DNA of 64,000 bases, taken from Rufibacter sp. LB8. Lineage in GTDB: Bacteria; Bacteroidota; Bacteroidia; Cytophagales; Hymenobacteraceae. Positions 1 to 64,000 of the stretch are shown here, piece by piece. The first letter of the stretch is position 1. Each line of letters starts with the position of its first letter. A model generated the notes under the pieces. It did no database searches. It was given only the letters and a program-made list of their open reading frames with translations, and had not been told where the DNA came from. Location: NCBI RefSeq assembly GCF_014876185.1, contig NZ_JADALJ010000001.1, positions 186,001-250,000 on the forward strand, written 5' to 3'. The translations under genes and the position numbers were made by a program.

Positions 1-1
1 T

Positions 2-661
2 TTATGTGCGGCGGCTGCGGCACCGGTTCTGGCACAAACCCAGCCGGCACCCACTGCCAAAGACCGGGCTTCTTACACCTTGCAACAGCAGTTCAGTTCG
101 CTCAAATTCAGGTCCTCCACTGAAATGAAATACAACCAGGAGCACAAAGTGGTCAAGCAAGCCAGCTTAGACGCTTTTTTCCGGAACGTGCAAGACACCC
201 TCAGGGCGCGGGAGCAGAGCATCAGGAACGCAGGCAAAGAAACCGCAGTTGCTCTGGCCAAAACCCAGCAGGAACTGGAAGACCAGAAAGCCCAGGTGCA
301 AGCCCTGCAACAAGACAACGCCCGCAAAGAACAGCAGATTCAGCAGACCCAGCACAACATTGACAGCCTCAGCGTGCTGGGCCTGGACATGAACAAGCAG
401 GTGTACGTGTATTTGAGTTTGGCCATTATTCTGGGGCTGGGCGTGCTGGCGGCCGTGTTCGCGTTCATGTACAAGGGCAGCAACGCCGTGACCCAGGAGA
501 AAATTCAGGCCTACGACACCATTGACCAGGAACTCAAAGAACACAAGCAGGCCGCCCGCGAGCGCGAAGTAAAACTCAAGCGCGAGATGCAATCTGAAGC
601 CAACAAAGTAGAGGAACTTAAGCAACAGTTGGCTGAGCTACAGAAAAAATCAGCGGTGTAG
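2..661 (+). CDS. Exported coiled-coil membrane protein, 5' end cut by window edge
   Basis: The reading frame is open to the left edge, so this gene is partial; the TTG at 80 is not the likely start. The first visible residues (LCAAAAPVLAQTQPAPTAKD) look like the end of a signal peptide with a cleavage site after VLA. Then comes a roughly 80-residue coiled coil rich in Gln, Glu, Lys and Ala, one clear membrane segment (VYVYLSLAIILGLGVLAAVF), a short loop, and a second charged coiled coil to the stop. I do not recognise a named family. It lies on the same strand as the HExxH gene and the giant ATPase that follow, and could belong to the same functional group, but a nested hairpin at 727-776 separates it from them. 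Confidence 0.75.
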   Translation, partial: LCAAAAAPVLAQTQPAPTAKDRASYTLQQQFSSLKFRSSTEMKYNQEHKVVKQASLDAFFRNVQDTLRAREQSIRNAGKETAVALAKTQQELEDQKAQVQALQQDNARKEQQIQQTQHNIDSLSVLGLDMNKQVYVYLSLAIILGLGVLAAVFAFMYKGSNAVTQEKIQAYDTIDQELKEHKQAAREREVKLKREMQSEANKVEELKQQLAELQKKSAV

Positions 662-726
662 GGAGTAGAGTTCTCGAGCACTTTCCTTACCTGACCTTGT
701 CGAAAGTAATCCTGTTACTCCAAGCC

Positions 727-776
727 TTCGCATTCCCGAGACTCCCCCTTCAAAGGGGGAGTATCAGGAATGCGAA
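727..776. repeat. Nested inverted repeat (two-tier hairpin)
   Basis: The outer arms TTCGCATTCC (727-736) and GGAATGCGAA (767-776) are perfectly complementary. The inner arms ACTCCCCCTT (741-750) and AAGGGGGAGT (753-762) are also perfect. It lies between two co-directional genes. It may be a terminator without a U-run or a small mobile repeat. Confidence 0.8.
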
Positions 777-819
777 CCAAGTGAACGGTATTCTCATTTA
801 TGCCCGTAACTAGAATTGT

Positions 820-1573
820 ATGTTTTGGAATAGAAAAGCGAAATCCCCCATCACCGAAGAAGACGAGGACTGGATAATTTCTTCCTACCACTGGTTTGAG
901 CAGGCATTCGGGAAGAAGCTAACTGAAACAGAAATCTTTTTACCCACTGCGCAATTCTTTGATTTTGAATTTAAGGGAACGGAAGAGGATGGCCTGAATG
1001 CCATTGGCCTTGTTGCCGAGAAAATGGGTATTGATGCCAGTACCATAGAAGTCTATTTTTTTGAGGAATTCCAACCCCTAGATTTCACAGATGAAGGTGT
1101 CTATGCCAACTATGAAGAGGGAACGGAGCTGGTAAATGGAGAATACTCCAAAGTGGTTGACGGCTTATACCAGATAGGCCTTGAAAAGTCATTGTTGAAG
1201 AACCCAGTAAAATTAACTGCGACTGTGGCCCATGAACTTGCCCACATTAAGCTGTTAGGGAGAAGAAAAGCTGGAGCAAAACGATGAACCCCTTACCGAT
1301 TTAGCTGCCAGCCTTTTCGGGTTTATCATCTTCTTAGCCAATAATTCAATATCCAAAATGGAAACGTGGTCAGGAAATAGCCACACTGGTTGGAAAGTTG
1401 GGGGTACTAGTGGCTATTTACATTATAAGATTTACGGATTCCTAATAGCATACTGGATGCTGAATCGAAACGAGACTAATCCGGCATGGTTAAAATATTT
1501 AGACAGTGAAATTGTAGGCGTAGTTAAAAAATCACTGAAGTATTTAGAGGAAAAGAAAAAGCACCAAACCTAA
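820..1573 (+). pseudogene. HExxH zinc-peptidase-like protein, frameshifted
   Basis: Two overlapping frames together make one protein of about 250 residues. Frame one (820-1287) ends soon after the zinc-binding motif H138-E-L-A-H142. At about 1258-1262 (GGGA before GAAGAAAAG) one extra base shifts the frame. Read in the +1 frame from 1262, the sequence continues sensibly as EEKLEQNDEPLTDLAASLFG and on to the stop at 1573. The segment after the motif (E..D..TDLAA.LFG) looks like the usual region carrying the third metal ligand. Either the gene is broken in this strain or the base is a sequencing error; the remainder is undecayed, which favours a recent event or an error. Function is unknown beyond metallopeptidase-like. 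Confidence 0.75.
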
Positions 1574-1626
1574 ACTCCCCCTGATCTGGCTGTTTCATCT
1601 AGGCCAAATTTAAATCAAACAAAAAA

Positions 1627-1667
1627 CCTGTTTTCGGGCTCATTTCTGAAAACGAGCCCGAAAACGG
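1627..1667. repeat. Family-A palindrome copy 1
   Basis: Arms CCTGTTTTCGGGCTC and GAGCCCGAAAACGG around a short TTTCTGAAAAC centre. It is 54 bp after the stop of the frameshifted gene and upstream of the large ATPase. Confidence 0.9.
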
Positions 1668-1710
1668 AAATTTTACAACAGTACCGCTTCACCCGCAGCA
1701 ATAAAAAAAA

Positions 1711-1745
1711 GCCCCCTCTCTGTGGGAGAGGGGTTGGGGGTGAGG
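1711..1745. repeat. Family-B C/G-rich repeat
   Basis: Contains CCCCTCTC, a TGTG loop, GGAGAGGGG and then a G-rich tail. In reverse complement it matches the copies at 9808-9856 and 22948-22990. It lies directly before the ATPase start, and an in-frame GTG inside it (1722) would give a false longer N-terminus. Confidence 0.8.
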
Positions 1746-1760
1746 TCCAATTCAACCACC

Positions 1761-4700
1761 ATGTCTGCATCCACCACCACTCCTGACGCGTCTACTTCTT
1801 CTGTTCAACTGGAAGGCGGCACCTATGAAATCCTGCGCAACCGCCTATCTAAAAGCGGAAATGAGCTGCGTGGGCTGCTGGACCAACTAAACCAGGAACG
1901 CAAAGAAGTTTTCGGGGCGATTGAGACCAAGCTGCTGGCCACCGAGCGCGTGACCACCGAGCACAACTGCGTGCCCTATGACATGGTGCCCGTGGGCGAT
2001 CTGCTGCTCTTCGGGTACAACGTGCACCTGGGCCTGAAAACCGAGGTGGAGCTCAGCGATGTGTTCAGCGTGTACCGCTATGAAGGCCACCAGTTCCACC
2101 ACCAGCCGCTGGACCTCATCCAGAACGCCACCTTTTCAGACGAATTCCAGAAACTCTACAAATACTACAAGAACACCCAGTTTGTGAAGTTTGCCGTGCA
2201 GGGCGTGCACCTGTTCATGGTGTTCCGGATTGGCAAGGGCGTCAATGACATCAAAACGTTCAAGTGGGCCCTGCAGGCCGGCACGCTCACGTACCTGGAC
2301 AACCGCTCTGACCACGAGTACACGTTTCCGAACCAGCATGATTTCGCCTGGACCCGGGTTACCCGCGAGGCGCACCGCAAAGGCAAGCACCCACACATTT
2401 CTATTGAAGACAAGGTGTTTGTGGAAACCATTGGCGGCGACCTCACTATTAAAGTAGAAGATAACACCGAGACTGGCCAGGGAATTTATTCAGAACCGGT
2501 AGAAGACAAAGACCAGACCCTGGATGACTCAGAACTGTATTATGCTGTCATCGGGAATCTTATCTTGCTCAAAATCAGGCCGTACCGCGAGAACGCTTAC
2601 CGATACGTGGTCTACAACGCCAAACTCAAAGAAGCGCGCCGCATAGATGCCATACAAGATTGTTGCGTGTTTCTGCCGGAGGATCAGGGTATTATCTACG
2701 CGTACGGCTATTACCTGCAGACCGGCGAGTTCAAGAGTTTTGACAACGGCCTGCAGGAAATGCTGTTTGAGAAGCGCATCACCTCGCCCAACGGCGAAGA
2801 TTTCCTGTACGTCTTTTACAACAAGCAGAGCGGCGTGTATCTGCTGCTGAGCTACAACCTCATCACCCAGAAAATTGAGAGCCCCATCATCTGCCACGGA
2901 TACGCCATCTATGAAAACGGTGAGCTCTGTTATTTCCGGGCCGACGAGGAACCCAAGAAACACCACGCGCTGCAAATCTGGCAAACGCCGTACATCGGCA
3001 GCAACTTCACCATTCCGGTCACCAAAGAGAGTTTCCTGTACAAGATTGGCAACAAGGAAATTGTGCGGGCCATGGCCGAATGCACCGAGATTCTGACCCT
3101 TGTTAACAAGGAAGATTCCTATGACAACCTTTACCTGGACCTCATCAAAAGCACCACAGATGTCCTGGATTCCTACCATTGGCTAACCAAGGGAGAAACC
3201 TTTGAACTGGCGCAGCCGCTGGGCGCCATCAGGCAGACGGCCACCGCGGCGGTAGAAGAGTTTGAGAAAGTCATCAGCATTAGAAAAAGCACGCAGGTGC
3301 AAGTTGACCAGGTACTCGGCTCCGCCGATGCGTTGTTAGCTCAACTAAAACTCCAAAGCAACGGGCACATCAATGATTTTGTGAAGGCCCTGGCAGATTT
3401 GCGAAAGGTCCGCGGCGAAGTGATTTCTTTAAAAGAACTGCGCTACGCAGATGTGCCCCGCATTGAGAACTATGAAACTCAGTTGCAAAACTTCTGGCAG
3501 GAAATAGCCAACCAAACGGTAGATTTCCTGCTAAAGCCCGATGCCCTGGTGCCCTATGAACAGCGCGTGGCGGAAATTACGGAGGGCATAGACCAGATCG
3601 CCAAAGTGGTGGATGCTGATGCCACCGAGAAGGAGATTGCGGGCGTGAGCACTGAATTGGAGATGCTCATTGAGATTGTCAGCAACCTCAAGATTGAAGA
3701 CGCCACCCAAACCACCCGCATCGTTGACGCCATTTCCACCATTTACGGGTCGTTCAATAAAACCAAGGCCACCCTTAAACGCAAACGGCAGGACCTGCTG
3801 AGCGCCGAAGGCCAGGCCGAATTCAACGCCCAGATCAAACTCATCAGCCAGAGCGTTATCAACTTTCTGGATGTCTGCGACACGCCCCAGAAATGCGATG
3901 AGTTCCTCACCAAGCTCATGGTACAGCTAGAGGAACTGGAAGGGAAATTCTCTGAGTTTGATGCCTTCCTGGAAATTATTGCCGACAAACGCGAGGAGAT
4001 TTACAGCGCCTTTGAGAGCAAGAAAGTGGCCCTGCAGGAGGCCCGCAACAAACGCGCCACCACCCTGCAACAGGCCGCCGACCGCATTCTCAAAGCCGTG
4101 CAAAGCCGCATCAGCAAGCTGGAGACCGTGGCTGATATCAACGGGTACTTCGCCTCAGATTTGATGCTGGAGAAAGTGCGCGCTACCGTGGCCGAACTCC
4201 TGGCTATGGGTGACACCGTGAAAGCAGATTCCATCCAAAGTCGCCTGAAAACGCTGCGCGAAGACGCCGTGCGCCAGCTCAAAGACAAGAGCGAACTGTT
4301 TGTGGAGGGGCAAAACGTGCTCAAATTCGGGACGCACCATTTCACAGTGAACACGCAGCCGCTGGAACTTAGCATTGTGCACCGTGATGATGCCATGTAC
4401 TATCACCTCACCGGCACCAGCTTCTTTGAGAAAATAACCGATGAACGGTTTCTGAGTTACCGGCCCGTGTGGGAGCAAGCGCTCATCTCAGAAAATAACC
4501 AAGTGTACCGCGCTGAGTATTTAGCGTTCCAGATTCTGCAAGCCGCGCAAAACGCCAACAGCACTGCCCAGATAGAGGAAGGCCAGGAAGGGAAATTGCA
4601 GCTGTTGAACCTGGAGCAACTCTATAAACTGTCGCCGCCCGATGTCATTTCCTACGTGCAACAGTTCATGGCGTCAAGGTTCAACGAAGGCTACCTCAAA

Positions 4701-6740
4701 GGCGTGCATGACTATGACGCAGCTGTGATTTTGACCTCTCTGGTGCGCCTGTTCAAAACGGCAGATTTGCTCCGGTACCCGGCCGCAGACCGCGCGTTGG
4801 CCCGCTGTTTTTGGGCTCTGTTTCTCAAACAGGAGCAAAAACAGCTGTTCCACCACCAACTCAAAGGCGTGAGCGCCATTCTGCAGGTGTTCCCGGAAAC
4901 CCACCAGTTTGATGCCCTCAAAGCCGAATTGCAGCAGGAGTTACAGGGTTTCCAGCAGCAGACGAATTTCTTGCCGGAAGCCAATCCAACCTCGGCTGGT
5001 GATTACCTCTTTTTTGAACTCACCCGCGGTGACGGATTCATTACCAGCGCGCAGGCCGCGACTTTGGTACAGGATTTCCGGGATTTTCTGAGCCAGAGAA
5101 AAGCCTGGGAAAAATTTGAGACCTCGGCCCAGGCTCTGGAACACAACAAGCTGGAACAATTTGCCTTGCTGCAGCATTGGCTCCGGGCGTTTCTTTCCCA
5201 AACCAACCCAACGGCAGAAACGGCCTATGTGCCCGAGGCGGCTGCACTGTTATTGCTGCAAGACTTGAAACCGGCACAAGTGGTCACCGCTAACCTGCTG
5301 GAAACGTTGACGGGTTTGCAAGGCAGCCATGTCTTGCTGAAAGAGCAGCAGTACCAATTGCAGTTCCATCAGTTTCAGCAGAAGTTGGCGCAGTATGAAT
5401 CCGGGGTGGTGCCGCAGTACAAAGCCTTCCATGCGCTCAAGCACCAACTCACCGTGGCCTTTGAGGAAGAACTGCGCCTGCAGGAATTCAAACCGAAGGT
5501 GATGGCCTCTTTTGTCCGGAACCAGTTGATTGACCAGGTGTATTTGCCGCTCATAGGTGCCAACCTGGCCAAGCAGATGGGCACCGCCGGCGAAACCAAG
5601 CGCACCGATTTAATGGGTATGTTGCTCTTGCTGTCGCCGCCGGGTTACGGAAAGACCACGCTCATGGAGTACATCGCCAACCGCTTGGGCATTATCTTTA
5701 TGAAAATCAACGGTCCGGCCATTGGGCACCAGGTCACGGCGCTGGACCCCACCGAGGCCCCCAACGCCGCCGCCCGCGAAGAACTGGAGAAACTGAACCT
5801 GTCTTTTGAGATGGGCGACAACGTGATGATTTACCTGGACGATATTCAGCACTGCAACCCGGAGTTCCTGCAGAAATTCATTTCGCTCTGCGATGCCCAG
5901 CGCAAGATTGAGGGCGTGTACAAAGGCCGCAGCCGCACCTATGATTTCCGGGGCAAGAAAGTCTGCGTGGTCATGGCCGGGAACCCCTATACCGAGACCG
6001 GCGACAAGTTCCGGATCCCAGACATGCTGGCCAACCGCGCTGACATTTACAACCTGGGCGACATTCTAGGCGACACTGAGGACGTGTTCAAACTCAGCTA
6101 CATTGAGAACTCGCTTACTTCCAACGCCGTGCTGGCCAAGCTGGCCGCCAAAAGCCAGAAAGACGTGTACGCGTTGGTGAAACTGGCCGAGACCGGGAAC
6201 AACGAAGGCCTTGAACTGGAAGGCAACCACACCGCCGCCGAAATCAGCGAATATGTGGGCGTGCTCAAAAAACTCCTCACCATCAGAGACGTCATTTTGA
6301 AGGTAAACCTGGAGTACATCAAGTCTGCCGCGCAAGCCGACGAGTACCGCACCGAGCCGCCGTTCAAAATGCAGGGCTCGTACCGCAACATGAACAAGCT
6401 GGCCGAGAAAGTGATGCCGATTATGAACGAGGCCGAGTTGCACACGCTCATTTTGTCGCATTACCAGTCAGAATCTCAGACGCTCACTACCGGTGCCGAG
6501 GCCAACATGCTCAAATTCAAGCAACTCATCGGCGTAGCCACCGCAGAAGAAATCCAGCGCTGGGAAGACATCAAAACGGCCTTCATCAGGAACAACAAAC
6601 TCAAAGGCTTCGGCGACGGCAACCAGGTAGGGCAGGTGCTGGCCCAGATGGAGAACATCTCTGATGGTTTGGTTGGGATCAAGCAGGTGTTAGGGGAGCA
6701 ACGGAAGATGGAAAATAAGCTGGTGATAGGAGAAAACTAG
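1761..6740 (+). CDS. Giant DUF3686-type AAA+ ATPase ('DNA repair ATPase' family)
   Basis: A 1659-residue protein. The first 450 or so residues are beta-rich with repeated Tyr/aromatic strands, like a propeller and matching my memory of DUF3686. Residues about 500-870 are long charged coiled coil. A helical linker follows. The C-terminal part is an AAA+ module: Walker A SPPGYGKTT (K1298), Walker B VMIYLDDIQ (D1360, D1361) and a sensor-like VVMAGNPYTE, resembling MoxR/dynein-like ATPases. I chose the ATG at 1761 because the longer frame starts in a repeat. The family is often named 'DNA repair ATPase' without strong experimental support, so the role is unknown; the architecture suggests a large remodelling machine. 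Confidence 0.85.
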   Translation: MSASTTTPDASTSSVQLEGGTYEILRNRLSKSGNELRGLLDQLNQERKEVFGAIETKLLATERVTTEHNCVPYDMVPVGDLLLFGYNVHLGLKTEVELSDVFSVYRYEGHQFHHQPLDLIQNATFSDEFQKLYKYYKNTQFVKFAVQGVHLFMVFRIGKGVNDIKTFKWALQAGTLTYLDNRSDHEYTFPNQHDFAWTRVTREAHRKGKHPHISIEDKVFVETIGGDLTIKVEDNTETGQGIYSEPVEDKDQTLDDSELYYAVIGNLILLKIRPYRENAYRYVVYNAKLKEARRIDAIQDCCVFLPEDQGIIYAYGYYLQTGEFKSFDNGLQEMLFEKRITSPNGEDFLYVFYNKQSGVYLLLSYNLITQKIESPIICHGYAIYENGELCYFRADEEPKKHHALQIWQTPYIGSNFTIPVTKESFLYKIGNKEIVRAMAECTEILTLVNKEDSYDNLYLDLIKSTTDVLDSYHWLTKGETFELAQPLGAIRQTATAAVEEFEKVISIRKSTQVQVDQVLGSADALLAQLKLQSNGHINDFVKALADLRKVRGEVISLKELRYADVPRIENYETQLQNFWQEIANQTVDFLLKPDALVPYEQRVAEITEGIDQIAKVVDADATEKEIAGVSTELEMLIEIVSNLKIEDATQTTRIVDAISTIYGSFNKTKATLKRKRQDLLSAEGQAEFNAQIKLISQSVINFLDVCDTPQKCDEFLTKLMVQLEELEGKFSEFDAFLEIIADKREEIYSAFESKKVALQEARNKRATTLQQAADRILKAVQSRISKLETVADINGYFASDLMLEKVRATVAELLAMGDTVKADSIQSRLKTLREDAVRQLKDKSELFVEGQNVLKFGTHHFTVNTQPLELSIVHRDDAMYYHLTGTSFFEKITDERFLSYRPVWEQALISENNQVYRAEYLAFQILQAAQNANSTAQIEEGQEGKLQLLNLEQLYKLSPPDVISYVQQFMASRFNEGYLKGVHDYDAAVILTSLVRLFKTADLLRYPAADRALARCFWALFLKQEQKQLFHHQLKGVSAILQVFPETHQFDALKAELQQELQGFQQQTNFLPEANPTSAGDYLFFELTRGDGFITSAQAATLVQDFRDFLSQRKAWEKFETSAQALEHNKLEQFALLQHWLRAFLSQTNPTAETAYVPEAAALLLLQDLKPAQVVTANLLETLTGLQGSHVLLKEQQYQLQFHQFQQKLAQYESGVVPQYKAFHALKHQLTVAFEEELRLQEFKPKVMASFVRNQLIDQVYLPLIGANLAKQMGTAGETKRTDLMGMLLLLSPPGYGKTTLMEYIANRLGIIFMKINGPAIGHQVTALDPTEAPNAAAREELEKLNLSFEMGDNVMIYLDDIQHCNPEFLQKFISLCDAQRKIEGVYKGRSRTYDFRGKKVCVVMAGNPYTETGDKFRIPDMLANRADIYNLGDILGDTEDVFKLSYIENSLTSNAVLAKLAAKSQKDVYALVKLAETGNNEGLELEGNHTAAEISEYVGVLKKLLTIRDVILKVNLEYIKSAAQADEYRTEPPFKMQGSYRNMNKLAEKVMPIMNEAELHTLILSHYQSESQTLTTGAEANMLKFKQLIGVATAEEIQRWEDIKTAFIRNNKLKGFGDGNQVGQVLAQMENISDGLVGIKQVLGEQRKMENKLVIGEN

Positions 6741-6761
6741 CGAAGGCACGGTGGCCTATGT

Positions 6762-6950
6762 TGTGCGTAGAGTTAGCGACAGCGCTCTACGCATTTCTGT
6801 GGCCGCCAATCTCCAGATTGGCGTGTACTCATTATTGCTCGGCTTCAGCAAAAGCAATTGGCAAGTCTACAGATCCATTGTAAAATTTTGCCAATCAGGA
6901 GATTGGCTTTTAGGTAGGTACGTAGAGCGCTGCCGCTAACTCTACGCACA
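6762..6950. mobile_element. MITE-like foldback element, 30-bp terminal inverted repeats
   Basis: The left end (6762-6791, starting TGTGCGTAGAGTTAGCG) and the right end (6921-6950, inverted) match at 29 of 30 bases. A second inverted pair lies inside: GCCAATCTCCAGATTGGC near 6806-6823 and its near-complement at 6890-6907, each half itself a small palindrome. There is no coding potential. I see no clear target-site duplication. It fills most of the 320-bp gap after the ATPase gene. Confidence 0.8.
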
Positions 6951-7061
6951 TCCTTACCAACATTACGTACATGGCCGGAATATCAAAGTTGCGCAATTGA
7001 GAGGTGGAAAAGGTACAGCCTGCTTCGGTGGGGCCATTCACTAAAAAAGGAAATTCAGATA

Positions 7062-7481
7062 ATGATGCCCATTTTCCACTGCACGTTCACCAGCCCTTTT
7101 CAGGCAGAAGCTGTTGCGTTAGAGACCATGGAAGGAGAGCAATTGGTTTCTTATTTCCTGAATTACCCTTGGGCAGACTGGCTGCAGAAAATGAATAACT
7201 CCAAAGAAGAGGATATTCACTTTTCGCCTACCCTTAATTTTGAGAACAAGCAGACCAAGCAGAAATTAATGGTGTCTGGCGTGGAAGAGAATGGCCGAAT
7301 TTTCTTCTATGTTTTTTACCAAAGGCCAAAAACGGTCAGCCAGTTTTTCGGTCTTCGGCAGAAAGTGAAAGAGGACTACACCACTGAAGTCCATGACCAA
7401 TCCAAAGAGCAGGCCGCACTTTTAATTGAGGCTTTCTCGAAGGGAAATGAGGTATTTTTAGAGAAGGAGATAAATAGGTGA
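7062..7481 (+). CDS. Hypothetical protein
   Basis: A 139-residue soluble protein with no signal peptide or membrane segment. Two adjacent ATG codons (7062, 7065) are possible starts. The middle has beta-strand-like text (KLMVSGVEENGRIFFYVFYQ), and the C-terminus is a charged helix. I do not recognise the family. It stands alone, with a foldback element before it and a 210-bp gap after it. Codon use looks slightly more AT-rich than in neighbouring genes. Confidence 0.6.
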   Translation: MMPIFHCTFTSPFQAEAVALETMEGEQLVSYFLNYPWADWLQKMNNSKEEDIHFSPTLNFENKQTKQKLMVSGVEENGRIFFYVFYQRPKTVSQFFGLRQKVKEDYTTEVHDQSKEQAALLIEAFSKGNEVFLEKEINR

Positions 7482-7691
7482 CAAGCCTCGGGATTTTTAT
7501 TTTTACAACTGAAATCCTGAATGATTGAGAGAACTGGCGTAAAGTGACAAACGTGCTTCGTAATTGGTAAAAAGTTAGGTAGCAAGGAAGAAGCTTGCAT
7601 TTGAGGTTATAAAATCTTCCCTGTTTCCTGTTGTATCGGTCCGTATAAATTACATATCTTACGGGACCACACCACCTACAAACTACAGACT

Positions 7692-8198
7692 ATGGAACTG
7701 AACCACAAACTCCTCAGGCAGTTTGAGCAGGAAGCCGCCAACACCAAGAAAATGCTGGAACGCGTGCCACAGGAGCACTTTGACTGGAGGCCGCATGCCA
7801 AGAGCATGACCCTGAAAGAACTGGCCGCCCACGTGGCCGAACTGCCCGCCATGTTCATTGCCGGCGTTCTGCAGGCCGAGGAACTGGACTTCACCAAACA
7901 GAAATACACGCCTTTCACGGGCACTACCCACCAGGAGCTCATGCAGTTCTTTGAAGACAACTGCAAAAAAGCCAGCAAGGCACTGGACCACACCAACATA
8001 GTGGAAATTGGCAAAACCTGGACCATGCGCAACGGCGAGCACGTGATTATGTCGCTTCCCAAGCAGGCGGTGATCAGAACCATGGCCATGAACCACGTCA
8101 TCCATCACCGCGGGCAATTGAGCGTGTACCTGCGCTTGCTGGACGTGCCGGTGCCAGGCATGTACGGGCCCTCCGCCGATGAAGGGTTCAGTGGATAG
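7692..8198 (+). CDS. DinB-family putative metal-dependent protein
   Basis: 168 residues, the usual DinB/YfiT size. Histidines sit where this four-helix family binds metal: the AAHVAEL helix near residue 57 and the MNHVIHHRGQLSVYLRLL helix near residue 140. The end (VPVPGMYGPSADEG) is also typical. Family members include thiol-dependent transferases and many proteins of unknown role; no substrate can be read from the sequence. It is a monocistronic gene followed after 23 bp by a family-A palindrome. Confidence 0.85.
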   Translation: MELNHKLLRQFEQEAANTKKMLERVPQEHFDWRPHAKSMTLKELAAHVAELPAMFIAGVLQAEELDFTKQKYTPFTGTTHQELMQFFEDNCKKASKALDHTNIVEIGKTWTMRNGEHVIMSLPKQAVIRTMAMNHVIHHRGQLSVYLRLLDVPVPGMYGPSADEGFSG

Positions 8199-8220
8199 CC
8201 TTTCCTTTCCAGAACAGCCG

Positions 8221-8266
8221 AAGCCGTTTTCGGGCTCATTTTCAGAAATGAGCCCGAAAACGGCTT
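8221..8266. repeat. Family-A palindrome copy 2
   Basis: A perfect palindrome including the flanks: AAGCCGTTTTCGGGCTC and GAGCCCGAAAACGGCTT, 23 bp after the DinB stop. A short T-run follows at about 8277-8282, so this copy could act as a terminator. Confidence 0.95.
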
Positions 8267-8595
8267 CGGTGCCGACTTTTTTGCGGTAAATTCCAAGCCC
8301 ATCATAACATCTTCGGGAGGAACTAAGCAGCCAGCACTAGGGATCAGCAAGCCTTCCAGGGGAGGCCAAGACCTTGAGGGCCAGCCATTCGGCAGCAATA
8401 AAACATTTTTACCGGAAGTGAATTGCCCTAGAACCAAGTAGGTGGTCTTGGCCGTATATAGAAATAAAAGAGCTCATTTCAGGGAGAACTGAATTAATAC
8501 TGACTAAGAAAGCGTTACCTTTCCAAGATGTTATGGATTTGATTGACGGTTTCCGTTGAGAAAGCTCTATAGCTTTTTTGCAACTATTAAGATTT
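8267..8595. other. Intergenic gap with no gene recognised
   Basis: About 330 bp between copy 2 of the palindrome and the desaturase start. Short frames here have no protein-like composition. The desaturase promoter should lie in the AT-rich last 60 bp, but I cannot place it with confidence. Confidence 0.5.
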
Positions 8596-9681
8596 ATGGC
8601 AACACCCAAATTCATTGCACCCACCACTTCGTTTTACTCAGAACTTAAGAACCGCACCAATGCCTATTTTGAGGAAATTGGGGCGTCGCCTACGGGCAAT
8701 TACAAACTCTGGCTCAAGGCAGCCATTCTCATGACCAGCCTGGTTTTGCTGTACGTGCACCTGGTGTTCTTCACACCCAACGTATGGTTGGCCCTGGTGG
8801 AATGCCTTTTGCTGGGCGGCGTGACAGCGGCCATCGGTTTCAACGTGATGCATGACGGCGGCCACGGAAGCTTCAGCAAGAAGAAATGGGTTAATGAACT
8901 GGCCGGCCTTTCTCTGAACATGTTGGGCGCCAACATCCACATGTGGACCACCAAGCACAACCTCATACACCACACCTACACCAACATTGACGGCGTAGAT
9001 GACGACCTGGACGCCAAACCCTTCCTGCGCCTCTGCGATAACCAGGAACACCTTAAAATGCACAAATACCAGCATTATTATTTCTGGGGCGCGTACGCCA
9101 TGCTGTACCTGTACTGGATTTTCTTTACAGATTACGTTAAGTACTTCACCCAGAAAGTAGGCGATATTCCAATCAAGAAAATGACCAAAACTGACCACCT
9201 TTCCTTCTGGGGATTTAAGGTGATGCACTTTGTGCTGTTTGTGGTGGTGCCTATTTACACCGTCGGGTTTCTGCCTTGGTTAGCTGGTTTCTTGCTGTAC
9301 GGCATGTTCACCGGGCTGGTGCTGAGCATTGTGTTCCAGCTGGCGCACACCGTGGAGCATACGCATTTCCCCATGCCTACCGTGGCTACCAACCGCATTG
9401 AAGACGAATGGGCGCTGCACCAGTTGAAAACCACTGCCAACTTCGCTACCAACAACAAGATTGTAAGCTGGCTGACCGGCGGTCTGAACTTCCAGATTGA
9501 GCACCATTTGTTTCCAAGAATTTCCCACGTGCATTACCCGGCCATCAGCAAGATTATCAAAGAAGCCTGCGCGGAGTTTGGGGTGGTCTACAATGAATAC
9601 CCGAAGACCAGAACCGCCATCATGTCGCATATTGCGCATTTACGCCAGTTAGCCCTACAGCCGGTTCTGGTGCAGCGGTAA
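8596..9681 (+). CDS. Membrane fatty acid desaturase (acyl-CoA/lipid desaturase)
   Basis: A 361-residue di-iron membrane desaturase. The three histidine boxes are present: HDGGHGS (near residue 90), HNLIHHTYTN (near 123) and QIEHHLFPRISH (near 305). Hydrophobic segments lie before and between them. The third box begins with Gln, as in the linoleoyl-CoA/delta-5, delta-6-like group (COG3239), but no cytochrome b5 domain is fused, so an external electron donor is needed. Start chosen at 8596 (MATPKF); the in-frame TTG at 8578 is less likely. Probable role is membrane lipid unsaturation; regiospecificity cannot be read. Confidence 0.9.
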   Translation: MATPKFIAPTTSFYSELKNRTNAYFEEIGASPTGNYKLWLKAAILMTSLVLLYVHLVFFTPNVWLALVECLLLGGVTAAIGFNVMHDGGHGSFSKKKWVNELAGLSLNMLGANIHMWTTKHNLIHHTYTNIDGVDDDLDAKPFLRLCDNQEHLKMHKYQHYYFWGAYAMLYLYWIFFTDYVKYFTQKVGDIPIKKMTKTDHLSFWGFKVMHFVLFVVVPIYTVGFLPWLAGFLLYGMFTGLVLSIVFQLAHTVEHTHFPMPTVATNRIEDEWALHQLKTTANFATNNKIVSWLTGGLNFQIEHHLFPRISHVHYPAISKIIKEACAEFGVVYNEYPKTRTAIMSHIAHLRQLALQPVLVQR

Positions 9682-9740
9682 AGAAACACGTTCCATAGGT
9701 ATGTTGAAATCCCGTTCCAGTCTTTGGGGCGGGGTTTCTG

Positions 9741-9778
9741 CGTTTTCGGGCTCTGTTTTGGAAATGAGGGTGAAACCG
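9741..9778. repeat. Family-A palindrome copy 3 (degenerate)
   Basis: The left arm CGTTTTCGGGCTC is intact. The right arm (GAGGGTGAAACCGG) is decayed. It is 60 bp after the desaturase stop. Confidence 0.6.
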
Positions 9779-9780
9779 GT

Positions 9781-9856
9781 GACCACCCCCAACCCCTCCT
9801 AGGACAGAAAAGCCCCACCCCCGGCCCCTCCCCAATGGAGAGGGGAGTTTTTCTGA
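9781..9856. repeat. Family-B C-rich repeat, two adjacent copies
   Basis: A short copy (ACCACCCCCAACCCCTCCTA) is followed by a fuller one with CCCCACCCCCGGCCCCTCCC, then GGAGAGGGGAG and a T-run. It follows directly on the degenerate palindrome. Confidence 0.8.
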
Positions 9857-9867
9857 AATACGTAGGT

Positions 9868-10298
9868 CATTGGCAGAGACTCTCGTAGGAGCTTCGCACA
9901 CTACGAGGTCTTTGAGCAAGCGTTCGTCGGTTCCTCCACCGTAGAGACAAGGCAGTGCCTGGTCTCTACAACCAGTACACGCATTTCCCAGTTTAGGCTC
10001 CATTTCCAATTCAGAGCCCGGAAACGCAATTGTCGCAGACCACACAGGTTTTAGAAACCTGTGAAGTCTTTTGAATTGGCGACACTGCTGATGCCCAAAA
10101 CGCAGACTGCCTAACAACTAGCACCTTTTCCAGCCTTTCCATCGAGCGCCTCGCGGGTTGGCCTTGTATGGCCAGGGCTAAAAGAAGAGAACAGCTATGG
10201 CCAAGACGGGCAGTGCGAGAGGGGAAGGCGGTGCCTCGCGGCCGTGAGCGCTCGGAGCCCAGCTATGGAAAGGGCCGCCTTGTAGAACTTAGGATGCA
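9868..10298 (+). repeat. Composite intergenic repeat, copy 1
   Basis: Module B (9868-9976, starting near TGGCAGAGACTCTCGTAGGA) is about 90% identical to the reverse complement of 17147-17260. Next come a degenerate family-A palindrome (9991-10026) and a perfect hairpin (CACAGGTTT, TAG, AAACCTGTG at 10043-10063). Module A (10126-10298) matches the reverse complement of 16962-17048 but has about 80 extra bases lying between two near-identical GCCTCG-containing sites. Module order is the same in both copies. Short frames here (for example 10168-10368) are not genes. Confidence 0.85.
9991..10026. repeat. Family-A palindrome copy 4 (degenerate)
   Basis: GTTTAGGCTCCATTTCC and CAGAGCCCGGAAACG, a decayed copy inside the composite element. 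The other composite copy has a family-A palindrome at the same relative place (17101-17137). Confidence 0.55.
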
Positions 10299-10314
10299 GC
10301 GGTTATTTGGAAGG

Positions 10315-10429
10315 AAGGCAAATTGCGTGCACAAAAGCAGCTGGAAACGCAGTTCAGGTTGTTGGTGATAAGACCAACAACGGCGAAGACGGCAAAAGAA
10401 GTAAGGCAAATTGCTTGCACAACAGCAGC
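10315..10429 (+). repeat. 27-bp direct repeat, two units 88 bp apart
   Basis: Units at 10315-10341 and 10403-10429 begin AAGGCAAATTGC and end AGCAGC, with only two mismatches. The 10369-10634 stretch holds no gene. It also carries ATCCTTCGACAGGCTCAGGA (10461-10480), a short motif I recall as common between genes in many bacteria. Confidence 0.75.
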
Positions 10430-10634
10430 AATGAATAAGCAAAGTATGAATCTTCGTTAGATCCTTCGACAGGCTCAGGATGACTTTGGTGGGCTGATGG
10501 TTGAAAGATTTACAGCAGGAAGTTTTTAACTCGGTTTTGAATACCTACAAAGGCAGGTTAAACAGAGTAATAGCCTAAACAAAACAACAGGCTAAACTGA
10601 GCGGCAAGGCTACAATTTCAGTCAAAATAGTCCT

Positions 10635-10877
10635 TTACCGGGCTGCGGCAATTTCCTTTACCAATGCTTCATCAGAAACACTTTCCAGCCACGTCTCTGG
10701 CAATTGCAGGCGCACGGTTTGGGCCTGGCCGCTGGGGGTGCAGACAACGGTGACGGTGCCCGTTTCAGAAGTGGCAAGTTCAGTGGCTTTTTCGGCGGCT
10801 TTGCCTTCCAGTCCGGCGTAGGCTTGCACACAGGTCCAGGTGAGGTTGTCTTGGTCGGTGACTTCGCGTTGGGTCAT
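10635..10877 (-). CDS. Small hypothetical protein
   Basis: 80 residues from the ATG at 10877 (MTQREVTDQDNLTW). The upstream extension to 10952 has an unlikely Phe/Pro-rich N-terminus and is left out. The protein is acidic to neutral, with no signal peptide or membrane segment; the middle has beta-like TVTVVCTPSGQAQTVRLQL. I do not recognise it. Its own downstream region is the 10369-10634 repeat DNA. Confidence 0.55.
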   Translation of the reverse strand: MTQREVTDQDNLTWTCVQAYAGLEGKAAEKATELATSETGTVTVVCTPSGQAQTVRLQLPETWLESVSDEALVKEIAAAR

Positions 10878-10952
10878 GTGGGGAAATATTGATGGAAAGT
10901 AAACCTGTAACGGACGATGCGGAAAAAAGATGGGGAATGGCCGAGAAAACAA

Positions 10953-11000
10953 AACCCCGTTTTCGGGCTCATTTCTGGAAATGAGCCCGAAAACGGGGTT
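10953..11000. repeat. Family-A palindrome copy 5 (perfect, 48 bp)
   Basis: The flanks extend the palindrome: AACCCCGTTTTCGGGCTC and GAGCCCGAAAACGGGGTT. It is 36 bp beyond the stop of the gene at 11036. Confidence 0.95.
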
Positions 11001-11035
11001 GAAATAGCAATGTGCCTGAAGAAGAAGGCAGCTTG

Positions 11036-11293
11036 TTAGGGGAGAGAGGGAGCGGTGAGGCCGGTTAAATAAGGTTCCATGATTTCCAGCGCAGCCTCTG
11101 GTTTCCGGAAGGTGGTCATGATTTCAAGGCCGTGGCGGGCCCAGGTTTCCACGTAATAATTGTCTAAAGAGTATAGCGTCACTTGCCAGGTTTTGTGTTG
11201 GCGCTGCGCCAGTTGTATGCCGCGTTGGGCCAACGCCTGGGCCTGGTCTTTGGGAGCTTTCTTGTCAAACAGGGAGTATTCTAGCATAGGCAA
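11036..11293 (-). CDS. Small hypothetical protein
   Basis: 85 residues from 11293, or 83 from the in-frame ATG at 11287 (MLEYSLFDKK). A soluble helix-rich N-terminal half is followed by a beta-like part (WQVTLYSLDNYYVETW) and a closing helix. I do not recognise a family. It is separated from the sigma-factor operon by a 108-bp gap that holds a half-copy of the family-A motif (TTTCGGGCTTGATTT near 11372). Confidence 0.55.
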   Translation of the reverse strand: MPMLEYSLFDKKAPKDQAQALAQRGIQLAQRQHKTWQVTLYSLDNYYVETWARHGLEIMTTFRKPEAALEIMEPYLTGLTAPSLP

Positions 11294-11401
11294 GGGCTGT
11301 ACTTTTCCAACGACAGAACCCTGGCATTAAGTTTCCGGCGTTGGGGTCTAACGCCCTGCAAAAATACCGGTTTCGGGCTTGATTTTAGTTGTTGCCAGGA
11401 T

Positions 11402-11986
11402 TTATTCTTTCTCCAGCAGGGCCAGGGTCTGTTCTACTTTCTCCAACTGGGGCATTAAATCGTCATGCACGGCCGTCTGGTTTTTACGGTAAATCACGTA
11501 GTTGATCACTCCCAACACAATCAGGTTTATGCCCATGTGCCAGCCTTCCCGGCCCAAGCCGTAAAAATAAAGCAACTGGCAGAAACTGAAGGGCAAAATG
11601 TACCAGAACACTACCCGTTGCAGCATCTTAATCTGTTCTTGTAAATATAAGCGGTACTGGTGCAAGTAGTCGCCCAGGGGCACGGAGAAATCTTTGACTC
11701 GGTGGCGCGCGCCTTTCTTGAGTTGGTAAATAAGCAGCAGGCAGCAGAACACGGTGAGCACCCAACTCAGTTTGACCAAGGGCTGCGGAAACCAATACGC
11801 CAAACCCAAAGAGATGGGAATGAGCGCGGCGGCCGCCCAGATTTCTAGGCGGTCACGTTTTCTTATTTTTTCGTCAATGAATTCGGCGTGGATGGTTACT
11901 TCTTGCATGAGTCGGTCTTTTTGGAGGGTGATGGAGGTTGACGCCTGGGGGCTTTGCCACAAATCTTTCAGTTCTTGGTCTAGCAT
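11402..11986 (-). CDS. Membrane protein, probable ECF sigma partner (anti-sigma-like)
   Basis: 194 residues from the ATG at 11986. The N-terminus (MLDQELKDLWQS) resembles short cytoplasmic sigma-binding regions of Bacteroidota. Four hydrophobic stretches follow: near residues 50-65, 70-85, 128-145 and 150-163. The start overlaps the sigma-factor stop by 7 bases, so translation is probably coupled. No zinc-binding anti-sigma motif is visible, so anti-sigma function is inferred only from position. The open frame runs on to 12685, but that extension overlaps the sigma gene out of frame and is not real. Confidence 0.7.
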   Translation of the reverse strand: MLDQELKDLWQSPQASTSITLQKDRLMQEVTIHAEFIDEKIRKRDRLEIWAAAALIPISLGLAYWFPQPLVKLSWVLTVFCCLLLIYQLKKGARHRVKDFSVPLGDYLHQYRLYLQEQIKMLQRVVFWYILPFSFCQLLYFYGLGREGWHMGINLIVLGVINYVIYRKNQTAVHDDLMPQLEKVEQTLALLEKE

Positions 11987-12489
11987 AGGGCGGGTTGTAA
12001 ACAGGTGAACAGTTTTTCTCTGATGCGCTTCATCTTGACGGCCACGTGGTTTTCTGAGAGGCCGGTGACGGTGGCAATTTCTTTGTAAGGCAAGTCTTCC
12101 AGGTAGAGCAGCACCAGGGAGCGGTCGGTTTCGTTCAGTTTCTGGATGCAGGTGTGCAGGGCCTGCAGCCGCGCTTCCTGGTCTGGGTCTGGCGTTACCT
12201 CGGGCACATTCCCGAACTGGATGCTGTCCAGGTGCACGGTCTGGCGCTGCTGGCGTTTGTACTGGTGGCGACCCTGCAGGCAGACGTTGAGCGTGACGCG
12301 GTACACCCAGGTGCGTATGTGGGCCTCGCCCCTGAACGTAGGCAACGACTTCCAAAGTTGGAGCACGGTTTCCTGGAACAGGTCTTGGGCGGCCTCGGGG
12401 TCTGGCGCGAAGCTTCGGCAAATCCGGAAGATGCGGTGCTTGTCTGTCTCCAGCAGGTCCAGGAAAAGCGTTTCTAAAGGCATGGGCAT
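11980..12489 (-). CDS. ECF-type RNA polymerase sigma factor
   Basis: 169 residues, the usual ECF length. Region 2 contains DPEAAQDLFQETVLQLWKSLPTF and the following RTWVYRVTLN. Region 4 is LNETDRSLVLLYLEDLPYKEIATVTGLSENHVAVKMKRIREKL with a clear helix-turn-helix. Starts at 12489 or 12483 are both possible. The next gene begins inside the last codons, a normal sigma/anti-sigma arrangement. The controlled genes cannot be told from this window. Confidence 0.92.
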   Translation of the reverse strand: MPMPLETLFLDLLETDKHRIFRICRSFAPDPEAAQDLFQETVLQLWKSLPTFRGEAHIRTWVYRVTLNVCLQGRHQYKRQQRQTVHLDSIQFGNVPEVTPDPDQEARLQALHTCIQKLNETDRSLVLLYLEDLPYKEIATVTGLSENHVAVKMKRIREKLFTCLQPALC

Positions 12490-12561
12490 GGGCGGTGGTG
12501 GCCGGGTTCACGTTGTTAGTAGAGGCCGCCGCGTAAATATGACAGGTGACGCGAAAAAAAA

Positions 12562-12605
12562 TTAGCCCCACCCCAACCCCTCCCCAACAAAGAGTGGCTT
12601 TTTTC
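12562..12605. repeat. Family-B C-rich repeat
   Basis: CCCCACCCCAACCCCTCCCC, then a short loop and a T-run at 12598-12604. It is in the same orientation as the copies at 9808 and 22948. Confidence 0.75.
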
Positions 12606-12854
12606 TGGATTGCATTTTGGGGCTTGATGACGCAGGCAAACAGATATGGCTTTTTTCTCTGCTGGCAATAGTGTAGATTCTCCACTAAAGATCTTTGTAT
12701 GCCCGTCTGGTAAAAACATCTATCCTGCCCACCACCATCAGGGTCACAAAATACGTCTCATCTGGAGGGTTTCTGCGGAAATGGCTTATGGGTCAGAATT
12801 ACCTTTTACTACGGCAGAAGCTTCCGGAAGGCACAGGCCTCTGGCGCGCGGGAA

Positions 12855-12892
12855 CGTTTTAAGCCCCATTTCCGGAATTGAGCCAAAAAACG
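12855..12892. repeat. Family-A palindrome copy 6 (degenerate)
   Basis: CGTTTTAAGCCCC and GAGCCAAAAAACG around ATTTCCGGAATT. It is 51 bp beyond the stop of the gene at 12943. Confidence 0.6.
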
Positions 12893-12942
12893 GATAGGAC
12901 AGAAAATGCCCTCTCTGTTGCGTGGGGGTTGACTTTAATAAT

Positions 12943-13377
12943 TCACGCCACGGCGGCGCCAGATAAATGGTTTTGGTCAGATTTAAGCCAGTCAAAGGCC
13001 TCAGCGGTGGAATGGAAGAATTGGAGTTGGTAACAGACGGCGCCGGTCATGAGGCAGAGTTCCAGTTCGCGGGCGTGGTTAGGGTTGTTGGGTACTACCA
13101 GGGCCAGTTGCTCCACGCCTTCCTGGCAAAGATTGGGCACCAGGTAATGCGTGATCCAGAGCATGTCCTGGGGCAGGGGCGTGCCGCGTTTAGTGCTGTC
13201 TGAGAGTAATTTTTTGCAGTGGTATTTTTCCAGGAATCCAATGAAACGCTGCGAGCCCTCCCGGTACTGCACCGATGACGGGTTCCCCAACCAGTTCATT
13301 TGCAAGATTAGCCATTGGGGGAAAAGCACTATTTCATAGCAATTGCTTTTTAACAGGGTGGTGGCGTGGCGGTTCAT
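12943..13377 (-). CDS. Small STAS-like single-domain protein
   Basis: 144 residues, no signal peptide. The plan resembles the 135-residue protein at 13821-14228: an N-terminal beta part, a helix with FLEKYHCKKLLSDS (compare LKHYDVRRYLIDS), a strand LALVVPN and a final helix STAEAFDWLKS (compare DMATALSWLKA). This suggests distant paralogues of the STAS/SpoIIAA-like type common in Hymenobacteraceae. The fold is inferred from the pattern, not tested. Probably a regulatory or stress role. Confidence 0.65.
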   Translation of the reverse strand: MNRHATTLLKSNCYEIVLFPQWLILQMNWLGNPSSVQYREGSQRFIGFLEKYHCKKLLSDSTKRGTPLPQDMLWITHYLVPNLCQEGVEQLALVVPNNPNHARELELCLMTGAVCYQLQFFHSTAEAFDWLKSDQNHLSGAAVA

Positions 13378-13820
13378 GGCGATGGGTAGTTTTGTAGTAC
13401 ATGAAATATTAAATAATTTAAAAAAATGGGTATGTCAGGCGGCCAAAGCGTGAGGTAGGCCAGGTATTGTTATGTCTGCGTCTGTGTTTTTTGTTATACT
13501 CAAAACAAGTAAAAAAGTATGCATGTGTCGCTATATTTATCGCGGGAAAAAACAAAATTTTCTGTAGTTAACATAACGGCGTGGGTGGCCAAAGAAAGAT
13601 GGACAAGTATAGGAGAAGGGAATTTCTGCCGGAGTGATTTCCAGAAGCGGAATTACAGAAGGGAGGGCACGACAGAGCACGTGTTTTAGGGCTCATTTTC
13701 AGAAATGAGGCCTAAAACGGGAAAACACTTTTTGTAAAGCTGGAAAACTTGGCGCGTGTTGTAGTATACTGACCGAAGGATTTCCAGAGAAAGAAAAATC
13801 TACGGCAGAACGATAAAAAA
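13378..13820. other. AT-rich gap between the STAS-like genes
   Basis: 443 bp. The part next to 13377 is AT-rich (TTAAATAATTTAAAAAAATG) and should contain the promoter of the minus-strand gene. A family-A palindrome lies at 13683-13718. No gene is seen. Confidence 0.5.
13683..13718. repeat. Family-A palindrome copy 7
   Basis: Arms GTTTTAGGGCTCATTT and AAATGAGGCCTAAAAC. The C:G pair of the consensus is replaced by A:T on both arms, a compensated change. It is 103 bp beyond the stop at 13821. Confidence 0.9.
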
Positions 13821-14228
13821 TTAGGCTTTCAGCCAGCTTAGGGCGGTAGCCATGTCAGTAAATTCCTGGTACTCCATTTCAAAGGGAAGTTCTGCCACCA
13901 GTTGTTGCCGCATGTTCTCTACGCGACGTTCTTTTTCTGTGTTTTGGCCCACCACGCGGGCCATCTTATTGACGCGGGTCTTGAGCAGCTCTGTGCTGAA
14001 CTGGTAGGCAATGTTCTTCTGCTCAGTCTCGGTTACTTCAACCTTGTTATGGCGGCTGTCAATCAAATACCGGCGCACGTCATAATGCTTGAGCGTGTCA
14101 ATCACTTTTTGCAGGTAGTGACTGATTTCTGACTTGGAGAAGCCCGTTACATCTGGCCATTCCATGGAAAGTACATCGGTGGCTACCTCATATTGTAATT
14201 CAACCAGGCTATCTTTGTAGAGCAACAT
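13821..14228 (-). CDS. Small STAS-like single-domain protein
   Basis: 135 residues starting MLLYKDSLVELQYEV. Pattern: short strands, then a helix with DTLKHYDVRRYLIDSRHN, a long helix, the strand MARVVG, and the final FTDMATALSWLKA. It is a probable distant paralogue of the neighbour at 12943-13377, about 440 bp away on the same strand. No membrane segment. It is divergent from the arsC-like gene, with only 44 bp between the starts, so the promoters must overlap. Confidence 0.7.
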   Translation of the reverse strand: MLLYKDSLVELQYEVATDVLSMEWPDVTGFSKSEISHYLQKVIDTLKHYDVRRYLIDSRHNKVEVTETEQKNIAYQFSTELLKTRVNKMARVVGQNTEKERRVENMRQQLVAELPFEMEYQEFTDMATALSWLKA

Positions 14229-14272
14229 ACAGGTAAAGCAAAAACTAGGTCAGAACGTAAAAATAGGAAAAT

Positions 14273-14614
14273 ATGATCACCATTTACCACAACAACCGCT
14301 GCAGCAAAAGCCGTGAAACGCTGGCTTTGTTAGAAAACAGCACGCAGCCCGTTAATGTTATCAATTACCTGACCTCGCCGCCCACCGTAGCTGAGCTGCG
14401 CGACCTGCTGGCCAAGCTGCAATTGGGCCCCGAAGACATTATTAGGAAAGGGGAGGCCCTCTACAAAGAAGTCTACGCCACCCAGCACCTCACCGCAGAC
14501 GAATGGCTACAGGTGTTAACCCAGAACCCAGTGCTCATAGAACGCCCCATTGTAGTACACGGCGACAAAGCCGTCATTGGTCGGCCGCCGCAGAACGTGC
14601 TGACTATTCTGTAA
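14273..14614 (+). CDS. arsC: ArsC/Spx-family arsenate reductase
   Basis: 113 residues, the right size for glutaredoxin-linked ArsC. The catalytic Cys is C10 in IYHNNRCSKSRE. A later Arg in LIERPIVV matches the conserved ERP region. The family reduces arsenate using glutathione/glutaredoxin, but Bacteroidota homologues of the YffB type may have other roles. No ars regulator, ArsB or Acr3 lies nearby, so an arsenic role is not supported by context. It is divergent from the STAS-like gene. Confidence 0.85.
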   Translation: MITIYHNNRCSKSRETLALLENSTQPVNVINYLTSPPTVAELRDLLAKLQLGPEDIIRKGEALYKEVYATQHLTADEWLQVLTQNPVLIERPIVVHGDKAVIGRPPQNVLTIL

Positions 14615-14919
14615 TTGGGGCAGAACTTGGTTAAGAAATTCGTTGATGAATTCTTGGTTGTTCCCTTTTGATACCAATAAAGCATTTACTGATTTTTTCC
14701 AGGGAAAGTTGGTCACTGGTGGAGTTTGAGATGTGGTTAAAATGGGTTTACCGAGCAAATAATGCCATTCAACCGATTTTTTAGTGGGGTGTTTTAGTTC
14801 GACTTTCGTTTTAAGTGGGTTTAACTAGTGCTTGATACGTTTGGTCTAAAAGTAAAAAATGGGCGGTAGCCATGCCCTACTTTTGAAACATCAAACACTG
14901 CCAAACAATTTAAACCCAC
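14615..14919. other. Intergenic gap with promoter at its right end
   Basis: 305 bp, moderately AT-rich, without a repeat of the families seen elsewhere and without a convincing gene. Confidence 0.5.
14878..14885 (+). promoter_or_regulatory. -7 promoter element TACTTTTG
   Basis: An exact match to the Bacteroidota TAnnTTTG -7 consensus, 35 bp before the start of the secreted protein at 14920. No clear -33 TTG at the expected distance. Confidence 0.5.
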
Positions 14920-15240
14920 ATGAAAACTTCCATCTTCGCCTTTTTCCTTTTTCTTTCTGTAGTAGGTACTTCTTTTGCCGGCACCAACACCAGTTCGCCG
15001 GTTTCTGTGGCCCGTGAATTGTCTGTGGTGTTGCAGTTGAATGAAAGTCAGTACCTACGCGTGAAAAGCCTGGTAAACGCCCGCCAGGAAGAAGAGAAAG
15101 CCGGCCGCACCAGCGTGCAGGAGATAAACGAGAAGTTCTCCGCCGCCATTATTGTGGAGTTGAGCCCCGCCCAACAAGAGATGTTCAAACAATACCTGGC
15201 CTCTGGTGCGGGTGCCTCCATGGCCGTTTTCACCAAATAA
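14920..15240 (+). CDS. Small secreted hypothetical protein
   Basis: 106 residues. An N-terminal signal peptide (MKTSIFAFFLFLSVVGTSFA) is followed by a 75-residue helical domain (ELSVVLQLNESQYLRVKSLV ... ELSPAQQEMFKQYL). This looks like small periplasmic helix proteins that follow a 'LNESQ..., LSPAQ...' pattern (Spy-like logic), but I cannot assign a family. It has its own likely promoter and a strong shared hairpin terminator with the convergent CsbD gene. Confidence 0.75.
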   Translation: MKTSIFAFFLFLSVVGTSFAGTNTSSPVSVARELSVVLQLNESQYLRVKSLVNARQEEEKAGRTSVQEINEKFSAAIIVELSPAQQEMFKQYLASGAGASMAVFTK

Positions 15241-15315
15241 GAATTTTACCAGGCTTGCGCCAAGTGTGCCAGGCCCAGACATACAACAAAAACCAGACAG
15301 CCTACACCCTTTTGC

Positions 15316-15356
15316 ACAAAAAGAAACCCGCACTTCTGGTGCGGGTTTCTTTTTGT
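15316..15356. terminator. Bidirectional hairpin terminator
   Basis: Perfect 18-bp arms ACAAAAAGAAACCCGCAC (15316-15333) and GTGCGGGTTTCTTTTTGT (15339-15356) with A- and T-runs at the two ends. It lies between convergent genes (stops at 15240 and 15456) and should end transcripts both ways. Confidence 0.92.
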
Positions 15357-15455
15357 GTAACGTACTTGCCAAGCGGCTGGTGTAGAACTCGGTCGTCTGG
15401 TTCCCCGGGCCCTACCGAACAGGCCAGGCGGCAGGAGATAGACTGGGTGCAAAAC

Positions 15456-15653
15456 TTAGAGAGACTTGAGCCAGCTCTTGATTTCGTGCTCGGTCTTGCC
15501 CAGCTTCTGCTGCAGCTTACCCAACCACTTGTCTTCCTGACCCTCGTCATACGCAAGATCATCATCGGTGAGATCGCCGTACGCCATCTTCATTTTGCCC
15601 TTGAGTTCGTTCCAGTTCCCGCGAGCTCTATATTCTCCTTCGTGTGTTTCCAT
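15456..15653 (-). CDS. CsbD-family stress protein
   Basis: 65 residues from the ATG at 15653 (METHEGEYRARGNWNELKGK). The pattern WNELKGKMKMAYGDLTDDDL followed by GKLQQKLGKTEHEIKSWL is the CsbD signature. It is a small, soluble, charged protein usually induced under general stress; its biochemical role is unknown. The longer frame to 15725 is an upstream extension without support. Confidence 0.9.
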   Translation of the reverse strand: METHEGEYRARGNWNELKGKMKMAYGDLTDDDLAYDEGQEDKWLGKLQQKLGKTEHEIKSWLKSL

Positions 15654-15747
15654 GATATAAATGGTTAGATATAGAGATGTTTTGATATACGCGAACGCCT
15701 CTACACGGGTTGAACAACCAGCCATGGTATTTATACCCTTTTTTTGC

Positions 15748-15786
15748 GTTTTTGGGCTCTGTTTTCATAATGCGCTTGAAAACAGA
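15748..15786. repeat. Family-A palindrome copy 8 (degenerate)
   Basis: CGTTTTTGGGCTC and GCGCTTGAAAACAG. It is 45 bp beyond the stop of the J-domain gene. Confidence 0.6.
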
Positions 15787-15830
15787 TAGTTGGTGCTGGA
15801 AGAAATTTTCTGGAACAGGCCTTTATTTTT

Positions 15831-16907
15831 CTAAAGAGATAATCCTTTGATAAACGCCCGCACTGCGGCCGGATCCTGGAAGTCTGCCAATGCGAACTCC
15901 AGTTGCTGAATCTCTTCTTTGAGCCCGCGTTTGGCGGCCCTGAACTTGGCCTCCCGCTGCTTAGCCGTACCCCCGAAGTCCTGCAACAGCTGTCCCGCCG
16001 TGCCCAAGTGGAATTCACCCTGCTCTTCTTCCAGTTCCTGGAGTTGCTCCTGCAAGAGGCGCACGTAATACGCCAGTTGGTCTTCAGGCACCTTGGCCAG
16101 CACCTGTTCCTGTTCATGCATGAATTCCATCTGGAGCCTGAGCAGTTCAAAGAAATCATCTTGGTGGTAGGCCACGGTCACCTTTTTCATGGCTTCCTCT
16201 TTCCAGTGGCGGGCGGTTTCGTCGCGTTCGGTGTCGGGGTGCAGGAGTTTGGCCAGGGTGGTGTACAACCGGCGGCTGGCCTTGCTGATGCTCTCCAGTT
16301 CTTTCTTGAGTTTTACTTCCTTGCTCTGCTGCGCTTTCTCTTTCTGGCGGTGGGTGCGTTGCGCCTCGCGTTTTTCCTGCTCTTCCTGCATCTGCTGGTC
16401 CAGCCGCGCCTGAAACGCCTCCAGGTCCTGCAAATCCTGCAGTTGCACGTCTAGCCCCAGCACATGCTTGAGTAGGTGCTGGGTTTCTTCTTTGGCGCTA
16501 TTTTTATCTGGTCTTGCAGCAGAATTGGGGACTGGCTCAGAATACCGCCGTAGAATTTCCTCCATTTCCTGCGCGTCATGGTGCTGCACTAAGAACGATG
16601 CCTGGTTTTTGATAAACCCGGCCAGCTTTTCCTGCTCTAACTTTGGCAAGTCCGTCTGGCTATAGAATTGGTCTAAGTACTGCACCAAGGCCACGCGCCG
16701 CTCCACCATTTCCCGAACCAGCGGCTGTACTTCTTTCTGCAACCTCGTCTGAATTTCCTGGGTCTGTTGCTGCCGCTCGGCCAACCGCGACTTGAGTTCA
16801 TCTACCGCCGTCACGTACGTGTTGAACTGCTCCTGCAAGGCAGACAAATGGGCTTTGCCGCTGGGGTTGAAGGTGGGTAGTTGCGAGGCGTTTTCTGAAG
16901 TAGCCAT
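15831..16907 (-). CDS. Coiled-coil protein with C-terminal J-like domain
   Basis: 358 residues. Residues about 20-200 are heptad-rich and highly charged (Gln/Glu/Arg/Lys). Near residue 210 begins SRRLYTTLAKLLHPDTERDE, with the J-domain HPD triad at H223-P224-D225, followed by a KKVTVAYHQDDFFELL helix. The rest is helical. HPD is the DnaK-activating motif, so the protein may recruit DnaK to a coiled-coil-bound target; that is inference. No signal peptide. It has no DnaK or GrpE neighbour and is monocistronic. Confidence 0.75.
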   Translation of the reverse strand: MATSENASQLPTFNPSGKAHLSALQEQFNTYVTAVDELKSRLAERQQQTQEIQTRLQKEVQPLVREMVERRVALVQYLDQFYSQTDLPKLEQEKLAGFIKNQASFLVQHHDAQEMEEILRRYSEPVPNSAARPDKNSAKEETQHLLKHVLGLDVQLQDLQDLEAFQARLDQQMQEEQEKREAQRTHRQKEKAQQSKEVKLKKELESISKASRRLYTTLAKLLHPDTERDETARHWKEEAMKKVTVAYHQDDFFELLRLQMEFMHEQEQVLAKVPEDQLAYYVRLLQEQLQELEEEQGEFHLGTAGQLLQDFGGTAKQREAKFRAAKRGLKEEIQQLEFALADFQDPAAVRAFIKGLSL

Positions 16908-17051
16908 GGGGCGAGTAATAAGTATTGGGATGCTTGGTCTGCTTTTGTTGCAAAGGTTCTTTATGCCTGAGTTTTACAAGACGGCCTTTTCCATAGTTTA
17001 GCTCCGAGCACTCACGGCCACGAGGCGCTCGATGGAAAGGCTGGAAAAGTT

Positions 17052-17096
17052 GACCACCCCCAGCCCCTCCTAAACAGGAGGGGAGCCTTTTTGTAA
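17052..17096. repeat. Family-B C-rich repeat
   Basis: ACCACCCCCAGCCCCTCCTA, then AGGAGGGGAG and a T-run. It is nested in composite copy 2. Confidence 0.75.
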
Positions 17097-17100
17097 ATGG

Positions 17101-17137
17101 CGTTTTCGGGCTCTGGACTGGAAATGAAGGCGAAACT
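17101..17137. repeat. Family-A palindrome copy 9
   Basis: CGTTTTCGGGCTC and GAAGGCGAAAC around GGACTGGAAAT. Partly decayed, nested in composite copy 2. Confidence 0.65.
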
Positions 17138-17303
17138 GGAATTCTGTTGCTGGTTGTAGAGACAACGCACTGCCTTGTCTCTACGGTGGAGGTCCCGAAA
17201 AACGCTTGCTCAGAAGACCTCGTAGCGTGCGCAGCTCCTACGAGTGTCTCTGCCAAAGAATCTCCTTAAGCAACTCCCAGAATACAAGAAATTTTGCAGT
17301 TCC

Positions 17304-17339
17304 GTTTTTGGCTTCATTTCCGGAAATGAAGCCAAAAAC
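17304..17339. repeat. Family-A palindrome copy 10 (variant arms, perfect)
   Basis: GTTTTTGGCTTCATTTCC and GGAAATGAAGCCAAAAAC. Both arms carry the TGGCTTC variant, so the palindrome remains perfect. It is 30 bp beyond the pepD stop. Confidence 0.92.
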
Positions 17340-17368
17340 AGCACCTTACCTTAAAGGACCATCAACCA

Positions 17369-18829
17369 TTAACGAACAGGCACGCGCTGCAAGGTCTCCA
17401 GCAAGAACTTCCAGTATTTCTGAACGGAACTGATCTGCACTTTCTCATCTGGGGAATGCGCGCCGGTGATTGTAGGGCCGAAGGAAATCATCTCCAATTC
17501 TGGGTAGTTGGTACCCAAAATACCACATTCCAAACCGGCGTGGCAGGCGTTTACGTGGGGTTCTTCCTGGAACAGTTCTTTGTACAGATTGGTCATGGTG
17601 GCCACAATGGTGGAGGTTGGGTCTGGGGTCCAGCCGGGGTAGGCGCCTTTCTGGGTCACGCTGGCACCGGCCAGTTCAAAGGTGCTCTGTATGGCTTGCG
17701 CCAAGTCCAGCTTCTCAGAATCCACGGAACTGCGGGTGAGGCATTGAATGGAATAGGTGCCGTCTTTCACCAGCACGCGCGCCAGGTTGTTAGAGGTCTG
17801 CACCAAGCCCGCAATGGCCGGACTCATGCGGTAAATGCCGTTGGGGCAGGCGTAGAGCGCGCGCAGCAATTGGTTCTGGAAATCATAGGAAATCCCCGAT
17901 GACGGCAAATCAATAGGCTCGGCCTGCAGTTGCAGGTTAGGGTCGGTGAGGGAATACTCGGCTTGTAGAATGTCGGTCTGTTTCTCCAGGAAGGCCTCAA
18001 ACAGTTCAGCTTTGGCCTCGGGCACGGCCACTTCGGCAAACGACTCACGGGGGATGGCGTTGCGCAGGCTGCCGCCGTCAATGCTGTACACGCGGGCGTT
18101 GAACTTGTCGGTGGCCTGGTAAAGCAGGCGGTTCATCAATTTGTTGGCGTTGCCGCGGCCCAGGTGAATGTCCATGCCGCTATGCCCGCCGGTGAGGCCG
18201 GTGAGGTTCAGCTTGTAGCCCACAAAGTCAAACGGAATGTTCTCTTCATTGTAAGAACCCGTGGCGGTCACATCAACGCCGCCGGCGCAGCCAATGGTGA
18301 GTTCACGGTCATCTTCGGTGTCTAGGTTCAATAAAATAGAGCCTTTGAGCAGGCCGCCTTTCAGGCCCTGGGCGCCGGTCATGCCGGTTTCCTCGTCAAT
18401 GGTGAAAAGCAGTTCCAGCGGCGGGTGCGCAATGTCTTTGCGGGTAAGCAGCGCCATCATGGTGGCCACGCCAATGCCGTTGTCGGCGCCCAGGGTGGTG
18501 CTTTTGGCCTTTACCCAATCGCCGTCAATGTACATCTCAATGCCCTGGCTTTCAAAATCGAAATCCGTATCGGCGTTTTTCTGGTGTACCATGTCCAGGT
18601 GGCTTTGCAGGATTACGGTCTGGCGGTCTTCCATGCCCGGGCTGGCGGGTTTCCGGATGATCACATTGCCCACTTCGTCTGTGATGGTCTCAAAACCCTG
18701 GCTGTTCCCGAAGTCCTGCATGAACTTGATCACGCGTTCTTCTTTTTTGGAGGGGCGGGGCACCGAATTCAGTTCAGCGAAGTGTTTCCAAAGCGGTTGG
18801 GGTTCCAGGTTGGCTATGTCTGTGTTCAT
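17369..18829 (-). CDS. pepD: Aminoacyl-histidine dipeptidase (M20C)
   Basis: 486 residues from the ATG at 18829 (MNTDIANLEPQPLWKHFAEL); the frame continues to 18994 but that part includes a repeat. Metal and catalytic motifs of the M20 family are in order: ILQSHLDMVHQ, TLGADNGIGVA, IDEETGM, LNLDTED, and a late GAHSPDE histidine. Length and GLTGGHSGMDIHLGRGNANK fit PepD (carnosinase-like, Xaa-His dipeptide hydrolysis, two metal ions). Cytoplasmic; no signal peptide. It is divergent from the MDR gene at 19103. Confidence 0.93.
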   Translation of the reverse strand: MNTDIANLEPQPLWKHFAELNSVPRPSKKEERVIKFMQDFGNSQGFETITDEVGNVIIRKPASPGMEDRQTVILQSHLDMVHQKNADTDFDFESQGIEMYIDGDWVKAKSTTLGADNGIGVATMMALLTRKDIAHPPLELLFTIDEETGMTGAQGLKGGLLKGSILLNLDTEDDRELTIGCAGGVDVTATGSYNEENIPFDFVGYKLNLTGLTGGHSGMDIHLGRGNANKLMNRLLYQATDKFNARVYSIDGGSLRNAIPRESFAEVAVPEAKAELFEAFLEKQTDILQAEYSLTDPNLQLQAEPIDLPSSGISYDFQNQLLRALYACPNGIYRMSPAIAGLVQTSNNLARVLVKDGTYSIQCLTRSSVDSEKLDLAQAIQSTFELAGASVTQKGAYPGWTPDPTSTIVATMTNLYKELFQEEPHVNACHAGLECGILGTNYPELEMISFGPTITGAHSPDEKVQISSVQKYWKFLLETLQRVPVR

Positions 18830-18962
18830 GGTTTTCTGGTTTAAAGATGTACTGCCCGCAGCTTCAAGTAGATGAAAAACAAGGGCAGCAGGGGATACTT
18901 GCACGGTAAAGGTACTAAACACATTCGACTCCGTTCGGGCAAAAACCTGTTTTGAGGCGTCT

Positions 18963-19000
18963 GGTTTCGGCTTCATTTCCAGTTTAGAGGCCAAAAACGG
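18963..19000. repeat. Family-A palindrome copy 11 (degenerate)
   Basis: GGTTTCGGCTTC and GAGGCCAAAAACGG. It lies in the divergent region between pepD and the MDR gene, one of the few copies not behind a gene. Confidence 0.6.
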
Positions 19001-19102
19001 AAATTGTTTTCGCCTGAAAATACGTCATTAAACCATTCTGGGAAAACTACTGAGCTAGTAAAAAGTAAAAGACTACAGCAGAACTTTAAACTGACAGAAC
19101 TC

Positions 19103-20053
19103 ATGGATAAAAAAATGAAAGCCGCGTATTATGATGTCTTCGGCGGAACAGAGAACATCAAAGTTGGCCAATTACCCCTTCCAGAGGTAAAGGAAGGCGA
19201 AGTGTTGGTGCGCGTGAAAGCCGCCGGCGTAAACCCCGTGGACGCTGTGGTGATGGCGGGTTATTTGGAAGGCATGTTGCCCGTGGAGTTTCCGGCCATA
19301 CCGGGCTGGGACGTGGCCGGGGTGGTGGAAGACCGCGGCTTCAGCGCGCGCCGCTTTAACGTGGGCGATGAGGTGTATGCCTATGCCCGCAGGCCCACCG
19401 TGCAGGGCGGAACGTTTGCTGAGTACATTGTCTTACCCGAAAGTTACCTGGCCCAAAAACCCAAGAACCTGAGTTTTGCGGAAGCGGCGGGCATTCCGTT
19501 GGTGGGCCTCACGGCGTACCAGAGTATGTTTGACAAAGGCCAATTGCAGGCCGGGCAAAACGTGTTGATCTTGGGCGCTTCCGGCGGAATTGGGACGCTG
19601 GGCATACAGTTGGCCAAGGAGAAAGGCGCTACGGTTATTGGCGTGGCCAGCCAGAAAAACCACGCGTTTATGCTGAAACTAGGCGCCGACCATGTAGTTG
19701 ATTACAACGGCCAGGACGTGGGCGAGGCCGTGAAAAACCTGTTCCCAGACGGCGTGGATTTGATTTTTGACGCCGCCAGCGGCGACACCCTGCAACAAAG
19801 CCTGAAAGCGCTCAAGACGGGCGGTACGCTGGTGTCCATTCTGCACCAAGGCCAGGGCTTGCCCCAAAATATCAACTTCCATTACGTGTTTGTGGAACCC
19901 AACGCGCGACAATTAGAGGAACTTCGGGAATTGGCCGAAGCCGGAAAACTCACCGTGCACGTAAGCGAAACCTACTCCCTTGACCACGCCGCCAAAGCCC
20001 TGGACCAAATTGCCAGCCACCACACCAAGGGCAAAATTGTAGTGGTGCCTTAG
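19103..20053 (+). CDS. Zinc-independent MDR oxidoreductase (NADPH:quinone reductase-like)
   Basis: 316 residues from the ATG at 19103 (MDKKMKAAYYDVFGG). GroES-like N-terminal half with PGWDVAGVV and VGDEVYAY. Nucleotide-binding motif in LILGASGGIGTLGIQLAK near residue 150. The catalytic-zinc cysteine/histidine set and the structural four-cysteine lobe of zinc alcohol dehydrogenases are missing, which places it in the quinone-oxidoreductase group. It probably reduces quinones or enones with NADPH. It stands alone and is followed by a foldback element 50 bp later. Confidence 0.88.
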   Translation: MDKKMKAAYYDVFGGTENIKVGQLPLPEVKEGEVLVRVKAAGVNPVDAVVMAGYLEGMLPVEFPAIPGWDVAGVVEDRGFSARRFNVGDEVYAYARRPTVQGGTFAEYIVLPESYLAQKPKNLSFAEAAGIPLVGLTAYQSMFDKGQLQAGQNVLILGASGGIGTLGIQLAKEKGATVIGVASQKNHAFMLKLGADHVVDYNGQDVGEAVKNLFPDGVDLIFDAASGDTLQQSLKALKTGGTLVSILHQGQGLPQNINFHYVFVEPNARQLEELRELAEAGKLTVHVSETYSLDHAAKALDQIASHHTKGKIVVVP

Positions 20054-20102
20054 GTGTATTTTTGTGGAATTCATCCTGAAATCAACAAAAGTAGATTTTA
20101 GC

Positions 20103-20231
20103 ATCAATAGGCCCTGGCTTTAGCCAGGGTAAAATGGAAATAACATTTATCGGCTTTAGCCAAACTAGTTTTTTGGCTAAAGCCGATTTTGACTCTTTGC
20201 GTTACCCTGGCTACAGCCTGGGCCTATTGAT
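20103..20231. mobile_element. MITE-like foldback element, 30-bp terminal inverted repeats
   Basis: Ends 20103-20132 (ATCAATAGGCCCTGGC...) and 20202-20231 (inverted) match at 28 of 30. An inner perfect hairpin has arms ATCGGCTTTAGCCAAA (20148-20163) and TTTGGCTAAAGCCGAT (20172-20187) with an 8-base loop. No coding potential. The whole element could form a long cruciform or RNA hairpin. Same architecture as 6762-6950 but unrelated sequence. Confidence 0.85.
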
Positions 20232-20520
20232 ATGGGAGTCCTAGTTCAAATGGTAAAAATATGGCAGGACCAATTCAAATATCAAATGTGATTCGGTAGC
20301 CAAATCAATACAGACATCCGAAACAATATCGACATTCGGAAACAATATTAACAGCCAAAGCTTATCCAAAAGTCAGAACCTATCCAAAAGCCAAAGTTTA
20401 TTAATCAGCCAAACCCAATCATAAAAACAACACCTGTCTAGAAGCAATAGCCCTTTCAGATTATTTTCAAATCGGGATAAATTTAAAGGCGAATAAGCGT
20501 CATAAAAGGCTGGTGCTCTG
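20232..20520 (+). other. AT-rich gap with short degenerate direct repeats
   Basis: About 290 bp before the next palindrome. Units such as GACATCCGAAACAATAT / GACATTCGGAAACAATAT (20310-20347) and TATCCAAAAGTCAGAACC / TATCCAAAAGCCAAAG (20363-20397) follow one another. This could be a worn minisatellite. No gene is seen. Confidence 0.5.
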
Positions 20521-20562
20521 TGTCCGTTTTTGGCCTCATTTTCAGAAATGAGCCCGAAAACG
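20521..20562. repeat. Family-A palindrome copy 12 (mixed arms)
   Basis: Left arm TCCGTTTTTGGCCTC (variant), right arm GAGCCCGAAAACGGA (main type), so two positions no longer pair. It is 91 bp upstream of the GH92 gene. Confidence 0.9.
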
Positions 20563-20653
20563 GAACGGGAGTCAATCTTTGTTTGCGCAGTATCGGTTTT
20601 CTAGGACGGTTGCTTATCTTTCAGCTTGCTAACCTTCTTCTTAGCCAAGCGCC

Positions 20654-22948
20654 ATGAGAAAACTTCTGCTTCTTGCTTTTTTGTTCTGCCAACTTTCTGC
20701 CTTCGCGCAAAAGCCGCTGTTTGACTTGGTACGCTGGGTGAACCCCTTGATTGGCACGCACAAAATGGGCCACACGTACCCCGGCGCTACGGTACCGTTC
20801 GGCATGGTGCAGCTATCCCCGGACACGGACACCATTCCCTACGAGGTGAACGGCAAATACAACAAAGACGTGTACAAATACTGCGCGGGCTACCAGTACA
20901 GTGACCCTACCATTGTGGGCTTCAGCCATACGCATTTCAGCGGCACGGGCCATTCAGATTTAGGCGATTTTCTGTTAATGCCCACTACCGGCAAACTGCA
21001 ACTAAATCCTGGCACTGAGAACAATCCCGAGACAGGTTATCGGTCTAAATTCTCCCATGACAACGAGCGCGCGGAGCCCGCCTATTACCGCGTAAAACTG
21101 GACGACCACAACATCACCGCCGAACTCACCGCCACCAACCGCGTGGGCATGCACCAGTACACGTTCCCAAAGTCTGACGAAGCGCACGTGATCCTGGATT
21201 TGATGCATGGCATCTACAACTACGAAGACAAGAACGTCTGGACGTTCATCAGAATTGAGAACGACACCCTGATTACCGGTTACCGCCAAACCAATGGCTG
21301 GGCCCGCACCCGAACCGTATATTTCGCGATGGCCTTTTCCAAACCCTTCATCAGCTACGGCAACAAAGACTACAGCAAGGCGCAGGTGTACAAAGGATTC
21401 TGGCGAAAGTTTGACCAAAGCAAGAATTTCCCGGAGATGGCGGGCAAGCAAATCAGGGCGTATTTCGATTTTAAAACCGAGGAAGGGGAGAAGATAAAAA
21501 TCAAGTTTGCGCTGTCACCAGTGAGTACGCAGGGCGCGCTGGCCAACCTGCGCGCCGAGGTGCCGCATTGGGATTTTGACCGCGTGAAAAACGAAAGCCA
21601 GGCCCTCTGGAATAAAGAACTAGGCAAAGTACGCGCCGCGCTCACCACCAAAGACGACTACATTAATTTCTACACCGCGCTCTACCACACGTTCCTCGGC
21701 CCCACCACCTACCAAGACGTGACCGGCCAATACCGCGGCCTGGACCAGAACAACCACCAGGCCAACGGCTTCACCAACTACACCACCTTTTCACTCTGGG
21801 ACACCTACCGCGCGCTGCACCCGTGGTTTAATGTTGTGCAGCCCAAACGCAACAGTGACATGGTTGAAAGTATGCTGGCGCACTATGACCAAAGCGTGCA
21901 CAACATGCTGCCTGTGTGGTCGCACCACGCCAACGAAAACTGGTGCATGATTGGCTACCACAGCGTGAGTGTAATTGCCGATGCCATCTTAAAAGGGACG
22001 TACACCGGTGATGCTAATCGCGCGCTTGACGCCTGCGTGACCACCGCGCGACAAGGGTATTATGACGGCCTGCAGTACTATATGCAACTGGGCTACGTGC
22101 CCGAAGACAAGAACAGTTCCTCCGTCTCCAAAACTTTGGAGTATGCCTATGACGATTGGTGCATCGCCCAAATCGCCCAGAAACTGGACCGACAGGATAT
22201 TTACCAGGAATTTAGCCGCCGCGCCCAGAACTGGAAAAATGTTTATGACAAAAGCATCGGGTTCATGCGGCCCAAACTGAGCGACGGCACCTTCAAGAAA
22301 GAGTTCGATGTGTTGAGCACGCACAACCAAGGGTTCATTGAAGGCAACGCCTGGAACTACAGCCTCTACGTGCCGCATGACCCCGCCGCCATGATTCAGG
22401 CCATGGGCGGGAACAAGCGCTTCGTACCCCACCTGGATTCCCTGTTTACCATGCATTTGCCAGACGAATTCTTCGCCGATACCGAAGACATCACCCGCGA
22501 GGGCATCATTGGAAACTACGTGCACGGCAATGAGCCCGCGCACCACGCCGCCTACCTCTACAACTGGACAAACCAGCCCTGGAAAACCCAGGAACGCGTG
22601 CGCATGATTCTCAAAAAACAGTACCAGGCCACGCCAGACGGCCTGGGCGGCAACGATGACTGCGGCCAGATGAGCGCGTGGTATTTGTTCAGTTCTTTAG
22701 GCTTTTATCCTGTGGCCCCCGGTGCGGAACAATATGCGCTGGGCAGTCCTGCTGTGCTGGAAGCCACCATAAATCTGGAGAACGGAAAGACCTTTACCAT
22801 TGAAGCCAAAAACCAAAGCGCCAAAAATGTGTTTGTGAAGAAGGTGGAGCTCAACGGCAAGGTGCTGGCGCAACCCTTCCTGAATCATGCAGACATTGCC
22901 AAAGGCGGAAAGCTGGTATTTTACATGACTGGCAAACCGAAGAAGTAA
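20654..22948 (+). CDS. Secreted GH92 alpha-mannosidase
   Basis: 764 residues. Signal peptide MRKLLLLAFLFCQLSAFAQ. The N-terminal beta-sandwich region starts VNPLIGTHKMGHTYPGATVPFGMVQLSPDT, typical of GH92. The helical catalytic domain includes GNEPAHHAAYLYNW and NDDCGQMSAWYLFSSLGFYPVAPG. GH92 enzymes are calcium-dependent, inverting exo-alpha-mannosidases (often alpha-1,2) acting on high-mannose N-glycans or yeast mannan. Length is normal. A second GH92 lies at 26521-28836. No SusC/SusD pair is in the window, so uptake genes are elsewhere or absent. Confidence 0.93.
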   Translation: MRKLLLLAFLFCQLSAFAQKPLFDLVRWVNPLIGTHKMGHTYPGATVPFGMVQLSPDTDTIPYEVNGKYNKDVYKYCAGYQYSDPTIVGFSHTHFSGTGHSDLGDFLLMPTTGKLQLNPGTENNPETGYRSKFSHDNERAEPAYYRVKLDDHNITAELTATNRVGMHQYTFPKSDEAHVILDLMHGIYNYEDKNVWTFIRIENDTLITGYRQTNGWARTRTVYFAMAFSKPFISYGNKDYSKAQVYKGFWRKFDQSKNFPEMAGKQIRAYFDFKTEEGEKIKIKFALSPVSTQGALANLRAEVPHWDFDRVKNESQALWNKELGKVRAALTTKDDYINFYTALYHTFLGPTTYQDVTGQYRGLDQNNHQANGFTNYTTFSLWDTYRALHPWFNVVQPKRNSDMVESMLAHYDQSVHNMLPVWSHHANENWCMIGYHSVSVIADAILKGTYTGDANRALDACVTTARQGYYDGLQYYMQLGYVPEDKNSSSVSKTLEYAYDDWCIAQIAQKLDRQDIYQEFSRRAQNWKNVYDKSIGFMRPKLSDGTFKKEFDVLSTHNQGFIEGNAWNYSLYVPHDPAAMIQAMGGNKRFVPHLDSLFTMHLPDEFFADTEDITREGIIGNYVHGNEPAHHAAYLYNWTNQPWKTQERVRMILKKQYQATPDGLGGNDDCGQMSAWYLFSSLGFYPVAPGAEQYALGSPAVLEATINLENGKTFTIEAKNQSAKNVFVKKVELNGKVLAQPFLNHADIAKGGKLVFYMTGKPKK

Positions 22949-22990
22949 GGCCCCACCCCCAGCCCCTCCCCAACGGAGAGGGGAGATTTT
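22948..22990. repeat. Family-B C-rich repeat
   Basis: CCCCACCCCCAGCCCCTCCC, then CGGAGAGGGGAG and a T-run. It follows directly on the GH92 stop and is followed at once by a family-A palindrome. Confidence 0.8.
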
Positions 22991-22996
22991 GTAAGG

Positions 22997-23035
22997 CGTT
23001 TTCGGGTTCAATTCTGGAAATGAGGCCGAAAACAG
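22997..23035. repeat. Family-A palindrome copy 13
   Basis: CGTTTTCGGGTTC and GAGGCCGAAAACAG around AATTCTGGAAAT. Two mismatched pairs. It is 49 bp after the GH92 stop and 46 bp before the next start. Confidence 0.85.
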
Positions 23036-23080
23036 AAATACCGCAAGCAACTATTCACTACCAACTAACTACAACCTACC

Positions 23081-23935
23081 ATGGATCAGCGCATTATCAA
23101 TCTCTATGACGAATACACCCATGCGCCGCTTTCGCGCAAAGAGTTCATCAATCGCTTAGCCAAACTCACGGGTAGCCTGGCGCTGGCCATGACAGTTCTG
23201 CCGCTGCTGGAAAACAATTACGCCAACGCCGCCACCGTGGTCCCCGACAAAGACCTGAAAGCCGAGGACATCACCTACCCCGGTGCCGAAGGCGTGACCA
23301 TGAAAGCGTTCCAGGTTAAACCTGAAGGAAAGAAGTTGGGCACTGTCATGGTCATCCATGAAAACCGAGGACTCAACCCGCACATCAAAGACGTGGCCAT
23401 GCGCGTGGCCCAGGCAGGATTTCTGGCCATCGCGCCAGATGCGTTGTCGGTGTTTGGGGGTACGCCCGCCAATGAAGATGAAGCCCGCGGTTTGTTCGCG
23501 AAACTAGATGCCAAACAGAACATCACCAACTTCGTGAAAGGCCTGGAGTACCTGGAGAAGCACAAAAACGGCAACGGCAAAACCGGCGTGGTAGGTTTTT
23601 GTTGGGGCGGGGCTTTGGCCGCGCAAATGGCCATCCATTCGCCGTCCCTAGATGCCGCCGTGGCGTATTACGGTCGGCAACCAGAGGCAGCAGACGTGCC
23701 CAAAATCAAAGCCGAATTCATGGCGCACTACGGTGGTCTTGACGAACGTGTGAACGCTGGAATCCCGGCTTTTGAAACGGCTTTGAAAGCGGCGGGTACT
23801 AAGCACCAATTGTTTGTCTATGAAGGGGCCAACCACGCGTTCAACAACACCTCTTCGCCCACGCGCTACCATGAAGCAGCCGCCAAATTGGCCTGGGACC
23901 GCACGTTGGAGTTGTTTAACAGAAAGCTGAAGTAA
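23081..23935 (+). CDS. Dienelactone hydrolase-family protein, probably exported
   Basis: 284 residues. An alpha/beta-hydrolase of the dienelactone hydrolase family with a Cys-Asp-His triad: C174 in GFCWGG, D221 in GGLDERV, H252 in GANHAF. The first 50 residues contain LSRKEFINRLAKLTGSLALA, a twin-basic-like start followed by a hydrophobic stretch (ALAMTVLPLL) and ANAA, suggesting Tat-like export to the periplasm. The substrate is unknown; such proteins are often carboxymethylenebutenolidase-annotated without evidence. It is downstream of GH92 on the same strand. Confidence 0.88.
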   Translation: MDQRIINLYDEYTHAPLSRKEFINRLAKLTGSLALAMTVLPLLENNYANAATVVPDKDLKAEDITYPGAEGVTMKAFQVKPEGKKLGTVMVIHENRGLNPHIKDVAMRVAQAGFLAIAPDALSVFGGTPANEDEARGLFAKLDAKQNITNFVKGLEYLEKHKNGNGKTGVVGFCWGGALAAQMAIHSPSLDAAVAYYGRQPEAADVPKIKAEFMAHYGGLDERVNAGIPAFETALKAAGTKHQLFVYEGANHAFNNTSSPTRYHEAAAKLAWDRTLELFNRKLK

Positions 23936-23964
23936 GAAATTGTTCCTGATATTTATAGAATTGC

Positions 23965-24510
23965 ATGTGTCAGTTTAATATGTTAGTGACAAAGTCGCCT
24001 TTCAACGCTGTCCAGGTAAAGTTGATAGCAGCAGATCACGGGCTCAACTTTGTTGAATACACTTTAACTGCATCTAACATTTCAGTTGAAGCAAAATTCC
24101 ATCTGACAAGGACCAAAGACTGCGACTGTGATTCTGTTTTAGGAAAAAAGCATAAGGCAAACCCGGAAGTTCTTAACTGGGACAAGGAACGGAGTAAATT
24201 GGAACGAAAGCGTTTCTCGGAAAACAGAATTGCGTTGCTGATAACGCAGAAGCAGAAGGTGTACGAAGATAGAATAGCTCAAGAAACCATAAGTGATGCG
24301 GAAGAAACTAAAACGTGGCTGAGCTTTTTGAACGATTCGCGCTTAAAAACTTCCCTGCCTGAAATCGGAATTATGTATCACCAGTTTTCGGGGATGATCA
24401 CAAATGAAAAGGTAAACGTCTTATCTGAAGTATCTTTGCCTGTCTCCAAACTTGATTCTGATTTTTTAAAAGAGTTAAAGGAAGATGAAGCGGTTTGGAT
24501 AAAACTTTAA
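23965..24510 (+). CDS. Hypothetical protein
   Basis: 181 residues, starts MCQFNMLVTKSPFNAVQVKL. It carries a Cys-rich DCDCDS segment near residue 52 followed by charged helices (RSKLERKRFSENRIALLITQ) and an acidic C-terminus. I do not recognise the family. The DNA is visibly more AT-rich than in the genes on both sides, which may mean recent arrival. It is 29 bp after the hydrolase and 38 bp before the aldo-keto reductase start, so it may be cotranscribed with them. Confidence 0.65.
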   Translation: MCQFNMLVTKSPFNAVQVKLIAADHGLNFVEYTLTASNISVEAKFHLTRTKDCDCDSVLGKKHKANPEVLNWDKERSKLERKRFSENRIALLITQKQKVYEDRIAQETISDAEETKTWLSFLNDSRLKTSLPEIGIMYHQFSGMITNEKVNVLSEVSLPVSKLDSDFLKELKEDEAVWIKL

Positions 24511-24548
24511 TCCTTCAGACTTTTAGTTTCAAAACAAGAACTATACAC

Positions 24549-25544
24549 ATGCCTTATACTCCTTCCCCCGCCCGTTACAGCACCATGGACTACCGCCGGT
24601 GCGGCAACAGCGGTCTTAAATTACCGGCACTTTCGCTGGGCTTGTGGCACAACTTCGGGCACGTAGATGTGCTGGAGAATTCCCGCCAGATTCTGCGTGA
24701 AGCCTTTGACGCGGGCGTGACCCATTTTGACCTGGCCAACAATTACGGTCCGCCACCTGGCTCCGCCGAGGAAAACTTCGGAAAAATTCTGAAGGAGGAT
24801 TTTGGAAACTATCGCGATGAGGTGATCATTTCTACCAAGGCCGGCTACAAGATGTGGGAAGGGCCTTACAATGACTGGGGCTCCAAGAAATACCTGGTCG
24901 CCAGCCTGGACGCCAGCCTACAGCGCATGGGTCTGGATTACGTAGACATTTTTTACCACCACCGGCCAGACCCCGACACGCCGCTGGAAGAAACCATGGG
25001 CGCCCTGGATTTACTCGTTCGGCAGGGAAAAGCGCTGTACGTGGGCATCTCCAATTATGAAACGCCCGAGGCCCGCCGCGCCATTCAACTTCTCAAGGAA
25101 TTGGGTACGCCGTGCCTGATTCATCAGCCCAAATACTCCATGTTTGTGCGGTGGGTAGAGGAAAGCCTGCTAGATTTGCTGGAGGAGAAGGGCGTGGGCT
25201 GCATTCCGTTTTCGCCGCTGGCGCAAGGTTTATTGACCAACAAGTATTTGAAAGGAATTCCGGAAAACTCCCGCGTGGCCAAACCGCACGGATTTTTGAA
25301 AGAAGAAGACCTCACCGAAGGCCGTCTGCAGCAGATCCGGCAGTTGAATGACCTGGCGCAAAACCGAGAGCAGTCGTTGGCGCAGATGGCCTTGGCCTGG
25401 CTGCTGAAAGACCCGCGCGTGACCTCGGTACTGATTGGGGCCAGCTCGCCGGCTCAGTTGGCAGATTCGCTCAAGTGCATGCAGAACACCACCTTCAGCC
25501 CAGATGAATTAACGCAGATTGAACAGGTGCTGGCGCAGAAGTAA
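24549..25544 (+). CDS. yghZ: YghZ/Gpr-type aldo-keto reductase (L-glyceraldehyde-3-phosphate reductase-like)
   Basis: 331 residues from the ATG at 24549. The sequence follows E. coli YghZ closely as I remember it: RYSTMDYRRCGNSGLKLPAL, LGLWHNFGHVD, HFDLANNYGPPPGSAEENFG, IISTKAGYKMW and VTSVLIGASSPAQL. Catalytic Asp and Tyr (FDLANNY), Lys (STKAGY) and His (FYHHRPD) are present. NADPH-dependent; YghZ detoxifies L-glyceraldehyde 3-phosphate and methylglyoxal. The longer frame from 24495 overlaps the previous gene and is not chosen. Confidence 0.92.
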   Translation: MPYTPSPARYSTMDYRRCGNSGLKLPALSLGLWHNFGHVDVLENSRQILREAFDAGVTHFDLANNYGPPPGSAEENFGKILKEDFGNYRDEVIISTKAGYKMWEGPYNDWGSKKYLVASLDASLQRMGLDYVDIFYHHRPDPDTPLEETMGALDLLVRQGKALYVGISNYETPEARRAIQLLKELGTPCLIHQPKYSMFVRWVEESLLDLLEEKGVGCIPFSPLAQGLLTNKYLKGIPENSRVAKPHGFLKEEDLTEGRLQQIRQLNDLAQNREQSLAQMALAWLLKDPRVTSVLIGASSPAQLADSLKCMQNTTFSPDELTQIEQVLAQK

Positions 25545-25551
25545 AACCTTA

Positions 25552-25599
25552 TTTTCCGTTTTCGGGCTCAATTCAGGAAATGAGGCCGAAAACGGAAAA
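25552..25599. repeat. Family-A palindrome copy 14
   Basis: TTTTCCGTTTTCGGGCTC and GAGGCCGAAAACGGAAAA; one mismatched pair inside 48 bp. It begins 8 bp after the reductase stop. Confidence 0.93.
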
Positions 25600-25648
25600 G
25601 CTTTTTGTCCCGGCCTTTACATGCCAAATTTTTAACTCCCCGAACTAG

Positions 25649-26458
25649 ATGAACCGTCTCACTTTTCTTGTTTCGTGCTTTTTTGTGGTGCTGGGTGTAA
25701 GCGCCTGCAAAACAACAACTGGTGCCAACAACCAGAAAGAGACGACTTTACGGGTTATGTCTTACAACATCAGGCATGGCAATCCACCCTCCAAACCGAA
25801 ATTCATAGATTTAGACGCCACCATAGCGGTTATTCGGCAACAGAACCCAGATTTGGTGGCTTTGCAGGAAGTGGACGTGCATACCAAGCGCTCCGGCGGC
25901 GTGGACCAGGCCAAAATCATAGCGGAAAAACTGGGCATGTATTACTTCTTCGGGAAGGCGCTGGACTATGACGGTGGCGATTATGGCGTGGCCATTCTGT
26001 CAAAATTCCCGCTGCTAGACGCGCAAGTGGTAGCCTTGCCGATTCTGGAGGGAACCAATGCCGAACTGCGGGCGCTGGCCTTAGCGGCAGTGCAGTTGCC
26101 CAACGGGCAGAAAATCTGGATAGGCAGTACGCACCTGGACGAGAAAGGCAACCCCGCCAACCGATTAGCGCAATTAGACGCCATTGCCAAAGTTCAGGCC
26201 ACCTTGAAAGAACCGTTCCTGATTGCCGGCGATTTCAACGCCACGCCGGGCTCAGAATCCATTCAGCGGTTAGACGCGCTGTTCACCAGAACCTGCCAGG
26301 ACTGCGCGCCCACGTTCCCGGTCATCAACTCTACCAAGGCCATTGACTTCATCGCGTACACGCCAGCGGCCAGATTTACTGTCAAAAGCCATCTGGTCAT
26401 ACAGGAAACCTACGCGTCTGACCATTTGCCTATTGTGGCAGAGTTGGGGCTGAAGTAA
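25649..26458 (+). CDS. Lipoprotein endonuclease/exonuclease/phosphatase (EEP) protein
   Basis: 269 residues. Signal peptide with lipobox GVSAC (Cys near residue 20), so probably a lipid-anchored envelope protein. EEP catalytic motifs in order: VMSYNIRHGN, ALQEVDVHT, IGSTHLDEKGN, IAGDFNATPGS and ASDHLPIVAE. EEP members cut nucleic acids or phosphoesters, including sugar phosphates and inositol phosphates; envelope forms beside GH92 genes in Bacteroidota may remove phosphate from mannan-type glycans, which is inference. It converges on the second GH92 gene. Confidence 0.9.
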   Translation: MNRLTFLVSCFFVVLGVSACKTTTGANNQKETTLRVMSYNIRHGNPPSKPKFIDLDATIAVIRQQNPDLVALQEVDVHTKRSGGVDQAKIIAEKLGMYYFFGKALDYDGGDYGVAILSKFPLLDAQVVALPILEGTNAELRALALAAVQLPNGQKIWIGSTHLDEKGNPANRLAQLDAIAKVQATLKEPFLIAGDFNATPGSESIQRLDALFTRTCQDCAPTFPVINSTKAIDFIAYTPAARFTVKSHLVIQETYASDHLPIVAELGLK

Positions 26459-26470
26459 GCGTAATCCAAA

Positions 26471-26518
26471 ATTCCCGTTTTCGGGCTCATTTCTGAAAAT
26501 GAGCCCGAAAACGGGAAT
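26471..26518. repeat. Family-A palindrome copy 15 (perfect, 48 bp)
   Basis: ATTCCCGTTTTCGGGCTC and GAGCCCGAAAACGGGAAT. It fills the 62-bp space between two convergent stop codons (26458 and 26521), leaving 12 bp on one side and 2 bp on the other. Confidence 0.97.
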
Positions 26519-26520
26519 TT

Positions 26521-28836
26521 TTATTTCTGCTGCAACGGCGAAGAATAGGAATACGGAAATGTGCTTTGTTCTGTGCCGCGCTTGGTATTCGGTTTGTCCG
26601 TCATGTCAAAATTCAGGGTACCGCCTTTCAATAAGTCAAAATGATCTACCCAATTCTTGTCATGTGTCTTGCCATTCAACTTCAGTTCTTGCACGTAGCG
26701 GTTTGCGTCATTGTTTTTAGGAGCTTCAATGACTAATTTTTTACCGTTTTCCAGGGTTAACGTCATTTTGGGGAAGAGCGGCGCGCCCAATACATATTGC
26801 GTGGTGCCGGGGCAGACGGGGTAGAAACCCATGGCGCTGAACACGTACCAGGCGCTGGTTTGGCCATTGTCCTCGTCGCCGCAGTAGCCGTCTGGGGTGG
26901 GTTTGTACATGCGGTTCATGGTTTCTCGTACCCAATACTGCGTTTTCCAGGGCGCACCGGCGTAGTTATAAAGGTAAATCATGTGCTGAATGGGTTGGTT
27001 GCCGTGGGCGTACTGGCCCATGTTGGCAATCTGCATCTCGCGTATTTCATGGATTACAGAACCATAATAACTTTCGTCATACACCGGCGGGAGCGTGAAA
27101 ACGGAGTCCAGCTTCTTGACGAAGTTTTCTTTCCCGCCCATCAAATCCACCAAGCCCTGCACGTCATGAAACACGCTCCAGGAGTAATGCCAGCTGTTGC
27201 CCTCGGTGAACGCATCGCCCCATTTGAACGGGTTAAACGGCGATTGAAAGGTGCCGTCCTGGTTTTTTCCGCGCATGAGGCCGGTGGCCGGGTCAAAGAG
27301 TTTGCGGTAATTCTGGCTGCGTTGGGCGTACAGGTCAATCTCGGCTTGTGGTTTTTTTAAGGCTTTGGCCAATTGGTAAATAGTGAAATCGTCATAGGCA
27401 TATTCCAAAGTTCGGGCGGCGTTCTCGTTGATTTTCACGTCATACGGCACGTAGCCCAATTTCTTGTAATACTCTGCGCCCTTCCGGCCAATGGCTGAAA
27501 TAGGACCTTCATTGTTGGCACTGTGCACCAAGGCTTCATACAGTTTTTCAATGTCATACCCGCGCAAGCCTTTGATGTAAGCATCAGCCACCACTGAGGC
27601 CGAATTGTTGCCCACCATGATATCGGCGTAACCGGGACTGGACCACTCGGGTAGCCAGCCGCCTTCCTTGAAATCATTGATCAGGCCTTCCTGCATTTCT
27701 CTGTTGATGCCGGGGAACATTAAATTCAGGAACGGGTACAGCGCCCTAAACGTGTCCCAAAAACCGGTCCCAGCGAAGCGGTAGCCCGGCAAGGTCTCAC
27801 CAGTGTACGGACTGTAATGCACCACTTTACCGGCAGCGTCCAGCTCGTACATCTTATGCGGGAAGAACAGCGTGCGGTACAGGCAGGAATAAAAGGTGCG
27901 TTGCTGTTCGTCAGAGCCGCCCTCCAACTGAATTCGGTTCAAAGTCTGGTTCCAGATTTTGCGGGCTTTCTCTTTAGTTGCGTCAAAATTATCCTTGGCC
28001 AATTCGCGGCTCAAGTTCAGTTCGGCCTGCTCAAAACTGATGAACGAGGAGGCTACCCGCAGATTCACTTTCTCTCCTTTACTGGTCTTGAACCCGATGA
28101 TGGCACCGGAGTGATTAGAGGTCAATTCCAAAGAATCTTTCCCGGCCAAAGCTTTGCCTCTGAACGTGCGTGCCATGGCAATGGGCTTGTCAACATAGAT
28201 CACAAAGTAGTTTTTGAAGTTCTTGGGGTTGCTGCGGGCGGCGCGGGTGGTGTAGCCTATGATTTTGTTTTCCTTGGGAAGCACTTTGATGTAAGAACCT
28301 CGGTCCAGCGCGTCAATCACTATAAATGAACTATCGGCCTGCGGGTAGGTGAACCGGAACTGGGCGGCGCGCTCGGTGGGTGTTATTTCAGCCGTCACGT
28401 CATGGTCTGCCAGGTACACGCTGTAATAATAGGGCTTGACAATTTCTGATTTGTGCGAAAACCAGCTGGCGCGGCCGTCCTGGTCAAACTTCATTTTTTT
28501 GGTCACGGGCATGATCACAAACTGACCGTAGTCATTCATCCAGGGGCTGGGTTGGTGGGTTTGTTTGAATCCTCTGATTTTGTCGGCGGCGTAGGTGTAC
28601 GCCCAGCCGTTGCCCATGGTGCCGGTCTGCGGCGTCCAGAAGTTCATGCCCCAGGGCACGGCAATGGTAGGGTAGGTGTTGCCGTTGGAGAGTTCGGGCT
28701 TGGAGTCTGTGCCCATCAGCGGGTTCACCAAGTCTGCCAATTCTATGGTGGGTTTGGTTTTCTGCTGCGCATGGAGTGGAGGCAGAAACAAACAAGTGCA
28801 GCAGAAAAGAAGGCAAAGGCGGGCGAGAAGGTTCAT
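26521..28836 (-). CDS. Secreted GH92 alpha-mannosidase (second copy)
   Basis: 771 residues from the ATG at 28836 (MNLLARLCLLFCCTCLF...LHAQ), which gives a proper signal peptide. The open frame to 29040 is only two translated palindromes. GH92 motifs: LVNPLMGTDSKPELSNGNTYPTIAVPWGMNFW at the start, GNQPIQHMIYLYNY, and DEDNGQTSAWYVFSAMGFYPVCPG. It is clearly diverged from the GH92 at 20654, so probably differs in linkage or substrate. Calcium-dependent exo-mannosidase by family. Confidence 0.93.
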   Translation of the reverse strand: MNLLARLCLLFCCTCLFLPPLHAQQKTKPTIELADLVNPLMGTDSKPELSNGNTYPTIAVPWGMNFWTPQTGTMGNGWAYTYAADKIRGFKQTHQPSPWMNDYGQFVIMPVTKKMKFDQDGRASWFSHKSEIVKPYYYSVYLADHDVTAEITPTERAAQFRFTYPQADSSFIVIDALDRGSYIKVLPKENKIIGYTTRAARSNPKNFKNYFVIYVDKPIAMARTFRGKALAGKDSLELTSNHSGAIIGFKTSKGEKVNLRVASSFISFEQAELNLSRELAKDNFDATKEKARKIWNQTLNRIQLEGGSDEQQRTFYSCLYRTLFFPHKMYELDAAGKVVHYSPYTGETLPGYRFAGTGFWDTFRALYPFLNLMFPGINREMQEGLINDFKEGGWLPEWSSPGYADIMVGNNSASVVADAYIKGLRGYDIEKLYEALVHSANNEGPISAIGRKGAEYYKKLGYVPYDVKINENAARTLEYAYDDFTIYQLAKALKKPQAEIDLYAQRSQNYRKLFDPATGLMRGKNQDGTFQSPFNPFKWGDAFTEGNSWHYSWSVFHDVQGLVDLMGGKENFVKKLDSVFTLPPVYDESYYGSVIHEIREMQIANMGQYAHGNQPIQHMIYLYNYAGAPWKTQYWVRETMNRMYKPTPDGYCGDEDNGQTSAWYVFSAMGFYPVCPGTTQYVLGAPLFPKMTLTLENGKKLVIEAPKNNDANRYVQELKLNGKTHDKNWVDHFDLLKGGTLNFDMTDKPNTKRGTEQSTFPYSYSSPLQQK

Positions 28837-28838
28837 TG

Positions 28839-28876
28839 CGTTTTCGGGCTCTGTTTTGGAAATGAACCCCAAAATA
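28839..28876. repeat. Family-A palindrome copy 16 (partly decayed)
   Basis: CGTTTTCGGGCTC and GAACCCCAAAATAG around TGTTTTGGAAAT. It ends 3 bp before the GH92 start codon, so it would be in the 5' leader of that gene or cover its promoter. Confidence 0.75.
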
Positions 28877-28928
28877 GAAGTTTTGCCAGGCATCATTGTC
28901 ATGTGGCCAGAATTGTTTTTGCCGAAGG

Positions 28929-28974
28929 TTTCCGTTTTTGGCTTCATTTCTGGAAATGAGCCCGAAAACGGAAA
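28929..28974. repeat. Family-A palindrome copy 17 (mixed arms)
   Basis: TTTCCGTTTTTGGCTTC and GAGCCCGAAAACGGAAA. The left arm is the variant type, the right arm the main type. It is 71 bp beyond the ACP-like stop. Confidence 0.9.
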
Positions 28975-29000
28975 AAGGCAGACGTAACGCCTGCCTTTTT
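28972..29000 (-). terminator. Hairpin terminator after the ACP-like gene
   Basis: Perfect 10-bp arms AAAAAGGCAG and CTGCCTTTTT with a 9-base loop. Read on the minus strand it ends in a U-run. It overlaps the tip of palindrome copy 17. Confidence 0.85.
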
Positions 29001-29044
29001 TCTTGGTAGCCCACACGCGCCAGAGGCGAGCGAGTGACATTCTC

Positions 29045-29299
29045 TTACCTGCGGCCCTGCAATTGGCTGGAGACGTAAGCCACCACGTCGCCCACGGTAT
29101 TCAGAGGTACTTCGTCTGGAATCTCAATCTTGAAACGCTTCTCCAGTTCCCAAATCACGCTGACCAAATCAAAGGTGTCAAACCCGAAATCCTGGCTTAG
29201 GTTGGCGTTGGGTTTTAAGCGTGCGGGACGTATTTTCTTAAGGTTGCTGATGATGGTGATGACCTTCCGGGCAATGGAAGATCTTTCTGCGGTAATCAT
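29045..29299 (-). CDS. Acyl-carrier-protein-like protein with Thr in place of the carrier Ser
   Basis: 84 residues with normal ACP size and helices. The segment SQDFGFDTFDLVSVIWELEKRF aligns with the ACP motif (G.DSLD.VEL...LE..F). The residue that should be the phosphopantetheine-bearing serine is T42 (codon ACC, unambiguous in the sequence). Carrier proteins need Ser for 4'-phosphopantetheine attachment, so this protein is probably not loaded in the normal way and may be a binding or structural relative. It is followed by its own terminator, and its start lies 158 bp beyond the stop of the RND gene, so it is a separate unit. Confidence 0.8.
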   Translation of the reverse strand: MITAERSSIARKVITIISNLKKIRPARLKPNANLSQDFGFDTFDLVSVIWELEKRFKIEIPDEVPLNTVGDVVAYVSSQLQGRR

Positions 29300-29403
29300 A
29301 TTAAAGGGTAGTAAAAGTTAAGAATATGGTTGGGGTAAAATTATATAACAGCTGAAAGCCAGGTATTTCTACCCGTTGGCTCCAGAAAAGGAAAGCATAA
29401 AAA

Positions 29404-29422
29404 CGGGCGCAAAATGCGCCCG
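29404..29422 (-). terminator. Hairpin terminator of the first RND operon
   Basis: Arms CGGGCGCA and TGCGCCCG with a 3-base loop; on the minus strand a U-rich tract follows. It is 36 bp beyond the RND stop. Confidence 0.85.
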
Positions 29423-29457
29423 CCTTTTATCATCATTCATTCTTAGGTGGTATGTAC

Positions 29458-32400
29458 TTAGGCAATGGCTGCGTGGCCATGCTGTTCTTTTTTAGCCTCT
29501 AACTCAGCGGTTTCGCGCTCCAGTTCTTCGGCGGTTTTATCAATCAAAACAATCTCGGTTTGCTTGTCCCAGCCAAACTTGGCCAGAATACGGTCAAATC
29601 CATAGTAGATAATGGGTACCACAATCAGGGTCAGGAACATAGACGAGCTCAGACCGCCAATCAAGGCCCAGGCCAGACCGTTTTTGGTCGCGGCTACTGA
29701 ACCACCGGCTAAGGCAATCGGTAACATACCAATCACCATCGCCAGCGTGGTCATCAAGATTGGGCGGAAACGGATTCTCACCGCTTCAATCAGGGCGCTC
29801 TTCACGTCATGGCCTTCCTTCTTCATCTGGTTCGTGAAATCGACCACCATAATGGCGTTCTTGGCTACCAGACCAATCATCATGATAATCCCCAGAATGG
29901 AGAAGATGCTCAGTGACTGCGCGGCCAAAGCCAGGGCCAGCAAGGCCCCAATAATAGCCAACGGAATAGAGAACAACACCACCAACGGGTACACATAAGA
30001 GTCATACAGCGCCACCATGATCAGGTACACGAAGATGATAGATGCCAGTAAGGCAATCCCCAACGTACCGAAGCCTTCGCTCTGGTTTTTAAGGTCACCA
30101 GCGTAGTCAACGGTTACGCCGTTCGGAACTTTCACCTCGGCCATCTTAGTCTGAATATCAGCACCCACAGAACCAGACGGACGACCGATTACCTGCGAGT
30201 TCACGTTCAAAGACGTCACACGGTTGGTACGCTCCAGCTGTGAAGGTCCGGTAGACTGTTTCACATCTGCGAACTGGCCCAAACGTACCACCCTGCCCTG
30301 GTTGTTGATGAAGGAAAGGTTGGCAATGTCGGTTACGTTGCGGCGGTCAAACTCATCCAGACGAATGTTGATGTCATAATCCTCAGTGCCGGAGCGGAAA
30401 GTAGCATCTGTGTTTCCGGAGAACGCCATTTGCATACCGGCACCCACGCTTTCCAGGGTCATGCCTACGCTGGCCATCTTGTCGCGGTCCACCACCACCT
30501 CAATCTCAGGGTTACCGCCTTCCACAGACACTTCCACGTCAACGGTTCCTTGCACGCCTTCTACCACGTTGGTTACGCGTTTGGAGAAGGCAATCAGGGT
30601 GTCAAGGTTAGAACCAGACAGTACGATCTGGATAGGTGCCTGGGCGTTTCCTACCAAGCCTACCGGCACCGGCGTCACTTCCACGTTAGGCAGCTTGCTT
30701 TCAATATCGGCTTTCACCTGGCGGCTGAATTCCTGCGTACTGAACAGACGCTCTTTCACGTCAACCAGAGCCACAGAAAGTTCAGATTGGTAAGCCGAAG
30801 TCTGACCTGCCTGTGACGATGCCGTGGTACCTACGGTGGTAAACACACGGGTTACTTCTGGTATGGTGCGCAGGTATTCCTCTACTTGCTTGGTGGCGAA
30901 GTTGGTCTGCTCCACGGTGGAGTTCTTGGGCAATTCCAGCTGCAAGCTTACCTCACCGCGGTCACCCGCCGGAATAAACTCACTACCAATAAACCCGAAC
31001 GGCACCAGCATGAACGAGGCCACCAACAGCAGGAACGTTACGCCCAGCGTGATGAACTTGTGGTTGAACGCCCATTTCAGGGTAGCCGTGAAGCCGTCAA
31101 TGATGTTGTCCAGTTTGCGCTCAAACCACAGGATGAAGCGGCCAAACATGTTTTTGTCAGACACGTGCTCCAGCTTAGAGAAGCGGCTGGCCAGCAACGG
31201 AATCAAGGTAAAGGCCACGAAAAGGGAGATCATGGTCGCTACGGCCACTACCACGGCAAACTGCCGCAAAATGTCTGATACCAGACCAGTAGACAAGGCA
31301 ATCGGCACAAACACTACCACAATTACTAAAGTAATGGAGGTTACGGTGGCCATGATTTCTTTGATACCGTCATAGGCGGCCTGCGCCGGGGTTTTGCCCA
31401 TTTCCATGTGCCGGTAAATATTCTCAATCACCACAATGGCGTCATCCACCAGAATTCCCACCACCAGCGAGAGTGCCAAAAGCGACATCAGGTTCAGGGA
31501 ATAGCCCAGTAAGAACATGACAATAAACGTAGCCACCAATGACGCCGGAATAGACACCATTACAATCACGGCGTTCCGCAGCGAGTGCAGGAACAAGAGC
31601 ATCACTACGGCCACCAGGATCACGGCAATCACCAAGTCATGGATCACGGAGTCAGCGGCTTCCAGGGTAAAGTCAGAACTGTCAGAGGCGATGTTGAATT
31701 TCAGGCCTTCTTTTTCGTAGATTTTCTCCAGGTTGGCCAAAGCAGCCTTGGTCTGCGCACTCACCTCTACGGCGTTGGCATCTGACTGCTTCTGGATGGT
31801 AATCCCCACCGATGCTTTGGAGTTAATACGGCTCAATACGTCCACGTCTTTCTGGGTGTCTTGCACCTCGGCCAGGTCAGACAAGCGCACGGTTCCGCTT
31901 TGGTCAGATTTAATGACCAGGTTGCGCAGTTGGTCCAGGTTCTGGTATTTACCCGCTAAACGCAGCTGGGTTTGGCCGTTCTCGTTCTTGATTCTACCGG
32001 TAGGGAAATCCAGGTTGGAGTTCTTGATGCGCTGCTGCACCTGCAGGATGGAGATGCCGTAGGCTTCCAGTCTATCTGCTTTTATGTTCACTTTTATCTC
32101 GCGCTCAGAACCACCCAACACTTTGATCTGGGCCATGCCTTGTACGCGGGAAAGCTCTGGCTTGATTTTCTTGTCAATCAGGTCGAAGAATTCGGTAGCC
32201 GGCAGGTTGGCCGTGGCCCCCATCTTAATGATAGGCAAGTCATCAAAGTCAAACTTGTTCAGCGTGGGCGGATCAGCGTCTTCAGGCAAACGGGCCAGAA
32301 TGGCGTTGATCTTCCGCTGGGCGTCCTGCAAGCTCAAGTCCACGTTGGTGCCTTGGTTTAATTGGATGGTGATGATGGAAAAACTTTCTAAAGAGGTTCC

Positions 32401-32643
32401 TTTCATCTCCTTCACGTTCTCCAGGGCAGACAATGCGTCTTCAATCTCTTTGGTCACCGAGTTCTCCACCTCATTCGGCGAAGCGCCAGGGTACAGCGTG
32501 GTAATGGTCAATACCGGCGGGCTGAACTTGGGCAACAACTCGTAGTTGAGGGAGTTGTAGGAGACAACGCCCAGGAGCGTGAGGACTGTAAAGACCACCA
32601 CTACCAGGGTTGACCGCTGTATAGATATTTTGGTTATGTTCAT
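29458..32643 (-). CDS. RND-family efflux pump inner-membrane subunit (HAE1/AcrB-like)
   Basis: 1061 residues, the standard length. N-terminal membrane helix (STLVVVVFTVLTLLGVVSYN), then the porter domain, then six helices including GILVDDAIVVIENIYRH, where the two Asp residues are the proton-relay pair in helix 4. The second half repeats this plan and ends in a charged His/Glu-rich tail. Works with the adaptor and TolC-like protein encoded upstream to export toxic compounds across both membranes. It is the last gene of a four-gene operon; 33 bp separate it from the adaptor. Confidence 0.94.
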   Translation of the reverse strand: MNITKISIQRSTLVVVVFTVLTLLGVVSYNSLNYELLPKFSPPVLTITTLYPGASPNEVENSVTKEIEDALSALENVKEMKGTSLESFSIITIQLNQGTNVDLSLQDAQRKINAILARLPEDADPPTLNKFDFDDLPIIKMGATANLPATEFFDLIDKKIKPELSRVQGMAQIKVLGGSEREIKVNIKADRLEAYGISILQVQQRIKNSNLDFPTGRIKNENGQTQLRLAGKYQNLDQLRNLVIKSDQSGTVRLSDLAEVQDTQKDVDVLSRINSKASVGITIQKQSDANAVEVSAQTKAALANLEKIYEKEGLKFNIASDSSDFTLEAADSVIHDLVIAVILVAVVMLLFLHSLRNAVIVMVSIPASLVATFIVMFLLGYSLNLMSLLALSLVVGILVDDAIVVIENIYRHMEMGKTPAQAAYDGIKEIMATVTSITLVIVVVFVPIALSTGLVSDILRQFAVVVAVATMISLFVAFTLIPLLASRFSKLEHVSDKNMFGRFILWFERKLDNIIDGFTATLKWAFNHKFITLGVTFLLLVASFMLVPFGFIGSEFIPAGDRGEVSLQLELPKNSTVEQTNFATKQVEEYLRTIPEVTRVFTTVGTTASSQAGQTSAYQSELSVALVDVKERLFSTQEFSRQVKADIESKLPNVEVTPVPVGLVGNAQAPIQIVLSGSNLDTLIAFSKRVTNVVEGVQGTVDVEVSVEGGNPEIEVVVDRDKMASVGMTLESVGAGMQMAFSGNTDATFRSGTEDYDINIRLDEFDRRNVTDIANLSFINNQGRVVRLGQFADVKQSTGPSQLERTNRVTSLNVNSQVIGRPSGSVGADIQTKMAEVKVPNGVTVDYAGDLKNQSEGFGTLGIALLASIIFVYLIMVALYDSYVYPLVVLFSIPLAIIGALLALALAAQSLSIFSILGIIMMIGLVAKNAIMVVDFTNQMKKEGHDVKSALIEAVRIRFRPILMTTLAMVIGMLPIALAGGSVAATKNGLAWALIGGLSSSMFLTLIVVPIIYYGFDRILAKFGWDKQTEIVLIDKTAEELERETAELEAKKEQHGHAAIA

Positions 32644-32676
32644 TTTCTAAACTTCTTCTGTAAAAAGAAAAGGTAA

Positions 32677-33738
32677 TTACTTAAGCGGCGTCACTTGGAT
32701 GCCTTCGCGCAGGTTAATCTGGCCACTGCGTACCACTTGCTCACCCGGCTGAATGCCGTCCAGGATCTCTACCTGGTCTTGGGTTACAACACCTACTTTC
32801 ACTTTGCGCAAACTGGCTTTGTTGTCTTTCGCAACCCACACACTTGGGTCTTGAATACTGCCTACAATAGCTTCACGCGGTAATAAAAGGGCGTCACGCT
32901 GGGCATTTACCGAGAAGAAAGCAGTGCCGTACATGCCGGCGCGTAGGTTGTTGTTGGCCGTGTTTTTCACTTCAATCTCCACGTCAAACTTCAGGCTGGC
33001 GTCTGCGGCCGCACCAATGGCGGTCACGGTGCCTTCGTATTCCTGGGCACCACCGGCGTTGGCGGTCACTTTCACTTTCTGGCCACGGCTAATCAAGAGC
33101 ACTTCAGACTCAGAGGCTTTCACGTTCAGCTTGAGGCGGTCTACATTCACGATGTCATACATTCTGGTGCCGGCGTTGGCGTTCAGGTATGATCCTACCT
33201 CAATGTACATCTCGTTAATCTCGCCGTTGATGGGCGCGGTCACGCGGGTGTTGCCTTGGTTCTGGCGGGCGGCTACCAACTGGGCGCGTGTGGCGTTCAC
33301 GTTGATCTGGGCTTCCTCTACCTGGCGTTTGGTCACGGCGTCACCGGCAATCAGGTTCTGCATGCGCTCCAGGTCTTTCTGGGCTTTCTGGTAGTTGGCG
33401 TTGGCGGTGGCCAGGTTGGCGGCGCTGGTGTTATCTTCCACTTGTAAAAGCAGTTCACCGGCGCGCACTTTGTCGCCTTTGCGTTTGTACACTTTCTGAA
33501 TCTGGCCAGAAATCTCAGACACCAGGGTCAAACTCTGCACGGGCTTGAAATTTCCCTGCGCCGTGAACGACTTGTCCAGCTTGGCAGAGGAAACCTCGGT
33601 TAAGGTCACCGGAATGGCTTCGCTCTTGATTTCAGCAACGGCGGCAGCCTCGGTCATTTCCTTTTTATTGTTGTTCAAGGTATAGGCGACCGCGCCTATG
33701 ATCAGAACGGCAATCAGGATATAAAGAAGTTTTTTCAT
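32677..33738 (-). CDS. RND periplasmic adaptor (membrane fusion protein)
   Basis: 353 residues. N-terminal membrane anchor (LLYILIAVLIIGAVAYTL). Lipoyl/barrel-sandwich half motifs (QIQKVYKRKGDKVRAGELLLQVE and TRVTAPINGEINEMYIEVGSYL) flank an alpha-hairpin (residues about 100-155). A beta-barrel and the membrane-proximal domain follow. It bridges the RND pump and the outer-membrane channel. It begins 25 bp after the TolC-like gene, in the same operon. Confidence 0.93.
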   Translation of the reverse strand: MKKLLYILIAVLIIGAVAYTLNNNKKEMTEAAAVAEIKSEAIPVTLTEVSSAKLDKSFTAQGNFKPVQSLTLVSEISGQIQKVYKRKGDKVRAGELLLQVEDNTSAANLATANANYQKAQKDLERMQNLIAGDAVTKRQVEEAQINVNATRAQLVAARQNQGNTRVTAPINGEINEMYIEVGSYLNANAGTRMYDIVNVDRLKLNVKASESEVLLISRGQKVKVTANAGGAQEYEGTVTAIGAAADASLKFDVEIEVKNTANNNLRAGMYGTAFFSVNAQRDALLLPREAIVGSIQDPSVWVAKDNKASLRKVKVGVVTQDQVEILDGIQPGEQVVRSGQINLREGIQVTPLK

Positions 33739-33763
33739 TTTTTTAGAGTGTCCTGGGTAAGTG

Positions 33764-35119
33764 TTATTGGATTAGGTTGTTGATTTCGCCGCGGGCCCTG
33801 ATATAATTCAGCTGCGCGATTTTAAATTTCAAGCGTTCATTGTTCAAATCTGTCTGGGCTACCCGCAGGCTGGCTTCGGCTTCCAATAAATCTGTCAGCG
33901 GCGAAAGGCCTTCTTTATATAACCGGTTGGTGGTGTCATAGACCTCCTGGGCCAGGTTCACGTTGCGCTCCTGGTTCTGAATTGTCAGTTGGCTGGAGTT
34001 GATTTGCTTTAAGGCGTTGTCAAGGCCCATTTGCGTACTCAGTGCCAGGTTTTGCATGCTCAGGTCGGTCTTTCTGACTTCCAGTTCGGCTTGTTTCACC
34101 TGATTTCTGCGCTGGAAGCCGTCAAAAATGGGAATGTTCAGTTTAACACCTAACACAAACGTGTTAAACCACGGGCGGCTGGTGTCAAAGAAGTTGAACT
34201 CCTGGCGCTGCGCGTTGTAGGTGTACTGTCCGAAACCTGCCAAGGAAGGGAAGGCCCGGCCTTTGATGTTTTCCACGTTGAGGCCATACAGTTTCTTCTG
34301 GGTTTGCAAGGCCTGGTAGTCAGTACGGTTGGCCAGCACTTCCTGGGCATTGGCGGTGAGCGGCAGCACGGTGGTAGTCAACGAGGCGTCTGCGGCCAGG
34401 TCAAACTGCTGGTCCATGGGCATGCCCATGAAGAACTTGAGCGCGTTTTTCTGCTGCTCATAGGCCGCCGACAAAGCTTCGCGCTGGTTCTCCAGGTTGG
34501 TTTTGTTGACCGTGATGCGGCTTACGTCCACCTTTTTCGCGAAGTCATTCTCATACTGCAGGGTCAGGATTTTCTCCAGCTGTACCAGGCGGTTGTAGTT
34601 GGCCTCAATGGTGTTGAACTGCTCCTTGGTCTGCAAAGCCTGCAAATACGCTGAGCCCACGTTATACAGCACGTCTTCTTTGCTCATCTGGGTGCGCAGG
34701 CGGTACAAGTCACGGGTAGTGGCGGCCGCTTCCAGGCCTACAAAATAGCTCTTGCTGAAAATCAACTGAGACAGTTCCAGGCCGCCGGTAGCGTTGTATT
34801 TCTGCCCGAATTTCACCGGAACGTAGGTGCCAGGCTGGCCAATGATCTCACCAGGCAAAAGCTGCACCGGAATAGACGGGTACACGCTCAACTGGCCGGT
34901 ACCATTGATCTGCGGAAGGCCGGAACCCTTGGTCTCACTGATGCGGTACTCGGCGCCCTGCTCATCTAACTGGGCTTGCTGCACGGCAATATTGTTGGTA
35001 CTGGCAAAAGTGAGCGCCTCTTGCAGCGTCAATACCTTGCCCTGCGGTTGGGTCTGTGCAAAACTGAGGTTCAGGGCTAGCGTCAGCAGGAAACTCAGTA
35101 GTAATTGCTTCTTTATCAC
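33764..35119 (-). CDS. TolC-family outer-membrane channel
   Basis: 451 residues. Signal peptide IKKQLLLSFLLTLALNLSFAQ. Two repeated helical hairpin halves, with typical LSFAQ...LTLQEALTFASTNN at the start and the EVYDTTNRLYKEGLSPLTDLLEAEASLRVAQTDLNNER segment near the end. The start codon appears to be GTG at 35119. It is the first structural gene after the regulator, with an operator-like site (35155-35180) in the 73-bp gap. Confidence 0.92.
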   Translation of the reverse strand: MIKKQLLLSFLLTLALNLSFAQTQPQGKVLTLQEALTFASTNNIAVQQAQLDEQGAEYRISETKGSGLPQINGTGQLSVYPSIPVQLLPGEIIGQPGTYVPVKFGQKYNATGGLELSQLIFSKSYFVGLEAAATTRDLYRLRTQMSKEDVLYNVGSAYLQALQTKEQFNTIEANYNRLVQLEKILTLQYENDFAKKVDVSRITVNKTNLENQREALSAAYEQQKNALKFFMGMPMDQQFDLAADASLTTTVLPLTANAQEVLANRTDYQALQTQKKLYGLNVENIKGRAFPSLAGFGQYTYNAQRQEFNFFDTSRPWFNTFVLGVKLNIPIFDGFQRRNQVKQAELEVRKTDLSMQNLALSTQMGLDNALKQINSSQLTIQNQERNVNLAQEVYDTTNRLYKEGLSPLTDLLEAEASLRVAQTDLNNERLKFKIAQLNYIRARGEINNLIQ

Positions 35120-35154
35120 GGTTTTAGAATTATTATTTGGTTTGTATCTAATTG

Positions 35155-35180
35155 TTTAGTTCTGAAATAATAGAACCAAA
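35155..35180. promoter_or_regulatory. Operator-like inverted repeat 2 (before TolC gene)
   Basis: TTTAGTTCT (35155-35163), 8-base spacer, AGAACCAAA (35172-35180). One mismatch from the perfect copy at 35713-35738, with the same spacing. It suggests a second binding site for the regulator encoded upstream. Confidence 0.75.
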
Positions 35181-35192
35181 CGGGTAAAAAAA

Positions 35193-35660
35193 TTAGGCTT
35201 TCCGGTCTTTGAGCCACTTCTCCAGCAGCGCGGGCACTTCCTGTGACAGGAACTCCATGAACTCAATGCGCTCCAGCACTCGCTTGTTCATCTCGAGGTT
35301 GGCGTCGCCGCGCAGTTCATTGGCCTGGCGCATGAGCTTGCTGAACCGTAGAATGGAATTCATCTTGCTCACCACTTCCTGGTGCCAGTTCTCCAGCAGC
35401 GCGCTGAAATACCGTTTGCGGTCACCGGAGAAGGTGGTGTACTCAATCAGGCGCATTTGCAGCAGCAGGTTGAGGGCATTGCTGGCTGCGCTCTTGCTGA
35501 TGTTGAGGGCCTCAATGATTTCCTCAAAGCTGAGCTGTGGTTGGTCTGAGATGTACAACAGCCCCATTACCCGGCCAGTCACCGGCGGAAAGCCCTGCTG
35601 CTCATGGTAAATGCCCATTTTCTCAATAAGCTGTTTTTGTTCTGAGGTTAAAATAGCCAC
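35193..35660 (-). CDS. GbsR/MarR-type transcriptional regulator
   Basis: 155 residues with a winged helix-turn-helix: SDQPQLSFEEIIEALNISKSAASNALNLLLQMRLIEYT (recognition helix ISKSAASNAL) and a helical C-terminus for dimerisation. The N-terminus (GFPPVTGRVMGLLYI) is typical of the GbsR branch. It is the first gene of the pump operon, so it likely represses the pump and itself. A -7 element and a perfect inverted repeat lie just upstream and a near-copy lies just downstream. Confidence 0.9.
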   Translation of the reverse strand: MAILTSEQKQLIEKMGIYHEQQGFPPVTGRVMGLLYISDQPQLSFEEIIEALNISKSAASNALNLLLQMRLIEYTTFSGDRKRYFSALLENWHQEVVSKMNSILRFSKLMRQANELRGDANLEMNKRVLERIEFMEFLSQEVPALLEKWLKDRKA

Positions 35661-35692
35661 GGTTCTTGAGTTGGTTTGGAATAAGAACGCTG

Positions 35693-35700
35693 CAAAGGTA
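35693..35700 (-). promoter_or_regulatory. -7 promoter element TACCTTTG
   Basis: An exact TAnnTTTG match on the minus strand, about 33 bp before the regulator start codon. The inverted repeat at 35713-35738 covers the place where the -33 element should be. Confidence 0.7.
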
Positions 35701-35712
35701 AGAGTTAGTTTC

Positions 35713-35738
35713 TTTAGTTCTTAATTTTGAGAACTAAA
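35713..35738. promoter_or_regulatory. Operator-like inverted repeat 1 (before regulator gene)
   Basis: Perfect 9-bp arms TTTAGTTCT (35713-35721) and AGAACTAAA (35730-35738) with an 8-base spacer. It lies over the expected -33 region, so binding should block transcription (autoregulation). Confidence 0.8.
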
Positions 35739-35821
35739 TTTTATATCTTTTTTTTCAGTTCCTTTTTCCGGCCGCGAAGGTAGGGTAAAAACCAATTTAT
35801 GTTTCTTAAGTTTTCCTGTTT

Positions 35822-35869
35822 TTTTCTGTTTTAGGGCTCATTTCCAGAAATGAGCCCCAAAACAGAAAA
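35822..35869. repeat. Family-A palindrome copy 18
   Basis: TTTTCTGTTTTAGGGCTC and GAGCCCCAAAACAGAAAA; one pair mismatched. The flanks are TTTTCTG/CAGAAAA, different from other copies but self-complementary. Confidence 0.93.
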
Positions 35870-35896
35870 GAGCCACCTCCCGCAGGAAATGGCTCT
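35869..35896 (-). terminator. Hairpin, probable terminator of the mini-ORF
   Basis: Arms AGAGCCA (35869-35875) and TGGCTCT (35890-35896); on the minus strand it is followed by TTTTCTGTTTT. It sits directly against palindrome copy 18. Confidence 0.7.
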
Positions 35897-35951
35897 CTTG
35901 TTCACAGATGATGGTCCTCCTGGCAGGCAGGAACATACAACCACAGAAATA

Positions 35952-36044
35952 TTAGCAGTCGTTCCGGACGGGTACCGGCACGGGCTGCAGTTTACGGCCC
36001 ATCAATTTAGAAACTAATTCTGTCAACAACTCTGCAAGTGACAT
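35952..36044 (-). CDS. Possible mini-protein of 30 residues
   Basis: The frame from ATG 36044 gives MSLAELLTELVSKLMGRKLQ followed by PVPVPVRNDC (a further in-frame ATG lies at 36062). An amphipathic helix is followed by a Pro-Val repeat, a pattern I loosely recall from tiny Hymenobacteraceae proteins. A terminator-like hairpin follows 56 bp downstream, supporting a transcript. Too short to prove by sequence alone. Confidence 0.4.
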   Translation of the reverse strand: MSLAELLTELVSKLMGRKLQPVPVPVRNDC

Positions 36045-36062
36045 ATGTACGGAACGGAACAT

Positions 36063-36593
36063 GGTGGTCTCAGGTAAAAGTAAAGGGTCAAACAAAAAAC
36101 GGACTATCTCCTACGGGAGAAGGCCATTGCCCTGGAGTTTCTGTTCTAACGCATTTTGCGGGAACTTAGCGTAAGATCGCTAAATTAAATTCAGAAAGAA
36201 ACCTCTTCAGACAATTAAATGCTTTACTGCAAGAACTATACCACAAGCAGGTTTCCTCGCCCGTACTTGTTGAAGGACTTTTAGGGGCTGGCCTATGGCA
36301 AAATCAGTGGAGCACAGCAGGAGAACCCAAATTGCTGGCTATTGTTTTCCTTCGTCTCTGTGAGGTAAAAGGGTGTTCCCCTGTTTTCGGGCTCATTTCT
36401 GAAAATGAGCCCGAAAACAGGGATGGTATCTCGTTGGTTGTTATTATTCAAAGAAAATCAGGGCGTTATTGAATTATATAGAGGAAGCGTAATTTTAGGC
36501 AAGGTGTTTGCTTTTTTAGAAGCAAGCGAAAAACCAGGCCAAGGCGCTTGCCCGGCTGTTCGCGCATCCCGTACTTTTAACGAACAGATACCC
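36063..36593. other. Divergent intergenic gap
   Basis: 530 bp between the mini-ORF and the DUF6600-type gene. It carries palindrome copy 19 (36379-36422). A frame open from 36405 starts on the palindrome (Met-Ser-Pro-Lys-Thr) and is considered false. No other gene is seen. Confidence 0.5.
36379..36422. repeat. Family-A palindrome copy 19 (perfect)
   Basis: CCCTGTTTTCGGGCTC and GAGCCCGAAAACAGGG. The right arm supplies the false ATG at 36405. It lies in a divergent region, not after a gene. Confidence 0.95.
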
Positions 36594-37874
36594 ATGAAAA
36601 CACTTCTGCACAACCTGTGGGCGCTGGGGCTGGTGGCCTTTCTAGCGTTCAGCGGCCTGACTTCTCAGCAAGCCCAGGCCCGGCCCGGCGACCGGGTTTC
36701 CTTCCAGGTGTTCTATGATCAGCTGAGCCCGCACGGCCGCTGGATCCAGGACGCCGAATACGGCTACGTGTGGTCGCCCCGCGTGGAGCGCGATTTTCAG
36801 CCGTACGCCTCCCGGGGCCACTGGGTCATGACCGAATACGGCAACACCTGGGTCTCAGACTATGACTGGGGCTGGGCCCCGTTCCATTATGGCCGCTGGG
36901 TTTATGACGACTATGACGGCTGGCTCTGGATTCCGGGCAATGAGTGGGGACCCGCCTGGGTAGACTGGCGCCACAGCAACGGGTATTACGGCTGGGCGCC
37001 CATGGGCCCACGCGTGACCTACATAGTGCCTGTCAACCGCTGGGTGTTTGTACCGGTCATGTATATTTCAAGGCCGCGCATCTACTCTTATTGCGTGCCC
37101 AGAACCCGCGTGGTCAATATCTACCACAACACCACCATCATCAACAACTACTATGAGCGCGACAACCGCAAATACGTGTATGGGCCCAGAACCCAGGACA
37201 TTGAGCGCGCCACCAACCGCAAGGTAACCGTGCACCGCGTTTCTAACGACTCTCGCCCGGGCAGAACCTCAGTGGCAGACAATTCGGTGCGCATTTACCG
37301 GCCAGAGGTAGAAACCAGCCGCCGGGAGCGCGAAGCCCCCGCCCAGGTAGAAGCCCGTGACCGGAACGCTGTTCGCTCAACATTAACAGATACCGGCAAC
37401 ACCAGCGGCCGCAGAGACCGCACCACCCTAGACCGTTCAGGAGCGGGCAGTGACATAACTACCACTAGAACCTCTGAGGCCACCGCCGCGCCAACGGGAA
37501 CCCGCACCCGCACCAGAACAGAATCTGTACCGGCCACCCGTGACCAGGAAACCAGCCCTGCCCCGGTAAGGGAGCGTGAATCTGGCAGAAGAATGTACCC
37601 TGCCCCCGGCACTGCGCAACCAACAGAGCAGAATACTCCGCAACCCCGTACCCGTACTTCAGACGTGAACAGCACCCGGCCCGCCAGAAGTACAGAACCG
37701 GCGCCCAGACCAGAGGGAAGTTATTCGCCCAGAGGAACCCGGGAAGCGCCTAGCCAGGCAGCACCTGTGTCTCGGTCAAGGTCAGAAGTAGCTCCGGCGC
37801 CCCGGTCTACCCCGGCCCCGCGCTCAGAAGCCCCGGCCAGCTCCACTGGCGGTGGAAGAAGAACCAGAAACTAA
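36594..37874 (+). CDS. Secreted DUF6600-type protein with disordered Arg/Thr/Pro tail
   Basis: 426 residues from the ATG at 36594; signal peptide MKTLLHNLWALGLVAFLAFSG...AQA. Residues about 35-180 are rich in Trp, Tyr and Gly (HGRWIQDAEYGYVWSPRVER, GHWVMTEYGNTWVSDYDWGW, WIPGNEWGPAWVDWR), the repeated pattern of DUF6600. A conserved basic segment follows, then about 200 residues of low-complexity Arg, Thr, Pro, Ser, Ala. Surface or periplasmic; function unknown. The frame from 36405 is rejected because it starts in a repeat. Confidence 0.85.
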   Translation: MKTLLHNLWALGLVAFLAFSGLTSQQAQARPGDRVSFQVFYDQLSPHGRWIQDAEYGYVWSPRVERDFQPYASRGHWVMTEYGNTWVSDYDWGWAPFHYGRWVYDDYDGWLWIPGNEWGPAWVDWRHSNGYYGWAPMGPRVTYIVPVNRWVFVPVMYISRPRIYSYCVPRTRVVNIYHNTTIINNYYERDNRKYVYGPRTQDIERATNRKVTVHRVSNDSRPGRTSVADNSVRIYRPEVETSRREREAPAQVEARDRNAVRSTLTDTGNTSGRRDRTTLDRSGAGSDITTTRTSEATAAPTGTRTRTRTESVPATRDQETSPAPVRERESGRRMYPAPGTAQPTEQNTPQPRTRTSDVNSTRPARSTEPAPRPEGSYSPRGTREAPSQAAPVSRSRSEVAPAPRSTPAPRSEAPASSTGGGRRTRN

Positions 37875-37894
37875 CCTTGAAATTCAGTGAAAAT

Positions 37895-37928
37895 GAAAAA
37901 GCCGCACTCCAGAGAGTGCGGCTTTTTC
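37895..37928 (+). terminator. Hairpin terminator after the DUF6600-type gene
   Basis: Perfect 15-bp arms GAAAAAGCCGCACTC and GAGTGCGGCTTTTTC, 20 bp after the stop, ending in a T-run. It can also serve the convergent small gene. Confidence 0.92.
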
Positions 37929-37959
37929 TGTGCCTAAAATAATGGGGGATGCTATGTGA

Positions 37960-38157
37960 TTACAGAAAGAAGACCACTACCAGCAGTAAAGCCACCGCCA
38001 GCAGCACCAGCAGGTAGAACGCCCATACCTCGGCCGCTGAATAATCTTCTTGGTCAGCAGGCAGCACCAGGGCCAAAAAAGACCGCCAAACATTCTTGAC
38101 CGTCAGGCTTTTGTGCTGTGCTTTGCGGTAATATAGAAGTTTTAACAGATACGGCAT
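37960..38157 (-). CDS. Small single-span membrane protein
   Basis: 65 residues. A basic N-terminal half (MPYLLKLLYYRKAQHKSLTV) and a C-terminal hydrophobic helix (VWAFYLLVLLAVALLLVVVFFL) ending at the stop, suggesting tail anchoring. No known family. A large imperfect stem-loop (38201-38279) lies in its upstream region. Convergent with the DUF6600-type gene. Confidence 0.65.
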   Translation of the reverse strand: MPYLLKLLYYRKAQHKSLTVKNVWRSFLALVLPADQEDYSAAEVWAFYLLVLLAVALLLVVVFFL

Positions 38158-38200
38158 TGGTTGATTTCCTACTTCTTAAAAACGAACATTGAACAAAGAA

Positions 38201-38279
38201 TACCTATTGACAAAAGAAACCAGTATCACTGGGGGAGATGATAGGGGGCCGGTTTCTTTTGTCAGTTGTCAATAGGTAT
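38201..38279. repeat. Long imperfect inverted repeat upstream of the small membrane gene
   Basis: Left arm TACCTATTGAC + AAAAGAAACC (38201-38221). The right arm, inverted, contains the same two blocks separated by 7-8 extra bases (AACTGAC-like). A GC-poor loop lies between. The structure is 44 bp before the start codon, so it could act in the 5' leader. The surrounding 38158-38530 stretch is AT-rich and has no other gene. Confidence 0.7.
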
Positions 38280-38530
38280 GTACAAATGTATCTGGACCTT
38301 GAATGATAAAAGAGGAAAGAACAGGTTAAAACGTAACATGCGCTTTTAAGCCTGTTTAAGAGTGTTAGCCTAGATTAAACGCGTTTTGATGGAGTTTATT
38401 CTTAAAAAAAGACTTAAAAAAGGCTAATCGTAACATGAATTGGTTTTCATTAAAGGATTAAATCCTGTTTGATGCCTAAATGTTCTTAAAATTTTACCGT
38501 CCTGTTGACTGAATTTATAAAAACTAATTT

Positions 38531-38570
38531 CTGTTTTCGGGCTCATTTCCTTAAATGAGCCCGAAAACAG
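38531..38570. repeat. Family-A palindrome copy 20 (perfect arms)
   Basis: CTGTTTTCGGGCTC and GAGCCCGAAAACAG around ATTTCCTTAAAT. The centre differs from most copies. It is 110 bp beyond the gltD stop, after a separate hairpin. Confidence 0.93.
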
Positions 38571-38597
38571 GCAGACTCTTAATTATAATTCCACAAA

Positions 38598-38634
38598 AAA
38601 ATCCCTGCCCTTTATTATGAGGAACAGGGATTTT
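38598..38634 (-). terminator. Hairpin terminator after gltD
   Basis: Arms AAAATCCCTG and CAGGGATTTT, 10 bp perfect, with U-rich flanks on the minus strand. It is 46 bp beyond the gltD stop. Confidence 0.85.
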
Positions 38635-38679
38635 CTATAAATGAGGGTGTCGGTTTGATAAAATAAAGGGGGGCTTGTT

Positions 38680-40134
38680 CTACAGCAACTGGTACTTAGA
38701 CAACTCCTTACTGGGTAAATCTGAGGTGCCCATTAAATATACGTCAATGGCCCGGGCGGCTTCGCGGCCGTCTGAGATAGCCCACACTACCAGGGATTGC
38801 CCGCGGCAGGCATCTCCGGCGGAGAAAATGCCAGGCACGTTGGTTTGCCAGTCCTGGAGTTTAAAGTTGCCGCGGCGGTCGTACTCAAATTTGAAGTTGG
38901 CTGAGAAAGCATCGTGCTCCGGGCGTTCGTAGCCTATGGCAATTAAAGCCAGATCACAAGGCAAAATACGTTCGCTGTTGGGTTTCTCCGTGTATTCAGA
39001 CTGGTTTTTCCATTCTAATTCAACTACGCGCAAGCCCTTTACGTGCCCGTTTTCATCGGCAATAAATTCTTTGTTGAGCCAGCCATAGCTCCGCTCACAG
39101 CCTTCCTCATGCGAGGAGGACGTTGAAAACGTAACCGGTTCCTCGGGCCAGGGATTGTTGGGGTGGCGTTGGGTGCTGGGCATGTAGCGGTATTGCAACT
39201 GCGTGATGGACTTGGCAAAATGCCGGTTGGCCGTGCCCACACAGTCTGAGCCCGTATCGCCGCCGCCAATCACCAGAACGTGTTTCCCGAAGGCGTTGAT
39301 GTCGTTTTCAGGGGCAATCTGAGCGCCGTCCACCCGCCGGTTGTGCAAACCCAGGTAATCCATCGCGAAGTGAATGCCTTTTAAATGGTTGCCCGGGATG
39401 GCGATGGCCCGCGGCTTGGTAGACCCGATGGCCAGCAGCACGGCATCATACTTCCGGTACAGTTTCTTGAGGGTGGTTTCCTCACCAATACGCTGGTTAT
39501 ACTTGAATTTGATGCCCTCCTCTTCCAGAATAGCCAGCCGGCGGTCAATGGTCCATTTCTCCAGCTTGAAATCCGGAATGCCGTAGCGTAGCAGGCCACC
39601 GGCTTTCTCGTCTTTCTCATACACTGTCACTTTGTGGCCCGCCTGGTTCAACTGAGCGGCCGCCGCCAAACCAGCCGGACCGGAACCTACAATGGCCACT
39701 TTTTTGCCGGTGCGCTGTAGCGGTGGATTCGGTTTCACCAAGCCCAACTCAAAGGATTTCTCCGCGATGGCCTTTTCAATGTGCTCAATGGCCACGGCCG
39801 GTTTGTTGATGGACAAGACGCAGCTGCTCTCACAGGGAGCCGGGCAAATACGGCCCGTAAACTCCGGAAAGTTGTTGGTGCTGTACAAGACTCTTATGGC
39901 CCGTTCCCAATCGCCTTCAGACACGGCATCGTTGAAATCCGGGATCAGGTTGCCCAGCGGGCAGCCGTTGTGGCAAAAGGGAATGCCGCAGTCCATGCAG
40001 CGCGTGGCCTGGATCTTGGTTTTCTCTTCTGGAAAGGGAAGGTAGATCTCGTTAGAGTCGTTCACCCGGGCTTTGGGGTCGCGGGTGCCCGGCAGTTCAC
40101 GGTTAAATTTCAGGAATCCGTCTGCTTTTCCCAT
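38680..40134 (-). CDS. gltD: Glutamate synthase small subunit
   Basis: 484 residues. N-terminal cysteine-rich 4Fe-4S region (CMDCGIPFCHNGCPLGNLIPDF and GRICPAPCESSCVL), an FAD-binding GSGPAGLAAA motif, and an NADPH-binding GGGDTGSDCVGT motif. Supplies electrons from NADPH to the large subunit for glutamate synthesis from glutamine and 2-oxoglutarate. Its ATG overlaps the gltB stop by one base (TAATG), indicating coupled translation. Cytoplasmic. Confidence 0.96.
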   Translation of the reverse strand: MGKADGFLKFNRELPGTRDPKARVNDSNEIYLPFPEEKTKIQATRCMDCGIPFCHNGCPLGNLIPDFNDAVSEGDWERAIRVLYSTNNFPEFTGRICPAPCESSCVLSINKPAVAIEHIEKAIAEKSFELGLVKPNPPLQRTGKKVAIVGSGPAGLAAAAQLNQAGHKVTVYEKDEKAGGLLRYGIPDFKLEKWTIDRRLAILEEEGIKFKYNQRIGEETTLKKLYRKYDAVLLAIGSTKPRAIAIPGNHLKGIHFAMDYLGLHNRRVDGAQIAPENDINAFGKHVLVIGGGDTGSDCVGTANRHFAKSITQLQYRYMPSTQRHPNNPWPEEPVTFSTSSSHEEGCERSYGWLNKEFIADENGHVKGLRVVELEWKNQSEYTEKPNSERILPCDLALIAIGYERPEHDAFSANFKFEYDRRGNFKLQDWQTNVPGIFSAGDACRGQSLVVWAISDGREAARAIDVYLMGTSDLPSKELSKYQLL

Positions 40135-43100
40135 TACACCAATGCTTTTTCTGTTTCCAATTCTATTTCTTGCAAGGCCTTTTTCAGGTCATGCGGCATT
40201 ACTTTTACAAAATGGGCGCGGTGCGTGTCCCAATTGGCCAAGAACTCCTGTGCCAGCACGCTGCCCGTGTAAGCCACGTGTTCCTGCAGTTTCTGCTCAA
40301 TCCAGACAAAATCCCCGGCGTCAGGAGTTTCCAGGCCTACCATGTCCAGGTTGCACTGGTCCACGTGGGCTGGGTCTGGGGCGTAGAGGTAGGCCATGCC
40401 GCCGCTCATACCGGCTGCAAAATTTTTCCCGATTTCGCCCAGCACCAGCACTTTGCCGCCGGTCATGTACTCGCAGCCGTGGTCGCCAATACCTTCTACT
40501 ACGGCCTCGGCCCCGGAGTTCCGCACGCAGAACCGCTCACCAGCCAAACCGTTGATATACACTTTGCCGGACGTGGCTCCATATAAGGCTACGTTGCCGA
40601 TGATGATGTGCTCATGCGCGAGGTACTGCGTTTTCTGAAAAGGCTGGATAATCAGTTTGCCCCCGGAAAGGCCTTTGCCCAGGTAGTCATTGGCCTCGCC
40701 GCGCAACCGGAAAGAAAGGCCCGGGGCCAAAAACGCCCCAAAGCTTTGCCCCGCCGACCCATAGAACGTGGTCTTAAATGAATCTTCCGGTAGACCGTGC
40801 TTCCCGAAGGTCCTGGAGATCTCATAGGACAGCATGGTTCCCACCGACCGGTCCACGTTGATGATTCGGTATTCCACATCGGTGTTGCCTTTCTTCAGGT
40901 CTCGGATCAGTTTTTTGTCCAGCACTTTGGCTATCTCGTGGTCCTGTTCAATCTGCTTGTAGGTGCCCACGTTGCGCGGCACGTATTCCTGGTGCAGGAT
41001 GGGAGAGAGGTCCAGGTTTTTCAATTTCCAGTGGTTCAGGTCGGTTCTGATCTTTAGAATCTGCGATTGGCCCACCATCTCGTTGATGGTCCGGAAACCT
41101 AGTGAGGCCATGATCTGCCGCAGTTCCATGGCTAGGAACGTGAACAAGTTCACTACGTGGTCCGGGTCTCCGGTGAAAAGGGCGCGTAATTCCGGGTTTT
41201 GCGTAGCGATGCCGACCGGGCAGGTATTTAAATGGCACTTACGCATCATCACGCAGCCTTCCACAATCAGGGCGGCCGTGGCTACACCGTATTCCTCGGC
41301 TCCTAAAAGCGTGGCTACCGCCAGGTCATACCCTGTCAGTATTTTACCATCGGTTTGCAAAGTTACGCGGCTGCGGAGGTTGTTTTTGATAAGCGTCTGG
41401 TGCGCCTCGGCTAAGCCAATTTCCCAGGGCAGACCGGTGTGCCGGATAGAACTCAGCGGACTTGCGCCCGTACCTCCATCGGCGCCGGAAATCATGATGG
41501 CATCAGCTTTGGCTTTGGCCACACCGGAGGCGATGGTACCTACGCCCGCCTCGGCCACCAATTTCACGTTGATGCGTGCTTTGGGGTTGGCATTCTTTAC
41601 GTCAAAGATCAATTGTTTAAGATCCTCAATGGAGTAGATGTCATGGTGGGGCGGAGGCGAAATCAAGCCCACACCGGGCGTGGAGCAGCGCACGCGGGCA
41701 ATCCAGTGGTCAACCTTGTGGCCGGGCAACTGTCCGCCCTCGCCGGGTTTGGCACCCTGCGCAATCTTGATCTGGATTTCATCGGCGTTGGCCAAATAGT
41801 GACTGGTCACGCCAAATCGGCCGGAGGCCACTTGTTTCACCCGTGAGCGCTCAGAATCTCCGTTGGGGCGTTTGATGTAGCGGGCTTCGTCTTCGCCGCC
41901 CTCGCCGCTGTTGCTCTTGCCGCCAATGCGGTTCATGGCCACGGCCAGGGTGCTGTGCGCTTCATAAGAGATAGAACCAAACGACATGGCTCCCGTAGCG
42001 AAACGCTTTAGAATAGCCGATACCGGTTCTACTTCATCCAAGGGCACCGACTGCCGTTTCCGGAACTCAAACAAATTGCGGAGCGTGATGGTGGATTGGT
42101 GGTGCTCCCGGATGGCCTTGGAATACTCTTTATATAGGAGAAAATCATTGAGCCTCGTGGATTTTTGAAGCAAATGGATCACCTTGGGCGAGAGCATATG
42201 TTCTTCGCCGTCACGCCGCCATTGGTAGAAACCGCCGGACTCCAGCAAGTTCTCCAGGTCTGGGTACGCACTTTGGTGTTTGGTGAGGGTTTCACGTTCC
42301 AGGTCTTCAAAGTTTAGGCCTTCCAGCCGATTAACGGTGCCTTTGAAACATTTCTCAATCACTTCTTGGCCCAGGCCCAAAATCTCGAAGATCTGGGAGC
42401 TTTGGTATGACTGCAGCGTGCTGATGCCCATTTTGGACAGAATTTTGAGCAAACCGTTGTCTACCGCTTTGATGAAATTGTCAAAGTACGCGGTATAAGG
42501 CTGCGCATTGTCTAGTTTGTGCTGATCATGCAGGCTCTTGATGGTGTCATAGATCAGGAACGGATACACCGCGCTGGCTCCGTAACCAATAATAGTAGCG
42601 AAATGGTGAGTTTCCCAGGCATCGCCGGCCTCAACCACCAGACCGGCTTTAGTGCGTAGGCGTTTCTCAATTAGATGATGGTGCACGGCGCCTACGGCCA
42701 ACAAAGACGGAATGGCGGCCCGCTGGACTTCAATCTTACGGTTAGAGATGATCAGGATTTTCTTGCCCGCTCGTACCGCTCTTTCCGCCTCGGCGCAGAT
42801 GCGGTCAATCTCCAGTTGCAGGTTGCCGGTTTCCCTAATGGAAAAAGTGGCGTCAATCAGTTCATGCTCAAAGCCTTCTTCCTTAAGGAACACCAACTTC
42901 TGGAATTCCACCGGGTCCAGGACCGGCTGTGAAATATGGATTTGCCGCGTGTGGGCTTCGGTTTCCGCCAGGATATTCTGCGATTCGCCCACGCGGGTGA
43001 AAAGCGACATCACCAACCGTTCCCGGATGGAGTCAATGGGCGGATTGCTTACCTGCGCGAAGAATTGTTTGAAGTAATTGGCCACATGCTGGCTCTGTCT

Positions 43101-44636
43101 TGATAAAACGGCCAAGGGCGTGTCTGAGCCCATGCTGCCCACGGGCTCATAGCCGGTGGCGGTCATGGGCTCCACCAGCATTTTTAGGTCCTCGCGGGTA
43201 TAGCCGAACGCTTTCTGGCGCTGGCGCAGGTCTTCCGGTGAGCAGGGTTGGAGCAATACTTTCGGTTCTGGCCGAAGGCGGAGCTTTATCCGGTTTTTCT
43301 GGATCCAGTCATAGTACGGTTTGTCATTGCAGACCAGTTCCTTGATTTCCTCGTCCTCAAAAATGCGGTTCTGGGAAATATCGGCCAGGAGCATTTTACC
43401 GGGCTGCAGGCGGCCACGTTTGATCACGTCTTTGGGGTCCACGCTCAGCGCACCGGCCTCTGAAGCCATGATCAGGCGTCCTTGTTTGGTCACGCAGTAG
43501 CGCACGGGGCGCAGGCCGTTGCGGTCCAAAGTGGCGCCAATCTGGGTGCCATCGGTGAAGAAAAGGGCGGCAGGACCATCCCATGGCTCCATGAGAGACG
43601 CGTGGAATTTGTAGAAGGCCTTGCGGTAGGTGTCCATGTGGGGATTGTCCTGCCAGGCCTCGGGCACCAGCATCATCATCACGTGGGGCAGGGGGCGGCC
43701 AGAAAGCGTCAAGAGCTCCACCAGGGCATCCAGGTTAGCCGAGTCAGAATCCTCTGGGTTGGTGATAGGGATGAGCCACTTCATCTCCTCGGCGGTGAAC
43801 AGCGGAGAGGACATGAGTGCTTCCTTTGACTTCATTTTGTTCACGTTCCCCCTAATGGTGTTAATCTCACCGTTGTGGGCAATGAACCGGAACGGCTGGG
43901 CCAGGCGCCAGTTAGGGAAGGTATTGGTGGAGAAACGCGAGTGCACCACGGCTATCGCCGATTTAAACTCGGGGTGGCGCAGGTCATGGTAATATTTCTC
44001 CAGCTGATCTGTCTTGAGCTGGCCTTTGTAGATGATGGTGCGGCTGGAGAAACTGGCGATGTAGAACAAGCCGTTCTCGCCGCGTACGTTTTTCTTGGTT
44101 TCGTTGCTGATGAGGTTGCGGAGCACAAACAGCTTGCGTTCCAGGTCATCGCCTTTGATGGACGGGTCAATGGGCTGCACAAATACCTGCTCAATGTAAG
44201 GCTCCACGGCTTTAGCACCGTGGCCGGGCACCTGGCCGTTCACCGGTACCAGGCGGTAGCCAATCAAACTCAGGCCCAGGTTGCGGAGGCAGGCATTTAA
44301 TACTTTGCGGGCTTTCTCCCGGACTTCATAAACCTGCGGAAAAAAGACCATGCCCACGCCGTAAGAACCCAAAGGAGGGAGCGTGATGGCGAATTCCGCT
44401 AATTCTTTTCTGAAAAATTCATGGGGCAACTGCACTAAGATGCCGGCGCCGTCGCCGGTCTCGGGGTCGCTGCCGGTAGCGCCGCGGTGCTCCATGTTTT
44501 TGAGCATGGTGAGGGCGTCTTTTACGGTGGCGTGGTTTTTCTGTCCGTCAAGATTGACCACGCAGCCAACGCCGCAGGAGTCGTGCTCTAACTCAGGCGT
44601 GTACAGCCCTTGATTCTTTTTGGGTACCCTTTTCAT
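40134..44636 (-). CDS. gltB: Glutamate synthase large subunit
   Basis: 1500 residues. A 20-residue propeptide precedes the catalytic cysteine C21 (HDSCGVGCV) of the class II glutaminase domain. FMN-binding synthase domain with GEGGEDEARY and KPGEGGQLPGHKV. The 3Fe-4S cysteines are C1128, C1134 and C1139 (C-x5-C-x4-C). The C-terminal GXGXG beta-helix domain (GNVALYGATSGKVYINGLAGERF) closes the protein. Normal length. First gene of the gltBD operon; a palindrome at 44724-44740 may be a regulatory site. Confidence 0.97.
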   Translation of the reverse strand: MKRVPKKNQGLYTPELEHDSCGVGCVVNLDGQKNHATVKDALTMLKNMEHRGATGSDPETGDGAGILVQLPHEFFRKELAEFAITLPPLGSYGVGMVFFPQVYEVREKARKVLNACLRNLGLSLIGYRLVPVNGQVPGHGAKAVEPYIEQVFVQPIDPSIKGDDLERKLFVLRNLISNETKKNVRGENGLFYIASFSSRTIIYKGQLKTDQLEKYYHDLRHPEFKSAIAVVHSRFSTNTFPNWRLAQPFRFIAHNGEINTIRGNVNKMKSKEALMSSPLFTAEEMKWLIPITNPEDSDSANLDALVELLTLSGRPLPHVMMMLVPEAWQDNPHMDTYRKAFYKFHASLMEPWDGPAALFFTDGTQIGATLDRNGLRPVRYCVTKQGRLIMASEAGALSVDPKDVIKRGRLQPGKMLLADISQNRIFEDEEIKELVCNDKPYYDWIQKNRIKLRLRPEPKVLLQPCSPEDLRQRQKAFGYTREDLKMLVEPMTATGYEPVGSMGSDTPLAVLSRQSQHVANYFKQFFAQVSNPPIDSIRERLVMSLFTRVGESQNILAETEAHTRQIHISQPVLDPVEFQKLVFLKEEGFEHELIDATFSIRETGNLQLEIDRICAEAERAVRAGKKILIISNRKIEVQRAAIPSLLAVGAVHHHLIEKRLRTKAGLVVEAGDAWETHHFATIIGYGASAVYPFLIYDTIKSLHDQHKLDNAQPYTAYFDNFIKAVDNGLLKILSKMGISTLQSYQSSQIFEILGLGQEVIEKCFKGTVNRLEGLNFEDLERETLTKHQSAYPDLENLLESGGFYQWRRDGEEHMLSPKVIHLLQKSTRLNDFLLYKEYSKAIREHHQSTITLRNLFEFRKRQSVPLDEVEPVSAILKRFATGAMSFGSISYEAHSTLAVAMNRIGGKSNSGEGGEDEARYIKRPNGDSERSRVKQVASGRFGVTSHYLANADEIQIKIAQGAKPGEGGQLPGHKVDHWIARVRCSTPGVGLISPPPHHDIYSIEDLKQLIFDVKNANPKARINVKLVAEAGVGTIASGVAKAKADAIMISGADGGTGASPLSSIRHTGLPWEIGLAEAHQTLIKNNLRSRVTLQTDGKILTGYDLAVATLLGAEEYGVATAALIVEGCVMMRKCHLNTCPVGIATQNPELRALFTGDPDHVVNLFTFLAMELRQIMASLGFRTINEMVGQSQILKIRTDLNHWKLKNLDLSPILHQEYVPRNVGTYKQIEQDHEIAKVLDKKLIRDLKKGNTDVEYRIINVDRSVGTMLSYEISRTFGKHGLPEDSFKTTFYGSAGQSFGAFLAPGLSFRLRGEANDYLGKGLSGGKLIIQPFQKTQYLAHEHIIIGNVALYGATSGKVYINGLAGERFCVRNSGAEAVVEGIGDHGCEYMTGGKVLVLGEIGKNFAAGMSGGMAYLYAPDPAHVDQCNLDMVGLETPDAGDFVWIEQKLQEHVAYTGSVLAQEFLANWDTHRAHFVKVMPHDLKKALQEIELETEKALV

Positions 44637-44723
44637 TGACTCTATTCTCCCTTTAAAGGATGAGTGAAAGAGTAATTAAAAGATAAATTTTGTAATTATC
44701 AACTGTGAAATGATAAAATATAA

Positions 44724-44740
44724 TAACAAAACGTTTGTTA
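44724..44740. promoter_or_regulatory. Palindrome upstream of gltB, possible operator
   Basis: TAACAAA-ACG-TTTGTTA, perfect 7-bp arms, about 90 bp before the gltB start in an AT-rich leader. The protein that binds is unknown. Confidence 0.4.
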
Positions 44741-44765
44741 GGTTGATGAATTAGTAGTAAAATTT

Positions 44766-44805
44766 CTGTTTTCTGCCTGTTTTTTAAAAATCAAGCCGAA
44801 AACAG
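44766..44805. repeat. Family-A palindrome copy 21 (degenerate)
   Basis: CTGTTTTCTGCCTG and CAAGCCGAAAACAG. Outer arms pair, the centre is A/T-rich and decayed. It is 117 bp beyond the stop at 44922. Confidence 0.6.
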
Positions 44806-44921
44806 TTTCGTTTTTTTTAAGGTTATCAAAAATCCATCAATCAAAAAAATGTATGTGCCTGATACTCATTTTGTAAGAATTCTGGTCATTGTCCACATTT
44901 GGGAGAAGATTCGGCAAAAAA

Positions 44922-45398
44922 TCAGATGGAATCTTTAGATTTCTCTAAAAAGTAAAGCAATAGCAGCGCCAACAGGTTGATACCCACAAAGGAAGGGGCG
45001 CCGTCTGCCTGGAGCATGAACTGGAAGGAAGAAACTGAGATCCGGACCTTGAACACCCAGCTAGCCAGGAAATCCAGCCCCACGCCCAGTTTCAACCCAG
45101 CCACATAATTGTAGGCAAAACCCGCCACGCCCAGGCTGAGCACCTGCAGCCCCTGGTTGACCATGGACCAGTTCACCGCCTGCGGTTTGCGCCGCAGCAG
45201 TTGAAAGCCGCACACCACGGAGAAAAGGTAAAGCGCCGCCGCCAGTCCTATGCCCAGCCAGGTGGAGCCGGACGGATTATGCAGTTGCGGGGGCAATTTG
45301 GTAAACAGCCCAAGCCCCAGCAGGCCACCGGTCATCTGGTAAAAGGCAATGCCGTTAAGTATGTTTTTAGTGGAAAAGTAGCTGTTGGATGCTTTCAT
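44922..45398 (-). CDS. Multi-span hypothetical membrane protein
   Basis: 158 residues with four hydrophobic segments (near residues 13-32, 46-68, 82-105 and 135-152). No motif I can name. It starts MKASNSYFSTKNILNGIAFYQ. It lies between gltB and the second pump operon with gaps of 285 and 300 bp, so it is monocistronic. Confidence 0.7.
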   Translation of the reverse strand: MKASNSYFSTKNILNGIAFYQMTGGLLGLGLFTKLPPQLHNPSGSTWLGIGLAAALYLFSVVCGFQLLRRKPQAVNWSMVNQGLQVLSLGVAGFAYNYVAGLKLGVGLDFLASWVFKVRISVSSFQFMLQADGAPSFVGINLLALLLLYFLEKSKDSI

Positions 45399-45536
45399 AT
45401 GTAGGATGTAAGTTGATGAATTTCTGGCGAAAGCGTCCGCTTGTGTCTAAACGCATTGTCAACCAACCAGGTGGATACATGCGGAAGTTTGCGCCAGAAA
45501 GGATCTACTTGAATAAAATGTTTACTTTCTGTATTT

Positions 45537-45578
45537 CCGGTTTTCGGCCTGGTTTTCCAAAATGAGGCCCAAAACAGG
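45537..45578. repeat. Family-A palindrome copy 22
   Basis: CCGGTTTTCGGCCTG and GAGGCCCAAAACAGG; a few mismatched pairs. It is 121 bp beyond the RND stop and faces a second copy (45656-45695) across a terminator hairpin. Confidence 0.8.
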
Positions 45579-45610
45579 TTTTCTTTTCGCCTTCGCCGAA
45601 GGCCTTGTTA

Positions 45611-45647
45611 CAAGAAAGCCCCGGCCACCAGGGCTAGGGCTTTCCTG
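45611..45647 (-). terminator. Hairpin terminator of the second RND operon
   Basis: GAAAGCCC (45614-45621) and GGGCTTTC (45637-45644) with a GC-rich loop. Flanked on both sides by family-A palindromes. Confidence 0.7.
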
Positions 45648-45655
45648 AAGTTAAG

Positions 45656-45695
45656 CTGTTTTGGGCTTGATTTTCAAAAAACAGGCCGAAAACAG
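45656..45695. repeat. Family-A palindrome copy 23
   Basis: CTGTTTTGGGCTTG and CAGGCCGAAAACAG around ATTTTCAAAAAA. Partly decayed centre. It is 4 bp from the RND stop. Confidence 0.8.
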
Positions 45696-45698
45696 AAA

Positions 45699-48600
45699 TT
45701 AGTCATGGTCATAGTCCACGCCCTTGTATTTATCGCGGAGCTCAGCAAGTCCCTTCTTACCATACGCCAAACGCGTGATCACCACGTAAAGCACCGGCAC
45801 GAAGAAGATGGCCAAAAACGTGGCCGCCAGCATACCGCCAATCACCACCCAGCCAATGGTCTGTCTGGAAACAGCCCCGGCGCCAGAGGCCAGCACCAGC
45901 GGCGTTACCCCCAGAATAAAGGCCAGTGAGGTCATGATAATAGGCCGCAGGCGTAGTTTCACGGCTTCAATGGTGGCTTCAATCAGCTCCATGCCGCGGT
46001 CCACGCGTTCCTTCGCAAACTCCACAATCAAGATGGCGTTCTTGGCGGCCAGGCCGATAAGGGTGATCATCCCGATCTGGGCGTACACGTTGTTGTCCAG
46101 CTTGGGCAGGAATGTTAAGGCCAGAATAGCCCCAAACATCCCCAACGGAATGGCAAACATAATGGAGAATGGCACGCTCCAGCTTTCATACAAGGCAGCC
46201 AGCAATAACAGCACCAACACAATAGACAAGGCAAAGATGTAAATGGTGCTGTCACCGGCGGCCAGTTCCTCGCGGCTCAGGCCGGAGAAATCAAATCCGT
46301 AGCCGGCGGGCAGAGTCTGGGCCGCTACTTCCTCCAGCGCCTGCAGGGCCTGGCCACTGCTGTAGCCTGGGGCCGCGCTGCCGGAGATGTCAATGGACCG
46401 GAATAAGTTGTAGTGCGAGATCACCGCCGGGTTTTCCACCACCCGTGTGGTCACCAGCGCACTCAGCGGCACAGATTCTCCCTGGCGGTTGAGCACGTAG
46501 AACTGGTTCAGGTCCTTGATGTCCATGCGGTAAGCGGTATCGGCCTGAGCCACCACGCGGTAATTGCGGCCGTAGCGGGTGAAGTCATTGATGTAGCGGC
46601 TCCCCATGTAAGAAGACATGGTGGAGAACACATCCGTCAGGTTCAGGCCCAATTTCTTCACTTTTTCGCGGTCCACGTCTACGTGGTAGCCGGGGGTGCG
46701 GGTGTTGAAGAAGCTGTAAGCCATGGCAATCTCTGGGCGCTGGTTAGCCGCCGCCAGAAACTGCCCCATCACCTGCTCCATTTCCTTTATGTCGCCGGCG
46801 GTGCGTTGCTGCAGCACAAAGCTAAACCCTCCAGACTGCCCCAGACCCGGAATGGCCGGCGGCGCCACCACAATGATATTGGCCTCTTTGATGGTGGCAA
46901 AGCGTTGATTTAGTTCCGCCATCACGCCTTGTAGCCGCAGTGCTTCTTCCTGCCGGTCTTCCCAGGGATGCATCTGAATAAAGAAAGTACCGCTGTTAGA
47001 CTTGAAGGAGAAGTTGATGGCATTCAGACCAGAAATGGAAGTGGCGTTTTTGATGGCTTTCACTTCGCCAATAATGCCGGCCATCTGCTCCAAAATAGCT
47101 TGAGTTCTGTTGGCCGAGGAACCTTCAGGCAGCTCCACGGAGATAAATAGACGCCCTTCGTCCTCCGTCGGGATAAAGCCGGTGGGTTTGTTGGCGAAGA
47201 GGCCCCATGTGCCCACGTAAATGCAGACAAGCAGAACCAGGGCCAGCGGAGCCCGCTTAATGCTTTTCCGGACGCCTTTGGAGTAAGACTCTGTGGTGCG
47301 ATTAAACCAGTTGTTGAACTTGTAGAAGAACTTGTTCAGTCCGCTGGAATTGCGGTTCACATTCATGGGCCGCAGCATCAGAGAACACAACGCTGGGGTC
47401 AGGGTCAGGGCCACAAACGCCGAGATCAACACGGAGATAGCGATGGTAATGGCAAACTGCTGGTACAGCCGGCCCACAATCCCCGGAATAAAGCCCACCG
47501 GAATAAACACCGCCGCCAGAATCAACGCGATGGCGATTACCGGAGCCGTAATATCCTTCATGGCTTTACGCGTGGCTTCTCTGGCGGAGAGCCGTTCATG
47601 GTCTATGTAATGTTGCACGGCCTCTACCACCACAATGGCATCATCCACCACAATACCAATGGCCAGCACAAACCCGAACAGCGTGAGCGTGTTAATGGTA
47701 AAGTCCAGTGGAATAAAGAAGATGAACGTACCTATGATGGACACCGGAATAGCCAGAATAGGGATAAGCGTCGCGCGCCAGCTCTGCAGGAACAGGAACA
47801 CCACAATGATTACGAGTACCAGAGCCTCCAGCAAGGTGTTGATTACTTCCTGAATTGACACCTCCACCACGGTCACCGACTCAAAAGAGACAATGTAATC
47901 CACATCAGCGGGGAAAGCGGCTTTCAGGTTGGCCAGGGCGGCATAGATACCATCGGCGGTTTCCACGGCATTAGAGCCCGGGGCCTGGTAAATCAGCATC
48001 ATGGCGGCGGGGTTCCCGTTGATGGTAGACTGCCGGCCGTAGTCAAACTGACCAAACTCTACCCGGGCCATATCCTTCAGATACACTAAGGCGCCGTCCT
48101 CCGGGTTAGTCCGAATGATCACGTTCTCAAACTGCTCCTTAGAAGAAAGCCGCCCGCTGACTGTAATAGGGTACTGAAAAGACTGGGTGTTGTACTGGGG
48201 CCGGGCACCCACGGTACCGGCGGCCACCTGCATGTTCTGCTCCTGAATAGCGGCCACCACCTGGTTGGCGCTCAGGTTGTACTGGGCCATCTTGTCGGGT
48301 TGCAGCCACAGGCGCATGCTGAAATCCTGGCCAATGGCCGTTACGTCACCTACACCTTTCACGCGCAGCAAGGCGTCTTTCACATAGATGTTGGTGTAGT
48401 TGTCCAGGTACTGGATGTCATGGGTTTTCTTGGGCGAGTAAATGCCTACCACCATCAAGATGCTCGGGTTCCGCTTCCGAACGGTCACGCCCAAACGCCT
48501 AACCTCTTCGGGTAGGCTGGGTTCCGCCACGCTGGCGCGGTTCTGCACGTCCAGGGTAGCAATGTTGATGTCCGTGCCCACCTCAAAGGTCACGGTCATG

Positions 48601-48869
48601 TTCATTTGGCCGGTACTTGTATTGATAGAGGTGAGGTAGGCCATGCCGGGCGTACCGTTGATCTGCGTCTCAATGGGCGTGGCTACGGTCTGCTCCACGG
48701 TCTGCGCATCGGCGCCGGTGTAGTTAGCCGAAACCGATACCGTGGGCGGGGAAATGTCCGGGTACTGGGTAACGGGCAGGTTGAGCATGGCCAGCGTTCC
48801 TACCAACACAATCACAATGGAGATCACGATGGAGGTGACGGGCCGTCTTATAAATACATCAGATATCAT
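45699..48869 (-). CDS. RND-family efflux pump inner-membrane subunit (HAE1/AcrB-like), second
   Basis: 1056 residues. N-terminal MISDVFIRRPVTSIVISIVI is classical for HAE1 pumps, closer to AcrB than the pump at 29458. Proton-relay Asp pair in GIVVDDAIVVVEAVQHY. Full porter and funnel domains in both halves; the C-terminus is short and charged. It is the last gene of the TetR-led operon, 33 bp after the adaptor. Exports hydrophobic toxicants with its adaptor and channel. Confidence 0.95.
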   Translation of the reverse strand: MISDVFIRRPVTSIVISIVIVLVGTLAMLNLPVTQYPDISPPTVSVSANYTGADAQTVEQTVATPIETQINGTPGMAYLTSINTSTGQMNMTVTFEVGTDINIATLDVQNRASVAEPSLPEEVRRLGVTVRKRNPSILMVVGIYSPKKTHDIQYLDNYTNIYVKDALLRVKGVGDVTAIGQDFSMRLWLQPDKMAQYNLSANQVVAAIQEQNMQVAAGTVGARPQYNTQSFQYPITVSGRLSSKEQFENVIIRTNPEDGALVYLKDMARVEFGQFDYGRQSTINGNPAAMMLIYQAPGSNAVETADGIYAALANLKAAFPADVDYIVSFESVTVVEVSIQEVINTLLEALVLVIIVVFLFLQSWRATLIPILAIPVSIIGTFIFFIPLDFTINTLTLFGFVLAIGIVVDDAIVVVEAVQHYIDHERLSAREATRKAMKDITAPVIAIALILAAVFIPVGFIPGIVGRLYQQFAITIAISVLISAFVALTLTPALCSLMLRPMNVNRNSSGLNKFFYKFNNWFNRTTESYSKGVRKSIKRAPLALVLLVCIYVGTWGLFANKPTGFIPTEDEGRLFISVELPEGSSANRTQAILEQMAGIIGEVKAIKNATSISGLNAINFSFKSNSGTFFIQMHPWEDRQEEALRLQGVMAELNQRFATIKEANIIVVAPPAIPGLGQSGGFSFVLQQRTAGDIKEMEQVMGQFLAAANQRPEIAMAYSFFNTRTPGYHVDVDREKVKKLGLNLTDVFSTMSSYMGSRYINDFTRYGRNYRVVAQADTAYRMDIKDLNQFYVLNRQGESVPLSALVTTRVVENPAVISHYNLFRSIDISGSAAPGYSSGQALQALEEVAAQTLPAGYGFDFSGLSREELAAGDSTIYIFALSIVLVLLLLAALYESWSVPFSIMFAIPLGMFGAILALTFLPKLDNNVYAQIGMITLIGLAAKNAILIVEFAKERVDRGMELIEATIEAVKLRLRPIIMTSLAFILGVTPLVLASGAGAVSRQTIGWVVIGGMLAATFLAIFFVPVLYVVITRLAYGKKGLAELRDKYKGVDYDHD

Positions 48870-48902
48870 ACTGTTTCTGAAAAAGCTCTGTAAAATTTTA
48901 GA

Positions 48903-50048
48903 TTATCTTCCGCCGGCGGCCGGAGCCGCGCCCGCGCCCGCCTGAGGAGCGCCCACCTGTACCTTGGCGCCCTGGCGCAGCTTCTGGATTCCTTCCACCA
49001 CAATCACCTGCCCGGCTTTCAACCCTTCGCGGGCCACAATCTTCTCCTGGAAACGGGTGCCCAGCTTCACATTCTGCTGCACCGCAGAATCGCCCTGCAC
49101 CACGTAGACAAAGTACTCGCCCAACTGCTCTGTCACGGCCTTGTAAGGGAAAGTCACCTGCTCGCCAATATCCTGATTCAGCACGTTCACGTTCACCGTC
49201 ATGCCAGAAACCAATTGCCGGTCTGGGTTGGGGAAACTCACGCGTACGGTAATGGTACCGCTCTGCAAACCCACGGCGCGGTCAATGGCGGTTAGTTTGC
49301 CGGTATGCGCGTAGGTGCTGCCATTAGATAGGGTAAGCGTAAAAAGTGAATCTGGCTGGTTGCCTTGTTGCAGGCGGTTGAACCTTGGCAACTCCTGCTC
49401 ATTGATCACTATGTCAACGCCAGTAGGGCCATCTGAGGAAATAGTGTTTAGCAATGTCTGGCCCGGACTCACCTGAGAACCCACCCGTACCTGCGAGATG
49501 CCAATGGTACCGCTGAACGGCGCATTGATGATGGAATACCCTAGATCTGTGGAGGCGCTGGCCACCTGGGCACGGGCCACGGCCACCTGGGCCTGGGCGT
49601 TGGCCACATCGGCGCGGGCGTAGTCTACGCGCTGCCGCGCGATGGCGTCTTGCTTGGCCAGGTTCTCATACCGCTCCAGGTCTTTCTGCACCCGGTTTAA
49701 GTTGGCCTGGGCACTGCGCACGTTGGCCTGGGCCTGGTTGTAGGCGGCCTGGTACTTGGTGCGGTCAATCTCATAGAGTTTCTGGCCTTTGGTCACGCGC
49801 TGCCCGTCTTTGACAAAGATCTGGCTGATGTAGCCGCTCACCTGCGGGCGAAGCTCCACTTCATTGAGCGGCACTACGGTGCCGGGGTAGGTATCTGTGC
49901 CCACCACGCGCTCCTGGGTAACGGTGTAGGTATTTACAGGCACGGCGGCAGCCATGGGGTTTTGCTGCGGGGCTTCATTCTTGCCGCAGGAAACCAGCAG
50001 GGCGCCGGTCATAGAAAGCGCCGATAGAAGGGGAAAAGATATTTTCAT
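48903..50048 (-). CDS. RND periplasmic adaptor, lipoprotein
   Basis: 381 residues. Signal peptide with lipobox (ALLVSCGKNE), so lipid-anchored. Barrel-sandwich motifs (ISQIFVKDGQRVTKGQKLYEID and INAPFSGTIGISQVRVGSQV) flank a helical hairpin at residues about 95-155. The C-terminus ends in an Ala/Gly/Pro-rich tail. Operon partner of the second RND pump, 28 bp after the channel gene. Confidence 0.94.
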   Translation of the reverse strand: MKISFPLLSALSMTGALLVSCGKNEAPQQNPMAAAVPVNTYTVTQERVVGTDTYPGTVVPLNEVELRPQVSGYISQIFVKDGQRVTKGQKLYEIDRTKYQAAYNQAQANVRSAQANLNRVQKDLERYENLAKQDAIARQRVDYARADVANAQAQVAVARAQVASASTDLGYSIINAPFSGTIGISQVRVGSQVSPGQTLLNTISSDGPTGVDIVINEQELPRFNRLQQGNQPDSLFTLTLSNGSTYAHTGKLTAIDRAVGLQSGTITVRVSFPNPDRQLVSGMTVNVNVLNQDIGEQVTFPYKAVTEQLGEYFVYVVQGDSAVQQNVKLGTRFQEKIVAREGLKAGQVIVVEGIQKLRQGAKVQVGAPQAGAGAAPAAGGR

Positions 50049-50076
50049 GGTGTTACAGAAGGATTAGGCTGGCGGA

Positions 50077-51408
50077 TTAATTTACGTCTATGTTGCCCAG
50101 GGCACGTTGCACATCCAGCTTGCTGGAGAGTACGTTGTACAAGGCGTTGTAATAATTGAGTTGAGCGGTGCGCAGATCAGTTTCGGCTACAATCAGGTCA
50201 AGGTAGGTTTTAATGCCTTCATCGTACTGGAGCTTGATCACGTTGTACACTTCCTGGGCCAGTTGAACGTTGTTTTGCAGCGTTTGCCAATCAGAGAAGT
50301 CGCCTTTATAATCAGCGAGGGCGGTTTGGTATTCTGTGTTGATGCGGCGCTGCAGGTTCTCCAGCTCCACGTCTAAGCTCTGTTCCTGCAACTGAGAGAT
50401 CCGGAGGTTCTGGATTCTGCGCCCTCCTTGAAAGATAGGAATGCCCACCTGCAGCCCTACCGCCGAAGTAGGATAGGATTGGCTGTAGATGTCAGATAAA
50501 TTGGCGCTGAAAAACGTGGGATTGTAATTGGCAAACGCCGAGGCCGTGGGCAACCAACCCCAGCGGTAGTAGCGCGTGCTCAACCCTTGTAACTGCTGTT
50601 GCGTCTGCAAAGCCTGAAACTCCACCCGGCTGGCGTAGGTCACGTTTTGGGTGGTGTCCAGGAGAATGTTCTGCTGCATCTGGGCGTAATCATAGGCCAA
50701 CGTAAGCGTGGTGTTCACGGGCAGGCCCATCAGCTCGGCCAGGAAAGCGGTGCGGGCTTTGATGGTTTCCTGGGTACGCTTGCGGTCTGAGCGGGTACTG
50801 GCCAGGGTAATGCTGGCGCGCTGGTAATCGGTTTTGTCTACCAGGCCCTGCTCATATTGGGCATAGGCGTCTTTGTACTGTTTTTCCTGGCGGTTGATGT
50901 TTTCCTCCAGAATGCGCAGCTGCTCCTGGCTCAGCAGAATGTTGTAAAACGCCTTGCTTACCTCTACCACCGTGTTAATTCTGGTGGCCTTGGTGTTCTG
51001 GTCCAGGGACAGGCGGGTAAACCTTGATGCCCGCGAGGCCAGCAGCAGGTCATTGCTGTACAAGGTCTGATTCGCCTGGAAGTTGATGTTGGAGTTGTAT
51101 TTCTGCCCGATGGTGATGACCTGGTCCCCGAACACGCTCTGCTGGCGCTTGATGTTATGGGACAAGGCGTAGTTGGCGGAAAGCTGCGGCAACCAGCCGG
51201 AAAGCTCCGCCCGGATCTGGCGCTCGCCAATTTCCTCATCTAAGCGGGCCTGGCGTACCTGGGCCTGGTTTTCCAGGGCGTAGGCCACGCATTGCTCCAG
51301 GTTAAGGCGGCCGGCGGTACTGTCATTGGGGGAGACCTGCGCCTGGGTTGCTGCCGGGGCCCACAGGCATACCAGCAGCAAAGGCAGCAGATGTTTCATT
51401 CTTTTCAT
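50077..51408 (-). CDS. TolC-family outer-membrane channel, second
   Basis: 443 residues. Signal peptide MKHLLPLLLVCLWAPAATQAQ (possible start two codons earlier). Typical LNLEQCVAYALENQAQVRQARLD at the N-terminus and the LAQEVYNVIKLQYDEGIKTYLDLIVAETDLRTAQ repeat near the end. It lies 46 bp after the TetR gene and is first of the structural genes. Confidence 0.93.
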   Translation of the reverse strand: MKRMKHLLPLLLVCLWAPAATQAQVSPNDSTAGRLNLEQCVAYALENQAQVRQARLDEEIGERQIRAELSGWLPQLSANYALSHNIKRQQSVFGDQVITIGQKYNSNINFQANQTLYSNDLLLASRASRFTRLSLDQNTKATRINTVVEVSKAFYNILLSQEQLRILEENINRQEKQYKDAYAQYEQGLVDKTDYQRASITLASTRSDRKRTQETIKARTAFLAELMGLPVNTTLTLAYDYAQMQQNILLDTTQNVTYASRVEFQALQTQQQLQGLSTRYYRWGWLPTASAFANYNPTFFSANLSDIYSQSYPTSAVGLQVGIPIFQGGRRIQNLRISQLQEQSLDVELENLQRRINTEYQTALADYKGDFSDWQTLQNNVQLAQEVYNVIKLQYDEGIKTYLDLIVAETDLRTAQLNYYNALYNVLSSKLDVQRALGNIDVN

Positions 51409-51454
51409 AGGTAATGGTAATTTTTGCTAGGGTAAAGAGCTAAGGAAAAGATGT

Positions 51455-52021
51455 TTAAAGCTTACGGATACTGTCCCAAACCATTTGGGCCAACTGCTCA
51501 AATTCTTTGTCAGTAAGCGTGACTTTCTGGGTGAGGTGCACTTTGGCCGCCGTCATGATGCTGCTGTGGATCATGATGGACATGAGGTGTGGGTTCAGGT
51601 CCCGGAGAATGCCTTCCTGCTGGCCGCGCTGGATGAAATGGAAGATTTCATTCTGCAGGTTTTCACTGTCCTCGCGGGGGCAGCGGGGGTAGTACGGCGA
51701 GTTCACGAACTGCTCAATGAAAAAGAGCATGTTGGGGTGCTCAATGTAAAACTGACAGCGGTTGATCCAGCGCAGGAAAAAGCCTTCTTTAAAGGCCATG
51801 TCTGCCCGCAGTTCTTTCTGCAGCGCCGTCAGCGCCATTTGCTGGGTATAGGCGAACAGCTCCATGATGAGGGCGTCTTTGCTGTCAAAATAATGGTAGA
51901 TGGTGCCGGCAGCCACGCCCGCTTTCTTGGCCACCAGGCTCATGGGCGTGCCATGGAACCCGTTTTCCCTCACCAAATGTAGCGTGCTCTCCAGAATGGC
52001 CTTTTTCTTCTCCGCAATCAT
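51455..52021 (-). CDS. TetR/AcrR-family regulator of the second pump operon
   Basis: 188 residues from the ATG at 52021 (MIAEKKKAILESTLHLVREN). N-terminal helix-turn-helix GTPMSLVAKKAGVAAGTIYHYFDSKDALI is the TetR signature. The C-terminal ligand domain is helical and variable. The frame from 52189 is extended through a family-A palindrome and is rejected. Probably represses its own operon; an inverted-repeat site lies just upstream. Confidence 0.92.
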   Translation of the reverse strand: MIAEKKKAILESTLHLVRENGFHGTPMSLVAKKAGVAAGTIYHYFDSKDALIMELFAYTQQMALTALQKELRADMAFKEGFFLRWINRCQFYIEHPNMLFFIEQFVNSPYYPRCPREDSENLQNEIFHFIQRGQQEGILRDLNPHLMSIMIHSSIMTAAKVHLTQKVTLTDKEFEQLAQMVWDSIRKL

Positions 52022-52045
52022 ACCCGCATTCCTTTTTTTTTTCTC

Positions 52046-52061
52046 TATTGAACATTCATTC
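52046..52061. promoter_or_regulatory. Possible TetR operator
   Basis: Minus-strand GAATGAA-TG-TTCAATA; the halves pair at 5 of 7 positions, similar to the GAATGAAC-type sites of some TetR proteins. It sits just downstream of a near-consensus -7 (TTACTTTG at 52068-52075), where binding would block transcription. Confidence 0.45.
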
Positions 52062-52170
52062 GGGGCGCAAAGTAACGGCCCCAAACTTTCCCGAAAAAGG
52101 AAGAACAGGTTACTTTCAGGAAACCGCAAGCAGAAAAGGAAAGAGGGAAGCCAGGTATAATCTGCCTCCA

Positions 52171-52216
52171 TTTCCGTTTTTGGCTTCATTTCTGGAAATG
52201 AGCCCGAAAACAGGAA
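52171..52216. repeat. Family-A palindrome copy 24 (mixed arms)
   Basis: TTTCCGTTTTTGGCTTC and GAGCCCGAAAACAGGAA. Variant left arm, main-type right arm. It is 4 bp from the YpdA-like stop. Confidence 0.9.
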
Positions 52217-52219
52217 TTG

Positions 52220-53203
52220 TTACAATGCGTGTCTTCGCGCCAGCAGATGTTGCATAATTTTCTGGGCGTGGTCACGGGAGTTTTCAATAAACCAGAGGTG
52301 GGTGTCCATGCCGCCGCAGACCACGCCTGCCAGGTACAGACCGGCTTGGTTGGTTTCCATGGTGTCTGGGTTGTGCGCGGGGTACAATTTATCATCTGCG
52401 GAGAGGTCCACGCCAAATTTACGGAGTAAGTCAAAATTGGGTTGGTAGCCGGTGAGGACCAGCACAAAATCGTTCTCCAGGGTAAGGAGGCCGTCTGGGG
52501 TCTGAATATCTACTTCGCCCGGCCGGATGGCGAGGAGGGAAGAATTGAAATGGGCCGCGATGCTGCCTTCTTTGATGCGGTTCTCAATGTCTGGTTTCAC
52601 CCAGTATTTTACGCGGCGGCCAATCTCGGGTGCACGGACCACCATGGTCACCTGCGCGCCTTTGCGGTAGGTTTCCAGGGCGGCGTCTACGCTGGAATTG
52701 CTGGCGCCCACCACCACTACTTTCTGCAGGGCGTAAAAGTGCGGGTCTTTGTAATAATGGGTCACGTGGGGCAGGTCTTCGCCGGGAATATGCATGAGCG
52801 CGGGCAAATCATAGAAACCGGTGGAGACAATCACGTTGGCTGCGCGGTACGTTTTCTTGCTGGTGGTGACCGTGAACAGGCCCTCAGATTTCTCCACGCC
52901 CAGTACTTCCTCAAACAGATGCACGTTCAGGCGGTAGGCCAGCGTGACCCGGCGGTAATATTCCAGGGCTTCGTTTCTTTTGGGTTTGGGGTTGTCAGAC
53001 ATGAAGGGCACGCCGCCAATCTCCAGTTTCTCAGAGGTGGAGAAAAAGGTCATGGTCACGGGGTAGTTGTAGAGGGAGTTCACCAGTGCGCCTTTGTCCA
53101 GAATGACGTAAGACAGGCCTGCTTTCTGGGCCTCAATGCCGCAGGAAAGTCCAATGGGGCCAGCGCCAATAATGACAATATCAAATTCGGGGGAAGTCTG
53201 CAT
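52220..53203 (-). CDS. ypdA: YpdA-family bacillithiol disulfide reductase-like flavoprotein
   Basis: 327 residues from the ATG at 53203 (MQTSPEFDIVIIGAGPIGLS). FAD motif GAGPIGLSCGIEA and NADPH motif VVGASNSSVDAALE, with no CxxC redox pair, which fits YpdA rather than thioredoxin reductase. Conserved ending GVVCGGMDTHLWFIENSRDHA. YpdA recycles bacillithiol disulfide with NADPH; that this organism uses bacillithiol is inferred from the family. It is monocistronic and divergent from the FUSC gene. Confidence 0.9.
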   Translation of the reverse strand: MQTSPEFDIVIIGAGPIGLSCGIEAQKAGLSYVILDKGALVNSLYNYPVTMTFFSTSEKLEIGGVPFMSDNPKPKRNEALEYYRRVTLAYRLNVHLFEEVLGVEKSEGLFTVTTSKKTYRAANVIVSTGFYDLPALMHIPGEDLPHVTHYYKDPHFYALQKVVVVGASNSSVDAALETYRKGAQVTMVVRAPEIGRRVKYWVKPDIENRIKEGSIAAHFNSSLLAIRPGEVDIQTPDGLLTLENDFVLVLTGYQPNFDLLRKFGVDLSADDKLYPAHNPDTMETNQAGLYLAGVVCGGMDTHLWFIENSRDHAQKIMQHLLARRHAL

Positions 53204-53345
53204 GGGAGCCAAAGCGTGAGTAATAGCAGTCCCGAAGGTACGGGTTGACGGCAATTCTTAGGCATACGCAGGTTTAAAAGCGTGGTTCACCGGTTATCTT
53301 GCGCCCAGTTTTTCCCGTAAGGCATTACAAGTTTGAAGTACCAGC

Positions 53346-55505
53346 ATGCAGAACCTAACCAAGGACCTGAAATCCTTTTACCATAGCCAGCATTTCTCAG
53401 ACGGCCTTAGGGTCACCATTGGCGTGTTGTTGCCCGCCCTGCTGTTTTCGGCCATGGGCCAATTGATGACCGGCGTAACCGTGGCTTTGGGCGCCATTGG
53501 GGTCAGCCTGGCAGATACGCCGGGGCCGGTGGTGCACAAACGAAACGGAATGATGGTGGCCATTGTGGTGTGCGGCGCCGCGGCCCTGCTCACCGGTTTT
53601 GCCCGTCTGCACGTGGTCACGCTGGGGCTGGAGATTCTGGTGCTCAGTTTCTTGAGTTCCATGCTGGTGGTGTACGGTTTGCGCGCGTCGCTCATTGGTT
53701 TGGCTGCTTTGCTGGTCTTGATCTTGACCATGGACCGCGAGCTGGAACCGTTGCAGATTCTGGTGTACAGCGGATACGTGCTATTGGGAGGGGGGTGGTA
53801 TCTGCTGTTGAGTTTGGTGAGTTACCAAGTGTTTCCGTACCGAGCGGCGCAGCAAGCCCTGGGCGAATGCGTGTTAGAGGTAGCCAAGTTTTTGCGTTTT
53901 AAGGCTTCGTTTTACAAACAGAGCCCAAACTGGGAAATGCAGTACCGCCAATTGGTGAACCAGCAGATTCTGGTGAGCGAGAAAATGGATGCCATGCGCG
54001 AACTCCTGTTCAAAACCCGCCAGATCATGCAGGAGTCCACACCTAAAGGCCGCGCGCTGGTGCTCACGTTTATTGATTTAGTGGATTTGTACGAACAGAT
54101 CACTGCCATTCAATATGATTATGCCACCATGCATGACACTTTTGGCCAAACCGGAATTCTGGAGAAAATTGCCGATCAGGTAAAAGCCCAGGCCCAGGAG
54201 CTGGAGACCATTGGGCTGGCGGCCCAGGCCAATGCCCTTCCTAAAACGGCGCAAGACCAGGTAAAACAGCTGGAAGAATTAAAGCTCGCCATTGATGCGC
54301 TGGGGCAAATCCAACCGGACAGAAGCACGCTGGTGCTCAAAAAAGTGGTGGTCAATTTAAGGGCCATCGGGCAGCGGTTGAACATCATGCGCACGTATTT
54401 TACGGAGCAAACCAGCCCGCAGGTGCTGAAAGAGCGACTGCTGGATGTCAATTTGTTTGTGAACCGCCAAAACCTGTCGCCGCGGCTGTTTTTAGACAAC
54501 CTCACGTTCACGTCTTCGGCGTTCAGGTTTTCAGTACGGGTAGCGTTGGTGGCTACGTTTGCCTTTGTGCTCATGCAAGTATTCCCGTACGGGCAGCACA
54601 GTTATTGGGTGCTTCTGACGGTGATTGTGCTCTTGAAACCAGCCTACAGCCTAACCAAAAAACGAAATGTGGAACGCCTGTTGGGCACCGTGATTGGCGC
54701 GGCGCTTGGGTTGCTGGTATTGTTTCTGGTAGAAAACCACACGCTGCAGTTTGTGTTTCTGGTGTTGTTCATGACCGGTTTTTACATGGTGCAGCGCATC
54801 AATTACATGCTCAGCGTGATTTTAATGACGCCCTTCATGCTCATTCTGTTCAGTTTTCTGGGTGGCGGCGGCTTGATAATTGTGCAGGAACGCATGGTAG
54901 ACACGGTCATTGGCTGCGCCATTGCATTTTCGGCCACGTACTTTCTTTTCCCCAACTGGGAATCTAAGCAGATCAACCAATTCTTGCAGAAGGCCTTGCT
55001 GGCCAACCTGAAATACCTGCAGGTGTTAGCCAAGAGCCTGGCTGGGAATACCGTTACACCCCTGGAATATAAACTATCGCGCAAGCATGTGTATGTGCAC
55101 GCGGCCAACCTGTCTGCGGCGTTTCAGCGCATGACCGGCGAACCCAAAAGCAAGCAGCAGAACAGCGGCCTGGTGCACGAGCTGGTGGTGCTCAACCATG
55201 TTATGTCGTCGTATATTGCCACGCTGGTGTCTGAGCGAATGGAACAGGCGAACCTGCTTATCTCAGAGAATTTCCTGAAAACATGCCGCCGCGCGCAAGG
55301 GTCTTTGGTGGAAGCGCTTAAAAAACTGGAAGCCCCCGCCAATGACCTGGACCTGGAATCTGTGACGGTGGCAAATCCAAAACCGGCCGCCGCGCCAACC
55401 TCTGAGGAAGAACAGTTGCTCACCGACCAATTGGAATTCATCAGGAAGGTCTGCGCTGATATTCAGCGGTTAACAGAAAGCATGGCAGCGCCCAAGGCCA
55501 GTTAA
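53346..55505 (+). CDS. FUSC-family (YccS/aromatic exporter-like) membrane protein
   Basis: 719 residues. N-terminal set of about six membrane helices (residues 20-170), a cytoplasmic helical region (about 180-390), a second helix set (about 400-540, SVRVALVATFAFVLMQVFPY, then VERLLGTVIGAALGLLVLFL), and a helical C-terminus. The second set carries the FUSC domain pattern. Members export aromatic acids or similar compounds, or have unknown roles. It is monocistronic and divergent from the YpdA-like gene. Confidence 0.9.
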   Translation: MQNLTKDLKSFYHSQHFSDGLRVTIGVLLPALLFSAMGQLMTGVTVALGAIGVSLADTPGPVVHKRNGMMVAIVVCGAAALLTGFARLHVVTLGLEILVLSFLSSMLVVYGLRASLIGLAALLVLILTMDRELEPLQILVYSGYVLLGGGWYLLLSLVSYQVFPYRAAQQALGECVLEVAKFLRFKASFYKQSPNWEMQYRQLVNQQILVSEKMDAMRELLFKTRQIMQESTPKGRALVLTFIDLVDLYEQITAIQYDYATMHDTFGQTGILEKIADQVKAQAQELETIGLAAQANALPKTAQDQVKQLEELKLAIDALGQIQPDRSTLVLKKVVVNLRAIGQRLNIMRTYFTEQTSPQVLKERLLDVNLFVNRQNLSPRLFLDNLTFTSSAFRFSVRVALVATFAFVLMQVFPYGQHSYWVLLTVIVLLKPAYSLTKKRNVERLLGTVIGAALGLLVLFLVENHTLQFVFLVLFMTGFYMVQRINYMLSVILMTPFMLILFSFLGGGGLIIVQERMVDTVIGCAIAFSATYFLFPNWESKQINQFLQKALLANLKYLQVLAKSLAGNTVTPLEYKLSRKHVYVHAANLSAAFQRMTGEPKSKQQNSGLVHELVVLNHVMSSYIATLVSERMEQANLLISENFLKTCRRAQGSLVEALKKLEAPANDLDLESVTVANPKPAAAPTSEEEQLLTDQLEFIRKVCADIQRLTESMAAPKAS

Positions 55506-55647
55506 AAATCAAGTGGAATAGTTGGAAGTGCGCGGGAATTATCATACCTATGTAGCTACATGAAATAAAGGCCGCTACCAACACAGCAAACTAGGCCGCG
55601 TATACCTTCTTGACCGCAACGCTTTTTAACCTAACCAACACTATACT

Positions 55648-56184
55648 ATGGCACAAACTAAATGGGTTTTAGACCCCACGCACTCAGAAGTTCAATTCAA
55701 GGTAAAACACCTCATGATCACCACCGTGACCGGTTATTTCCAGACGTTCAACGTGGAGGTAGAAACCGACGGTGATGCGTTTGAGACGGCCTCACGCGTG
55801 GAATTCTCCGCTGACGTGGACTCCATCAACACCAATAACGAGCAGCGCGACACGCACTTGAAATCAGCCGATTTCTTTGACTCAGCTTCCCACGCACAGG
55901 TGCTTTTTAAAGGCAGCCGCTATGAGAAAACCGGCGAAGGCAGCGCCAAACTGCACGGCGACTTGACCATTAGAGGTGTCTCAAAACCCGTAACGGTAGA
56001 CGTGGAATTTGGCGGCATTGTGGTAGACCCCTACGGCCAAACCAAAGCCGGTTTCACCGTGACCGGAAAAATCAGCCGGAAAGAATTTGGCCTCACCTGG
56101 AACGCCGTCACAGAGGCGGGCAGCGTGGTGGTGAGTGATGACATCAGGCTAAACGCCGAAATCCAATTGGTGAAGCAGGCCTGA
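55648..56184 (+). CDS. YceI-family lipid-binding protein (cytoplasmic form)
   Basis: 178 residues starting MAQTKWVLDPTHSEVQFKVKHLM, with no signal peptide, unlike E. coli YceI. Lipocalin-like beta barrel; family-typical FSADVDSINTNNEQRDTHLKSADFFD and LTIRGVSKPVTVDVEF. YceI proteins bind polyisoprenoid-type lipids; the role is unclear. It stands alone, followed by a good terminator and a family-A palindrome. Confidence 0.92.
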   Translation: MAQTKWVLDPTHSEVQFKVKHLMITTVTGYFQTFNVEVETDGDAFETASRVEFSADVDSINTNNEQRDTHLKSADFFDSASHAQVLFKGSRYEKTGEGSAKLHGDLTIRGVSKPVTVDVEFGGIVVDPYGQTKAGFTVTGKISRKEFGLTWNAVTEAGSVVVSDDIRLNAEIQLVKQA

Positions 56185-56203
56185 CAAACCTGAATATAAA
56201 CTG

Positions 56204-56239
56204 AAAACGGCGGTTTCCTGTGAAGGAAGCCGCCGTTTT
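56204..56239 (+). terminator. Hairpin terminator after YceI
   Basis: AAAACGGCGGTTTCC and GGAAGCCGCCGTTTT (14 of 15 pairs) followed by a T-run. It is 20 bp after the stop. Confidence 0.9.
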
Positions 56240-56252
56240 TTTGTCTTCGCAC

Positions 56253-56298
56253 TTTCCGTTTTCGGGCTCATTTCTGAAAATGAAGCCGAAAACGGAAA
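56253..56298. repeat. Family-A palindrome copy 25
   Basis: TTTCCGTTTTCGGGCTC and GAAGCCGAAAACGGAAA; one mismatched pair. It lies between convergent genes and is 18 bp from the bestrophin stop. Confidence 0.92.
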
Positions 56299-56315
56299 AG
56301 AACGTTTGGCCTGTT

Positions 56316-57176
56316 TTATGGCAGCAGTTCAGTGACGTGCAGTTGTATGTTCTCGCAGATGGTGTCCAGGGGCAGGTCATTGTCATCAGTGCCGAAGGGA
56401 TTCTCAATTTCCTCGGCAATCAATTCCAGACTGGCGAACGCGTAGAGAATCAAAACCACCACCGGCACCACGTAATACCCCATGCTGAACACCCAGCCAA
56501 AGGGCAAGGTCATGACGTAGAAAAATATGAATTTCTTGATGAACACGCTGTAAGTGAATGGAATGGGTGTGTTCTTGATGCGCTCACAGGCGCCGGTAAC
56601 CTCAGTGAACGTGCGCAATTCCTCATTAAGCAACAGCAGCTGCGCCGTGCTGAGCGAACCCGATGAGTGCATGTGATGGAGTCTGGCGTACAAAGCGGCG
56701 GCAATGCGGTTGGGCACGTGCTGGCCGGCGGCCTTGGCGGTCAGGTCATCTTCCTCCACATATTCCTCGTTTTCCCGCAGGTGACATTTGAGGGCCCGCG
56801 CAAACCTGGGAATCAGGCGCTTGAAATATTGGCGGTCAGTGGGGTCTGCCACGCAGGCCTGGAGTTTCATGGCCAAATTGCGCGAACTGTTGGTGAGCGT
56901 GCCCCAGATTTTCCGGCCTTCCCACCAGCGGTCATAGGCGGTATTGGTCCTGAACACCAGCAGCAGCGAGATCACAAACCCGAGCACGCTGTGCATCTGG
57001 CCCACATTCTTGAGGTTGTTAGACTCCGCCAGGTTGAGGTAGGTAAGTTCCAGGTACGCAATAATGCCCGCGTAAAAACCCACCAGAATAAGCAAGGGCA
57101 ACAGCCGCCGGAACGTGTCTGACTTTGAGAATCTAAAGATAAATGTCACCCACTCTTTGGGGTTGTAATTGATCAT
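56316..57176 (-). CDS. Bestrophin-family channel protein
   Basis: 286 residues. Membrane segments near residues 24-45, 60-76, 205-230 and 235-255. Family-typical SVLGFVISLLLVFRTNTAYDRWWEGRKIWGTLTNSSRNL, and IPFTYSVFIKKFIFFYVMTLPFGW in the second half. Bacterial bestrophins are pentameric ion channels (some cation-selective). Converges on YceI; no operon partner. Confidence 0.92.
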   Translation of the reverse strand: MINYNPKEWVTFIFRFSKSDTFRRLLPLLILVGFYAGIIAYLELTYLNLAESNNLKNVGQMHSVLGFVISLLLVFRTNTAYDRWWEGRKIWGTLTNSSRNLAMKLQACVADPTDRQYFKRLIPRFARALKCHLRENEEYVEEDDLTAKAAGQHVPNRIAAALYARLHHMHSSGSLSTAQLLLLNEELRTFTEVTGACERIKNTPIPFTYSVFIKKFIFFYVMTLPFGWVFSMGYYVVPVVVLILYAFASLELIAEEIENPFGTDDNDLPLDTICENIQLHVTELLP

Positions 57177-57282
57177 GCAGCGGTGTGTAAATAAGCAACT
57201 CTCAGCAAAACCTAGCAGCGGTTCACAGCCGCTACCCTTTGTCGAAAAGTTGAAATTAGTGTTTTCCGGGAAAAAGCGCTTC

Positions 57283-57320
57283 CGTTTTCGGGCTCATTTT
57301 CAGAAATGAGGCCAAAAACG
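57283..57320. repeat. Family-A palindrome copy 26
   Basis: CGTTTTCGGGCTC and GAGGCCAAAAACG around ATTTTCAGAAAT. Two mismatched pairs. Its last base touches the stop codon of the DUF1349 gene (57321). Confidence 0.92.
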
Positions 57321-57980
57321 CTACGGCTGAATTTTGTTGTACCTAATTTCTGAAAACAGCGTTTGGCAGCTTGGCCCTTTAGGCGATTGTACATAAAACC
57401 CCACGTGCATCTGGTCTGGCCGGTGGTACACAAACTGCCGAAGCACGGTCCAAGAGGTGCCGTCTGTGGACATGTAAAACGTGCCCACGTTGCCTTTTTT
57501 CAGAATCCGTAAATAGATTTCACGGGCTGCGCCAACAGAAAAATAGCTGTCATCTGTGCGGGAATTCTCTACCACTGAAAGTCCCAACACAGAACCGGAA
57601 CCGGTGTTTTGCAGCAAGACCTTCGCCCAGTTGCCGGTATCTGTCCAGATGAGGAGCGCGCCGCCGTCATAGAGGTTGTCATGGCTGGGCGCTACTTTCG
57701 CAGAAAAGTCGAAGTTCTGGTCTGGCGTGAATAAAAACTTGGGTGCATTGCTTTTCTGGAACGCCGCGCTGGCCGGGTTGTGCAAATCAGTGTTGCCTTC
57801 GGCTGTAAGCAAAACAGAATTCTCTGATAGCACTTTCACTTCACTGGGCTTGTCTAGCACCTGGCACACAAACGGAATGGCTTTTACCTGAAATGTGGCC
57901 GGCGTTTGACCAAGAGATGTTTCTGGTATGAAGCAAACCATTAACAGCAAAAGCAACAATTTCAGACGCGTAGTTGTCAT
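57321..57980 (-). CDS. Secreted DUF1349-type beta-sandwich protein
   Basis: 219 residues from the ATG at 57980 (MTTTRLKLLLLLLMVCFIPETSLGQ), giving a clear signal peptide. Mature part: KFLFTPDQNFDFSAKVAP, DGGALLIWTDTGNWAKVLLQ, GTFYMSTDGTSWTVLRQF and HVGFYVQSPKGPSCQTLFSEI are typical of DUF1349/concanavalin-like domains that bind or cut glycans or act as adhesive modules. Function unknown. Confidence 0.85.
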   Translation of the reverse strand: MTTTRLKLLLLLLMVCFIPETSLGQTPATFQVKAIPFVCQVLDKPSEVKVLSENSVLLTAEGNTDLHNPASAAFQKSNAPKFLFTPDQNFDFSAKVAPSHDNLYDGGALLIWTDTGNWAKVLLQNTGSGSVLGLSVVENSRTDDSYFSVGAAREIYLRILKKGNVGTFYMSTDGTSWTVLRQFVYHRPDQMHVGFYVQSPKGPSCQTLFSEIRYNKIQP

Positions 57981-58034
57981 GGGCAAAAAAGTAGGCATTG
58001 GCGGCAATGTTTGAGGAAATTTGAAGTTTTGCAG

Positions 58035-58080
58035 TTTCCGTTTTCGGGCTCATTTTCAGAAATGAGCCCGAAAACGGAAA
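58035..58080. repeat. Family-A palindrome copy 27 (perfect)
   Basis: TTTCCGTTTTCGGGCTC and GAGCCCGAAAACGGAAA, perfect over 46 bp. It is 70 bp beyond the ABC ATPase stop. Confidence 0.97.
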
Positions 58081-58149
58081 GTTATAAAAGCACCAGATTA
58101 AAGATACGTTTTCAAGGTTCAGGATTTTCAATTTCGGCAGGCTTTTACC

Positions 58150-59136
58150 TTACAGAAACCAAGGCTCCTTCGCGGAAAAACTGACAGAAACCAGGCCGCC
58201 TTTTTGCACGGTTGGGTGCAGCATTCTGGCTACTAAGATTGTGTCTGTCACATGGATTTCGGCTTCCCAAAAACTTCCGAAAAACGTCAGGGCCAGCACT
58301 TCACCGGTAGCGGCGGGAAGATTAGTTGTGGGTGAAATCTGGATATTTTCAGGCCGGAGAAAGAGGCGTTTCTGCGCGTTTTTTGCCTCGCTTTTTACAC
58401 CAAGTTTGGCTGCTAATTCGGCTGAAACCAAGTTGTATTTCCCGAACAAACCTGCCACGTATTCATTGGCTGGTTGGTAGTAAAGGTTTTGTGGGCTGGC
58501 TTTTTGTACCAGTTGGCCCTGTTGTAAGACCAGAATCTCATCTGCCCAGGAAAGCGTGTCCTGCGGGTCATGTGAAATCAAGAGGCAGGTAATGTCCAGT
58601 TGGTCGCCTATGTCTTTGATGACCTGTTTGAGCGCATTTTTATGAACGGTGTCCAGGTTAGAAAAGGGTTCGTCTAGGAGCAGCAGTGCCGGCGACGTAG
58701 TGAGCAACCGGGCCAAGGCAATGCGCTGTTTCTCACCGCCAGACAGTTCATCTGTACGGCGCTGGAGCAAATGTTCTATCTGGCAAATGTGGTAGATTTC
58801 CTGGGCTTCTTGTTCATCTAAAGAATTGGCGTAGCGCAAAGCCTGCTCCACACGCAGAAACTCGGGCAACTCAAAGTGCTGCGACAGGTAGGCAATGCCC
58901 GGGTGGCCGGCGACCAACTGTTCCTGGGGGCCAAACACGCGTTCCTCCTCAAAATACACCTGACCGCTGCTGGGCTGCACCAAACCGGCAATGATTTTGA
59001 GCAGCGTGCTTTTCCCGGAACCGGTTTCGCCGGCAATGGCCACCTTCTGGAACTGGTTTTGGGTGAAACTGATGTCCTGTAGAATATCGCCCTTCCCTTG
59101 GTTGCTACTTATATTTCTGACTTCTAGGAAAGGCAT
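58150..59136 (-). CDS. ABC transporter ATP-binding protein (Fe/sulfate/polyamine-type) without permease
   Basis: 328 residues. Walker A GETGSGKST, signature LSGGEKQRIALARLL, Walker B ALLLLDEPFSNLD, H-loop LISHD. After residue about 235 there is a regulatory TOBE-like beta domain (FLRPENIQISPTT, GEVLALTFFGSFWEAEIHVTD). This is the layout of FbpC/PotA-type importer ATPases. No permease or binding protein is adjacent; the partner must be elsewhere or missing. Confidence 0.9.
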   Translation of the reverse strand: MPFLEVRNISSNQGKGDILQDISFTQNQFQKVAIAGETGSGKSTLLKIIAGLVQPSSGQVYFEEERVFGPQEQLVAGHPGIAYLSQHFELPEFLRVEQALRYANSLDEQEAQEIYHICQIEHLLQRRTDELSGGEKQRIALARLLTTSPALLLLDEPFSNLDTVHKNALKQVIKDIGDQLDITCLLISHDPQDTLSWADEILVLQQGQLVQKASPQNLYYQPANEYVAGLFGKYNLVSAELAAKLGVKSEAKNAQKRLFLRPENIQISPTTNLPAATGEVLALTFFGSFWEAEIHVTDTILVARMLHPTVQKGGLVSVSFSAKEPWFL

Positions 59137-59196
59137 TTCTAATGGTTTCTGATGGAAAGAATGAAGTGTTGGCTCTGGTTTAAAACGGAAGGCATT

Positions 59197-60396
59197 TTAC
59201 GAAAGCGACATCCGGAACCAGGTATACAACAGCGCCGAAATATAGAACCCGGACAGCAGGGTAGAGCCAAGTTCAGGGTTTACAAACGCGGCTAAAATGG
59301 CAACCGCACCCAAAACCCCAATGGCTGAAGCCACATAGAAAGATTTTTTCCTTGATTTTTTATTAGACAATTGCAGCGTGCCCGCCACCGGGAACAACAT
59401 GCCCAACAACACCACGCCTATGGGAATGGCCTCTTCGATCCTAAAAATCTTGTTCACCGCCAAAGCGGAGATTCCGCCCAGGAACAAGGCTAAAAACAAG
59501 TTGGAGCCCTTGATTTCTTCCTGGTTCAAAACCATTCTTCCGTAGCGGTTAAACCGAAGTAAGGTGTTGAAAATGAGGTCTGAGAACCAGGAGAAAAAGA
59601 CCAGCATCAAATAAAACGGCAAGAGCAAGGGCATGACCCGCACCAAAACATAGACGCCAATAAACAAGGCCCACCTGGCCGCGCCACTGATGGAGGAGAT
59701 CTTAAAGCTGAACTGCAAAAAGGCCCGGTACACCCAATATTTCGCTTTCAGGGCTTCTAACAACCCTTCGCGGGCGAACTCTGAGGTAGGGTCTAGGCGC
59801 AGCGCTTCCTGAAAATGCTGCAAGGCCAGTTTGTGTTCGTTCTGCTCCAGGTACACCCAGCCTTGGTTGGCATGGGTTTCATGGTTCTCTGGCGCATGCT
59901 GAAACGCATTAGTAAACGATTGATTGGCCAGGTTTTTCTCGCCCAGGCGGTTTAAGGCGCGGGCCTGCAGGTTCAGGCAATCTACGTCTTCGGGGTCCAG
60001 GGCTAAGCCTAGATTAGCAGCATCTAAGGCCTTTTGCCAGGCGCGCCGCCTGAAATGGATGTTGCCTAGTATGTGGTAAAAAGCCGCTTCCTCAGGGTCT
60101 AATTCCAGGGCTTCTTTAATGGCAGCCTCGCTTTCTTTCAGGCGATCTTCATCAAAGTGGATGACGCTCAAAATATAATGGGCGAAGGCTAAATCTGGTT
60201 CCTCGGCAATGGCGAGTTGTGCTTCTTGCTGGGCCTCTTTGAATTTCTTGAGGTTGGCCAGGCAAAGCGCCAGGTACGCGTGGTTGAGGGCGTTGTGAAT
60301 ATCCTGGGTGAGGGCGCTGCGCAGTTCTTTTTCGGCCAGGTCAAACTTGCCCTGCTGAATAAGCAACAGGGCCCGGCTTTGGTACATTGCTTCCAT
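59197..60396 (-). CDS. TPR protein with C-terminal membrane domain
   Basis: 399 residues. About six tetratricopeptide repeats (residues 5-215; repeats such as ALNHAYLALCLANLKKFKEA, AFYHILGNIHFRRRAWQKAL and ETHANQGWVYLEQNEHKLAL). Four or five membrane helices follow (about 235-395). It follows the TPR-AAA gene after 5 bp, so it is in one operon with it. A membrane anchor for the AAA partner is a plausible guess, not proven. Confidence 0.85.
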   Translation of the reverse strand: MEAMYQSRALLLIQQGKFDLAEKELRSALTQDIHNALNHAYLALCLANLKKFKEAQQEAQLAIAEEPDLAFAHYILSVIHFDEDRLKESEAAIKEALELDPEEAAFYHILGNIHFRRRAWQKALDAANLGLALDPEDVDCLNLQARALNRLGEKNLANQSFTNAFQHAPENHETHANQGWVYLEQNEHKLALQHFQEALRLDPTSEFAREGLLEALKAKYWVYRAFLQFSFKISSISGAARWALFIGVYVLVRVMPLLLPFYLMLVFFSWFSDLIFNTLLRFNRYGRMVLNQEEIKGSNLFLALFLGGISALAVNKIFRIEEAIPIGVVLLGMLFPVAGTLQLSNKKSRKKSFYVASAIGVLGAVAILAAFVNPELGSTLLSGFYISALLYTWFRMSLS

Positions 60397-60401
60397 AAAA
60401 G

Positions 60402-61745
60402 TTATTTCTTTAGGCCCAGGTAGTCCAGGATTTCGTCATACAGGCCGTTTTCATTGGAGTACAACGCGTAGTTGCGGGCCGTCCCGAACCATTCTTTGGT
60501 AGAAGGCCGCACCTGGTCCACCGCTTTGCTCAAATCATTCTGCTCCAGCGGCAGCGCCACGCCTTTTTTCATGGATTCGCGCAGCTTTTGCTCCACGGCC
60601 ACGTCTACCACGGCTTTCAAATCTGCCCCGGAGAAATCTTTGGCTTTTTTGGCGAGGGCCTCGGTGTTGAGTTTGTGGGTGGGTTTGCCTTCCAGCATCA
60701 CGTCCAGAATAGTTTGGCGGGCCGGTTGGTCGGGTGGCGTCACAAACACAATGCGGTCAAAACGCCCCGGCCGCCGGAACGCCGAGTCCATGTTCCAGGG
60801 CGTGTTGGTGGCAGCCAGAATCAGAACGCCTTCATTAGAATATTCTACGCCGTCTAGCTCAGACAAGAATTGGTTGATGAGGTGCCGGCCGCCGCTTTTG
60901 CGCATATCGTTACGGCTGGCGCCCAGGGCGTCTACTTCGTCAAAAAACAACACGCAGGGTGCCTGGGCGCGGGCCAGTTCAAAGACCTGGTGCAGGTTTT
61001 TCTCTGAGTTGCCAATCCACATGTCCAGTATGTCATTGATGCCCACCGAGATAAACGACGCGTTCACCTCACCGGCTGTGGCGCGGGCCAACAAGGTTTT
61101 CCCGCAGCCCGGCGGACCGTACATCAGGATTCCGCCGCCAATTTTCTTGCCGTAGGCCTTGTACAAATCTGGGTGCTTTAGCGGATGGATGATTTTCATC
61201 TCAATCTCCTCTTTCACCTTTTCCATGCCGCCCACATCTTTGAATTTGATGGTGGGTCTTTCAACCTGGCTGCTGGTTTCAATGGCCTGCGCTTCTGAAG
61301 GCACTTTCAAGTCTTGGGCCGATACGCCGGGGTGCGCCTGCGCCATAATTTCTGCCTCCAATGCCGCATCTTGCAAACCGGGGTTTTGGCTGGTGGCCTG
61401 GCGGTATTTCTCCAGGGCTTGTTCCGGTTCTTGCGTGGCCAGCAGGAGGCGGGCGTGCAGCAAATCCACTTCGGCGGGGCTATAATCTGAGGTGTGCAAC
61501 TCTTCTACCACCACAAACGCCGCTGAGTATTTGCCGCGTTTGAAAAAGGTTTGAGCCAGCTGCAATTTCAGGGAATTATCTTGCGGGGCGTGGGGCAAGG
61601 CCAGGAGTAAGTGAGCTTCGGCTTCTTCCAGCTTGTTAAGCTTGGTATAAATAGCAGCCACGTGTTTGCGTAGCGGCACATTGTCGGGTGAAAACGATAA
61701 GGCTTCCAGCAAGGCGGGCAGCGCGGCCTCTTCAGATGGGGTCAT
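60402..61745 (-). CDS. TPR-AAA+ ATPase (Cdc48/FtsH-like AAA domain)
   Basis: 447 residues. N-terminal TPR-like helices (1-150), then a classical AAA domain from about residue 165: IKFKDVGGMEKVKEEI, Walker A YGPPGCGKTLLAR (near 210-222), Walker B VLFFDEVDALG, second region of homology AFRRPGRFDRIVFV, then a helical lid. No protease or membrane segment. TPR in front of AAA suggests a substrate-binding adaptor. The next gene starts 5 bp later and is a TPR membrane protein. Confidence 0.9.
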   Translation of the reverse strand: MTPSEEAALPALLEALSFSPDNVPLRKHVAAIYTKLNKLEEAEAHLLLALPHAPQDNSLKLQLAQTFFKRGKYSAAFVVVEELHTSDYSPAEVDLLHARLLLATQEPEQALEKYRQATSQNPGLQDAALEAEIMAQAHPGVSAQDLKVPSEAQAIETSSQVERPTIKFKDVGGMEKVKEEIEMKIIHPLKHPDLYKAYGKKIGGGILMYGPPGCGKTLLARATAGEVNASFISVGINDILDMWIGNSEKNLHQVFELARAQAPCVLFFDEVDALGASRNDMRKSGGRHLINQFLSELDGVEYSNEGVLILAATNTPWNMDSAFRRPGRFDRIVFVTPPDQPARQTILDVMLEGKPTHKLNTEALAKKAKDFSGADLKAVVDVAVEQKLRESMKKGVALPLEQNDLSKAVDQVRPSTKEWFGTARNYALYSNENGLYDEILDYLGLKK

Positions 61746-61830
61746 GGGTTGTACGCTTGATTTGGTCTTGTTAAGGTACCACTATTTTTTAAGTTGAGCC
61801 AACGGGGCAGCGGCAAAACCCGCTCCGTTT

Positions 61831-61870
61831 CCGTTTTCGGCCTCATTTCCAGAAACAAGGCCAAAAACGG
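61831..61870. repeat. Family-A palindrome copy 28
   Basis: CCGTTTTCGGCCTC and AAGGCCAAAAACGG around ATTTCCAGAAAC. Variant on both arms with one or two mismatches. Its last base is one base from the stop of the gene at 61872. Confidence 0.9.
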
Positions 61871-61871
61871 C

Positions 61872-63419
61872 TTACTTTAACCTTCCAGCCTTCCGGCGCA
61901 TAATCTCCTGCACCGGCACGTTTTCAATCTTGCTTTCCAACCAGGAAATAATGTCCAGATACAGGAATGGGCGGCGCTCAAACGGATTCTCTGAGATGGC
62001 AATCAATCGTTCTTTCAGCTCTGCAAACGCATCGCGTACCTGGTGCGGGGCAATGCCGCCCACGTTGCGTAGAAACTTGAAAATCTCCACCTGCATCTGC
62101 TGTTGGTTGTCCATCTTGCCCAGGAAATGGTAGACGGTTCGTATCTGGTAATCCAGGGTGTCATCGTCGTAGCCGGCTTCGTAGTGGGCAATCAGGTTTA
62201 AGATACGGGCGAAGCATTGCAGGTCCTCGCGCAAGCTGGTGTTGCGGTGGTGGATGACTTTGTTCAGATATTCAATCGCCTTCTTGAAATTACCGCTCCC
62301 AAAATATAAACTGGCGATTTTGTAGTAAAACACCAGCATGCGGTGCGGGTCCAGCTGCGCCTGAAAACCTTCCAGGTTCTGCAGAACGCCTGGAATCACC
62401 TGCAGGCCTTCGGTGAAGTTGCCCTCCAGAAAGTAGGCGTTTATTTTATTGGTGGTGAGGTACAGGAAGAGCAGCGTGTCAATGTTGGCGTTTGATTTCC
62501 GCTTGGGGTCGGCGGCAAATTCCTCCAGCTGCTGCAGCACCGCCGTGAATTTGGAATGGTACAGCAAGTTGTAGAGGGCGTTGAGCAGGTTGTGCATGCC
62601 CTTGATGTAGAGCACCGGCCGGCGCTCCTTCATGTGCGGGTACTCGTCAAACAAATCTACCCACTTCTGCGCGGCGCGGTAGCAGTTCCTGAAGTCCTGA
62701 ATCATCAGGTAATACCACACGTGCGCCTGGTGGAAGTATAGTTTCTCGTAGAAGCCCGCCCGCTGGTTGTCTATTTCGGGCAGGTTCTCCTGGAAAAAAG
62801 TAGTGATGGAATCATAATCTTCCTGATTGCGGGCCAGGCCGACTTTCAGGTACAGGCCGTACAGCCGCAGCGCCACGTTGGAGAGCCGGTGCATCTGCGC
62901 GATGTGCGTGGAAACGGCGGTGGCTTCCTGGGTCAGGCTATCGGCGCGGCCGCTTAAACTTCTGGTAATGTACTGACTCTCAATTAGTTTCTCAAAGTCG
63001 ATGGCGGTGAGGGCGATGTGGGGCAATTCATATTCCAGCGCCGTCACTTTCACCTTGTCCAGCATTTTCAGGCTCTGCTGGTAGAAGCCTTTATTATAGA
63101 GTACGCGCGCGTAGTCTAGTTGCTCGTGCAGTTGAATGTCCAGGTTCTGGGCGGCATGGTAGGTTCTGAGGCTGGAGAGCAGGTGTTTGTATAGGTTGTT
63201 TTTGAGGTTAGCCAACTGGGCTTTCTTAATGCTGGGCACCTGCTTCAGCACCTTTTCCTCGTTCAGGCTTTCCTGCTGCTCCAAGGCGTCAAAGAGCTGC
63301 AGGAACTTGAGGTCCTCGCTGGAGCCGCTCTTGTTGGTGAACAACCTGAAATGGCGTTTCTCAGAGGGCGTCAGTGATTTTATCAATTGAAAAATGGGGT
63401 CAATATTTTGGCTGGGCAT
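61872..63419 (-). CDS. Helical-repeat (TPR-like) hypothetical protein
   Basis: 515 residues from the ATG at 63419 (MPSQNIDPIFQLIKSLTPSE); the frame goes on to 63599 with an unlikely N-terminus. Almost all helical, with repeat-like hairpins (for example FYKIASLYFGSGNFKKAIEYLNKVIHH). No signal peptide or membrane segment. I recall similar proteins beginning with a 'LI.SLT.SEKR.F' motif in Bacteroidota but know no function. It is divergent from leuA. Confidence 0.8.
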   Translation of the reverse strand: MPSQNIDPIFQLIKSLTPSEKRHFRLFTNKSGSSEDLKFLQLFDALEQQESLNEEKVLKQVPSIKKAQLANLKNNLYKHLLSSLRTYHAAQNLDIQLHEQLDYARVLYNKGFYQQSLKMLDKVKVTALEYELPHIALTAIDFEKLIESQYITRSLSGRADSLTQEATAVSTHIAQMHRLSNVALRLYGLYLKVGLARNQEDYDSITTFFQENLPEIDNQRAGFYEKLYFHQAHVWYYLMIQDFRNCYRAAQKWVDLFDEYPHMKERRPVLYIKGMHNLLNALYNLLYHSKFTAVLQQLEEFAADPKRKSNANIDTLLFLYLTTNKINAYFLEGNFTEGLQVIPGVLQNLEGFQAQLDPHRMLVFYYKIASLYFGSGNFKKAIEYLNKVIHHRNTSLREDLQCFARILNLIAHYEAGYDDDTLDYQIRTVYHFLGKMDNQQQMQVEIFKFLRNVGGIAPHQVRDAFAELKERLIAISENPFERRPFLYLDIISWLESKIENVPVQEIMRRKAGRLK

Positions 63420-63565
63420 TGTAACTGAAAAGGACGTAAAATATTGATTTTCAAGTTGATGGTTTTGTAAATAGACCTCTTGGAAATAGTAAACTGGCCT
63501 AAAAAAGTTTTTCGGGATGGCAGAACTACCTGCTTCTTTGTAAAGAACAAGAAGCCAAAGAAACA

Positions 63566-64000
63566 ATGTCGGTCCAGAAGATACAAATATTTGATACAAC
63601 GCTGCGCGATGGGGAGCAAGTACCCGGCTGCAAATTAAACATGGATGAAAAGTTAATCATCGCGCGGCAACTGGAACTTCTGGGCGTGAATGTAATAGAA
63701 GCAGGCTTCGCGGTTTCCAGCCCCGGCGACTTTGCCGCCATCCAGGCCATTGCGGCCCAAACCAAGGAAGCCACGGTCTGCGGCTTGTCCCGCGCGGTGG
63801 AAAATGATATTAAAGTGGCCGCCGAGGCCTTGAAAAGCGCCCGCTATCCCAGAATTCATACGGGCATAGGCACCTCAGATTCGCACGTGAAATACAAGCT
63901 GCGCACCACCCAGGCAGATGTGATTGAGCGCGCCGTCTGGGCCGTAAAGTACGCCAAAAGTTTTGTGGAAGACGTGGAGTTCTACGCCGAAGACGCTGGC
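63566..64000 (+). CDS. leuA: 2-isopropylmalate synthase, start only (runs off window)
   Basis: 145 residues visible from the ATG at 63566 ([20 protein letters not shown]). The [10 protein letters not shown] motif (metal and substrate binding in the TIM barrel) and [13 protein letters not shown] fit LeuA; citramalate or homocitrate synthase are the alternatives. The gene condenses acetyl-CoA with 2-ketoisovalerate in leucine synthesis. Other leu genes would be expected to the right of the window. Confidence 0.88.

Follow-up and report, generated by a model that had tools for sequence, protein, structure and literature searches.

A 38-bp palindrome of fixed geometry at gene ends in the genus Rufibacter: candidate sites for a DNA-binding protein

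The palindrome described here is restricted to the genus Rufibacter and sits at gene ends, with a fixed geometry, an obligatory dyad, positions that are conserved between species and a dialect that changes in place. Our preferred reading, which may well be right although we would not yet rely on it, is that the approximately 1,900 palindromes are dyad sites on duplex DNA for a putative protein at transcription-unit ends. Full-text literature searches revealed no description of this repeat, and Rfam at the gathering score gave 0 matches in the window (the whole 64-kb stretch of DNA analyzed).

A framework-only pattern found 1,938 copies in the genome that contains the window (LB8; 4.59-Mb chromosome) and 1,145 to 2,512 in all 15 other Rufibacter genomes, compared to 13 to 41 matches for the reversed pattern in Rufibacter and counts near background in 43 genomes of other genera. 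A covariance model search, limited to 150 scored candidates per genome, also found the palindrome spread genus-wide; the per-genome copy numbers rest on the pattern counts and not on this model. Scanning genome contigs for the exact core of the LB8 dialect gave 0 matches in a set from which the LB8 genome may itself be absent. Copies are not clustered (spacing of ≤150 bp in 7/294; median, 1.8 kb). The 60 kb of plasmid C2 that was examined contained only 2 matches and the AT-rich stretch L015 no standard copy; recent expansion into new DNA is therefore not in evidence.

In the window, 27 copies were recovered at ≥24/34 arm matches and 26 at ≥25/34, close to the roughly 28 counted in the sequence-only reading, while shuffled sequences at the latter threshold gave 0 copies (one shuffle of each of 21 sequences). 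The density here is one site per 2.4 kb, and the 13-mer alone gave 44 matches with ≤2 mismatches against 2.1 expected. The copies from the arm-match scan are listed below, with no strand assigned; G006 is another species, and a stop given as lying "before" a copy is one that the copy follows when the gene is read in its own direction.

1629-1666, palindrome copy
8225-8262, palindrome copy, perfect arms, paired flanks; stop 26 bp before (31 bp in G006)
9741-9778, palindrome copy; stop 59 bp before (60 bp at the G006 orthologous gene)
10958-10995, palindrome copy, perfect arms
12855-12892, palindrome copy; stop 50 bp before
13682-13719, palindrome copy; stop 101 bp before
15747-15784, palindrome copy; stop 46 bp before
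17101-17138, palindrome copy, weak
17303-17340, palindrome copy; stop 28 bp before
18962-18999, palindrome copy, weak; divergent genes on either side
20525-20562, palindrome copy
22997-23034, palindrome copy; stop 48 bp before
25557-25594, palindrome copy; stop 12 bp before (25 bp in G006)
26476-26513, palindrome copy, perfect arms, paired flanks; convergent genes, stops 17 and 7 bp away
28839-28876, palindrome copy
28933-28970, palindrome copy
35827-35864, palindrome copy; divergent genes on either side
36382-36419, palindrome copy; divergent genes on either side
38532-38569, palindrome copy; gltD-type gene ends 110 bp before
44767-44804, palindrome copy, weak; stop 117 bp before
45539-45576, palindrome copy; stop 122 bp before
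45657-45694, palindrome copy; RND pump stop 4 bp before
52175-52212, palindrome copy; stop 7 bp before
56257-56294, palindrome copy; convergent genes, stops 72 and 21 bp away
57283-57320, palindrome copy touching a stop codon
58039-58076, palindrome copy, perfect arms; stop 73 bp before
61832-61869, palindrome copy; stop 2 bp before

With our own gene calls, a stop is found no more than 25 bp from 7/27 copies and no more than 122 bp from 18/27, slightly fewer than the 8 within 25 bp and 22 within about 120 bp claimed from the letters alone, and 3/27 lie between divergent genes. The cases said to touch a stop were correct, at 0 bp (57283-57320), 2 bp (61832-61869), 4 bp (45657-45694) and 7 bp (52175-52212 and 26476-26513). 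The separate terminators reported beside some copies were borne out in part: there is a hairpin at 56204 and a terminator-like site (45617-45635) near 45611, but near 28972 we find only a weak 5-pair site (28976-28992), and at 38598 there is none, the scan near this position flagging the palindrome itself (38531-38570) as terminator-like.

The claimed length of 36 to 48 bp gives way to a constant dyad of 38 bp, [C/T]GTTTT-N8-TTT-NNNN-AAA-N8-AAAAC[G/A]; what stands of the longer figure is that flanks pair as well, partly by consensus and partly in a locus-specific manner. The correct spacer between the arms is 4 bases, and searching the LB8 genome with a 3-base spacer hit 1 place. Arms matching at ≥15/17 have a partner arm at exactly +21 in 404/408 cases, which leaves solitary arms (4/408) practically absent. 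Within each half, two T-tracts are spaced by approximately one turn of the helix. The flank columns of 180 copies lean to TTTC/GAAA and then have no fixed letters. Perfect palindromes are in excess, with 80/299 against 41 expected in LB8 and 30/158 against 3.4 expected in G006, and in this subset the locus-specific flanks pair too, over up to 14 bp.

The suggestion of a 3'-end element is supported. Among copies facing a stop in the LB8 sample, 107/256 lie within 25 bp of it compared to 7% under random placement, so that placement relative to gene ends is not random; the positions are common to several species, and only 3/180 copies are inside called genes. Convergent spaces are the richest, with 1.08 copies per space, an approximate figure like the start distances, since the gene caller was crude (coding fraction of 0.73); stops should be more reliable. 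The TG-centered orientation has no strand preference (34 same and 43 opposite in tandem spaces, 21 and 20 in convergent ones), nor is it consistently biased across the samples of the chromosome in a way that would reflect replication.

Positions are shared across species. For 86 testable ortholog pairs between LB8 and G006, a copy was found behind both genes in 37, behind the LB8 gene only in 14, behind the G006 gene only in 11 and behind neither in 24 (Fisher P = 3e-4), and for 18 of the 37 the distance to the stop differs by no more than 10 bp between the species (shuffled mean of 6.5, with 0/5,000 shuffles as high). At individual loci, the site at 52175-52212 has a copy in 3/3 other species (8 bp in G005, -7 in G006 and 55 in G010); the RND pump gene has one at 3 bp in G008, 11 bp in G002 and 47 bp in G010 and none in 4/7 other species; of 9 other species, 6 have one 70 to 140 bp behind the gltD-type gene (4/6 low scoring, 26 to 28) and 3 have none; and G006 and G013 have no copy behind the left gene of the pair around 56257-56294. 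In the closer pair G007 and G013, whose aligned DNA is 82% identical, 44/52 copies were called in both, and among the 8 called in one only, the alignments showed a subthreshold counterpart for 3 and an unrelated palindrome for 1.

Conservation exceeds that of the flanks and is independent of pairing. Each alignment used a copy as its anchor, and the comparison with the flanks was made with both gap treatments: when gaps count as mismatches at all 52 places, identity is 0.81 for the element and 0.65 for the adjoining 20 bp, and on ungapped elements or columns it is 0.86 and 0.75. In 40 ungapped pairs, identity is 0.91 in the framework and 0.80 at other positions, the former value being flattered by the selection of copies on framework or pairing score. 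Copies that are badly paired in both species are as conserved (0.87; n = 18) as well-paired ones (0.85; n = 16). Between deeper lineages, positions are common above chance, and the arm middles have been respelled into another dialect across the whole genome: at the diagnostic positions of 24 loci shared with G006, the LB8 copy matches the LB8 consensus at 0.78 and the G006 consensus at 0.11. The individual loci keep no memory of the earlier spelling (0.363 compared to 0.351 when shuffled). G007 and G013, which have one dialect, keep locus memory (0.803 versus 0.622 shuffled).

To account for this, we infer a putative sequence-specific protein, present throughout Rufibacter, that would bind each site as a dimer or a dimer of dimers on double-stranded DNA, with the two T-tracts per half as constant contact points. 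Sites occupied by the protein, lying as they do just downstream of stop codons or where convergent genes meet, might mark or insulate transcription-unit ends in both directions, possibly as a roadblock to read-through or as an anchor for a topoisomerase or the nucleoid. Drift in the preference of the protein within one lineage would be followed in place by the middle bases at every site, which would give rise to dialects. A separate process, arm-to-arm copying during replication, which is possible because the sites are quasi-palindromes, may occasionally perfect a copy and extend into its flanks. The genus-restricted counts far above the reversed pattern, the exact +21 partner, the closeness to stops without strand preference, the positional sharing in both species pairs with conservation above flanks irrespective of pairing, and the dialect switch without locus memory argue for such a protein. 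Against it, a pure binding site needs no perfect subset with pairing flanks, the mismatches described below lean as a role in the transcript would predict, and closeness to stop codons is more natural for an effect on RNA or translation than for a DNA site. Loss of spare intergenic DNA by deletion could also yield closeness to stop codons.

We consider it rather improbable that the palindrome is transcribed behind the stop codon as a hairpin and, in the manner of Escherichia coli REPs, blocks exonucleases, serves as a processing site or slows translation. The position at stop codons and the lengthening of the stem by the flanks fit it, as do some compensatory changes (10 Watson-Crick-to-Watson-Crick double changes between G007 and G013 versus 4.0 shuffled, with a maximum of 10 in 500, and a covariation score in alignment A1 reached by 1/500 shuffles), but pairs changed on both sides in A1 do not exceed the shuffles (9 versus 10.1) and several middle positions of the arms do not covary. 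Covariation of the arms, a check proposed with the sequence-only reading, is present but limited to some positions, and it comes chiefly from the perfect copies, which are a minority. In copies no more than 60 bp from a stop, sense-strand G-U mismatches outnumber A-C mismatches by 283:219 (ratio of 1.29; P = 0.005), a count with closer stops and more species than a first version that gave 224:209 and 141:138. This excess is strongest at 21 to 60 bp, reverses beyond 60 bp, is about that of ordinary terminators (72:54; P = 0.13, a control of low power) and may reflect transcription-linked mutation. Predicted terminators often precede the palindrome (54/87), badly paired copies are no less conserved, and an RNA hairpin requires neither constant T-tracts nor a lineage-wide spelling; a stabilizer of mRNA ends, one of the roles first suggested, is therefore not established. 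That the palindrome is a bidirectional intrinsic terminator is highly implausible, even though it can form a hairpin and convergent spaces are richest in copies. In most classes, T-runs within 30 nucleotides are slightly commoner on the sense side than on the antisense one. The difference is largest (0.56 versus 0.22; n = 9) for those perfect G006 copies in tandem spaces whose flanks also pair, and the sense value for the corresponding convergent copies is 0.43 (n = 7), but a T-run follows only 4 to 35% of copies in the main classes, and LB8 tandem perfect copies have 0.23 sense versus 0.25 antisense. Nor was the palindrome seen to substitute for terminators in LB8 or G006, where genes with a copy have a separate terminator beside them no less often than genes without one (LB8 convergent, 26/98 versus 5/36; LB8 tandem, 21/127 versus 9/87; G006 convergent, 27/74 versus 6/32; G006 tandem, 13/69 versus 8/74).

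It is less likely than a protein site, yet deserves some weight, that the palindrome is REP-like: a nonautonomous hairpin that a single-strand transposase or some other factor dispersed in the distant past, and may still be dispersing, and that was tolerated and kept chiefly behind genes, with dialects as successive families that replace each other in place. It resembles REPs as characterized in passages of PMC3733652 and PMC2817692 in its number of copies, in its location outside genes at their 3' ends and in having a sequence particular to each lineage; the perfect LB8 copies with uniform arms could be young, and Y1 transposase genes occur in 15/16 Rufibacter genomes (45 matches). At the 33 of these 45 loci examined, however, the palindrome is at background density (7.9 per 20 kb), and copies within 200 bp on both sides were found at only 2/33; G007, with 1,496 framework copies, has no Y1 match. 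The flanking of Y1 genes by the palindrome, suggested from the letters alone as a check, is not borne out at these loci, and mobilization by a RAYT was rejected, as the Y1 genes present are not associated with the palindrome. In LB8, the Y1 gene L021 (147 amino acids) does have copies within 200 bp on both sides and adjoins a different hairpin, CCCTGGCTTTAGCCAGGG. One of the genes neighboring L021 is a DUF983 gene and not a transposase. Further points against a REP-like repeat are that no GTAG or CGTC tag appears in the flank columns of the 180 copies, that there is neither BIME-like clustering nor a sign of recent spread, and that 44/52 copies are called in two species with conservation above the flanks. 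A sequence that serves DNA uptake or another kind of self-recognition and differs in dialect between species, as do the DUS of Neisseriaceae and the USS of Pasteurellaceae, would also explain some 2,000 copies and common positions despite changed spelling, and we regard it as very improbable. A single DUS is a functional unit, whereas solitary arms are practically absent here. Many DUS occur as inverted pairs that are linked to terminators, which favors the comparison, but intragenic DUS are common (both in passages of PMC3630211), whereas the palindrome nearly avoids called genes.

Returning to the putative DNA-binding protein, we put forward tentatively, and with more doubt than the sites themselves, a genus-specific punctuation in which some 2,000 gene-end dyads would be read by one dedicated protein whose changing specificity rewrites the array lineage by lineage, a cistrome far above those of ordinary regulators. 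If so, a considerable fraction of the gene ends in every Rufibacter genome would be marked by a single kind of site whose copies evolve together. This would offer a natural experiment in the coevolution of a trans-acting factor with thousands of sites and could point the way to a factor that acts at gene ends in Bacteroidota. Were the palindrome REP-like instead, it would still be an abundant family without the known tag or a linked Y1 transposase and with positions conserved across species, and it would bring the long-standing question of the function of such palindromes within direct reach of a test.

Among known systems, an intrinsic terminator is a stem followed by a sense-strand U-run, which the palindrome mostly lacks, the small G006 subsets of perfect copies with paired flanks being the exceptions. 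Chromosome-organizing arrays such as parS, matS, KOPS and gyrase-binding BIMEs are likewise dispersed short sites, several with dyad symmetry, but the Rufibacter palindrome is far more numerous, is tied to gene 3' ends, shows no orientation to the replication strand and has a putative reader. With DUS and USS it shares a very high copy number, species dialects and the frequent inverted pairs near gene ends; it differs in that its dyad is obligatory, with fixed spacing, and nearly absent from genes, and it is not known to take part in uptake. REPs and BIMEs come closest: they too are short palindromes with lineage-specific sequences, number in the hundreds to thousands, and lie outside genes, mostly on the downstream side of coding regions. 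The Rufibacter palindrome, in contrast, has no GTAG or CGTC tag, is unclustered and unlinked to Y1 genes, and is a strict 38-bp dyad with constant T- and A-tracts whose positions are kept while its genome-wide spelling changes. It works like a REP but stands outside the described REP families.

The palindrome for which the sequence-only reading had proposed about 28 copies was counted 27 times within the 64-kb window; a stricter score retained 26 copies and found none in shuffled sequence, and the 13-base arm core gave 44 matches in the window compared to 2.1 expected. In place of the proposed length of 36 to 48 bp, the unit is constant at 38 bp, with two 17-base arms around a 4-base centre, in an alignment of 180 copies (the first own-genome sample, copies with another spacer falling outside this count). 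Of the 180, 137 have TG or CA as the middle two bases of this centre; a single copy with a 3-base centre was also encountered. In 764 kb, the partner arm lies at +21 for 404 of 408 arms matching at least 15 of 17 bases, and solitary arms are practically absent.

The position of the copies relative to genes, with gene spaces assigned by a home-made gene caller, is far from random. The 180 copies divide into 53 convergent, 97 tandem and 21 divergent (31, 84 and 56 expected by available space), with another 3 lying inside genes and 6 at the ends of stretches. A larger own-genome sample has 256 copies facing a stop and 43 between divergent genes. The distances from stop to copy in the 256 peak at 0 to 10 bp, and 107 (42%) are at most 25 bp away, compared to 7% under random placement, which corroborates the clustering behind stop codons noted earlier. 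The TG orientation showed no preference for gene direction in the 180 copies or, judged by eye, for replication direction.

Of 19 chromosomal stretches sampled in this genome, 18 had a density of 5 to 11 copies per 20 kb; the remaining one, the AT-rich L015 (G000:C1:3460001-3480000; 20 kb, G+C 0.456), has zero standard copies and is probably a recently acquired island. Plasmid C2 gave 2 matches within the 60 kb sampled. Allowing up to 3 mismatches, the core as spelled here occurs 922 times in the genome, 0 to 3 times per genome among 15 other Rufibacter genomes and in none of the 23 genomes searched in other genera. When only the constant T/A-tracts (the framework) were specified, with up to 2 mismatches and the reversed pattern as a control, there were 1,938 matches in this genome and 1,145 to 2,512 in the 15 others (reversed pattern, 13 to 41). 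Beyond Rufibacter, framework counts were near background in the 43 genomes examined from elsewhere in its family and order; G025, of the same order, showed the largest excess (157 versus 77 reversed). Five sister genera, sampled over 400 kb, yielded no framework palindrome.

The Rufibacter genomes differ in the spelling of the arm middles, although the consensus for some species rests on only 6 to 17 copies:
Rufibacter sp. LB8, consensus arm CGTTTTCGGGCTCATTTC
G007 and G013, two species sharing one dialect, CGTTTTTGGCCTGTTTTC
G006, CGTTTTAGGCCTGTTTTC
G005, CGTTTAGGGGCTGTTTTT
In L185, a stretch of G015, the genome of another Rufibacter species, a perfect copy in the LB8 dialect lies at 5179-5216 and a similar second copy at 5355-5392, 176 bp off, possibly through horizontal transfer or ancestral variation.

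At gltBD and other ortholog pairs, the same gene ends often hold a copy at a like distance while others hold none; a copy follows gltD in 6 of 9 species and an RND gene in 3 of 7. Between LB8 and G006, 111 orthologs were found, 25 of which were dropped for too little space; of the 86 compared, 37 had a copy in both, 14 in LB8 only, 11 in G006 only and 24 in neither. Distances to the gene agreed within 10 bp in 18 of the 37 (6.5 when shuffled). At 24 shared loci, the copies matched their own genome's spelling at 0.78 and 0.72 of the diagnostic positions and the other genome's at 0.11 and 0.10, and no locus memory was found between these two genomes (0.363 alike versus 0.351 shuffled; P 0.22). 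With each locus in its own genome's spelling and without memory, we infer that the site set was re-spelled in place between lineages; independent gains repeated at the same spots are a possible alternative. Within one dialect, G007 and G013 retain locus memory (0.803 versus 0.622 shuffled).

An alignment of G007 with G013 covered 138 kb at an overall identity of 0.816, and copies were called in both genomes at 44 of 52 places. Over all 52, identity was 0.81 in the element and 0.65 in the 20-bp flanks with gaps counted as mismatches, and 0.86 and 0.75 with gaps left out; the 40 ungapped pairs gave 0.91 at framework positions and 0.80 elsewhere. Identity did not depend on whether the arms paired well or badly. 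At one aligned gene end, near 7109 of L167 (G007), a near-perfect palindrome of different sequence stands where G013 has the standard one.

Base pairing between the arms was borne out for a minority of copies only. In a survey that scored copies without requiring pairing, perfect copies (all 8 middle pairs) numbered 80 of 299 in LB8 (41 expected) and 30 of 158 in G006 (3.4 expected), whereas pairing in the majority was close to independence in both. The locus-specific flanks of perfect copies also pair, for up to 13 bp in LB8 and 14 bp in G006. Quasi-palindrome correction by template switching provides a route for arm-to-arm copying, and we read the perfect copies as occasional events of this kind rather than steady stem selection, with selection of long stems possible at some loci.

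Counts of sense-strand G-U to A-C mismatches were 224:209 for tandem and 141:138 for convergent copies in a first test. They were 283:219 (p 0.005) within 60 bp of unambiguous stops in four genomes, the ratio reversing beyond 60 bp (172:227, bins summed); ordinary terminators, as a control, gave 72:54. Predicted terminators precede the palindrome in 54 of 87 cases, and no substitution of the palindrome for terminators was found. We favour recognition on duplex DNA by a putative reader because of the constant T-tracts, the obligatory dyad and the conservation regardless of pairing. REPs of Escherichia coli that lie 15 nt or less from a stop are described as affecting translation (PMC12306157), and an effect of this type is possible for the copies closest to stops.

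Other repeats were also seen. At 20103-20231 of the window lies another type of hairpin element, whose arms contain CCCTGGCTTTAGCCAGGG; the same hairpin adjoins, around 1960-2030 of stretch L021, the gene for a 147-amino-acid Y1 (IS200-like) transposase; from this adjacency, it may be a non-autonomous element of that transposase. Intergenic stretches at 9920-9970 and 10455-10485 of the window resemble dispersed repeats, as spotted by eye only. Repeat-like intergenic stretches also lie at 12823-12912 and 17682-17741 of L070; a search of six genomes found the first again in five and the second in four, at 72 to 93% identity.

The palindrome is like REPs in abundance and genomic place but differs in having no GTAG/CGTC tag, flanking RAYT or BIME clustering, and an Rfam search of the window matched no family; for these reasons, it appears to act in a REP-like manner but to lie outside the described REP families. 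It resembles DUS in having dialects (as described for DUS in PMC3630211) but differs from them in its unit and its genic placement.
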